Shown piece after piece: positions 1 to 36,123 of a stretch of DNA of 36,123 bases; positions within the stretch are counted from its first letter, which is position 1; every line of letters begins with the position of its first letter. Source of the stretch: an uncultured Pelagibacteraceae bacterium (lineage in GTDB: Bacteria; Pseudomonadota; Alphaproteobacteria; Pelagibacterales; Pelagibacteraceae); NCBI GenBank assembly GCA_902582475.1, contig CACHSH010000004.1, positions 1-36,123 of the forward strand, written 5' to 3'. Made by a program: the position numbers and the translations under genes. The notes beneath the pieces were generated by a model that worked only from the letters and a program-made list of their open reading frames with translations, was not told the DNA's origin and ran no database searches.

Positions 1-227
1 TTCTTAACATAGTTATACAAACTATAATTAATGGAATACGAGATCAAAAAAGTATAGAACTAAGAAATTTTGGAAGATTCTCGCAAAAAAGAATTAGAGC
101 TAGATTAAATGCTAGAAATCCGCGAACCGGTGAAACTATTAGAACATTAGAAAAAAAATCAATATCATTCAAAATGTCAAAAGAATTGACGAATAAAATT
201 AACAAAAAAGAAAGTAAAATAAATTGA
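1..227 (+). CDS. ihfB: Integration host factor beta subunit (HU/IHF family), 3' end only
   Basis: The window opens inside this gene; the readable frame starts at base 3 and ends at TGA 225-227. IHF is a heterodimeric DNA-bending protein of the nucleoid. The visible part has the HU/IHF signature: a Gly-Phe-Gly-like 'NFGRFS' turn, the beta-arm motif 'NPRTGE' (canonical NPKTGE) with the intercalating Pro, and the C-terminal 'FKMSKEL' (canonical FKPGKEL, here with Pro-Gly replaced by Met-Ser). Assignment to the beta subunit rather than HU rests on context, because ihfB lies near pyrF and trp genes in Alphaproteobacteria. The stop codon overlaps the TTG start of pyrF, so the two are probably translationally coupled. 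Confidence 0.8.
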   Translation, partial: LNIVIQTIINGIRDQKSIELRNFGRFSQKRIRARLNARNPRTGETIRTLEKKSISFKMSKELTNKINKKESKIN

Positions 228-895
228 AAAAAAATATTTTTGTGGCTCTAGATTTTAATTCATTGGACAAAGCTGTTGATACGGTCAGCATGATCAAAGA
301 TGAAATTGCAGGTGTAAAGATTGGCACAGAACTTTATGCTATTTGTGGCAATAATGGCTTAACAAAATTTAAAGAACTTGGTTTAGAAATATTTCTAGAT
401 TTAAAGCTTCATGATATTCCAAATCAGGTGAAAAAGACTGTGGCTGCAGTAAAATCTTTTGATAAAGTAAAATACTTAACCGTCCATACTAGCGGTAATT
501 ATGAAATGTTAAAGGCCGCTCAGGAGTCGGCTGGCTCTATAGAATTGCTTGGGGTAACAGTGTTGACTTCTCAATCAAATCTTGAGGGCGTAGGTGTAAA
601 AAATTCTGTAGAAAATCAAATTAAACTTTTAGTAAATTTAGCAATCAAATCCAATATTTCTGGTGTTATAGCGTCTGCACAGGACATTTCACTTATAAGA
701 TCTCTATCAAAAGAACTTAAGATATTTTGTCCTGGGATCAGGAGTGGAGAAGATAAACAGGACCAAAAAAGAGTAATGAGTTATGCAGATTTCTCAAAAA
801 AAGCTGATGATAAATGTTTTGCAGTAATAGGAAGACCTATTATTGAAGGCGACCCTGTTCAAAACATTAAAAAAATTATACAGTCTATTAAATAG
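224..895 (+). CDS. pyrF: Orotidine 5'-phosphate decarboxylase
   Basis: This enzyme decarboxylates OMP to UMP, the last step of pyrimidine synthesis, in the cytoplasm. The 223-residue protein is close to the usual length of about 230. It has the N-terminal 'FVALDF' strand (Asp10), Lys32, the catalytic Asp-x-Lys-x-x-Asp array in 'DLKLHDIPN' (Asp59, Lys61, Asp64), and the C-terminal phosphate-binding 'GRPIIEGDP'. The start is a TTG overlapping the ihfB stop; it is preferred because the conserved beta-strand begins only a few residues later. trpB follows after 21 bp, where many alphaproteobacteria have trpF. Confidence 0.95.
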   Translation: MKKNIFVALDFNSLDKAVDTVSMIKDEIAGVKIGTELYAICGNNGLTKFKELGLEIFLDLKLHDIPNQVKKTVAAVKSFDKVKYLTVHTSGNYEMLKAAQESAGSIELLGVTVLTSQSNLEGVGVKNSVENQIKLLVNLAIKSNISGVIASAQDISLIRSLSKELKIFCPGIRSGEDKQDQKRVMSYADFSKKADDKCFAVIGRPIIEGDPVQNIKKIIQSIK

Positions 896-916
896 TAAAT
901 TAAATCATATTTTAGA

Positions 917-2152
917 ATGAAAATTAAAAAAGGAATACCCTTAATTGATCAACATGACAAATTGGGCTTCTATGGTGGGAAGTTTGGAGGAAACTATGTG
1001 GCTGAAACACTAAAAAAACCTATAGATGATTTAACGAAATTATTTGAAAAATCCAGAAATGATAAAAGTTTTTTAAAAGAAAGAGATGATTTATACGATA
1101 ATTATGTCGGAAAACCAACTAGGTTTATAAAGTTAGAAAACCTTTCAGACCATTTGGGTGGCGCACAAATTTATGCCAAGGTCGTTTCTGACGCAAATGG
1201 TGGGGCCCATAAAATATATAATGCTATTACTCACGCAATGTTATGTAAAAAAGCAAATAAGAAATATATCTGCACTGATACGGGGGCTGGTTATAACGGA
1301 AAAATGTTTTCTATGGTTGCAAAAAAATTTGGTCTTGGGTGCAAAGTATTTATGGGTACTAGAGATATTGAAAGACAAAAACCTAATTGTGATGCTATAA
1401 GAAAAAACGGAGCAGAAATTATTCCTGTGAATTCTGGAAGTAAAACTTTAGTTGATGCTGTTAGTGAATGTATTAGGTATTGGGTATCTAATTGCGATAA
1501 AGTTCACATGGGAATTGGTAGTTTGGTTGGGCCAAACATTTTTATAAAAATTTGTGGATGGAGCACAGCTCAAATTTCTAGAGAACTTAAGGTCCAGTTA
1601 GAGGAAGAGTTTGGAGAGATACCAAATAAACTAAAGTTAATAAATTGTGTAGGTGGTGGATCAAGCGCATATGGTTTTTGGAGCGAATTTTTTGATTATA
1701 ATAAAAAAGAGGTAGAGCTTATAGGGGTTGAGGCAGGTGGCCCAAAAAAAAGTAAACTTCACGCTGCTCCTTTGAGCAAAAATTCTAAAATTGCAATTCT
1801 TCATGGAGCCGCCGCATATTGTGTGCAAGATGATGATGGACAAATTGATGAAACAGAAAGTTGTAGCTCGGGGTTAGATTATCCAAGTTGCTCACCAATT
1901 CATTGTTTTTTAAAAGATGTTGGTAGAGCAAGATATACTTTTGCAACTGATGAGGAAGCCTTTTCTGCTTATAAACTAGTTACTGAGCTTGAAGATATTT
2001 CTCCAAGTCTAGAGCCAGCACATGCTTTTGCAGAAGCAATTAAAATTGCACCAAAACTCAATGAATCAAACATTTTAGTGGTGGATAGTTGTGGGGACAG
2101 TTTAAAAGACAAAGATATTATTAAAAAAAAATTAGGTAGTTATTTAAGATGA
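917..2152 (+). CDS. trpB: Divergent tryptophan synthase beta-chain-like PLP enzyme
   Basis: It is full length (411 residues) and clearly of the TrpB fold: 'FGGNYVAETL' near the N terminus, PLP Schiff-base Lys99 in 'GGAHK', phosphate loop 'GGGSSA' (246-251), 'DIERQ' with Arg153, 'DDGQI' with Asp307, and 'LEPAHA'. Compared with E. coli/Salmonella TrpB as I recall it, key positions differ. KREDL becomes KVVSD (88-92), catalytic Glu109 is Asp121, Gln114/His115 are Tyr126/Asn127, Lys167 is Val179, phosphate-loop Asn236 is Ser250, and PLP-nitrogen Ser377 is Cys392. The family condenses indole with serine; whether this member does is uncertain. It overlaps trpA by ATGA. It could be a repurposed beta-replacement enzyme. 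The gene symbol denotes homology only. Confidence 0.85.
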   Translation: MKIKKGIPLIDQHDKLGFYGGKFGGNYVAETLKKPIDDLTKLFEKSRNDKSFLKERDDLYDNYVGKPTRFIKLENLSDHLGGAQIYAKVVSDANGGAHKIYNAITHAMLCKKANKKYICTDTGAGYNGKMFSMVAKKFGLGCKVFMGTRDIERQKPNCDAIRKNGAEIIPVNSGSKTLVDAVSECIRYWVSNCDKVHMGIGSLVGPNIFIKICGWSTAQISRELKVQLEEEFGEIPNKLKLINCVGGGSSAYGFWSEFFDYNKKEVELIGVEAGGPKKSKLHAAPLSKNSKIAILHGAAAYCVQDDDGQIDETESCSSGLDYPSCSPIHCFLKDVGRARYTFATDEEAFSAYKLVTELEDISPSLEPAHAFAEAIKIAPKLNESNILVVDSCGDSLKDKDIIKKKLGSYLR

Positions 2153-2949
2153 TATCCAAAATCAGCTCAGCTTTTAAGAAGTGTAAAAAAGAAAATAGGC
2201 CAGCACTTTTAACTTATACAGTAGCTGGTGATAATTCTAAAAAAAAATCATTGGAGATTTTAAAATCTATATCTTTTTACGCAGATATATTAGAAGTTGG
2301 ATTTCCTCATAATGCTCCTACTGCAGATGGTCATCAAATTCAGAATAGTTCTTTTAGAGCTTTAAAAGGTGGGATTAAAATTAAAGATGTTTTTCAAATA
2401 GTTAAAAATTATAAGAAAAGTAAAGATGCAAAGCCATGTATATTAATGGGCTACTATCAAATGGTATATAAATATGGAGAAAGAAAATTCGTTAAAAAAT
2501 GTAAACAAGTCGGTGTAAATGGATTAATAATTGTTGATCTTCCATGGCCTGATAATAAGGAATTTTCACAATTGTGTAAAAGAAATTCAATAACTTTTGT
2601 TCAATTGCTTTCTCCAACGACATCTAGGGAAAGAATGAAAAAGATTATAGCAAGTTCCCACGATATGATTTATTATATCAGTATGTTGTCAACTACTGGT
2701 GGAAAATTGAAAGTCTCTCCCAAGAAAATCTTGCAAAACTATTATAAAATTAAGAAAATTAATAAAACAAAAAATATAGTGATCGGCTTCGGAATAACCA
2801 ATAAAAATATTGCCTCCTTTAAAAAAGCTGATGGTTTAGTGGTTGGTAGTGCATTATGTAAGGAAATTGAGAACTCAATAAAGAACCGCCAAAATCCTGT
2901 CATAAAATTGAATAGAATGGTAAAAAACTTAAGTATGAAAATAAGATGA
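2149..2949 (+). CDS. trpA: Tryptophan synthase alpha-chain-like TIM-barrel protein
   Basis: At 266 residues this is normal length for TrpA, which cleaves indole-3-glycerol phosphate to indole for channelling to TrpB. Catalytic Glu49 ('LEVGFP') and Asp60 ('TADG') are present, as are loop-6 Thr183/Gly184 and the phosphate-binding 'GFGI' (213-216) and 'VGSA' (232-235). The barrel-loop motif normally reading FSDPLADG is 'HNAPTADG', so the interface Asp56 is Ala. The loop-6 region 'ISMLSTTGG' has Ser at the usual Gly181, and the N-terminal 'TAGDP' motif is 'VAGDN'. A phosphorylated substrate and retro-aldol chemistry remain plausible. It shares ATGA overlaps with trpB upstream and accD downstream. 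Tryptophan synthesis is not assured because the partner subunit is altered and trpF is not adjacent. Confidence 0.85.
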   Translation: MISKISSAFKKCKKENRPALLTYTVAGDNSKKKSLEILKSISFYADILEVGFPHNAPTADGHQIQNSSFRALKGGIKIKDVFQIVKNYKKSKDAKPCILMGYYQMVYKYGERKFVKKCKQVGVNGLIIVDLPWPDNKEFSQLCKRNSITFVQLLSPTTSRERMKKIIASSHDMIYYISMLSTTGGKLKVSPKKILQNYYKIKKINKTKNIVIGFGITNKNIASFKKADGLVVGSALCKEIENSIKNRQNPVIKLNRMVKNLSMKIR

Positions 2950-3866
2950 ATTGGATTACAAAATTTATAAAACCAAAAATAAAGTCACTTTTTAAAAAGA
3001 AATTATCTGATAACAATGAAGCTTTGTGGATATCTTGCGAATGTAAAAATCTTGTTTATAAAGACGAACTATATAATAATTTAAGCGTATGTCCTTCTTG
3101 TGGTTTCCATCATAAATTAACAAGCGAAGAGAGATTTAAAATTTTTTTTGATAATAAAAAATTTGAAATTTTGGAAACTCCATTGCCGAAAGATGACCCT
3201 TTGAAATTTCCAAAATATTCTGAAAAGTTAAAACAATCTAGGGAAAAAACAAAACAGACAGATGCAATATTAATTGCTGATGGTAATTTGGATGGTATTC
3301 GTATTACAGTAGGAGCACAAAATTTTAATTTTATTGGTGGAGCTGTCGGTGCTGCATCCGGTGAAGCATTTATTCATGGAATTCAACACGCAATAAATAA
3401 TAAAACACCATTTATATTCTTTAGTTGTTCGGGGGGTCAAAAAATGCAGGAGGGCGCGATAGCTTTAATGCAAATGACTAGAACAGTATTGGCCGTCAAT
3501 GAACTTAAAAAAAATAGTTTACCTTATGTAGTGGTTATGACAAACCCAACTACTGGTGGAGTCTCAGCAAGTTTTGCAATGTTAGGTGACATCTTAATTG
3601 GTGAACCTAAATCAGTTATTGCATTTGCGGGTCGAAGAGTAATTCAGAATACTGTAAAAGAGGATCTGCCAGAAGATTTTCAAACTGCAGAATTCGTTAA
3701 AGACCACGGGGGAATTGATCTTGTTGTTGAAAGAAAGTATATGAGATCTACAATATCTACTTTATTATCAATTTTATTGAAGAAAAAAGAAGTTCAGAAT
3801 ATATCAGAGGTTAATGAGGAAAGCAGCATCAGCGAAACTTTACAAAAAACTTCAAAAGCAGTATAG
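2946..3866 (+). CDS. accD: Acetyl-CoA carboxylase carboxyltransferase beta subunit
   Basis: AccD pairs with AccA to transfer the carboxyl group from carboxybiotin to acetyl-CoA, making malonyl-CoA for fatty acid synthesis. The 306-residue protein has the N-terminal 'MNWITKFIKPKI' segment typical of alphaproteobacterial AccD, a zinc ribbon, and a crotonase-fold core with 'FNFIGGAVG', 'MTNPTTGGVSASFAMLGD' and 'FAGRRVI'. Two oddities stand out. The zinc ribbon has Cys31-x-Cys33 in place of the usual C-x-x-C, with Cys49 and Cys52 normal. The motif usually reading SGGARMQEG is 'SGGQKMQEG' (162-170). It overlaps trpA by 4 bp and folC by 53 bp. Confidence 0.92.
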   Translation: MNWITKFIKPKIKSLFKKKLSDNNEALWISCECKNLVYKDELYNNLSVCPSCGFHHKLTSEERFKIFFDNKKFEILETPLPKDDPLKFPKYSEKLKQSREKTKQTDAILIADGNLDGIRITVGAQNFNFIGGAVGAASGEAFIHGIQHAINNKTPFIFFSCSGGQKMQEGAIALMQMTRTVLAVNELKKNSLPYVVVMTNPTTGGVSASFAMLGDILIGEPKSVIAFAGRRVIQNTVKEDLPEDFQTAEFVKDHGGIDLVVERKYMRSTISTLLSILLKKKEVQNISEVNEESSISETLQKTSKAV

Positions 3867-5073
3867 CCGTCGTATAAATTTAGACCTCAAAAGAATAAAG
3901 CAAGTTTTAAAGAAATTAAATAATCCTGAAAATCAACTTGAAAATGTAATTAATATAATTGGTAGCGATGGCAAAAATAGTGTTTTAACTTCTTTAAAAT
4001 ATTTTCTTGAAGCAAATAGGCAAAAGGTAAATGCTTTTACAAGCCCTCATTTGTATAACGTTCAACATAGATTTTGGTTAGGAAACAGATTTATTTCTAT
4101 TAATGAAATTAAAAAGTATAAAAAAAATATTGAACAAGCAGGGTTTAAACTAACTTTATTTGAATTGCTCACTTGTATTTATATTTTAGCAGCATACGAA
4201 ACCGACCCTGATTCATACAATCTTATCGAGAGTGGCTTACTATTTAAAAAAGATAGTACAAATTTATGGTCTAGCCCTTTAGCTCAAGTTGTAACAAACA
4301 TTAATTACCAACATCAAGAATGGGTTCGTCCAAAAACAATTACTGAAATTTGTAAACAAAAAGTTGGATACCTAAGTCAAAACACTAGAATTTATATTGG
4401 AAAGCAAAATTCCAGAACTTCTAAAATAATTCAAAATATTTTAAAAAAAAATCCAAGCGAAAAGATAGTTTACGGGTCTTGGAAAATTATAAAAAAAAAC
4501 AAGAAAAAATATTATAAAGACCATAAAAACCTGATTTACTTAAATTCGAAATATATTAATTCTGATGGTTTGTGGGAAAATGTTGGTTTAGCTATAAAAT
4601 TAGCTCTAGATTTAGGAATAGATATTAAAATAATTGAGAGAACTATTCCAAAAATACAATTTGAGGGCCGTGTTCAATTTATACAGGGTAAGCTTTCAAA
4701 AAATCTTAGAAATACAAAGATTCTTGTAGATGGATGTCACAGTTACGAGTCTACTAAAAATTTAGCCAGATATTTGAGAAAATTTAAAATACCTGTTTAC
4801 GCTATTTGGGGAAGCCTTAAAAATAAAAATCCAAATTTGCTAATTAAAAACTTCAAAGGAATATTTAAAAAAATTATTACTATTAAGATTCCTAATGAAC
4901 CTAGTGCAATGAGCTCTCTTGAACTTAGAAGAGTAGCTGAGAAAAATGGTTTTAAGTCAATAGAGTCAAAAAGTATAAAAGATTCTATAAAAAAAATTAC
5001 TGGCAAAGAAAGGAAAATAATTGTTATATTTGGTAGTCTCTACCTTGTAGGACATGCATTAAGTTTAAATTAA
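3814..5073 (+). CDS. folC: Folylpolyglutamate/dihydrofolate synthase, divergent
   Basis: FolC adds glutamate to folates (and in bacteria often to dihydropteroate) using ATP. The 419-residue protein aligns end to end with the Mur-ligase-type fold: 'RINLDLKRI' near the N terminus, a P-loop at 50-56, 'TSPHL' (76-80), His167 in the 'NYQHQEW' strand, 'FEGRVQ' starting the C-terminal domain, 'VDGCHS' and 'GSLYLVGHAL' near the end. Family motifs are altered: the P-loop is GSDGKNS rather than GTNGKGS, and the Mg-binding LEVGLGGRLDATN region reads 'IESGLLFKKDSTN'. Glu139 and the P-loop Lys54 and Ser56 are kept. The start inside accD is chosen because the preceding residues match the usual FolC N terminus. 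It converges on trxA, with the stop codons interlocking. Confidence 0.85.
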   Translation: MRKAASAKLYKKLQKQYSRRINLDLKRIKQVLKKLNNPENQLENVINIIGSDGKNSVLTSLKYFLEANRQKVNAFTSPHLYNVQHRFWLGNRFISINEIKKYKKNIEQAGFKLTLFELLTCIYILAAYETDPDSYNLIESGLLFKKDSTNLWSSPLAQVVTNINYQHQEWVRPKTITEICKQKVGYLSQNTRIYIGKQNSRTSKIIQNILKKNPSEKIVYGSWKIIKKNKKKYYKDHKNLIYLNSKYINSDGLWENVGLAIKLALDLGIDIKIIERTIPKIQFEGRVQFIQGKLSKNLRNTKILVDGCHSYESTKNLARYLRKFKIPVYAIWGSLKNKNPNLLIKNFKGIFKKIITIKIPNEPSAMSSLELRRVAEKNGFKSIESKSIKDSIKKITGKERKIIVIFGSLYLVGHALSLN

Positions 5074-5390
5074 ATATTTTCTTTTATCCAAGAAACAATA
5101 TTTGATTTAGTAGTGGCACCAACTTTAGTTGCTTTAAGTTCTCCAGCTTTAAATAAAAGCATTGTTGGAATTCCTCTAATTCCATATTTTGTTGGAGTAT
5201 TTGGTTCCTGATCAATATTGTGTTTAGCAATCACAACTTCATTTGACATCTCGTTAGAGATTTCTTCTAAGATTGGACCAATTTGTTTACATGGACCGCA
5301 CCATTCTGCCCAAAAATCTACTATGGTTGGCTTTTGTGATTTAATAACATCTAAATCGAAACTTTCATCTGTTACTTTTTTTGTAGCCAT
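5070..5390 (-). CDS. trxA: Thioredoxin
   Basis: A small cytoplasmic disulfide reductase (106 residues) with the invariant active site WCGPC (Cys31, Cys34) in 'WAEWCGPCKQ', the buried Asp25 in 'VDFW', and the cis-proline loop 'GIRGIPTM'. It reduces proteins such as ribonucleotide reductase and MsrA; an msrA gene lies in this window at 21505. It converges with folC (overlap of four bases). In many alphaproteobacteria addA-addB follow in this position; here an exonuclease I-like gene lies upstream on the same strand. Confidence 0.97.
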   Translation of the reverse strand: MATKKVTDESFDLDVIKSQKPTIVDFWAEWCGPCKQIGPILEEISNEMSNEVVIAKHNIDQEPNTPTKYGIRGIPTMLLFKAGELKATKVGATTKSNIVSWIKENI

Positions 5391-5425
5391 AAAATTATAG
5401 TTAAGGTTTTTTTTTTAAATGTCAA

Positions 5426-6844
5426 CTAGGCACGGGAGTAAGATTTTTCTAATTCTTCAACGTATACGTTAATGTCTTCTAACATTTTAAGTTTGTTAGT
5501 TTCTTTGCTTTTTTCAAACTTTGCTCTTAAATCATCAATCTCTTTATAAGTTCTTGGAATTGTATTCCATTTCTTAACGTCAGTGGTAGATAAAACTCTT
5601 TTTATAATTGTTCCATGAATTTCATCATAATCTTCCTTGGGTAAAAGATCAGGCTTTTCTTGATATATTAATTTTTTTCCAAAATAATGAAATCTTTTAT
5701 CCTTGAATTTTTCTAAATACGAAAGCTTTTTATCCCAATCTGCTTCATGAAAACCTGACAAAATTTTATTATCCTCTGCCGGAGGAAAATTGTATAAACT
5801 TTCTTCCTCACAAATATCTTCTTGTGATTGGGTTTCCGCTTTTTCTTGAGCCTCATCCCTCAAAATCAACTCTACCTTTTCTGAAAATTTTTTATTTTTT
5901 CTTACTATATCTGCTCTTTCTCTTAATTTATTGATACCTATCATCTTATACTCTTCAAAATGATCCACATAAGAAGGGTTCATTACAATGGGGTGTTTAT
6001 TGTGGCGGCATGTTCTTAATACCTTTGGGGATTTTTTAATTTCTTCTTTTAAAACTTGAATTGGCATATTCATATAAATATTTGGATCATGTTTTAAATC
6101 AAATGTTTTTGGCCATTGGTAAATTGGATGTTGACAAACAAAAGTTTGAACAAAAGGAACGACTTTCCCATAGTAAAATTCATTAGTACAAAAAAGCTTT
6201 TCATTTTTAATTATTTTTAAACTTTCTTCTTTATTTGAGGTCAAAAGGCTGCTGTCCCAAACACTTGGGGCTTTCTTTTTTATTATCTTTGCTATAGCTA
6301 ATGTTGCTCCACAGTCTCCTATTGCTGTATGAGCCACATGTTTAATTCCATTTAGAGGGGCCATTGTATCAAGTTTGTACTCTAAATTACCTTTTTTATT
6401 TATAGCGTTTTTTAAAGTATTCGGATAATAAAGATTTGCTGCCCTAGCTAAATTAAGTAAATCACCTTCTTTGTTACCATTTGTTGTGGATGAAAAAGGA
6501 TAATGTAAATTTTGAAATAAAGTATTTCTAAAAAAAATCTGATCAAACTCAATATTATTCCACCCAATATATGTAACTTTCCCCCAGCTTTTTAATTTTT
6601 CAACAAACTGTTTTACCATTTGATAATGAGAAAGATTAGTTTCTTTCAATTTTTTTGGGGTAGTATTACTTACAATTAAAGACATAGCCTCTGGAATAAT
6701 TCCTGGTGATAGTCTACACCTAGCCTCAAACTTATCTAACTCATTCAATTGGTCGTCCACCAGAATAGCGCCCACCTCAATAATTTGACCCCATTGTTTA
6801 TTGGATGAACTTGTTTCGAAATCGTAAAATACAAAGTTTGACAT
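5426..6844 (-). CDS. sbcB: Exodeoxyribonuclease I-like DEDDh exonuclease
   Basis: This 472-residue protein carries a DEDDh 3'-5' exonuclease domain in the first 190 residues: Asp8 and Glu10 in 'YDFETSS', Asp101 in 'GWNNIEFDQ', and His172 with Asp177 in 'HTAIGDCGATLA'. The following region, with 'CRHNKHPIVMNP' and 'IGINKLRERADIV', matches the ExoI SH3-like and C-terminal domains of E. coli SbcB in order. SbcB degrades single-stranded DNA and shapes recombination intermediates. The C-terminal part (about 330-472) is highly charged. It lies between rmuC and trxA on the same strand, so it is probably co-expressed with another recombination-linked nuclease. The overall family is confident; strict orthology to sbcB is likely but not proven. 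Confidence 0.85.
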   Translation of the reverse strand: MSNFVFYDFETSSSNKQWGQIIEVGAILVDDQLNELDKFEARCRLSPGIIPEAMSLIVSNTTPKKLKETNLSHYQMVKQFVEKLKSWGKVTYIGWNNIEFDQIFFRNTLFQNLHYPFSSTTNGNKEGDLLNLARAANLYYPNTLKNAINKKGNLEYKLDTMAPLNGIKHVAHTAIGDCGATLAIAKIIKKKAPSVWDSSLLTSNKEESLKIIKNEKLFCTNEFYYGKVVPFVQTFVCQHPIYQWPKTFDLKHDPNIYMNMPIQVLKEEIKKSPKVLRTCRHNKHPIVMNPSYVDHFEEYKMIGINKLRERADIVRKNKKFSEKVELILRDEAQEKAETQSQEDICEEESLYNFPPAEDNKILSGFHEADWDKKLSYLEKFKDKRFHYFGKKLIYQEKPDLLPKEDYDEIHGTIIKRVLSTTDVKKWNTIPRTYKEIDDLRAKFEKSKETNKLKMLEDINVYVEELEKSYSRA

Positions 6845-6857
6845 TTAGGAAGTATTC

Positions 6858-7889
6858 TTACTTAAAGGCTTTAATTTTATCAGAATTTTGTTCGACTGTC
6901 TCTTTTACTGTTTCGGGATCTTTAATGTTATTAAGAGTATTCATTATAGATCTGGCATCTCTTCCAAAACTATCGGTTGAAGTCATGGCCTGCTCTAATT
7001 TTTTTCTCAAATCAATAATCCCATCAAAATGCTTTTCAAATCTTCTAGATATAAGTTTTAGATCACTATAAATCTGAGTTGCGTGTTTCTGAACTTTAAG
7101 TGTTTGAAATCCTAAATGATAAGACTGCAAGAGTGCTGATAAAGTGTTGGGTCCTGCAATAGTAATTTTATATTTTGTTCTAAGTTCCTCTAGTAAAAGT
7201 TCTTTTGTCTTTGGATCACGGTAGCTTGAAAGTTCTGCAAACAATCCTTCTGTAGGTGCATACACAATTGCAAAGTCTGTTGTTTTAGGTGGAGCAATAT
7301 ATTTTGAACTCACAGCTTTAGCCTTATTTCTAAAAGCGGAGGCCAGATCTTTTCTAGCTTGAGCTAAGGCTTCTTTATCTTTGGCTTGGTAAGCATTATC
7401 TATCTCTTTAAATTTTTCAATTGGCCAATGACTGTCAACAGGAACAAGAACGTCTTGAAGTTTAATTGCAAATTCAACTGTGTCACCAGTTTCATCAGGC
7501 TTCATTTTTACGTTTTCAATAAATTGGGTTGCAGGTAATAAATCTTTTAAAAGTGAGGCTAAAGAAAATTCTGCAAGAACACCATATTGTTTTACTCCAG
7601 CAAGAATTCGACTAAAATTATCTTGGCTTTTATTCAGGGATTCGACTTGTTTATTAAACACTCCCACTTTCTCATCTACCCTCGTTAAGGCACCTGACAT
7701 GTCTTTTGCTATATCCTTTGACATGCTTCCAAAAGACTGACTAAAAGTATCTTTAAAAGAATTGAATTCATTTTTAAAAGCTTGTGTCGGATCCTCAGTT
7801 TTTTGTTGTTTGTTACGAACTAAGAAGAATACCACTAGAATATTTAAGACTAGCAAAACAACTATAAGTGTAATTAGTATTGTATCCAT
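6858..7889 (-). CDS. rmuC: DNA recombination protein RmuC family
   Basis: RmuC proteins limit recombination at inverted repeats and resemble restriction-type nucleases. The 343-residue protein has an N-terminal membrane helix (residues 4-24), a coiled-coil stretch to about residue 100, then the RmuC nuclease-like domain. Diagnostic stretches include 'VPVDSHWPIEKF' (family: an Asp-Ser pair at the core), 'FAIVYAPTEGLFAEL' and the helical 'GFQTLKVQKHATQIYSDL' segment. The biochemical activity of the family is poorly defined. It is separated from sbcB by 13 bp, and a divergent promoter region separates it from the plus-strand gene at 7949. Confidence 0.88.
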   Translation of the reverse strand: MDTILITLIVVLLVLNILVVFFLVRNKQQKTEDPTQAFKNEFNSFKDTFSQSFGSMSKDIAKDMSGALTRVDEKVGVFNKQVESLNKSQDNFSRILAGVKQYGVLAEFSLASLLKDLLPATQFIENVKMKPDETGDTVEFAIKLQDVLVPVDSHWPIEKFKEIDNAYQAKDKEALAQARKDLASAFRNKAKAVSSKYIAPPKTTDFAIVYAPTEGLFAELSSYRDPKTKELLLEELRTKYKITIAGPNTLSALLQSYHLGFQTLKVQKHATQIYSDLKLISRRFEKHFDGIIDLRKKLEQAMTSTDSFGRDARSIMNTLNNIKDPETVKETVEQNSDKIKAFK

Positions 7890-7948
7890 TCGTTTATATA
7901 TACGGTGTATTTGCTAAATTACAAATTTTAATTTAAACAATGTAATTC
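7890..7948. promoter_or_regulatory. Divergent intergenic region between rmuC and DUF3047 gene
   Basis: This is a 59 bp spacer between head-to-head genes. It contains an alternating T/A stretch (TTTATATATACGGTGTATTT) that could supply -10 elements in both directions. No strong -35, operator or hairpin is visible. The promoter role is inferred from the divergent gene arrangement, not from a recognised consensus. Confidence 0.4.
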
Positions 7949-8566
7949 ATGAGATTTTTTGCATATTTTTTATCTGTTCTATTTATTTTTACAACTGTCA
8001 ATTCAAAAGAATTCCGAATCGATTTTAGTGACAAAGGTATGAAGCTTCTTAAAAAAAGAGGTTTTGGAAATAAAACTAATTATAGCAATGGTAAAGATGA
8101 AAAAGGTTGGTATTTAAAGGCTGAGGCTGACGGAACAGCAACGGGTCTTGGTATGGAAATTGATAAAGAACTTCTTAATGAAATGCCTTTTTTAAATATT
8201 ACTTTTAAGATTGAAAAAGATTTTACAAATATTGATCAAAAAACAAAGGATGGACACGATTGGGCTGCCAGAATTATGGTAGGTCATGGAAAAAAAATTG
8301 GTGCTAAATTAGTAAGCTTAGCTCACTCGTCGTTTTTGGAAGAGGGTTTTCTTCAACAAAGTCCTTGGACAAAAGGAAGCAGAGATTATGTAATATCAAA
8401 TGATAAGAGTGGTGAATGGCATACTCGAAAAGTAAATGTTAAGGAATTACTTGAAAAAACTCATGGAATTTCTTTTACTAACTTTATTGCTATTTTTTCA
8501 GACTCAAATAACTCAAAGCAAAAAATTATTGCATATTATAGGGATATCTATTTTAGTAGTGAGTAA
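7949..8566 (+). CDS. Exported DUF3047 family protein
   Basis: The 205-residue protein begins with a signal peptide (hydrophobic residues 4-18, cleavage near 'NSKE'), so it is probably periplasmic. The body matches the DUF3047 pattern: a 'GWYLKAEADGTATG' strand, 'DWAARIMV', a central 'WTKGSRDYVISND' strand, and a C-terminal 'FIAIFSDSNNSKQK' followed by 'YYRDIYF', which corresponds to the family's Asp-rich loop and final 'GDI' strand. No catalytic function is established. The stop overlaps the start of the downstream TauD-type gene (TAATG), which suggests coupled translation. Confidence 0.7.
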   Translation: MRFFAYFLSVLFIFTTVNSKEFRIDFSDKGMKLLKKRGFGNKTNYSNGKDEKGWYLKAEADGTATGLGMEIDKELLNEMPFLNITFKIEKDFTNIDQKTKDGHDWAARIMVGHGKKIGAKLVSLAHSSFLEEGFLQQSPWTKGSRDYVISNDKSGEWHTRKVNVKELLEKTHGISFTNFIAIFSDSNNSKQKIIAYYRDIYFSSE

Positions 8567-9363
8567 TGAATATAAAAGTAGAGCCGTTTAAAAACAATAT
8601 TGGTGCTTCAATTTCTTGTGATCTCAAATCTATAAAACCAAAAACAATTAACCAAATCAAAGAAGCTCTTAATAATTATGGTTTTGTTTGTTTCAGGGAC
8701 CAAAATTTAGAGCCAAGTGAGTATTTAAAATTTGCCCAAGAGCTAGGTAAAATTAAAGAATATCCAATGTTAAAAGATTTAGAAAACCATAAAGGTATTA
8801 CTGTTGTAGAAAGAAAAGAGAACGATAAAGGAAAATCTTACGGAGAAGGATGGCATACAGATAGTAGTTATTTGAGCAAAACTCCTAAATATACATGTCT
8901 TATGGGGAAAATAGTTAAGAAAGACCAAGGTCAAACTCTTTTTGCTTCCCAGTTAGCATCCTACGAAGCATTAGATCAAAAAACTAAAGATAAAATTGAA
9001 AATCTTGTAGGTGTTTTTAGTTCAGCAGGACCAATATCAGTTACTAGACTTGAGCGAGAAGCTGAGAGAGGAACAGGAAAGTCAAAAGATTTTTTAGCTG
9101 AACACTCAATTGTAAAAAAAGTTGGTAGTAAAAAAGCACTTTATTTAAGTCCTGGTCATACAATTGCCATAAAAAATCTCAGTGAAGAGGAGTCTAAAAA
9201 TCTCCTTAAGTTTTTATTCAACCATCAAACGAAAAAAGAGTTTCAAACTAGCTTTTTCTGGGAAAAAAACACAATTGTTATTTGGGATAATCACTCAGTC
9301 ATACATTCAGCCACACCTTTTCAAGGCAGAAGAATGATGCACAGAATTATTCTGGACGCATAA
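8566..9363 (+). CDS. TauD/TfdA-family 2-oxoglutarate-dependent dioxygenase
   Basis: The protein is a cytoplasmic Fe(II)/2-oxoglutarate oxygenase of 265 residues, close to TauD (about 280). The metal triad is visible: His97 and Asp99 in 'GWHTDSSY' and His247 in 'SVIHSATP'. The 2-oxoglutarate-binding Arg is in 'GRRMMHRI' (256 or 260). Family members hydroxylate taurine, other sulfonates, chlorophenoxyacetates or small carboxylates. Nothing here fixes the substrate: no ABC transporter or sulfite-handling genes flank it. It is translationally coupled to the DUF3047 gene. Confidence 0.88.
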   Translation: MNIKVEPFKNNIGASISCDLKSIKPKTINQIKEALNNYGFVCFRDQNLEPSEYLKFAQELGKIKEYPMLKDLENHKGITVVERKENDKGKSYGEGWHTDSSYLSKTPKYTCLMGKIVKKDQGQTLFASQLASYEALDQKTKDKIENLVGVFSSAGPISVTRLEREAERGTGKSKDFLAEHSIVKKVGSKKALYLSPGHTIAIKNLSEEESKNLLKFLFNHQTKKEFQTSFFWEKNTIVIWDNHSVIHSATPFQGRRMMHRIILDA

Positions 9364-9416
9364 AAAAAACAAAATTCAGCCCCTCTTGAAACAAAAAGTT
9401 TAATTATTTTCATTTT

Positions 9417-9629
9417 ATGAAAAATATAATTATCATTTTAACGTGTGCATTATTCCTTGCAAACTGTAGTAACCGTTATGTTCTTGGTACTAAATGTACT
9501 AGTCCAGATAAATCAACTGGTGCCTATGAAAAATCATTCATTTGGTCTGTTGACAGAACTATGAGTGATGATGCCTTTGGAAAAAGAATTTCTAAACAAA
9601 ACTGTCCTAAGATAGCTAAAAAATCTTAA
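9417..9629 (+). CDS. Small lipoprotein of unknown function
   Basis: A 70-residue protein with a lipoprotein signal peptide: hydrophobic 'IIIILTCALFLANC' with lipobox Leu-Ala-Asn-Cys (Cys17). The mature part, about 53 residues, is polar and contains two further Cys residues (27 and 63). No family is recognised. It lies in the plus-strand run between the dioxygenase and the hydrolase genes. The lipobox, together with a position in the same orientation as its neighbours, supports a real gene over the antisense frame that overlaps it. Confidence 0.65.
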   Translation: MKNIIIILTCALFLANCSNRYVLGTKCTSPDKSTGAYEKSFIWSVDRTMSDDAFGKRISKQNCPKIAKKS

Positions 9630-9651
9630 TTTTAGGAACACTTTAGAAAAT

Positions 9652-9753
9652 ATGATAACCATTGGTCTTGTACTGCTTGGTATTGCCGCACTATTGGTGT
9701 CTTTTTTAATCGTGAACTTTGATTCTAAAAACGATAAAAAAGACACCGAATGA
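9652..9753 (+). CDS. Single-helix membrane peptide (33 residues)
   Basis: A short frame reads MITIGLVLLGIAALLVSFLI, then a polar tail rich in Asp and Lys, ending in TGA at 9751-9753. It encodes one strongly hydrophobic helix with a charged cytoplasmic-type tail. Its stop overlaps the ATG of the next gene in the ATGA pattern, as in other coupled pairs here, which argues that it is translated. The distance to the lipoprotein gene upstream is 22 bp. Function is unknown; it might assist the neighbouring exported hydrolase. Confidence 0.5.
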   Translation: MITIGLVLLGIAALLVSFLIVNFDSKNDKKDTE

Positions 9754-10832
9754 TAAAATATTTCCTATTTATACTTTTCATTTTTTCTTTTAATAGTTTA
9801 AGTGCGATGGACAAAAAACCATATCATCATATTTATAAGGACGGAAAATTATATGCTTTTAGAAATCTTGAAGGTGGCCCTAAAAGAGATCCAAATTTTA
9901 AATGGGATTGGAAAGTTTTTAGAGAGGAAAAAAAGAAACTTAAGATCGATTATCCACCTGAACATGTAATAGATAAAAAAATAGTTTTAAAAAATCTTGA
10001 AAAACATAAATCTGATTCATATGTGATGTGGCTTGACCACGCGAGCTTTATAATTAAGCTTGGGGACACTACAATTATTACTGATCCTGTTTTTGAAAAA
10101 AATTATGGACCTATGATATTTGGTCCCAAAAAATTTATAGATTCTCCGTTAACCCTTAAAGAAATTCCTAAAATAAATTTATTTTTACTAACTCATAATC
10201 ATTATGATCACATGAGTATTCGTACTATAAAAAACTTTCCTTACAAGAATGCTAAAGTCCTTGCACCTCTTAAACTTGGAAAATATTTTACAAGGAATGG
10301 GTATAAAAAAGATACTGTTAAAGAAATGGATTGGTTTGATAAAATCAAAATTAATGACGAGATCACAGTGACGATGCTTCCAAGCCAACATTGGTCCAAA
10401 AGATGGGTTTGGGGAGATGGAAATACAAATAGAAGTCTTTGGGGAAGTTTTTTAATTGAATATAAAGATAAAAAAATCTTTTTTGCCTGCGATACTGGTC
10501 CCGCTCCTTTTTATAAAGAATTAGGAAAAAAATTTGGTCCTATCGATTTGGGTTTTGGAAATTTAGGGGCCTATAATTTTTATCCAATTGTTCCCGTCAA
10601 AGACAAATCTACTGCCCATGCGAACCCTGAAGAGCTTTTGTCATTAATGAAAGATTTAAAAGTGAAAAAGGTTATAGGAATGCATTGGGGAACTGCAATA
10701 TTAAGTTTGGAACCCATTTGGGAACCTCCAGTAAGATTTAAGGCAAATGCTGAAAAGGTTGGTTACAAAAAAGAAGATGCAATTATATTCAAAATTGGTG
10801 AGATCAAAAAGTTAGAAGATCTTATTAACTAG
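9750..10832 (+). CDS. Exported metallo-beta-lactamase-fold hydrolase (NAPE-PLD/RomA-like)
   Basis: The 360-residue protein has a signal peptide (hydrophobic residues 4-18, then 'SAMDKK') and a metallo-beta-lactamase domain. The dinuclear metal motif is 'THNHYDH' (His149, His151, Asp153, His154), followed by 'PSQHWSKR', 'ACDTG' and 'MHWGT'. The opening 'WLDHASFIIKLG', the 'ITDPVF' strand and the tail 'EPPVRFKAN' are typical of the N-acyl-phosphatidylethanolamine phospholipase D/RomA group. Those family members hydrolyse phosphodiester or related bonds; the substrate here is unknown. Export to the periplasm is inferred from the signal peptide. It converges with the basic coiled-coil gene, overlapping by 8 bp. 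Confidence 0.88.
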   Translation: MIKYFLFILFIFSFNSLSAMDKKPYHHIYKDGKLYAFRNLEGGPKRDPNFKWDWKVFREEKKKLKIDYPPEHVIDKKIVLKNLEKHKSDSYVMWLDHASFIIKLGDTTIITDPVFEKNYGPMIFGPKKFIDSPLTLKEIPKINLFLLTHNHYDHMSIRTIKNFPYKNAKVLAPLKLGKYFTRNGYKKDTVKEMDWFDKIKINDEITVTMLPSQHWSKRWVWGDGNTNRSLWGSFLIEYKDKKIFFACDTGPAPFYKELGKKFGPIDLGFGNLGAYNFYPIVPVKDKSTAHANPEELLSLMKDLKVKKVIGMHWGTAILSLEPIWEPPVRFKANAEKVGYKKEDAIIFKIGEIKKLEDLIN

Positions 10833-11907
10833 CTTTTTTTAAACTCTCCCTCATTCTCTCAAGATACAAAATAAGACTATCGGTCAAGTCATCACCAAAT
10901 TTAAATATAGCATTTCGATTATATTCTCGTGTTTCTTGTTTGATTTTATCTTCTACAATAATTTCCTTCTGGGCATCTTGGTCTTTTACGTAAATTAAAA
11001 TCAGAAAATTTTCGTTTTGTTCCTGATCTTCACGAATTATAATTTCGGATTGTTCGTAAACTAAATTTATTACTCTTAATAAATCTGCATTTTTTGGTAA
11101 ATATCTTTTATTAATTTGATAGACTAAAGAAATCGCACTTCGAGTGAAACTTTCAAGACTTGTTTCTATTAATTCTCTTCTTTCAAGGTACTCTTTTTCT
11201 TTCTGTCTTATTTCATCAATACTTGCTTTATCTGATAATGTTACACCAAGCTCTTCGACCCTTTTTCTCAACCTCTCATTTCTAAGTGCTTTATACTTTT
11301 CTCTTACCTCATCAATTCTTTTTTGAAATGAATTAAAATCCTCTTTTTCTATATTTAGACTATATTTCTCAATTGATTTAATTTCTTCTAGTTCTCTATC
11401 TCTAAAACGTTCTAGAGTTTTTTCTAATTTGACTTCTTCTAAAAACTTTATCTGTTTTTCTTTTTCTTTTTCTCTAATTGCTTTTTGCTCCTGTCTCAAA
11501 AAATTTTTTAATTCTTTTGCTCTACTTTTTGCAAGAACTTGCTCTTCTTTAATTTCTCTTTTTAAAATTTCTTTTCTTAAAGAAGATTGTCTTTTTCTTT
11601 CTTTATCTTGCTCATTAAAATTTGAAATCTCTGCCCTATGTCTATTTTTCTTGAAATCTTTGATTTTTTTTACAATTGGTGTTGTAATTTTTTTATATAT
11701 TTTTTTAAAATTGAATATTATTTTTGGTTTAAAAAAACTTAAAAAACTCAATAATTTTAGATTATTAGTTAATTTTCTCTTATTTTTTTTATACTTGGTC
11801 TTTCTTCTTTTGCTGGGGCGTCTTTTTCCCAATAGTTTAATTCTAACTTTTCTAATTTTTTGTCTAGATTTTTTTCTTAATTTTTTTTTCTTTTTCTTTT
11901 TTTTCAT
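10825..11907 (-). CDS. Highly basic coiled-coil protein, unknown function
   Basis: This 360-residue protein is not recognised. Residues 1-95 are extraordinarily Lys/Arg rich, beginning with Met followed by eight lysines, and resemble a histone-tail-like or RNA/DNA-binding extension. Residues 95-245 are charged Glu/Lys/Arg coiled coil. Residues 245-360 look like a compact domain with 'SFTRSAISLVYQINKRYLP' and 'ENFLILIYVKDQDAQ', ending in an amphipathic helix. There is no signal peptide. It follows cfa by 24 bp and is probably in the same operon. A hydrophobic antisense frame overlaps it but is much shorter and looks like the mirror image of the Lys-rich codons. Confidence 0.65.
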   Translation of the reverse strand: MKKKKKKKKLRKKSRQKIRKVRIKLLGKRRPSKRRKTKYKKNKRKLTNNLKLLSFLSFFKPKIIFNFKKIYKKITTPIVKKIKDFKKNRHRAEISNFNEQDKERKRQSSLRKEILKREIKEEQVLAKSRAKELKNFLRQEQKAIREKEKEKQIKFLEEVKLEKTLERFRDRELEEIKSIEKYSLNIEKEDFNSFQKRIDEVREKYKALRNERLRKRVEELGVTLSDKASIDEIRQKEKEYLERRELIETSLESFTRSAISLVYQINKRYLPKNADLLRVINLVYEQSEIIIREDQEQNENFLILIYVKDQDAQKEIIVEDKIKQETREYNRNAIFKFGDDLTDSLILYLERMRESLKKAS

Positions 11908-11931
11908 GCCTATTTTACTAATAACAGTAAC

Positions 11932-13122
11932 TTAGGAATAAATATAGTCTCTCGTAGAGGGAGCTGTGTTAAGTTTCTTGGTAAGTTGAAGCTGATATAC
12001 AACCTGATCTCCATGCCTAAAAGCCATTTCGCAAGAAGTTAGATAAAATTCGAACATTCTAAAAAACCTATCATCAAACATTTTTAAGACTTTATCTTTA
12101 TTTTTAACAAATCTATTTTTCCAATTTTTAAGCGTCTGAGCATAATGCATTCTTAGGACCTCAGCGTCTGATAAGATTAAACCAGATTTTTCAATTGGGG
12201 TAGCGACCTCGCTTAAACTTGGAGTATATCCACCAGGAAAAATATATTTAGTTATCCAAGGTTGAGGATTTCTCGGTGAATTCACTGAACCAATAGTGTG
12301 TAACAATGCTATACCGTCATCTTTCAATGTTTCAAATATCTTATTGAAGTAAGTTTTGTAAAATTTTCTACCCACATGTTCAAACATTCCAACTGATACA
12401 ATTCTGTCATATTTTTCTTTAATCTCTCTATAATCCATTAATTTAAATTGAACTTGATTTCCAAGATTGAGTTCTTTTGCTTTTTCCGAACTATAATTAA
12501 ACTGATTTTTAGACAAAGTTACACCTGTAACCTGACACTTGGCTTGTTTGGCTATTTCCATTGATAGATGACCCCAGCCACTTCCAATATCTAAAACTCT
12601 AGAATTCTCTTTGATATTAAGTTTTTTAATGATGTGGTTAATCTTATTTTGTTGAGCATCTTCAAGAGAATTATTGTCATTTTTAAAATATGCGCAAGAA
12701 TATTGCTTTAAGGGATCTAAAAAAAGAAAATAAAGTTCATCTGAAATATCATAATGATGAGCAACATTCATTTTAGATTTTTTAATAAAATTAAAATTGG
12801 TTAAATAACGATAAGATCCTCGTATTGAATTAATAAATTCACTAATTGAATTAGTTTTATCACGACCAACATTTTTTAAAGCGAGTTCTAAAAAGCTACT
12901 GATGTCACCACTTTTAAAAGAAATTTTTCCTTCGGTGTATGCTTCTCCTAGATAAAGATCAGGATAAAAAAGTAATTTATAGTGTAATTTTTTATCATGT
13001 ATTTTCATTTTTATTGGCGGATTACTTTGAGGGTTGCCTACAACATGTTCTTTACCATTTGCATCTTCCAATAAAAAACCTCCCTTTTTGAATAATTTAT
13101 TTAAAAATTTAATTAATAACAT
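11932..13122 (-). CDS. cfa: Cyclopropane-fatty-acyl-phospholipid synthase
   Basis: This SAM-dependent enzyme (396 residues) adds a methylene bridge to unsaturated acyl chains of membrane phospholipids. The N-terminal lipid-binding domain is followed by the diagnostic 'HHYDISDELYFLFLDP', 'YSCAYF', the SAM-binding 'VLDIGSGWGHLSMEIA', 'GVTLSKNQ', 'SVGMFEHVG' and 'YIFPGGYTP'. All match the Cfa family in order. It is the middle gene of a minus-strand trio, 3 bp after the DapA-like lyase gene and 24 bp before the basic coiled-coil gene. Confidence 0.93.
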   Translation of the reverse strand: MLLIKFLNKLFKKGGFLLEDANGKEHVVGNPQSNPPIKMKIHDKKLHYKLLFYPDLYLGEAYTEGKISFKSGDISSFLELALKNVGRDKTNSISEFINSIRGSYRYLTNFNFIKKSKMNVAHHYDISDELYFLFLDPLKQYSCAYFKNDNNSLEDAQQNKINHIIKKLNIKENSRVLDIGSGWGHLSMEIAKQAKCQVTGVTLSKNQFNYSSEKAKELNLGNQVQFKLMDYREIKEKYDRIVSVGMFEHVGRKFYKTYFNKIFETLKDDGIALLHTIGSVNSPRNPQPWITKYIFPGGYTPSLSEVATPIEKSGLILSDAEVLRMHYAQTLKNWKNRFVKNKDKVLKMFDDRFFRMFEFYLTSCEMAFRHGDQVVYQLQLTKKLNTAPSTRDYIYS

Positions 13123-13125
13123 AAT

Positions 13126-14016
13126 TCAGGCTGCAATATTTTTTTTATTTATAAAATTAAGATCCTTTAATTTTTTAAGCATTTCTATTTTTTTTTCTTC
13201 ACTTAAAATCTCTAAAGGTGGAAGCATATTTTTATAGACTTCATTTTCTAAACTTTTTAAAGTATGCATAGCAGAAACTAAATTTCCAGTTTCATCAAAA
13301 ACTGTTCTAAGTGCTATTAATTTATCATTATGGTTAGAATTACCATTTTTTTGAAAATCATCGTATACCTTTTTAGCTATCGAGCCTGTCACATTGGTTG
13401 TTGCTGAAATACAACCTGCTACACCTAACTTAAGTCCATTTAATAATTTTTTTTCACTACCAACAAACATTGAAAAATTTTTCAGTTTAATTTTATCCCA
13501 CAAGTTACCTGTACTATCTTTCATTCCAACAATATTATTTGGAAAATCTTTTACTAATTTTTTTGTAACCTCATGTGTAAAAACATAACCACTTAATTTA
13601 GAAAAATTGTAAAGTATAATTTTACTTTCTGGAACAGAATTAATTATATTTTTATAAAAGTTATAAACACCATTATCTTCATTTTTGTAGTAGGCAACAT
13701 TCATAATTAAAAAATTTTTAAATCCTTTTTTCACAGAATGCTGCATGATATTTATTGTGTCATTTAAGCTATTAGAAGAAGTTCCGATTAAAATTTTTTC
13801 TTTAAAGTTTTCATTTGAGAGAGCGTTAATAAACTCCTTTTTTTCTGCAACTGAAATTAACTGCCCACAACCTGTGCTTCCAAAAAAAGCTGAACCAACT
13901 CCTTTTTGATCGAGGTTTTTTTTAGCGTGATTTATAGTTTCTTTTATATCCAAGCTGAAATCAGCTTTAATTACTGATATCGCAGCAGCAAATACACCGT
14001 TTAAAATTTTCGACAT
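13126..14016 (-). CDS. DapA/N-acetylneuraminate lyase superfamily aldolase
   Basis: A class I aldolase-type TIM barrel of 296 residues. The Schiff-base Lys lies in 'GMKDSTG' and the catalytic Tyr in 'ILYNFSKLSG'. The substrate loop usually reading GTTGE is 'GSTGCG'. The position of the DapA-specific Arg138 (as in YNVPGRTG) appears to be Leu, so this is unlikely to be dihydrodipicolinate synthase. Other superfamily members cleave or form 2-oxo acids such as sialic acid or 4-hydroxy-2-oxoglutarate. The neighbours (cfa, basic protein) do not identify the substrate. Confidence 0.82.
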   Translation of the reverse strand: MSKILNGVFAAAISVIKADFSLDIKETINHAKKNLDQKGVGSAFFGSTGCGQLISVAEKKEFINALSNENFKEKILIGTSSNSLNDTINIMQHSVKKGFKNFLIMNVAYYKNEDNGVYNFYKNIINSVPESKIILYNFSKLSGYVFTHEVTKKLVKDFPNNIVGMKDSTGNLWDKIKLKNFSMFVGSEKKLLNGLKLGVAGCISATTNVTGSIAKKVYDDFQKNGNSNHNDKLIALRTVFDETGNLVSAMHTLKSLENEVYKNMLPPLEILSEEKKIEMLKKLKDLNFINKKNIAA

Positions 14017-14062
14017 TTTTTTACCTAAATTTGTATATAAACGTACTATAAATTAAAAAAGA

Positions 14063-14980
14063 ATGAAAATTCTTATTATTCAACAAAGATACGGTATTGG
14101 GGACCTTGTTATATTCTTGCCCTATATTCACGCAATCTCAGAAAAATTTAAAGTGAAAATAAGTCTTTTAGCAAAAGAAAGTTCGAAGGCACACGACCTA
14201 CTCTCTCAAGATGAACACATAAACGAAATAATTACGCTTGATAAAGAAAAAGACGGTTTAGGCGGTTTTTTCAAATTAGCAAATGAAATAAAAAAAAGAA
14301 AATTTGATAAAGTTTTTATTTTTAATAGTTCATTGAGATATAGCCTAATTACAAGATACGCAGGTATAAGGTCTATTTATCAATATCCATTATTCAGATC
14401 TAAAGATAATTTAGTAGTTAGCGCCAAAATTTTTACCGAGGATATAATTAATAAAATTGTATCTACTGAACCTTTTTTACAAATAAAGAGCATAGATAAC
14501 TTTGATAAAAATTTTAAACATGTTTGCCTTGGTATCTCAGCTTCTGGGCCGACTAAAAGATGGGATGTTGAAAATTACATAAAACTTGCTCAAGAATTGA
14601 TAAAAAATAATAAATGCAAATTCTACTTAGCTGCAGGTGCAGAAGATACAGATCTTATAAAAAAATTCAAAAATTCAGATGTTGGTAAATATTGTGTGTC
14701 TTTTGAAAAGCTAAGTATTAAACAAACTTTACCAATAATTAAAAATTGTGATTTAGCAATCTCAAATGATACTGGTTTTGCTCATATTGCTTGTGCCTTG
14801 GGTATCAAAACATTAACATTATTTATGGATAGTCCAGTTATGACATACGGAAAATATTCTAAGAAAATGAGCGTAATTGAACCAAAGGGTGAAAAAGACA
14901 GTACTGTTCACAATACTTTAGGTAAAAATAAAATTTCTTTCAGCGAAGTATTAGATAAAGCTAATAAATTATTAAATTAA
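14063..14980 (+). CDS. Glycosyltransferase family 9 (heptosyltransferase-like)
   Basis: The 305-residue protein has the two-Rossmann architecture of lipopolysaccharide heptosyltransferases: N-terminal 'RYGIGDLVIFLPY' (family: GIGDV...P), central 'GISASGPTKRWDVENYIKL' and the C-terminal sugar-nucleotide motif 'SNDTGFAHIACALG'. It probably transfers a sugar onto a cell-surface lipid or glycan on the cytoplasmic face. The donor and acceptor cannot be read from the sequence, and no other LPS genes flank it. It converges with the J-domain gene, sharing four bases at the stop codons. Confidence 0.85.
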   Translation: MKILIIQQRYGIGDLVIFLPYIHAISEKFKVKISLLAKESSKAHDLLSQDEHINEIITLDKEKDGLGGFFKLANEIKKRKFDKVFIFNSSLRYSLITRYAGIRSIYQYPLFRSKDNLVVSAKIFTEDIINKIVSTEPFLQIKSIDNFDKNFKHVCLGISASGPTKRWDVENYIKLAQELIKNNKCKFYLAAGAEDTDLIKKFKNSDVGKYCVSFEKLSIKQTLPIIKNCDLAISNDTGFAHIACALGIKTLTLFMDSPVMTYGKYSKKMSVIEPKGEKDSTVHNTLGKNKISFSEVLDKANKLLN

Positions 14981-15489
14981 TTAAAGTCATTTTTTAAAAT
15001 AGTTTCTTTTGCCTCTGATACCATTTGGGCAAGTTTAGTTGTATCGGTATCGTTTCTATCAGGATGAAGCTTTGCCATAATTTTTTTATACTTTGAAATC
15101 ACCTCAGTCTTTGAACAACCTTTTTTGCAACCCAAAATATTATATGCTTCATCCAAAGAAATATTGGAAGATGATTTTGAATAATTTGGACCGGATCTGA
15201 ATGAATATCTTCCTGTTTGTCGAAGATAGCTAATAAGTCTCCAAAGCTGAAAAAGTTGAAACAAGCCTATACCGCCTTTTAGCTTAAGAAGAGGAAGTAA
15301 AAAAATTAAAATTGGTATACTAAATGCATATCTACCAACTAAAAAAAGTGCCAGAGCCAAAAGAATACCCAAAGAAAAAATTAAATACCTAATACCTTTT
15401 GCGATTTTTTTGCTACTTGCTTTAGTAAAAAAATTCAATAAAAGATAAAGAACTACTAATAAAATTCCAATGATTAAAAAAAGATTCAT
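14977..15489 (-). CDS. Membrane-anchored J-domain protein (DnaJ family)
   Basis: At 170 residues it carries two hydrophobic segments (residues 1-21 and 35-70) and a C-terminal J domain (about 112-168) with the HPD motif in 'LHPDRNDTD'. Membrane-tethered J proteins of this layout, common in Alphaproteobacteria, resemble mitochondrial Pam18/Tim14 and recruit Hsp70 (DnaK) to the membrane. 'LGCKKGCSK' at the start of the domain contains two Cys, which is unusual at that position. It is transcribed away from the oligopeptidase gene, with only 6 bp between the two starts. Confidence 0.85.
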   Translation of the reverse strand: MNLFLIIGILLVVLYLLLNFFTKASSKKIAKGIRYLIFSLGILLALALFLVGRYAFSIPILIFLLPLLKLKGGIGLFQLFQLWRLISYLRQTGRYSFRSGPNYSKSSSNISLDEAYNILGCKKGCSKTEVISKYKKIMAKLHPDRNDTDTTKLAQMVSEAKETILKNDFN

Positions 15490-15495
15490 AATTAC

Positions 15496-17562
15496 ATGAT
15501 ACCACGATTAAGGAAACAACCGGAAAAGAAAAGTTGTCATGGTTACAATTGGGTAGATGAATATTCTTGGGTGCACCAAGATAACTGTCTGGAAATCCTT
15601 AGAGATCCTAAAAAAGTAAACCCCGAGGTGAAAAGATATTTAGATGAGGAGAATGCATACACCAAAAAACAAATGGGTAATACCGAAGTTATTCAAAAAA
15701 AGCTTTTTAAGGAAATCGAAGGTCGAATAAAATTAGATGATGAAAGTTTACCGTATAAAGATAAAAAATACGAATATTGGACTAAAACTACAAAAAATGG
15801 AAATTATTCAAAAAAGTTGAGAAGAAAAATAGGTGACTCAAAAGTTGAAGTATTTTGGGATGGAGATCAAGAAGCAAAGGGAAAAAAATTTTTTAGTACT
15901 GGTGATATTGAAGTTTCTTATAACGATGAAATGTTGGCTTATTCAATTGATGATAAAGGTGGGGAATATTTTACAATTTTTTTAAGAAGGATTTCAGATA
16001 ATAAAATTATCGAGGAGCCTATTAAAGATACTGCTGGAGGAATAGTTTGGGCATACGATGATAAATCTTTTTTTTATCGAAAACATGACTCACAACATAG
16101 AGCTCGAAAAATTTTTCATCATGTTCTAGGAACATCTAGTAAAAAAGATAAATTAATTTTTGAGGAAAAATCGGAAAGATTTACATGTTCCGTGAGTACG
16201 AGTAGTTGTGAAAATTATTATATTATAGACTCAAGTGAGCATACAACATCTGAAGTTTATTATTTTCATAAAGATGAAAAAATATTTAAACCAAAATTAT
16301 TTGAAAAAAGAGAAGAAGGTATTCAGTATAGTGTTGATAGTTTTAATGATTCTTGGTGGATGTGGACAAATAAAAATGCTGAAGATTTTAAAATTCAAAA
16401 ATGTTCTCATGAAGAAATTGGTAAGTGGAAAGATTTTATTCCAGCAAAAAATGGGGTTCTAATTGGAGGGCTTACATTTTTAAAAAAATGGATCATACGA
16501 TCTGAAATGTCTGATGCGCTTCAAAAGATTTTTTTTAGAAATATTGATACAGGTAAAGAGGAACAAATAATATTTGATGATGAAAAAGTAATTTCTTCAG
16601 GTATTAGCCTTATGCAAAAAGATAAAGATACAAACTATATAAGAATAGGTTATGAGTCACCAAGAACACCGACTAGAACTTATGAATTCAATTTAAAAAC
16701 AAAAGAGAAAAAACTTGTTAAAGAACAAGAGGTTCCGTCTGGACATAATAGAGATGACTATGTCGTAAAAAGATTAAATTGTCCTAGTCATGATGGGAGA
16801 GAAATACCAATTACTATTACTTATCATAAAAAAACTAAATTAGATGGAAGTGCAAATTTATTATTATATGGCTATGGAAGCTATGGCAGTTCAATGTCGC
16901 CAAATTTTTCAACTTCCAAATTTTCTTTAATAGATAGAGATATTATTTGGGCTACGTGTCATATTAGAGGGGGTCTTGAAAGAGGGATGTCTTGGTGGCG
17001 TGAAGGAAAAATGTTAAATAAAAAAAATACATTTTCTGATTTTATCAGTTGTGGAAAATTTTTAATTGATAAAAAATATACTAATGAAAAAAAAATAATT
17101 GCCTATGGAGGTTCGGCTGGAGGTCTATTAGTCTCAAATGTTGTTAATCAGGATCCAAATATTTTTTTAGGCGCAATAATGGCTGTACCATTTGTAGATA
17201 ATCTTACTACGAATATGGATCATTCACTCCCACTGACTCCTGGAGAACTTTTAGAATTTGGTGATGCTAAAAATAATAAAGAGCATTTTGAATATATTAA
17301 ATCTTATGCTCCTTATGATAATATTGAAAAAAAAGATTATCCTCATATTTTAATAACTACCTCGCTATCAGACTCTAGAGTTTTATTTGACGAACCGACA
17401 AAATATTGCGCAAAACTGAGGGATTATAAGACCGATAAGAATTTACTACTTTTTAAATGTGAAATGGATGCTGGGCACGGATCAAGATCAGGAAGGAAAA
17501 ATATTATTGAGGATATTGCCTTTGATTATGCCTTTGCATTGAAAATTACAGGCAAAATTTAA
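15496..17562 (+). CDS. ptrB: Oligopeptidase B (S9A serine peptidase)
   Basis: The enzyme cleaves peptides after basic residues in the cytoplasm. The 688-residue length fits the family. The N-terminal beta-propeller opens with 'YNWVDEYSWV', and the alpha/beta-hydrolase domain contains 'LYGYGSYG', 'HIRGGLERG' and 'NTFSDFI'. The catalytic triad is Ser540 in 'YGGSAGG', Asp626 in 'SLSDSRV' and His661 in 'DAGHGS'. The start ATG lies 6 bp from the divergent J-domain gene, so promoters must overlap coding sequence. The stop is 1 bp from the converging lipoprotein gene. Confidence 0.93.
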   Translation: MIPRLRKQPEKKSCHGYNWVDEYSWVHQDNCLEILRDPKKVNPEVKRYLDEENAYTKKQMGNTEVIQKKLFKEIEGRIKLDDESLPYKDKKYEYWTKTTKNGNYSKKLRRKIGDSKVEVFWDGDQEAKGKKFFSTGDIEVSYNDEMLAYSIDDKGGEYFTIFLRRISDNKIIEEPIKDTAGGIVWAYDDKSFFYRKHDSQHRARKIFHHVLGTSSKKDKLIFEEKSERFTCSVSTSSCENYYIIDSSEHTTSEVYYFHKDEKIFKPKLFEKREEGIQYSVDSFNDSWWMWTNKNAEDFKIQKCSHEEIGKWKDFIPAKNGVLIGGLTFLKKWIIRSEMSDALQKIFFRNIDTGKEEQIIFDDEKVISSGISLMQKDKDTNYIRIGYESPRTPTRTYEFNLKTKEKKLVKEQEVPSGHNRDDYVVKRLNCPSHDGREIPITITYHKKTKLDGSANLLLYGYGSYGSSMSPNFSTSKFSLIDRDIIWATCHIRGGLERGMSWWREGKMLNKKNTFSDFISCGKFLIDKKYTNEKKIIAYGGSAGGLLVSNVVNQDPNIFLGAIMAVPFVDNLTTNMDHSLPLTPGELLEFGDAKNNKEHFEYIKSYAPYDNIEKKDYPHILITTSLSDSRVLFDEPTKYCAKLRDYKTDKNLLLFKCEMDAGHGSRSGRKNIIEDIAFDYAFALKITGKI

Positions 17563-17563
17563 T

Positions 17564-17866
17564 CTAAAAACAATTTTTACTACTAAAACCAACTACAACA
17601 TTTTTAGGATTAATTTCAAATCTTCTTTCACACTTTATTTTAAGTTTAGATTTTAAATAGACAAAATGCTTATTTTCTTTATCGGTGGTCTCGATTAAAT
17701 CTGGTTCACCAAATTCGATTTTTAATTCATCTGTGGTTTTATTAAGAAATTTACTTAATTTTTGCTCTTCTTCTGAAATTGTTTTATCAACTTTAGTAGT
17801 TACAGTTTTACATCCTAAAAGAGTAACAAAAAGTATAATAGACAGAATGAAATTTATTTTTTTCAT
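17564..17866 (-). CDS. Small lipoprotein, weakly SmpA/BamE-like
   Basis: A 100-residue lipoprotein with signal sequence and lipobox Leu-Leu-Gly-Cys (Cys19). The mature part contains a Gly-x-Pro turn after an amphipathic helix ('TTDELKIEFGEPD') followed by beta strands, a pattern shared with the SmpA/BamE fold. Two further Cys (residues 79 and 99) might pair. The BamE similarity is structural impression only. It is probably anchored in the inner or outer membrane facing the periplasm. Confidence 0.65.
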   Translation of the reverse strand: MKKINFILSIILFVTLLGCKTVTTKVDKTISEEEQKLSKFLNKTTDELKIEFGEPDLIETTDKENKHFVYLKSKLKIKCERRFEINPKNVVVGFSSKNCF

Positions 17867-18030
17867 GATTCAACTTTTTATAGAATACACTAAAAATTAT
17901 AAACAGAAATACAACTTTAAATATATATTATAATAATACTGATCTGTATTTTTATTATTTCGTTAGATTTACAAGCCAGAATCAAATACTACGTTTAAAT
18001 ATCAATTCAATTGAAGAAAGAGGAAAAATC
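17867..18030. promoter_or_regulatory. Longest intergenic region; promoter and leader of purine permease
   Basis: This 164 bp spacer separates two divergent genes and is the largest gap in the window. A perfect TATAAT lies at 17929-17934, which would give a leader of about 90 nt before the permease ATG. A 10 bp palindrome TTCAATTGAA lies at 18006-18015, next to a strong Shine-Dalgarno AGAGG (18019-18023). No purine, xanthine or other riboswitch core that I know can be recognised, and no strong hairpin is evident. The promoter assignment is tentative because there is no clear -35 box. Confidence 0.45.
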
Positions 18031-19386
18031 ATGCTTGATAAATATTTTGAATATAAAAAGCACAAAACCACTTTCAATACAGAAGTCGTAGCTGGGGTCA
18101 CAACTTTCCTAACTATGGCTTACATCATGTTTTTAAATCCATTCATTCTTTCTGGCGAGTTTGCTGGAACTGAAAAAGGATTTTTTGATTTTGGAGGTGT
18201 GTTTACTGCTACGATTGTAGCAACTGCCATAGCTTGTTTTATAATGGCGTTCTACGGAAAAACTTGGCCAATTGGGTTGGCTCCTGGAATGGGAATCAAC
18301 GCTTTTGTGGCATTTGGAGTAGTCGGTGGTATGAAATATACTCCTGCGGAAGCTTTAGCAACAGTTTTGCTTGCGGGAATATTGTTCTTATTAATATCAC
18401 TAACGCCAATAAGGGCCTGGATTATTAATTCAATACCAAGAAGTTTGAAACTTGGGATTGGAGCTGGGATAGGTCTTTTCTTGTCAATTATCGGTCTCGA
18501 GATTATGGGGGTTGTTGGTGATCATCCTGTAACTTTAGTAACGCTTGGAGACATTAAAAACCCATTAGTACTACTAGGATGTCTTGCCTTAGTAGTGATG
18601 ATTGTGTTGGAAAAGATGAGAGTAAAAGGCAACATTATAATTGGAATATTAGTATTTAGTATTCTTGCTTGGTTGCCAATGTGGGAATGGACTGGAGCTA
18701 CAATAGAAGGTGGAAAATCATTATCAAGATTTAATGGTATTTTTTCTGCGCCTCCATCAATGAGTTATCTTTTTGATGCGGTGGAAGGTTTTAGTACAGG
18801 AAGAGTTTTATCGGGAGGTGGTTTGACTGTAATTTTTACACTTTTCTTTATAGACTTTTTTGATACTGCTGGAACTTTAACTTCTGTTGCGAATGTTTCT
18901 GGTAAGATAAAAGGAAACAAAGTAGAAGATATCGATAAAGCAATGCTTGCAGATAGCGCCGGAACAGTTGCGGGGGCCTTTATGGGCACAACAACAGTTA
19001 CGAGTTATGTTGAGTCAGGTGCTGGTGTTAAAGCAGGGGGCAGAACTGGAATGACATCTTTAGTCATTGGAGTTTTATTCCTGCTATGCTTAGGCTTTGC
19101 ACCTTTGGCAACAAGTCTTCCAAAAGAAATAGATGGAGCTGCACTTGTGTATGTTGCAGTTCTTTTTGTTAGAAATATTACTGATATTGAGTGGGATGAT
19201 ATTGCAGAAGCTGCTCCGGCAGTTATTGCTATGATAACAATGCCTCTTACTTATTCTATTTCTAATGGTATTGCATTAGCTTTTATAGCTTACGCTCTAA
19301 TCAAAATATTAAGTGGTGATGCTGCAAAAACTTCACCAGCAATATGGGTGGTAGCTGTTTTAAGTGTATTAAGCTTTTCAGTTTAG
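18031..19386 (+). CDS. NCS2/AzgA-type purine permease
   Basis: This inner-membrane proton symporter for adenine, guanine or hypoxanthine has 451 residues and about 12-14 membrane segments. Diagnostic features are the N-terminal 'NTEVVAGVTTFLTMAYI', 'APGMGINAFVAFGV', the half-helix 'IDFFDTAGTLTSVA' and the repeat-symmetric 'TTTVTSYVESGAGVKAGGRT'. These belong to the AzgA/GhxP group. The neighbour converging from the right encodes a purine phosphoribosyltransferase, so uptake and salvage are encoded side by side. It ends at a strong intrinsic terminator. Confidence 0.92.
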   Translation: MLDKYFEYKKHKTTFNTEVVAGVTTFLTMAYIMFLNPFILSGEFAGTEKGFFDFGGVFTATIVATAIACFIMAFYGKTWPIGLAPGMGINAFVAFGVVGGMKYTPAEALATVLLAGILFLLISLTPIRAWIINSIPRSLKLGIGAGIGLFLSIIGLEIMGVVGDHPVTLVTLGDIKNPLVLLGCLALVVMIVLEKMRVKGNIIIGILVFSILAWLPMWEWTGATIEGGKSLSRFNGIFSAPPSMSYLFDAVEGFSTGRVLSGGGLTVIFTLFFIDFFDTAGTLTSVANVSGKIKGNKVEDIDKAMLADSAGTVAGAFMGTTTVTSYVESGAGVKAGGRTGMTSLVIGVLFLLCLGFAPLATSLPKEIDGAALVYVAVLFVRNITDIEWDDIAEAAPAVIAMITMPLTYSISNGIALAFIAYALIKILSGDAAKTSPAIWVVAVLSVLSFSV

Positions 19387-19406
19387 AATATTTTTTATTC
19401 GGAAAT

Positions 19407-19440
19407 AAAAGGGTTAGATTTACATCTAACCCTTTTTTTT
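19407..19440 (+). terminator. Strong intrinsic terminator overlapping end of converging gene
   Basis: A perfect 9 bp stem GGGTTAGAT (19411-19419) / ATCTAACCC (19424-19432) encloses a 4 nt loop, with AAAA on the left and eight T on the right. It terminates the purine permease transcript. Because the left side is A-rich (T-rich on the other strand), it can also act on the converging phosphoribosyltransferase transcript. It overlaps that gene's coding end: the T-tract read backwards encodes three lysines, and the right stem arm contains the Gly codon and the TAG stop (19426-19428). Confidence 0.92.
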
Positions 19441-19956
19441 ATGCTTATCTTTAATTTCATTTATTCTTATTTCTTCGTAGTGTTCAAAAGGTTGCACAAT
19501 CCATGGATCATTTTTTAATTTTACTGCACAGTAATCTGGTTCAAAGGTTGATTTTTTTTTCTTCCATAAAGTTGCAGTTTTAATTTCTTCGATTTTATCT
19601 TTTATAGGTTCATATTTTCTTAACCAATCAACACTCTTATTTAAAGTGATGCCTGTATCAGATAAGTCATCACACAATAATATTTTTCCACCCATATTTT
19701 TGGCTATTGAGCTCATTTCTCTCGAAAAAACTATATCACCTTGTTCATCTTCTACGCCTTTACCGCTATAAGACTCTACAGCTAGGTAAGCACATTTTAA
19801 TTTAAAAACTCTACTTAAAACATCTATCATAGGTGCAGCTCCCCGCATTATCCCAACTAATAATGTAGGTTTGTATCCACTATCATGAACCATAATAGCT
19901 AACTTCTCTACAGTCCTGTTATAGTCCTCCCAGGAAATAATTAGTTTTTCAGTCAT
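19426..19956 (-). CDS. gpt: Purine (xanthine/guanine-type) phosphoribosyltransferase
   Basis: Type I phosphoribosyltransferases convert purine bases plus PRPP to nucleotides. The 176-residue protein has the PRPP-binding motif 'ILLCDDLSDTG' (92-102), the N-terminal 'LLVGIMRGAAPM' pyrophosphate loop and a C-terminal aromatic base-binding stretch 'DPWIVQPFEHYEE', as in XGPRT/HPRT enzymes. Base preference cannot be fixed. Its last codons (Lys-Lys-Lys-Gly-stop) are formed by the terminator of the converging permease gene, consistent with a linked salvage function. Confidence 0.85.
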   Translation of the reverse strand: MTEKLIISWEDYNRTVEKLAIMVHDSGYKPTLLVGIMRGAAPMIDVLSRVFKLKCAYLAVESYSGKGVEDEQGDIVFSREMSSIAKNMGGKILLCDDLSDTGITLNKSVDWLRKYEPIKDKIEEIKTATLWKKKKSTFEPDYCAVKLKNDPWIVQPFEHYEEIRINEIKDKHKKKG

Positions 19957-19965
19957 AGTTTAAAT

Positions 19966-20583
19966 CTAATACTGTACCGGTTCATTGTCCACTGAATACC
20001 ACAAAGCCATTACTGCAAGTGTACAATATGGTGAAAACTTTTTTTGTAGTTTCTTTACAAAAGATTCTGGTGGTAAGTAATTTTTTTTATAATTATTTGA
20101 AATTGCTCTTAATAAACCAATATCCTGAACTGGCCATATATTTTGCCTATTATAAAAAAAGATTAATACCATTTCACTTGACCATCTACCAATTTGTCTT
20201 AAAGAGGATAGATAAGTTATTGCATCTTCATCGGACATTTTTTTTATTAATTTTGGATTAAATGACTTGTCTAGAATTTTATCAGCTAAACTTTTTATGC
20301 CTAAAGCTTTCATTCTACTCAAGCCACACCTTCTAAGATCTGTTATACTTAATCTAGATACAGTTTTTGGATTTATTTTTCTTTTACACTTTTTTTCAAA
20401 TTTTAAAAAAACTGCATCTGCTGCTGAAACTGATATCTGCTGAGAGATGATTGATCGGGTCAAAGAGTAAAAAAAATTATTTCTTGTAGTTAAATGTCCT
20501 TGATAAGCATTTAAAAGTTTTCTCATCACTTTGTCGCGCTTATTGAGATGTCTTTTACCTTTATTCCACCACTTAGGTTTCAT
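19966..20583 (-). CDS. AlkA-type DNA-3-methyladenine glycosylase II
   Basis: The enzyme removes alkylated bases in base-excision repair. The 205-residue protein is a compact HhH-GPD fold: 'SIISQQISVSAADAV' (family helix), the helix-hairpin-helix 'LSSLRQIGRWSSEMVL' (125-140) and the catalytic Asp154 in 'WPVQDIGLLRAI'. There is no iron-sulfur cluster motif, so it is closer to AlkA than to MutY/Nth. It overlaps the upstream EamA transporter gene by 11 bp on the same strand, and the phosphoribosyltransferase gene follows 9 bp downstream. Confidence 0.88.
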   Translation of the reverse strand: MKPKWWNKGKRHLNKRDKVMRKLLNAYQGHLTTRNNFFYSLTRSIISQQISVSAADAVFLKFEKKCKRKINPKTVSRLSITDLRRCGLSRMKALGIKSLADKILDKSFNPKLIKKMSDEDAITYLSSLRQIGRWSSEMVLIFFYNRQNIWPVQDIGLLRAISNNYKKNYLPPESFVKKLQKKFSPYCTLAVMALWYSVDNEPVQY

Positions 20584-21457
20584 ATCTTGGAGGGACCACC
20601 TGCTTTTTCAAAGTTTCTTCTCTTCTAAAAATAATATATGTTCCAACAACTATAAATCCTGCACCAACTAAAGTTGTTGTTTTGAGTGCTTCACCAAATA
20701 TAAAGTATCCTGCCGTTGCAGCAAAAACTAATGATAAATATTTGATTGGAGTAACAAGACCTGTGTCTGCCATTCTTAAGGATTGTGTTAGTAAAATATT
20801 AGCATAACCACCTGCCAAACCTAAAACTACAAATAAAAAAGCTTCGTACATTGTTGGCCATATCCAACCATTCACTATTGTACCTAGACCAATTAACATT
20901 GATAGTAATGAAAAATAAAAAGCTATTAAATAATTTGGTTCAGTCTTGGACAAAGATTTAATAGATAAAGCTACTTGTGCAAAACCAAAAGCAAAAATTA
21001 AAGGCATAAAATAAAATAAATTAAATTCATGAAAAGTTGGTTTTATAATAATCAAACCTCCAATTATCCCAAGAATAATTGCGGAAATTCTAGTCACTCT
21101 AATTTTTTCTCCTAGAAAAAGTGCAGATAATATAGTTACGAAAACAGGACCTAAAAAAGTTAACGATATACAATCGGCAAGCGGTACATTTCTTATACCA
21201 ATAAACAAAGCAACAATTGCTATTGCGCCCCATATTGCTCTCCATGCATGAAGTCCGGGTCTTTTAGTTTTATAAAAAGTAAAAATTTTTTCACGAGGAA
21301 TTAAAAGGGCTATTGGAATCATGCCGAAGGCAAATCGCATAAAAAGAACTTGTCCAAAAGGCGCGTCTTTCAAATATTTAACAATTATATCCATAATACT
21401 GAAGCAGGCTACGCTAGCTATCATGTAAATAATTGCTAATTGAGATTTTGAGAGCAT
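20573..21457 (-). CDS. EamA/DMT-family inner-membrane transporter
   Basis: The protein has about 294 residues and ten predicted membrane helices in two EamA repeats, as in RhaT/RarD-type metabolite exporters. The second repeat is marked by 'GLVTPIKYLSLVFAATAGY' and 'GEALKTTTLVGAGFIVVG'. A longer frame reaches 21487, but an AAAGGTGG Shine-Dalgarno lies directly before the ATG at 21457, so the shorter start (MLSKSQ) is chosen. The substrate is unknown. It overlaps the glycosylase gene. Confidence 0.88.
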   Translation of the reverse strand: MLSKSQLAIIYMIASVACFSIMDIIVKYLKDAPFGQVLFMRFAFGMIPIALLIPREKIFTFYKTKRPGLHAWRAIWGAIAIVALFIGIRNVPLADCISLTFLGPVFVTILSALFLGEKIRVTRISAIILGIIGGLIIIKPTFHEFNLFYFMPLIFAFGFAQVALSIKSLSKTEPNYLIAFYFSLLSMLIGLGTIVNGWIWPTMYEAFLFVVLGLAGGYANILLTQSLRMADTGLVTPIKYLSLVFAATAGYFIFGEALKTTTLVGAGFIVVGTYIIFRREETLKKQVVPPRYET

Positions 21458-21504
21458 TTTACCACCTTTAATTAATTGAAATAACATATTAGAATTTTAA
21501 AACA

Positions 21505-21957
21505 ATGAAAACTGCTTATTTCTCTCTCGGATGTTTCTGGAGCCCGCAATTAGAGTTTGAAAAAATTAAAGGTGTTAAAAAAGCTGAGGTGGGTTACTGC
21601 GGTGGTCATGACCCAAATACAACCTATGAAAAAGTTTGTTCTGGTAATACTAATCACGCTGAAACAATAAAAGTTGAGTTTGATGAAAAAGAAGTCTCTT
21701 ATGAGGATCTTGTAAGATTTTTTTTTAAAATTCATGATCCAACACAACTAAATAGACAGGGACCAGATATTGGGACACAATATAGATCAGAAATTTTTTA
21801 TAATGATGAAAATCAAAAAATAGTTGCAGAAAAAATTAAAAATGAATTCAATAAAAAATTAAATGGCAAGGTAGTTACTAGTATATCAAAAGAGAAGCTA
21901 TACCAACCTGCTGAAGAATACCATCAGTATTACTTAAAAAGAAAAAGTTTATTATGA
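21505..21957 (+). CDS. msrA: Peptide methionine sulfoxide reductase A
   Basis: MsrA reduces the S-epimer of methionine sulfoxide in proteins, using thioredoxin. The 150-residue protein carries the catalytic Cys10 in 'GCFW', the glycine-rich 'VGYCGGHDPN' (with an extra Cys at a position usually Ala), and the family block 'HDPTQLNRQGPDIGTQYRS'. It overlaps the sulfurtransferase gene by 4 bp. Two sulfur-related genes in tandem suggest a shared role in sulfur or oxidative-damage handling. Confidence 0.96.
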   Translation: MKTAYFSLGCFWSPQLEFEKIKGVKKAEVGYCGGHDPNTTYEKVCSGNTNHAETIKVEFDEKEVSYEDLVRFFFKIHDPTQLNRQGPDIGTQYRSEIFYNDENQKIVAEKIKNEFNKKLNGKVVTSISKEKLYQPAEEYHQYYLKRKSLL

Positions 21958-22763
21958 ATTTAGTATCAACAGAATGGCTGGAAAAAAATATTGATAATGT
22001 AAAAATATTTGATGCCACGTGGCATATGCCATCTACAAAAAAAAATGCAAAAATAGATTACGATGTAAAGCATATCAAAGGAGCTATTTTTTGGGATGTA
22101 GATGAACATTCTGATAGGTCTTCACCATATCCTCATATGATGACTAACGCTGAGTATTGGAAAAATATGCTTTGGTCTTTTGGAATTCAAAATAATGATC
22201 ATATAGTAATTTATGATAACAGTGATGTTTATAGCTCGTGTAGACTTTGGTTTGCTTTGAAATACTTTGGTCATAAAAAGGTTTCAGTATTAGACGGAGG
22301 TCTAAAAAAATGGTTAGAAGAAAGTCGTACAACCACTAATGAGATTGTTAAACCTAATAACGTAAAGAAATATAAAGTTAATGAAAAATCAGATTTGATA
22401 AAAAGTAAGAAACAAATTGATGAAAATATTAAAATTCAATCATTTCAAACAGTTGATGCTAGAAGCCGTGAAAGATTTGAGGGCAAAGTTGATGAACCAA
22501 GACCTGGTCTAAAAAAGGGATGTATAATTGGATCAAAAAATATTCCTTTTAAAGAATGTATTAATAGCAAATCAAATACGTTCAAATCTAAGTCAGAATT
22601 GATAAATATTTTTAATAAAAATAACATTGATATCTCTAAACCTATTGTCTTTACTTGCGGTTCTGGAATGACTGCTTGTGTTTTAGGTATGGCATATTCT
22701 CTGATAAGTGATAAAAATGCTGTGATTTATGATGGCTCTTGGTCGGAATATGGAAAAAAATGA
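21954..22763 (+). CDS. sseA: 3-mercaptopyruvate/thiosulfate sulfurtransferase (tandem rhodanese)
   Basis: The protein moves sulfane sulfur from 3-mercaptopyruvate or thiosulfate to thiol acceptors. It has 269 residues in two rhodanese domains: an inactive N-terminal domain ('IFDATWHMPS', 'GAIFWDVDE') and a C-terminal catalytic one with Cys235 in 'CGSGMTACV', the loop type typical of mercaptopyruvate sulfurtransferases (CG-S-G-x-T). 'DARSRERFEG' and 'DGSWSEYGKK' are also diagnostic. ATGA overlaps join it to msrA upstream and the RND adaptor downstream. Confidence 0.93.
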   Translation: MNLVSTEWLEKNIDNVKIFDATWHMPSTKKNAKIDYDVKHIKGAIFWDVDEHSDRSSPYPHMMTNAEYWKNMLWSFGIQNNDHIVIYDNSDVYSSCRLWFALKYFGHKKVSVLDGGLKKWLEESRTTTNEIVKPNNVKKYKVNEKSDLIKSKKQIDENIKIQSFQTVDARSRERFEGKVDEPRPGLKKGCIIGSKNIPFKECINSKSNTFKSKSELINIFNKNNIDISKPIVFTCGSGMTACVLGMAYSLISDKNAVIYDGSWSEYGKK

Positions 22764-23623
22764 AAAGATCTAAAAAAGTAACTATTGGAATAATAATATT
22801 TTTTATCGTAATTGCTACTGTAATCGGTGGTAGAACAGCGATGGGGGTTTATTTTAAAAAAAAATTTGGTAAACGTCCTCCTCCGGGAGTAATAGTCGAA
22901 ACTGTTTCAGAAAAAGGATTTAGCAAAACAATTGAAAGCTATTGTACTGCATTAAGTAGTAAAACGACCTCTTTTAAAATTAATAAAAGTGAACTCCTAG
23001 AGGATATAAAATTTAGAGCCGTTAAAAAGGGAGGTGTTATTGCAAAACTTCAAGACAAGGTTATCACGGCACCTTTTTCAGGAACTATTGGGACAAGAGG
23101 TATAAGCTCATCGATTCTTGGAACGAACTCAATAATAGTTACTCTTGATGACTCTAGAAGAATACTTTGCGATTTACAAATACCAGAAGTTTATGCAGCA
23201 ATCCTTAAAAAGGGACTTAAAGTAAATGCAAAATTCCTCGCTTATAAAGATAAGTTATATGATGGCATTATTATTTCCCATGCTTCAAGAGTTGACGCAC
23301 AAACCCGTAGTATTTTGGCTAGGGTACAAATAAAAAATTCAGAACTTGAGATATTGCCTGGATCACTTTTAGATATTGAACTTCTTTATGATGAAAAAGA
23401 AGCACTTTCTGTAGCAGATACCAGTATCATTTTCGAAGATGAAAAAAAATTCGTATACAAAATTTTAGATAATAATCAAATTGAAAAAACTGAAGTCGTT
23501 ACCGGAATAAGAAAGGGTGGTAATCTAGAAATTTTAGAAGGTCTAAACATAAATGACAGAGTTGTTAAAGAAGGTCTAGCAAGACTTGCTGACGGTATGA
23601 CGGTTAAGCCTCTTATGAAATAA
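22760..23623 (+). CDS. RND periplasmic adaptor (membrane fusion protein) lacking the helical hairpin
   Basis: This 287-residue adaptor links an RND pump to its periplasmic or outer-membrane partner. It has an N-terminal membrane anchor (8-24), split lipoyl halves ('VKKGGVIAKLQDK' then 'VITAPFSGTIGTRG'), a beta-barrel ('RRILCDLQIPEVYA', 'RTRSIL-like DAQTRSILARVQ') and a membrane-proximal domain ('GGNLEILEGLNINDRVV'). The two lipoyl halves are directly adjoining at residues 100-101, so the usual coiled-coil hairpin of roughly 70-100 residues is absent and the protein is shorter than normal. The start at 22760 (ATGA overlap with sseA) is preferred over an earlier ATG at 22739. Confidence 0.88.
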   Translation: MKRSKKVTIGIIIFFIVIATVIGGRTAMGVYFKKKFGKRPPPGVIVETVSEKGFSKTIESYCTALSSKTTSFKINKSELLEDIKFRAVKKGGVIAKLQDKVITAPFSGTIGTRGISSSILGTNSIIVTLDDSRRILCDLQIPEVYAAILKKGLKVNAKFLAYKDKLYDGIIISHASRVDAQTRSILARVQIKNSELEILPGSLLDIELLYDEKEALSVADTSIIFEDEKKFVYKILDNNQIEKTEVVTGIRKGGNLEILEGLNINDRVVKEGLARLADGMTVKPLMK

Positions 23624-23624
23624 T

Positions 23625-26600
23625 ATGCATAATTTTTGTTTGCTTAATATAAAGAGACCAGTTTTAAGTTCAGTATTTTCTTTATTGCTGGTTGTTTTTG
23701 GACTTTATACTTTTTTTGAACTTAGCACGAGAGAGCTTCCAAAAAATCTTCAACCACCCGAAGTTGTTATATCGACAAAATATACTGGGGCTAGCCCGTC
23801 GATTATTGCTTCAGAAATTTCTGAGCCGATCGAATTAGCTGTTGGAGGAGCAGAGGGAATTAAATCAATTGATACTCTTTCTGAAATAGGGAGAAGCACA
23901 ATAAAAATAGAGTTTTTCACCAGTATAGATATTGATGATGCTGCTAACGATATAAGAGAGAGAATAGCTAGAGTAATCGATAATTTACCAGAAGATAGTA
24001 AAGCACCAGAGGTAAGAAAAGCTTCTGCAGGATTCTCAACAAGTATGTGGTTATCAGTAAGCAGTACATCTTGGGATTCATTAGATATAGGTGATTATGT
24101 TAAAAGAAATTTAGTTGACGCATTTAGCTCTGTTCCTGGAACTGGAAGAGTTATTGTTGGTGGAATAAATGAAAAAGCGGTGAGAGTGTATCTTAATCCA
24201 GTAAAGCTAAGTGCTAACGATTTAGATATTAGAGAAGTTGAAAGCTCTATAAGAAAAAATAATATTGCTGTACCAGCAGGAACAATCGAAGCTAACAATG
24301 TTGATCTTACTCTTGATTTAGGGAAGACCTATACAGATATTAGTTCAATTAAAAAACTTCCAATAAAAAAAATCAAAGGAAAAACTATAACCTTGAATGA
24401 CCTAGGGGATGTTCGTTATGGCCCGGTATCTGAAAAAACATTGTTTAAAGCTCAAAGTCCAGACGTTTTAAATGAAAATACTGTAGGCATAGGTATATAT
24501 GCACGGACAAATGAAAGTACAGTTACTCTTTCAAATAATATAAGAAAAAAAATAAAAGAAGTCAGCAGAACCCTACCAGATGGTCTTAAATTATCTGTAA
24601 GTTTTGATAGAGCAACATATATAAAAGAAGCTATTCAAATGTGTTACCAATCAATAATTTTAGCTTTAGCTTTAGTTGTTGGAATTATTTATCTTTTCTT
24701 AGGAAATGTAAGAGCAACTATAGTGCCGGCAGTGACTTTGCCAGTAAGCTTAATAGGAGCATGTTTGGGTTTGTGGATATTCGGTCTAACAATTAATGTT
24801 TTTACTCTTCTTGCGATAATATTAAGTGTAGCAATAGTTACTGATGATAGCGTTGTAATGACAGAGTCTATTTATCATCGTATAGAACAAGGGGATACTC
24901 CTCTTAATGCAGCTGCAACAGGTTCGAAAAATGTAATTTTTGCAATTATCTCAACAAGTATAATTCTGTTAGCAACATTTGCCCCACTATTATTTATTGG
25001 AGGAATAAGTGGAACATTGTTTAGAGAAATGGCTATTACACTTTCTATCGCAATTGTAATAAGTACTTTTACCGCTCTTTCAATAGCACCAATGCTTGGT
25101 TCAAAATTACTTAATAAAAAAAAATCAAAATCGAAAATTGTTTTAAAATTTGAAAGAATATTCAACTCATTTGAAGAATTTTACTCTGACACTTTGGGTT
25201 ATTGGATAAAAAAACCAAAAACTATTGTTTGGTTTATGATTTTTGTTGTTGGTCTGGCTGTTTTTCTTTTTAGCTTTACACCAAAAACTTTATTAGAACA
25301 AAATCCAGACAGAGGAGTTTATTTGGTATTTGGAAAAACTGATGAGTCTTCATCTTTTGAGTACACGGTAGATAAGGCAGAAAAGGTGGAGAAAAGATTA
25401 ATTCCATTACTTCAAGATGAAAATGAGCCTTATCAAAAGCTAATAATGAGAGTTCCAGGTTTTGGAAGATCTTCACAATCTTATAATAGTTTTATTATCA
25501 TAGCTTTGCTTGACAATTGGAATGACAGAAAAGAAAGTGCTCAAAAAATTGTTAGAAAAGCTATTGGGAAAATAGTTACTGTTCCAGGAACTATGGCTTT
25601 CCCACTAACACCAAATTCAGTGAGAGTTAGTAATTATCAAAAACCAGTTGTGGTTACAATGACAGGTCCATCTTATGAGACTTTGTTTAAATGGCAAAAT
25701 GAAATTATGAAGGAACTTAGAAACAATAGAGGACTAGCTGATATAACTTCTGATTATACGAAAAATAAACCTGAGGTAAAACTTGTTATAGATGAAAATA
25801 AAGCTAAAGACCTAGGTTTGTCTAATCAATCAATTGGAAAATCAATTGAGACATTATATTCAGGAAAAAGCGTTACAACTTTAAATGAGTCTGGAAAAGA
25901 ATATCCAATTATTTTACAAGCAGATATCAAAGATAGAAGAAATACTGAAACACTAAGTAAAATATTCGTTAGATCTGAAACAACTGGCAAATTAATTTCT
26001 CTTGCAAACGTAGTTAGTTTTAAAGAGAGGGGATCTCCTAAATTATTAACTCGTTATCAAAGATCAAAGTCCGTAACTATTACAGCTAGATTAGTAGGTG
26101 GTTACACACTTAACGAGGCTTTAAAATTTATTGAAAAAACAATCGATGATAAAGCACCAACTGCAGGTATTTTTTACAAAGGTAAATCATTAGATCTTAA
26201 AGAGGCTTCCGGCGAACTATTAGTAATTTTTGCTTTAGCGTTAGTGAGTGCTTATCTTGTAATGGCAGGTACTTTTAATGCTTGGAGACAACCTTTTGTT
26301 GTTATGTTAACGGTTCCATTAGCAGCTCTCGGTGGTTTAATATTTATATTATTGTTTGGAAGTACGATAAATATTTTCTCACAAATTGCTTTGATTGTTC
26401 TTATCGGTATTGCGACAAAAAATAGTATCTTAATTGTAGATTGGGCGAATCAACTTCGTGTTTCAGGTAAAACAGTTGAAAGTGCAATTGTCGAGTCTTG
26501 TAAAAGAAGGTTTAGACCAATAATGATGACCAGTTTATCAACCCTGATTGCTATGGTACCTCTAATAATTGGAAATATAGGGCCAGGTGCAGGTGAAGGA

Positions 26601-26756
26601 ATAAGATTAGCTGTAGGCTGCACTATATTTGGAGGTATGCTAATCAGTACTTTTTTAACTTTATTTACAACTCCGGTATTTTATTTATTACTTTGTAAAA
26701 ATTCTAAGAGAATGGATGAGATAGATATTCAATTAAGCAAAGAGTTTAGTAAATAA
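23625..26756 (+). CDS. RND-family efflux pump, AcrB-type inner-membrane component
   Basis: The 1043-residue protein has 12 membrane helices and two large periplasmic loops. Proton-relay residues are present: Asp407 and Asp408 in 'IVTDDSVVMTES' (the same numbers as in AcrB) and Lys932 in 'IATKNSILIVDW'. The first helix region 'IKRPVLSSVFSLLLVVFGL' and 'PNLQPPEVVIST'-type entry (here 'LPKNLQPPEVVIST') match hydrophobe/amphiphile exporters. The substrate is unknown. It forms an operon with the hairpin-less adaptor 1 bp upstream; no TolC-like gene is nearby. It converges with the transglycosylase gene, overlapping by 11 bp. Confidence 0.94.
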   Translation: MHNFCLLNIKRPVLSSVFSLLLVVFGLYTFFELSTRELPKNLQPPEVVISTKYTGASPSIIASEISEPIELAVGGAEGIKSIDTLSEIGRSTIKIEFFTSIDIDDAANDIRERIARVIDNLPEDSKAPEVRKASAGFSTSMWLSVSSTSWDSLDIGDYVKRNLVDAFSSVPGTGRVIVGGINEKAVRVYLNPVKLSANDLDIREVESSIRKNNIAVPAGTIEANNVDLTLDLGKTYTDISSIKKLPIKKIKGKTITLNDLGDVRYGPVSEKTLFKAQSPDVLNENTVGIGIYARTNESTVTLSNNIRKKIKEVSRTLPDGLKLSVSFDRATYIKEAIQMCYQSIILALALVVGIIYLFLGNVRATIVPAVTLPVSLIGACLGLWIFGLTINVFTLLAIILSVAIVTDDSVVMTESIYHRIEQGDTPLNAAATGSKNVIFAIISTSIILLATFAPLLFIGGISGTLFREMAITLSIAIVISTFTALSIAPMLGSKLLNKKKSKSKIVLKFERIFNSFEEFYSDTLGYWIKKPKTIVWFMIFVVGLAVFLFSFTPKTLLEQNPDRGVYLVFGKTDESSSFEYTVDKAEKVEKRLIPLLQDENEPYQKLIMRVPGFGRSSQSYNSFIIIALLDNWNDRKESAQKIVRKAIGKIVTVPGTMAFPLTPNSVRVSNYQKPVVVTMTGPSYETLFKWQNEIMKELRNNRGLADITSDYTKNKPEVKLVIDENKAKDLGLSNQSIGKSIETLYSGKSVTTLNESGKEYPIILQADIKDRRNTETLSKIFVRSETTGKLISLANVVSFKERGSPKLLTRYQRSKSVTITARLVGGYTLNEALKFIEKTIDDKAPTAGIFYKGKSLDLKEASGELLVIFALALVSAYLVMAGTFNAWRQPFVVMLTVPLAALGGLIFILLFGSTINIFSQIALIVLIGIATKNSILIVDWANQLRVSGKTVESAIVESCKRRFRPIMMTSLSTLIAMVPLIIGNIGPGAGEGIRLAVGCTIFGGMLISTFLTLFTTPVFYLLLCKNSKRMDEIDIQLSKEFSK

Positions 26757-27342
26757 TATATTTTTTTCTATTTAATTTATCTTTACACATTGTTAGCTGT
26801 TTTCTGTAATTAGATGCTGTATCCTTCGCTGACTTTGCATAAATAATTGCTTTTTTATCTTTAGCGTAATTTTTATAATCACCCCAGCCTTTGTAATAAG
26901 CAAGATATTGTCTATAAGCATCATTCTTAGGTATTTTTAAAATTTTGTGTGTCTTACTCACGTACCATCCGATAAAATCAACCGAGTCTTTAAATCTGGC
27001 TCTTGTAGCCAATTTATTTCCAGTTTCTTTTTTATACTGCTCCCAAGTACCTTTGACTGCCTGAGAATAGCCAAATGAGCTGGATTTACGTTTATAGGGA
27101 ATAACTTTAAAAAGTTTAATTCGCTCAGGTTTTGCAAGCCAATTAAAATCACTCTCTTTTTTAACAAATGCTAATTGAATATAAACAGGAACGCCCCATT
27201 TTTTTTCTACAGCTTTGGTATGTTTATACCATAGGTAACGCTCTTCAAAAATGGCACAGCTATTTTGAGTATTTTTTGGAATAGAAGAGCAGGCAGTAAC
27301 AAAGAGTAATAAAATTGATATTAAAAAAAATTTCTTTTTCAT
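26746..27342 (-). CDS. Lipoprotein lytic transglycosylase (SLT-like)
   Basis: The protein cleaves peptidoglycan glycan strands at the membrane surface. It has 198 residues, a lipoprotein signal with lipobox Val-Thr-Ala-Cys (Cys18), then a lysozyme-like SLT domain: catalytic Glu63 in 'VKKESDFNW', 'SSFGYSQAVKGTWEQY' (the Gly-x-x-Gln motif region) and a Tyr-rich end 'YLAYYKGWGDY'. The layout fits the SLT_4-type alphaproteobacterial lipoproteins. It lies 5 bp after an exported protein gene on the same strand. Confidence 0.82.
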   Translation of the reverse strand: MKKKFFLISILLLFVTACSSIPKNTQNSCAIFEERYLWYKHTKAVEKKWGVPVYIQLAFVKKESDFNWLAKPERIKLFKVIPYKRKSSSFGYSQAVKGTWEQYKKETGNKLATRARFKDSVDFIGWYVSKTHKILKIPKNDAYRQYLAYYKGWGDYKNYAKDKKAIIYAKSAKDTASNYRKQLTMCKDKLNRKKYIIY

Positions 27343-27347
27343 ATTAT

Positions 27348-27932
27348 TTAAAAAGCTTTCTCTGATTTATTACATTGCCATCTAGCAGTTGTATAATTGC
27401 GTTTATCAAAGATGGTTTCTATATAATCTTCAATTATTCTATATTTTTCTAATTCCTGTGAAAAACTTCCTAAATGTGAAACTTCTATATACTTCAATGA
27501 CGGATTTTTGTAATTTTTAATTTTTTTATTTATCTTATCAAGCTCAGTCAATACCATTTGGTAACCAGTTTCATTCGAAACATTACTTTTCATATTAAGT
27601 TTGCCATCTACTCTAGATATTGACGTTACAGAAAAACTATAAGGTTTATTTTTTATACCTGTTACGGTTTGAGCAATAAAATACTCATAGATAAATTCAT
27701 CATTTACAATAATATTGGTTGAAGAACTATCATCACCACTTCTTTTAATTGTTTTCTTTTTTAGATCAATGATTGTTTTATAAGAATATTCAGAAAGATT
27801 TTTTGATTTTTCATATGAAAAAAAACGAACACCTTCGCATTTTAAAATTATTTTTTCGTCAGCATTACTTACATTAAATAGAAATATATTCAAAAATATT
27901 ATGATTAAAAAATCCTTTTTTTTTATCCGCAT
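27348..27932 (-). CDS. Exported protein of unknown function
   Basis: About 194 residues, not recognised. A basic N terminus and hydrophobic core (roughly residues 8-23) ending 'NVSNADE' form a clear signal peptide. The mature part is beta-rich with 'KIILKCEGVRFFSYEKS' and a C-terminal 'TARWQCNKSEKAF'; the single Cys near each end may form a disulfide. The ATG at 27932, overlapping the nuclease gene's stop, is chosen over a GTG 12 bp earlier. It is translationally coupled with the exported nuclease upstream. Confidence 0.65.
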   Translation of the reverse strand: MRIKKKDFLIIIFLNIFLFNVSNADEKIILKCEGVRFFSYEKSKNLSEYSYKTIIDLKKKTIKRSGDDSSSTNIIVNDEFIYEYFIAQTVTGIKNKPYSFSVTSISRVDGKLNMKSNVSNETGYQMVLTELDKINKKIKNYKNPSLKYIEVSHLGSFSQELEKYRIIEDYIETIFDKRNYTTARWQCNKSEKAF

Positions 27933-28381
27933 TTTTTTTCCCACGAGGGGTTATATTTCATTTTCCAAATACCTAGTTTTTTACTTTTAGCATATTCTTG
28001 TTCCTCTGCATATTTCCCTTTAGAGTAGTAGATAAAATCACAAGCATATCCATTTTTTACCATAAAAGATGAAAGGCTTTCTCCGTCAACAAAACATTCG
28101 GCAACTGTTCTTTGATGTTTATCTTTATTTTTTTCTCTCACGCAAGTAACAACTTGATTAGCTATTTTTTTTATAAGCTTATCTTTTGCTAATTTATATC
28201 CAACTTCATTTCTTTCTGGAGAATTTATTCCTCCAAAACGAATTTTCTCTTTATCAATATCAATTGTATCACCATCGATAATTCTAGCTTTTCCTTTAGC
28301 AACATTTTTTTCAGAACTATTAGAAATCGAATATGAAATTAAAACTAAGATACTAAATAAAATCAGACTTAGCTTTTTCAT
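27923..28381 (-). CDS. Exported staphylococcal-nuclease-like nuclease
   Basis: The 152-residue protein has a signal peptide (hydrophobic residues 5-18, cleavage near 'NSSEK') and an SNase fold. Catalytic-site equivalents are visible: the Asp pair in 'IIDGDTIDI', Arg and Glu in 'IRFGGINSPE', and Arg in 'HQRTVAECF'. It probably degrades nucleic acid in the periplasm, perhaps for phosphate or base scavenging. Family TNase domains use Ca2+. The start lies inside the zeta-subunit gene (29 bp overlap). Confidence 0.87.
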   Translation of the reverse strand: MKKLSLILFSILVLISYSISNSSEKNVAKGKARIIDGDTIDIDKEKIRFGGINSPERNEVGYKLAKDKLIKKIANQVVTCVREKNKDKHQRTVAECFVDGESLSSFMVKNGYACDFIYYSKGKYAEEQEYAKSKKLGIWKMKYNPSWEKKCG

Positions 28382-28661
28382 TAAATTCTTTCATTTTATT
28401 TCTAATTTCGTCATCAGAAATATTATGACCTTTTAAATCTGCCTGAATTTTTCTAAATACATCCTCATCTCCAGCTTCTTGGAAGTCTGCTTTTATTACA
28501 GATTGAATATATTCTTTTTCCTTATTCTCATCATAACCAAGTTTTTGTGATGCCCATTGACCAAGATATTTATTTCTTCTTGAGGCAACTTTGAATTTTA
28601 ACTCTTCATCATGGGCAAATTTTTTTTCAAAGGATTTTTTTCTCTCGTCAAATTTTTCCAT
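28353..28661 (-). CDS. DUF1476 protein, F1-ATPase inhibitor zeta subunit family
   Basis: The alphaproteobacterial zeta subunit inhibits ATP hydrolysis by F1Fo-ATPase (shown in Paracoccus). The 102-residue all-helical protein has the family's 'FDERKKSFEKKFAHDEEL' N terminus, 'RRNKYLGQWA', 'AGDEDVFRKI' and a conserved length. The inhibitory N-terminal region is present. It is not near ATP-synthase genes but sits between VanZ-like and nuclease genes, overlapping both (14 and 29 bp). Confidence 0.85.
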   Translation of the reverse strand: MEKFDERKKSFEKKFAHDEELKFKVASRRNKYLGQWASQKLGYDENKEKEYIQSVIKADFQEAGDEDVFRKIQADLKGHNISDDEIRNKMKEFNEKAKSDFI

Positions 28662-29046
28662 ATTTAAACTTTTTATATAAAAATATTATAACAATAGCTG
28701 AAAATGTTCCAAGTAAATTTGCAAAAAGATCTAGGGACTCAAAAGACCTATTTGGTATAAATAGATGAGATAATTCTAAAAATAATGACAGTGTAACAAG
28801 AAAAATTAAGATCTTATTAAAACTAGTTTGATTTATATAACTTATTAATCCGATAGTTGTTAAATAAAAAAAAGCAAGTGTATGATTAATAGATGTTCCC
28901 ATTGGATTTGGAATCATGTCTGGTTGCTTTCCCAAATCTCCATAAAGAAAATAACCAATTAGGCTTCCGGGAAAAAGATATAGAATTAATAAACAGACCA
29001 GTGAAAAATTATATAAATAACGAACTATACGGATTTTATAATCCAT
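28648..29046 (-). CDS. VanZ-like membrane protein
   Basis: A 132-residue protein with about four membrane helices: 'LVCLLILYLFPG', 'INHTLAFFYLTTIG', 'KILIFLVTLSLFLELSHLF' and 'LFANLLGTFSAIVIIFL'. The Glu in 'LELSHLFIPNR' and the Asp in 'LDLFANLLG' match the VanZ family pattern E..Q.f.p.R...D...N..G. The function of VanZ-like proteins is poorly defined beyond links to glycopeptide resistance. It overlaps cutA by 22 bp. Confidence 0.7.
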   Translation of the reverse strand: MDYKIRIVRYLYNFSLVCLLILYLFPGSLIGYFLYGDLGKQPDMIPNPMGTSINHTLAFFYLTTIGLISYINQTSFNKILIFLVTLSLFLELSHLFIPNRSFESLDLFANLLGTFSAIVIIFLYKKFKYGKI

Positions 29047-29339
29047 TTTAAAAAATCTGTATTGCCATTTTTGATATCAAAAAAAATAACACACGGGACA
29101 TCATAGCTGTGCAATTTTTTAACATTTTTGATAATCTTTTGAACATTTTTGTTCATAGTCTTTCCAACTATTAAGATTTCTTTAGCCTTTATTACTTTTC
29201 CTTTCCAGGTAAATATAGAGTCAACATTATTGATGATGTTTGCACATGCTACTAATTTCTTTTTTACAAGAAACGAAGCTATTTTATGCGCTTCCTTTTT
29301 CTTGGGACAAGTAATGTAAAAGAATTTAATACCCTTCAT
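29025..29339 (-). CDS. cutA: CutA1 family protein
   Basis: CutA is a small trimeric ferredoxin-like protein first linked to copper tolerance; its exact role is unsettled. The 104-residue protein matches the family: 'KKKLVACANIINNVDSIFTW' (family: RLAACVNIIP-SIYWW), 'KEILIVGKT', 'LHSYDVPCVIFFDI' and 'FLKWI' at the C terminus. It is divergent from gpmA with a 35 bp spacer, and the VanZ-like gene overlaps its 3' end. Confidence 0.92.
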   Translation of the reverse strand: MKGIKFFYITCPKKKEAHKIASFLVKKKLVACANIINNVDSIFTWKGKVIKAKEILIVGKTMNKNVQKIIKNVKKLHSYDVPCVIFFDIKNGNTDFLKWIIKSV

Positions 29340-29374
29340 TTTTATAATTTAATATATTAAATATATTATATTCA

Positions 29375-30088
29375 ATGGGAAAACTCATAGCAATCAGACA
29401 TGGCCAAAGTACCTGGAATGCAGAGAATCGTTTTACAGGATGGGTAGATGTTGACCTTTCAGAGAGAGGTGTTTTAGAGGCAGAAAAGTCAGGAAAATTA
29501 ATCAAAGAATTAAATTTAGATTTTGATATGTGTTTCACCTCTTATCTTAAGAGAGCAATAAATACACTTGAAATAGTATTAGAAGTTCTTGGAAAAAAAT
29601 ATCAATATAAAAAGGCCTGGGAACTTAACGAAAGACACTATGGTGCTCTGACAGGTTTAAATAAAGCTGAAACTAAAAAAAAGTTAGGTGAGGAACAATT
29701 TAAAAAATACAGAAGATCTTGGGATATTCCACCACCATCACTAGGTAAGGACTCTCAATACAGTTCTCATAATGACAAACTATATACAGAGTTAAAAAAA
29801 ATACCTGACACTGAGTCTTTAAAAGACACCTACAATCGTGTCGTGCCATTCTTTGAAAAAAATATAGTAAAACATATTAAAAATGAAAAAAATATTATTA
29901 TGTCTGCCCACGGAAATACTATAAGAGCGTTAGGTAAAAAAATTTTTAATATTTCTGATAAAAGTATAAATTTATTTGAAATACCAACCGGAAACCCTTT
30001 AATTATTCATTTTGATAATTCAGGAAAAGTTTTGAGCACAAAATATTTAGATGAGTCTAGAAAAAAAGATATTATTTCTAATATTTAA
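29375..30088 (+). CDS. gpmA: 2,3-bisphosphoglycerate-dependent phosphoglycerate mutase
   Basis: The enzyme interconverts 3- and 2-phosphoglycerate in glycolysis and gluconeogenesis. The 237-residue protein carries the phosphohistidine motif 'IRHGQSTWNAENRFTGW' (His9), 'SERG', 'WELNERHYGALTG' and the second catalytic His in 'SAHGNTIRAL'. It is the only plus-strand gene in the 26746-36123 stretch. It converges with the nucleotidyltransferase gene, overlapping by 11 bp. Confidence 0.96.
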   Translation: MGKLIAIRHGQSTWNAENRFTGWVDVDLSERGVLEAEKSGKLIKELNLDFDMCFTSYLKRAINTLEIVLEVLGKKYQYKKAWELNERHYGALTGLNKAETKKKLGEEQFKKYRRSWDIPPPSLGKDSQYSSHNDKLYTELKKIPDTESLKDTYNRVVPFFEKNIVKHIKNEKNIIMSAHGNTIRALGKKIFNISDKSINLFEIPTGNPLIIHFDNSGKVLSTKYLDESRKKDIISNI

Positions 30089-30776
30089 TTTTCTTAATTA
30101 ACTTCTTATAAATTTTATAATTATTTATATGTAAAAATTTTTGCTTACTAATAATGCCCAATAAATCTTTTCTTTTAATTAAGCTGTCCCAAGTTTTATT
30201 TATAGAAAAAGGTATAATTTTTTTCGATTTAAAAACTGATCTTGTAATAATTTGTGCGCCTGTAAATATGAGTTGATTATTTCTTTTTCTCAAAACTTCT
30301 TTTTTCGAATTTAAATTAAAATCACCTTTAAATGATTTATCAAAACTTAAATTCTTTGGAACTAAAAGCATTAATGGTTTCTTATTTTTTTTATAAATTT
30401 TTTCTAAATTTTTAAATTCTTTTTTATATTCTTTTCTCCAAAGAGTGTCTGGATTTAGTACAAAAAAAGCATGTTTCTTAAATTTTTTTGAGGCATTTAA
30501 AACCCCACCACCAGTGTTTAATATCTTTCTTTTTTCAAAAACTAAATCTATCTTACAAGAGAATTTTTCTTTTTTTAAAAAGTTATAAATTTGGTTATGT
30601 AGATAATGTGTATTTATAATTATATGCTTTACTCCAAGTGATATTAAAAAATTAATACTATTTCCTAGTAATGTCTTATTCTTAATTTTTATAAGTGGTT
30701 TTGGAATTTTTTTTGTTACTGGGTGCATTCTTTTTCCAAAACCAGCTCCAAGTATAATTGCCTTTTTAATTTTCAT
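30078..30776 (-). CDS. Sugar nucleotidyltransferase (MurU-like)
   Basis: A 232-residue NTP-transferase with the N-terminal pyrophosphorylase signature 'ILGAGFGKRMHPVTKKIPK' and the 'PLIKIKNKTLL' continuation. 'NTGGGVLNA' and 'VLNPDTLW' mark the base- and metal-binding strands. In Alphaproteobacteria this gene sits beside an AmgK-like kinase; the pair can act in MurNAc recycling (kinase then UDP-MurNAc pyrophosphorylase). It shares 4 bp with that kinase gene. On the other side one would expect addB, but a converging gpmA is found. Confidence 0.83.
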   Translation of the reverse strand: MKIKKAIILGAGFGKRMHPVTKKIPKPLIKIKNKTLLGNSINFLISLGVKHIIINTHYLHNQIYNFLKKEKFSCKIDLVFEKRKILNTGGGVLNASKKFKKHAFFVLNPDTLWRKEYKKEFKNLEKIYKKNKKPLMLLVPKNLSFDKSFKGDFNLNSKKEVLRKRNNQLIFTGAQIITRSVFKSKKIIPFSINKTWDSLIKRKDLLGIISKQKFLHINNYKIYKKLIKKIKY

Positions 30777-31738
30777 TTAAAATTTATTTTTCTTCTTAAT
30801 TTTTTATTCACAGCGCCTAATAAAATCTTTTTTAAATTTTTGAAAATTTTATTTTCCATTCTTAATTCAATAAGACTCCATGTATAAGGTAAATATTTTA
30901 AATAGCCTGGCTTTCTATCTCTTTCATTAAGTCTATAAAAAATTCCAAGTATTTTTAAATTTCTTTGAACAGATAATATATCAAAATCATTTTTTAAAAG
31001 GTGCATTTCTTTTTTTCCAAATACGCATTTTTGAAGGTAATATTTAAAAATTTTATTTTTTATTTTTAATGGTATTTTAATTCTCACATCATCAATCAAA
31101 GAAGCAACATCATACATTGGGTTTCCTAAAATAGTATCTTGAGTATCTATAATAGCCAACTTTTTCCCGCTTGGAATAATATTTGAAACATGAAAATCTC
31201 TATGAACTATAAACCTATTTTTAAAATAAATTTTTTTGTATAATTTATTAAGTTCTTTTTTTATTTTTCTTTTAAATTTTTGAGATTTTTTTTTTCCAGA
31301 AACTCCAGGAAGATACCAATCGAGAAATAAGTCGGACTCTTTATGTAAATTTCTAATATTATAGTTTCCTAGATTTAAATATTTCTTTGAACTAATTTTA
31401 ATTTTCTTTATAGGTTTTATTTTTTGTATTTTTATAATTAAATTTATACATTTTTTATAAAGGTTAAGACTATTTTTTGATTTTTTTACAAAATCTGAAA
31501 GAGTTTTGTTTCCAAGGTCCTCGATTTCTATCAATCCTTCATTAAAATGCTGACTAATAGTTTTTGGTGTATAAATTCCCTTTTTTATAAAAAATTTATT
31601 TATATACGAATAAGCTATTAAATTTTTAAATCTTTCTTTATTGGCTGTTACAATTATTGAAGTTTTTTTTCCCTTGTGTAATCTAAAAAACTCTCTAAAC
31701 GATGCATCACTTTTAATTTTTTGTAATCTAAATTGCAT
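30773..31738 (-). CDS. Aminoglycoside-phosphotransferase-fold kinase (AmgK-like)
   Basis: The 321-residue protein has the APH kinase core 'VHRDFHVSNII' (catalytic Asp) and 'IIDTQDTILGNPMYDVASL' (metal-binding Asp), which is the COG3178 pattern rather than an antibiotic-resistance enzyme. Members phosphorylate amino sugars such as MurNAc at C1 in cell-wall recycling. The protein is very Lys-rich. It is flanked by tsaE (11 bp overlap) and the nucleotidyltransferase gene (4 bp overlap), the conserved alphaproteobacterial arrangement. Confidence 0.83.
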   Translation of the reverse strand: MQFRLQKIKSDASFREFFRLHKGKKTSIIVTANKERFKNLIAYSYINKFFIKKGIYTPKTISQHFNEGLIEIEDLGNKTLSDFVKKSKNSLNLYKKCINLIIKIQKIKPIKKIKISSKKYLNLGNYNIRNLHKESDLFLDWYLPGVSGKKKSQKFKRKIKKELNKLYKKIYFKNRFIVHRDFHVSNIIPSGKKLAIIDTQDTILGNPMYDVASLIDDVRIKIPLKIKNKIFKYYLQKCVFGKKEMHLLKNDFDILSVQRNLKILGIFYRLNERDRKPGYLKYLPYTWSLIELRMENKIFKNLKKILLGAVNKKLRRKINFK

Positions 31739-32183
31739 TTAATTTAAAATTTTTCCACTTTCCAAAACCACTTAATTTGATCTTTCTACTATCTAGTTTG
31801 CTTTCATGAAAAAAAGTAATTTCTAAGCGGTTTTTAATTTGTTTTTTTACTTTTTCAGGCCACTCAATAATTCTTACAGCTTTTTTATCCTCTAAAAAAA
31901 TTCCAAGCTGGTCTATCTCATTAGTTTTTTCTAACCTGTATAAATCATAATGCATAATTTTAAAATTTTTAATTTTATATTCATATAGTAGATTAAAAGT
32001 TGGACTTGGTACCTCAGTTTTATCTATATGATTCTTTTCTTGTAATTGATTGATCAAACTTCTTACAAAAGTTGTTTTACCTGAACCTAGCTCTCCAAAT
32101 AAAAGTATACAATCTGGTGAAGATAAATTTAACAAAATTTTTTTTGATATACTGTCTAATTGGGATAAATTATATTTTAACAT
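31728..32183 (-). CDS. tsaE: tRNA threonylcarbamoyladenosine biosynthesis ATPase TsaE
   Basis: TsaE is the P-loop ATPase that drives the TsaBD complex making t6A37 in tRNA. The 151-residue protein has the Walker A motif 'GELGSGKTT' (30-38), 'VPSPTFNLLYEY' (substrate-side loop) and 'HYDLYRLEKTNEIDQLG' with a Walker B-like Asp and the conserved Tyr. It lies 11 bp downstream of ahcY. Confidence 0.94.
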   Translation of the reverse strand: MLKYNLSQLDSISKKILLNLSSPDCILLFGELGSGKTTFVRSLINQLQEKNHIDKTEVPSPTFNLLYEYKIKNFKIMHYDLYRLEKTNEIDQLGIFLEDKKAVRIIEWPEKVKKQIKNRLEITFFHESKLDSRKIKLSGFGKWKNFKLNAI

Positions 32184-32194
32184 TGGCTACTAAT

Positions 32195-33484
32195 TTAGTA
32201 GCGATAAGTATCTGGTTTAAATGGTCCTGACGGTTTAACGCTAATATAATCTGCTTGTTCCTTTGACATTTTAGTTAATTTTGCACCAACTTTATCTAGA
32301 TGTAACATAGCAACTTTTTCGTCTAAGTGCTTCGGCAGCACATATACTTTATTTTCATATTTTTTTGAGTTATTCCAAAGTTCGATTTGAGCAATTACCT
32401 GATTGGTAAAAGAAGCACTCATAACAAAACTTGGATGACCAGTGGCGCATCCGAGGTTTACCAATCTACCTTCCGCTAATAAAATAATTCTTTTTTTACT
32501 AGGTAATTCTATTTCATGTACCTGTGGTTTAACCTCGTTCCACTTATAATTTTTTAAAGCCTCAACCTGGATTTCATTATCGAAATGACCAATATTACAT
32601 AAAATTGCTCTATCTTTCATTTCTCTCATGTGGTCTGCGGTTACTATATCTTTGTTTCCCGTTGCTGTTACTACGATGTCTGCGTCTTTTATTGCTTCAT
32701 CCATTAAAACAACTTCATATCCTTCCATAGCGGCCTGAAGAGCACAAATTGGGTCTGTCTCTGTAACCATGACCCTTGCTCCTGATTGTCTTAAAGACGC
32801 TGCACTTCCTTTACCAACATCTCCAAATCCCGCAACTATTGCAACTTTGCCTGACATCATTACGTCTGTTGCTCTTTTAATCCCATCAACTAAACTTTCT
32901 CTGCAACCATAGAGATTATCAAATTTAGATTTGGTAACTGAGTCGTTAACGTTTATAGCGGGAATTAACAATTTCTTACTAGATTCCATTTTTTTAAGTG
33001 CTAATACTCCGGTAGTTGTCTCTTCTGAAACACCTTTTACATTTTTTAATAGCTCTTTATAATCTTTATGCATCACCGCAGTAAGGTCTCCTCCATCATC
33101 TAAAATCATATTTGGTTTCCAATTTTTATCTCCTTCGATAGTTTGTTTAATACACCACCAATATTCTTTTTCTGTTTCACCTTTCCAGGCAAAAACAGGT
33201 ATTCCAGCTTTTGCTATAGCCGCAGCAGCGTGATCTTGTGTAGAGAAAATATTACAAGATGACCATCTAACACTAGCGCCAAGTTCTACCAAAGTTTCTA
33301 TTAGAACAGCGGTTTGAATAGTCATGTGAAGGCATCCTAAAATATGTGCACCTTTAAGAGGTTTCTTGCTTTTAAATTCTTTTCTAAGCGCCATTAGACC
33401 TGGCATTTCTGACTCAGCTATCGAAATTTCTTTTCTTCCAAACTCTGCTAAATTTATATCTTTTACTTTAAAATCCTTATTCAT
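32195..33484 (-). CDS. ahcY: S-adenosylhomocysteine hydrolase
   Basis: The enzyme hydrolyses S-adenosylhomocysteine to adenosine and homocysteine, closing the methyl cycle; the CFA synthase in this window is one SAH producer. The protein has about 429 residues: '[13 protein letters not shown]', '[10 protein letters not shown]', the NAD-binding '[16 protein letters not shown]' and the C-terminal '[13 protein letters not shown]'. The ATG at 33484 is preferred over an upstream in-frame TTG at 33502, because conserved sequence starts with '[12 protein letters not shown]'. No SAH or SAM riboswitch is visible in the 50 bp upstream. Confidence 0.97.
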
Positions 33485-33534
33485 ATAAAAATCTTGTAAC
33501 AATTTAATTTACAGTAATCAAGTAGACTAATTAT

Positions 33535-35067
33535 TTATGTTTTTTTTGGTAGCTCCACTTCTATTTCAGCTCCACTTTGCTTGTCAGTTCTATTGAGTGC
33601 TCTCACTTTGCCTTGGTGCATCTCAACAATGCTCTTTACAATATTTAAGCCTAATCCTGAATGTTCTCCAAACTTTTCTGGTCTATTGCTATAAAATCTT
33701 TTGAAGATTTTTTCTGTATTAATTTCACTAAAACCTGGGCCTTGATCCATAATTTTAAATGAAACAGTATCCTGCTGTCCCTTGATGATTATTATAATTT
33801 CTCCGTCGTGAGGACTAAATGAAATAGCATTGTCTAGTAAATTTGCTAATATTTGTTCTAACCTATTATCTATTCCATAAAGTTGGAAATCGTATCCGTT
33901 TGGCTTCTCCTTTATAATTTTGAACTTAATTCTTTTTTCGCTTACTTTAGAGTTGCTTTTAAATTCATCAATGACATTGTTTACTAATATTTGTAAATCT
34001 AACATTTTCATCTTTTCTCTTGATAAGGATGCTTCATCTTTAAGCATTTGTGAATAATCTGTTATTAATCTATCGATTCTCTCAACATCATGACTCAAGA
34101 TTTTAATTAACTTTACTCTTTCATTTTTATCAGATGTATTTTCTAAAAGTTCAGAAGCTCCTTTAAGTGATGCTAGTGGGTTTCTAATTTCATGTGCTAA
34201 ATCTGCAGATGAATTTTCAGCTCTTCGGGTACGGTCCTGCAAATCTGTCGTCATATTATTCAGTGATCTTGATAGAAGTCCTAGCTCGTCGCTTCTTTTT
34301 AAAAATTTTTCTATTTTTCCTGAAGAGTCATCTTTAGATTTAATTGCTTGGGTATAACCAACTAGAGCAGCAATCGGGGTCAGTATATATTTGTTTAAAA
34401 AAATTGAGAATAAAAATATTACAATCGCAATTGCAAGCACAGTTCTTATTATAAAATTCCTTCTCTCTTCAACTGCTGTTAAAATCTCATTTGCTTGCTC
34501 TGTAACCATTATATAACCTAAAATATTATTGTTAATTTCTAGACCATCCATGGTCTTAACAAAAAAATTATTATTCTCTTTCAATTCAGTAACAATTGGT
34601 TCACCAATTTTTTTATTTATAATTAAATTTTTAATATTCTCTTTTTCTCTAATTAATTTGTTCTCTGTTATTTTTTTTTCAACTTCTAGAGTTTTATTAT
34701 TTATATCTTCTTCTATAACAGCATCTGATTTTATAAAAACATTTTGGTCTAAATCAATTATATTTGTATCGCCAATTAGAATTCCATCAGAATTATAAAA
34801 TTGAACTCTTTCTAGATTTTGAAATAAAAATCTTGTTGATAGCAAAAAATTCTTCAATTCTTTCTCTTCGAAGTTAATTTTAAGTCTTTCAATGTGGTTG
34901 GATGTATTGTTAATTATTACAGTATGTTTTTCTACTCTTTGTTTTACTAAATTTGGCTGAATAGCTTGAAGATAAAAAAAAGTAAATAAGCCTAAAAATA
35001 AAAAAACAACTGAATTAAATATCAAAAATTTTCTTAATATAGATGAAGAGCTTTTAACTAAATTCAT
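33535..35067 (-). CDS. chvG: Sensor histidine kinase, ChvG family
   Basis: The 510-residue inner-membrane kinase has an N-terminal transmembrane helix (about 13-31), a periplasmic sensor region (about 32-205), a second helix (about 208-226), HAMP, the HisKA box with His292 in 'ADLAHEIRNPLASLKG', the N box 'LLDNAISFSP', and G boxes 'DQGPGF' and 'HSGLGLNIVKS'. ChvG/ExoS senses envelope acidity or stress in rhizobia. The sensor region is Asn/Glu/Lys-rich. Stop and start codons of chvI and chvG overlap (TAATG). Confidence 0.9.
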   Translation of the reverse strand: MNLVKSSSSILRKFLIFNSVVFLFLGLFTFFYLQAIQPNLVKQRVEKHTVIINNTSNHIERLKINFEEKELKNFLLSTRFLFQNLERVQFYNSDGILIGDTNIIDLDQNVFIKSDAVIEEDINNKTLEVEKKITENKLIREKENIKNLIINKKIGEPIVTELKENNNFFVKTMDGLEINNNILGYIMVTEQANEILTAVEERRNFIIRTVLAIAIVIFLFSIFLNKYILTPIAALVGYTQAIKSKDDSSGKIEKFLKRSDELGLLSRSLNNMTTDLQDRTRRAENSSADLAHEIRNPLASLKGASELLENTSDKNERVKLIKILSHDVERIDRLITDYSQMLKDEASLSREKMKMLDLQILVNNVIDEFKSNSKVSEKRIKFKIIKEKPNGYDFQLYGIDNRLEQILANLLDNAISFSPHDGEIIIIIKGQQDTVSFKIMDQGPGFSEINTEKIFKRFYSNRPEKFGEHSGLGLNIVKSIVEMHQGKVRALNRTDKQSGAEIEVELPKKT

Positions 35068-35765
35068 TAATTAACATTCCATCTGTAACCACTGCCATAC
35101 CTAGTTTCGATTGATGAAAATTTTTCATCTACTTTTTTAAATTTTTTTCTTATCCTTTTGATATGACTATCTATAGTCCTATCTTCAATATCGGTATTTT
35201 CTTTATAAGCTATATCCATTAAATGCGCTCTCTCTTTAATAACACCAGGTCTCTGAGCAAGTTCTTTTACTATTAAAAACTCTGTAGTCGTTAACTTTTC
35301 AGGTAAGTTTTGTCCATTCCACTGGCATTCTAGTTGGCTTGGATCTAATTTAAGCTTTCCATGGACTATTAGATTTTTAGTTTCGTCTTGGGAATTACTT
35401 TTTTTCCTTAATTGAACTCTTATTCTTTCGACCAAAACCTTGATTGAAAATCCTCCAGACTTTTTTATAAAATCATCTGCACCAAGCTTTAAGCCGAGTA
35501 GTTCATCAACTTCTTCATCTTTGGAAGTAAGGAATATAATTGGAATTGACATCTTTTTTTTTATCCTTTTAAGAAGTTCCTCTCCGTCCATTCTCGGCAT
35601 TTTAATATCAACGACAGCTAAATCAGGAGGGTTTCGAGATAAACCAACTAAAGCACTTTCTCCATCTATATATGTTTGCACTTTAAAGCCCTCTCTCTCG
35701 AGAGCTATACTGAGGCTTGTTAATATATTCCTATCATCATCAACAAGTGCAATAGTTTTAGACAT
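35067..35765 (-). CDS. chvI: OmpR/PhoB-type response regulator, ChvI family
   Basis: The 232-residue regulator has a receiver domain with the acidic pocket 'LVDDDR', phosphoacceptor Asp53 in '[11 protein letters not shown]' and Lys in 'FLTSKDEE', plus a C-terminal winged helix with '[17 protein letters not shown]' and '[15 protein letters not shown]', the hallmark recognition helix. It pairs with the adjacent kinase. In rhizobia the chvI-chvG operon is followed by hprK and PTS genes before ahcY; here these are missing and ahcY follows directly. Confidence 0.93.
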
Positions 35766-35780
35766 AATAATATCCTAATA

Positions 35781-35818
35781 GTTTAAATTAAATTGTCAAA
35801 ATTTAGGCAATTTAAATT
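35781..35818 (-). terminator. Possible weak hairpin between polA and chvI
   Basis: The 53 bp between polA and chvI contain an inverted repeat: TTAAATTG (35787-35794 region) pairs with CAATTTAA (35808-35815 region) around a 12 nt loop, flanked by A/T runs. It might terminate polA or serve as an operator for chvI. It is entirely A/T apart from one G-C pair, so stability is low and the call is tentative. Confidence 0.25.
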
Positions 35819-36123
35819 TTAGTGAGCTTCATCCCAATTATTACCAGAATTAACGTTTACATCTAATGGGATTTTAAACATATGATAATCAGAGCTAGAA
35901 ACTGACTCCATCGTTTTTTTTACAATTTTTTCAACATTCTTTTGATTCGATTTTTGGCACTCAAAAACTAATTCGTCATGTATTTGGAGAAGCATTTTTG
36001 CTTTGTATATCTTATTTGAGTTTATTAAGTCGTCAATTTTAATCATCGCAAGTCTAATGATATCAGCAGCTGAACTTTGAATTGGTGCATTTATTGCAGC
36101 TCTCTCTTGAAAGCTTCTAACGC
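35819..36123 (-). CDS. polA: DNA polymerase I, C-terminal fragment (runs off window)
   Basis: Only the last ~101 residues are inside the window; the frame stays open to the edge. The visible part is the end of the family A polymerase domain: 'QERAAINAPIQSSAADIIR' (motif near the fingers/O1 region, canonical INAPIQGTAADI, with Gly-Thr replaced by Ser-Ser) and motif C 'LLQIHDELVFEC' with the catalytic His-Asp. It ends 'SGNNWDEAH'. Pol I fills gaps in repair and Okazaki processing. Confidence 0.93.
   Translation of the reverse strand, partial: VRSFQERAAINAPIQSSAADIIRLAMIKIDDLINSNKIYKAKMLLQIHDELVFECQKSNQKNVEKIVKKTMESVSSSDYHMFKIPLDVNVNSGNNWDEAH

Follow-up and report, generated by a model that had tools for sequence, protein, structure and literature searches.

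Exonuclease I at the place of the missing addAB genes in a conserved gene block of SAR11 bacteria

The helicase-nuclease genes addA and addB are missing from a conserved gene block in SAR11 bacteria, and a gene encoding exonuclease I (ExoI, also SbcB or XonA) lies in their place beside trxA. The window, i.e., the whole stretch of 36,123 nucleotides analyzed here, derives from a SAR11 member, an uncultured Pelagibacteraceae bacterium. The course of events that we consider probable is that addAB were lost from the block, exoI took their place, the block was later opened in SAR11, and ExoI now participates in the handling of broken DNA ends; the order of these events and the function of ExoI in break repair are what we infer. 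A bolder proposal, that AddAB was repeatedly replaced in place and in function by ExoI in Alphaproteobacteria and that ExoI, with RmuC in SAR11, controls broken ends, is advanced tentatively and appears rather doubtful.

The left flank of the block consists of folC (3814–5073, + strand; NCBIfam TIGR01499, 178 bits, above cut-off) and trxA (5070–5390, − strand; TIGR01068, above cut-off), which borders the addAB slot. At the other end the slot was originally bordered by a nucleotidyltransferase gene (ntp, 30078–30776, −; PF00483), followed by an APH family phosphotransferase (aph, 30773–31738, −; PF01636), tsaE (31728–32183, −; PF02367) and, as the next block gene, ahcY (32195–33502, −; PF05221). 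On the addA side of the slot lies exoI (5426–6844, −; NF008746), adjoined by rmuC (6858–7889, −; PF02646, E = 9e-45, 153 bits against a gathering score of 26), and a histidine phosphatase gene (29375–30088, +; PF00300) adjoins the right flank. The remaining interval genes (7949–29339) encode DUF3047, TauD-like, metallo-hydrolase, Cfa, DapA-like, glycosyltransferase 9, DnaJ, S9 peptidase, permease, phosphoribosyltransferase, HhH-GPD, EamA, MsrA, rhodanese, HlyD, AcrB, SLT, SNase, zeta inhibitor, VanZ and CutA proteins, and three unassigned ones that matched no Pfam family (10825–11907, 17564–17866, and 27348–27944).

An earlier note on this DNA had placed both flanks here with addAB missing between them, and the gene calls, with their coordinates and strands, agree: 24.7 kb without addAB separate folC-trxA from ntp-aph-tsaE, and a profile scan of 27 interval proteins (an overlapping 168-aa ORF at 11429–11935 was left out) returned no match to AddA, AddB or an integrase. 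The tRNA search of the interval found none and its repeats are short and imperfect, hence a mobile island at the slot was rejected. The note's description of the interval as ordinary, mostly unrelated genes lacking integrase, tRNA and repeats thus stands for the integrase and the tRNA, needs qualifying for the repeats, and misses that ExoI and RmuC are repair genes located there. Its premise on the usual gene order was borne out by 20 hand-picked AddB-bearing loci of Alphaproteobacteria, where trxA, addA and addB adjoin in 19 and the nucleotidyltransferase gene lies beyond addB in 15. Four additional AddB-bearing loci were more varied, with trxA adjoining addA in two, one ORF apart in one and not found near addA in the last.

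The note had also proposed to search for addA and addB beyond the locus, and had implied a loss particular to this genome. No AddA was found in the window's own genome, which is only 62.7% complete, so that the absence of AddAB rests on relatives: AddB was detected in none of the 197 genomes of the family and none of the 297 of the order Pelagibacterales, including 150 of high quality (at least 90% complete), and a loss confined to one genome is thereby contradicted. Across the class, AddB was present in 216 of 240 genomes at E ≤ 0.001, 183 of them above cut-off; score cut-offs may miss divergent members, as a clear AddA scored 823 bits against a cut-off of 860.75. A single strong UvrD-helicase ORF of 676–753 aa occurred in each of 14 of 15 SAR11 genomes, which argues against AddA, RecB and AdnAB, and the own genome, as far as it is assembled, contained no strong one. 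The searches for AddB and for UvrD thus revealed neither AddB nor a long UvrD-family subunit, hence no helicase-nuclease of the AddAB, RecBCD or AdnAB type; a second, weak UvrD-family match in a 623-aa frame of genome G009 counts against our preferred explanation.

ExoI acts on single-stranded DNA. The window protein matches NF008746 over its full length (residues 2–467 on model positions 7–475 of 477, E = 1.1e-41), and its four PDB sequence matches are all ExoI (E about 1e-20). The five residues that we take to be catalytic (DEDDh; D15, E17, D108, H181, and D186 in E. coli ExoI numbering) are conserved in all 37 aligned rows, the window and E. coli included. Full-length family match and catalytic residues are therefore common to the window protein and E. 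coli SbcB/XonA, while the two differ in that the window protein scores 143 bits, under the NCBIfam cut-off of 260; E. coli reaches this cut-off and none of the 240 class genomes does, so it may be too strict for the class. The AlphaFold2 model was poor (mean pLDDT 57.8). We conclude that 5426–6844 encodes exonuclease I with intact active-site residues, with 3′-5′ single-strand exonuclease activity predicted from the sequence. SbcB was described in a 2024 paper as narrowly conserved among gammaproteobacteria (PMC11784430).

Within the order, ExoI was found in 277 of 297 genomes and in 144 of the 150 of high quality; the 20 Pelagibacterales genomes without a match count against the preferred explanation. 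Among 80 SAR11 loci, the best 80 of 118 retrieved with the window's own ExoI protein and hence leaning to near kin, trxA lies within 250 bp of exoI in 79 and an rmuC like that of the window within 400 bp in 76. The RmuC family adjoins exoI in four more Pelagibacterales loci from two families (L202, L203, L206, and L207), and no SAR11 locus among those seen had exoI beside the nucleotidyltransferase gene, which also counts against the preferred explanation. Outside SAR11, five AddB-lacking genomes show the block closed, with exoI in the place of addAB, in the order folC-trxA-exoI-(ntp-aph)-tsaE: trxA-exoI-ntp-aph-tsaE in G586, G404, and G537 (loci L197, L198, and L199) and trxA-exoI-tsaE in G445 and G569 (L200 and L201). 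There ahcY adjoins tsaE in L197 and stands one ORF apart in L198–L201. These genomes represent three lineages. The RpoB tree clearly separates two of them (G586; G445/G569) from SAR11, and shows no clear separation for the lineage labeled f10. In four further AddB-lacking genomes exoI is located at other sites, and 12 of the 24 AddB-lacking class genomes had no ExoI match; both observations again count against the preferred explanation.

Plain streamlining, in which addAB simply disappeared and exoI, having arrived next to trxA by chance or through a single transfer, persisted there by descent with no role in replacing them, is a serious contender, somewhat short of an even chance. ExoI occurs in 12 of 24 AddB-lacking and in 9 of 216 AddB-bearing class genomes (Fisher p = 9e-9), but much of this association may be explained by shared ancestry, since a tree-aware pair test lent it no support (7 pairs, median p = 1; on average, ExoI changed in the same direction in 0.6 pairs and in the opposite one in 1.3). 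The test relied on a biased sample of 64 hand-chosen genomes, 59 of them with RpoB, comprising AddB-lacking ones and selected AddB-bearing ones (mostly small or weak in AddB, plus all six with strong ExoI), and including one row, G593, probably read in the wrong frame (branch length 10). In the ExoI tree, a single clade of both SAR11 families was rejected (p = 0.00016), which complicates vertical descent from a single replacement. The G586 exoI is sister to that of Pelagibacteraceae (support 99/99) and a clade uniting all slot rows was not rejected (p = 0.067), whence the slots may share an origin, as streamlining would have it. Repair genes also appear broadly lost: among the 15 SAR11 genomes tested, RecF was above cut-off in three, RecJ was found in ten and RecQ was above cut-off in none, its absence being likely rather than certain given weak matches in all 15 and cut-offs that may miss divergent members. 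Against streamlining stand the recurrence of exoI in the same place in the three lineages outside SAR11 and the retention of ExoI with intact catalytic residues in genomes such as the complete G003, which has no AddB or RecJ match and no RecF above cut-off.

ExoI and RmuC could instead act as a pair that scavenges or defends against linear foreign DNA and so succeeds AddAB in its DNA-destroying rather than its repair role, a reading that we judge unlikely. RmuC is considered a PD-(D/E)XK-type nuclease, exoI and rmuC are paired in either gene order across the two families of the order, and in G009 a DISARM-like gene is located some 5 kb away from exoI. Such a pair would need a helicase partner because ExoI acts on single strands, however, and in the five closed-block genomes the search next to exoI detected no rmuC. 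The earlier note had favored rearrangement over an island. No sign of a mobile island was seen, but a recent local rearrangement in this strain that inserted genes and removed addAB is very improbable, and the order-wide absence of AddB refutes it as the cause of the addAB loss. Gene order in relatives, which the note had suggested comparing, also counts against it: G001, from the same genus, shares the order and has an opening of about 23.7 kb (24.7 kb in the window), and exoI adjoins trxA order-wide. The opening is wider elsewhere, at 272–333 kb in seven SAR11 genomes that are single contigs and belong to three other genera. The nucleotidyltransferase place was known in 15 genomes, and the spacing was measured in the ten, the own one included, with a listed exoI place; roughly 24 kb occurs only in this genus among them. 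Local rearrangement may thus explain the 24 kb spacing, and the opening looks like an event separate from the loss of addAB. That addAB sit in the missing 37% of the own genome has practically no probability left: incompleteness speaks for it, and it was rejected on the order-wide absence of AddB and on UvrD-family ORF lengths, with no strong one above 753 aa in 14 near-complete relatives.

According to the replacement that we prefer, addAB would have been lost from the trxA-addA-addB-ntp-aph-tsaE block before the Pelagibacterales radiated, the exonuclease I gene would have come to occupy their place, rmuC would have joined it in SAR11, and the block would then have opened between exoI/rmuC and ntp, by 24.7 kb in this genus and about 300 kb in others. 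Without AddAB, unwinding, trimming and RecA loading would be uncoupled: a UvrD-type helicase may unwind broken ends, RecJ, where present, may cut the 5′ strand, and ExoI may trim or otherwise handle the 3′ tail, also holding down illegitimate joining, before RecA, putatively loaded by RecO/RecR, invades. Precedents for such a role of ExoI are offered by the E. coli recB1080 mutant, whose RecBCD unwinds and neither cuts nor loads RecA, and in which repair and recombination need ExoI and ExoI suppresses illegitimate recombination (PMC3375238), and by Vibrio, where recombination is reported to be promoted by SbcB, with preliminary genetic evidence for contact with RecA (PMC11784430). In E. coli without RecBC, by contrast, active ExoI is described as blocking RecFOR repair of ends (PMC1193525), which counts against our explanation; the same source states that bacteria without RecBCD/AddAB nearly always also lack SbcB, and the ExoI kept in AddB-lacking SAR11 runs against this co-absence.

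If the bolder proposal is correct, breaks would be repaired by a minimal route that does without AddAB, RecBCD or a recognizable RecQ and, in many cases, lacks RecF or RecJ as well, and the accepted view that loss of the helicase-nuclease requires loss of ExoI would be reversed. The retention of ExoI calls into question a rule that rests on E. coli genetics and on a 2005 survey, and its position at the lost enzyme's address makes broken-DNA processing in SAR11 a testable question.

That SAR11 has lost the helicase-nuclease has already been published, in terms of RecBCD, in a study whose repair passage reports RecBCD and mutS/mutL absent from SAR11 Ic and IIa.A, and the RecF pathway absent from P. 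ubique and Ic (PMC12374537, ISME J 2025). Our results share with it the loss of a RecBCD/AddAB-type enzyme and differ in RecF, above cut-off here in the three genomes mentioned; in its main text the word “addA” does not occur, and its repair-loss passage is silent on ExoI and on the locus. With the RecF pathway of E. coli recBC sbcB mutants SAR11 shares the lack of a RecBCD/AddAB-type enzyme, whereas it differs in RecQ, which is not above cut-off, in the patchy occurrence of RecF and RecJ, and in possessing an ExoI with intact catalytic residues.

Both flanks of the interval lie where the earlier note had placed them, with profile matches to folC and trxA on the left (3814-5390) and to the nucleotidyltransferase, phosphotransferase, tsaE and ahcY genes on the right (30078-33502), and none of the 27 proteins scanned between them matched AddA, AddB or an integrase. 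The interval also holds no tRNA, and such repeats as it has are all short and imperfect. Nor are its genes simply unrelated ones: the first, adjoining trxA, encodes exonuclease I (exoI, 5426-6844), followed by rmuC (6858-7889), and the ExoI protein is up to 93% identical to those in genome records of Pelagibacteraceae (SAR11).

The absence of addAB extends well beyond the interval. AddA had no match in the genome from which the window derives (778 kb in 46 contigs, the window being contig C4; estimated completeness 62.7%), and AddB was detected in none of 197 genomes of the family (0/77 high-quality) and none of 297 of the order (0/150 high-quality). In the class it was found in 216 of 240 genomes, some of 0.8-1.2 Mb and with one locus (L214) at 31% G+C, which shows that small genomes rich in A+T are within reach of the search. 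AddA, RecB and AdnAB carry a UvrD-helicase domain; it was not found in the assembled part of the window's genome, and each of 14 near-complete SAR11 genomes has a single strong ORF with it (676-753 aa). Weak second matches (E 2e-5 to 6e-4) occurred in G009, G022 and G005; one in G009, within a 623-aa frame, exceeds the cut-off once its neighbours in frame are added. From the AddB absence and this ORF survey, the loss of addAB is order-wide and not a gap of one assembly.

The gene order given in the earlier note is real: trxA, addA and addB stand in a row in 19 of 20 AddB-bearing class genomes, hand-picked from the matches listed among the 216, and the nucleotidyltransferase gene lies beyond addB in 15 of these 20, about 2 kb off in loci L289 and L297. 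Four more loci with AddB vary: L214 and L216 have trxA next to addA, L211 has one ORF between the two genes, and in L212 no trxA was found. In SAR11, trxA lies within 250 bp of exoI on the same strand in 79 of the 80 exoI loci kept out of 118 (the exception, L045, ends inside exoI), and rmuC within 400 bp in 76; G003 has one ORF between rmuC and exoI, and G005 two further ORFs between exoI and trxA. The order trxA-rmuC-exoI occurs in the second family, in both loci with a confirmed rmuC (L206, L207). ExoI was found in 277 of the 297 order genomes (144 of 150 high-quality), with no match in G155, G173, G288, G289, G203 and G205, all at least 90% complete and belonging to the same AddB-lacking sample. 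Four loci (L036, L038, L039, L044) differ from the window mainly in two genes, trxA with only about 45% identity and accD with about 31-33%, against 61-95% for most neighbours; trxA and accD alone may have undergone allelic replacement. About 5 kb from exoI in G009, a gene similar to DISARM DrmA (L202:1091-4816; 919 bits vs. a cut-off of 950) hints at an uptake of defence genes here as well.

The decisive comparison is with genomes outside SAR11. The class sample contains 24 genomes without AddB, three of them SAR11; nine of the other 21 have an ExoI match, and five of these nine carry exoI in the addAB place, as folC-trxA-exoI-nucleotidyltransferase-phosphotransferase-tsaE in G586, G404 and G537 and as folC-trxA-exoI-tsaE in G445 and G569. 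The last two proteins are diverged (22-23% identity to the window's, the ExoI model matching over the N-terminal half), with catalytic residues kept. In G419, G550, G426 and G556, exoI lies elsewhere, and in none of the nine AddB-bearing genomes with an ExoI match (six strong) does it adjoin trxA within the stretch examined. In this sample, therefore, every exoI observed at the trxA-side address belongs to a genome without AddB.

How often this arose was approached through trees and association. ExoI matches occur in 12 of 24 AddB-lacking and 9 of 216 AddB-bearing genomes (Fisher p = 9e-9), and in 9/21 vs. 9/216 without SAR11 (p = 1.6e-6); this raw association is strong, but the 7 independent pairs available on the tree do not support it (median p = 1). 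An RpoB tree (59 genomes, quick search, SH-aLRT only) puts G586 beside AddB-bearing G623 (99) and G445 with G569 in a second starred group, both placements being separate from SAR11, and G404 in an open group with SAR11; G537 had no RpoB match. Two genomes of 0.6 Mb have their rpoB (G413:C1:110063-114085, G544:C1:64591-68607) within an open reading frame of some 2,700 aa, perhaps a fusion with rpoC. The ExoI tree, whose deep order is not resolved, joins G586 to Pelagibacteraceae (99/99). The ExoI of G586 (L197) is thus sister to that of a family from which RpoB separates the genome, and may have been transferred into the same gene slot. An ExoI clade of both SAR11 families without G586 was rejected (p = 0.00016); with G586 added p was 0.042, with G586 and the f10 lineage 0.030, and a single clade of all 26 sequences at the trxA-side address was not rejected (p = 0.067). 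Trees and clade tests fit repeated exchange, an exoI transfer to the same position, or a combination of the two.

The block, which stands open by 24.7 kb here, appears to have been opened in an event separate from the loss of addAB, because the distance from exoI to the nucleotidyltransferase gene (start to start, single-contig genomes taken as circles) varies. The spacing of the window recurs in its congener G001 (23.7 kb) and gives way to far larger ones in other relatives, 272-333 kb in seven that are assembled as one contig (genera g3, g5 and g9); in G069 it is 290 kb along one contig.

The recJ and recF genes, to which the earlier note had pointed, are unevenly present: RecJ was found in 10 of 15 SAR11 genomes, the window's own among them, with no match in single-contig G003, G043 and G063, and RecF exceeded the cut-off in three (genera g5 and g9), with weak matches in all 15. 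Those three single-contig genomes also lack an AddB match and a RecF above the cut-off. RecQ exceeded it in none of the 15, all having weak matches. We suggest that broken ends in SAR11 would be unwound by UvrD, the 5' strand cut by RecJ where present, and the 3' tail managed by ExoI.

The helicase-nuclease loss is already known: according to a 2025 study, SAR11 Ic and IIa.A lack both RecBCD and mutS/mutL, and P. ubique and Ic lack the RecF pathway (PMC12374537). What our searches did not find in the literature is exoI at the addAB address, nor did a whole-word text search find SAR11 paired with sbcB. Keeping ExoI makes sense in light of two reports: in E. coli recB1080 cells, which unwind without RecA loading, xonA deletion impairs both repair and recombination and makes illegitimate recombination more frequent (PMC3375238), and in Vibrio SbcB promotes recombination in transformation, its nuclease activity not being needed (PMC11784430). 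Caulobacter, as listed in PMC1839093, has addAB without sbcB. When E. coli has no RecBC, active ExoI stands in the way of end repair by RecFOR (PMC1193525). According to an earlier survey, bacteria without RecBCD or AddAB nearly always lack SbcB too (PMC1193525); SAR11 does the opposite, keeping ExoI without AddAB.
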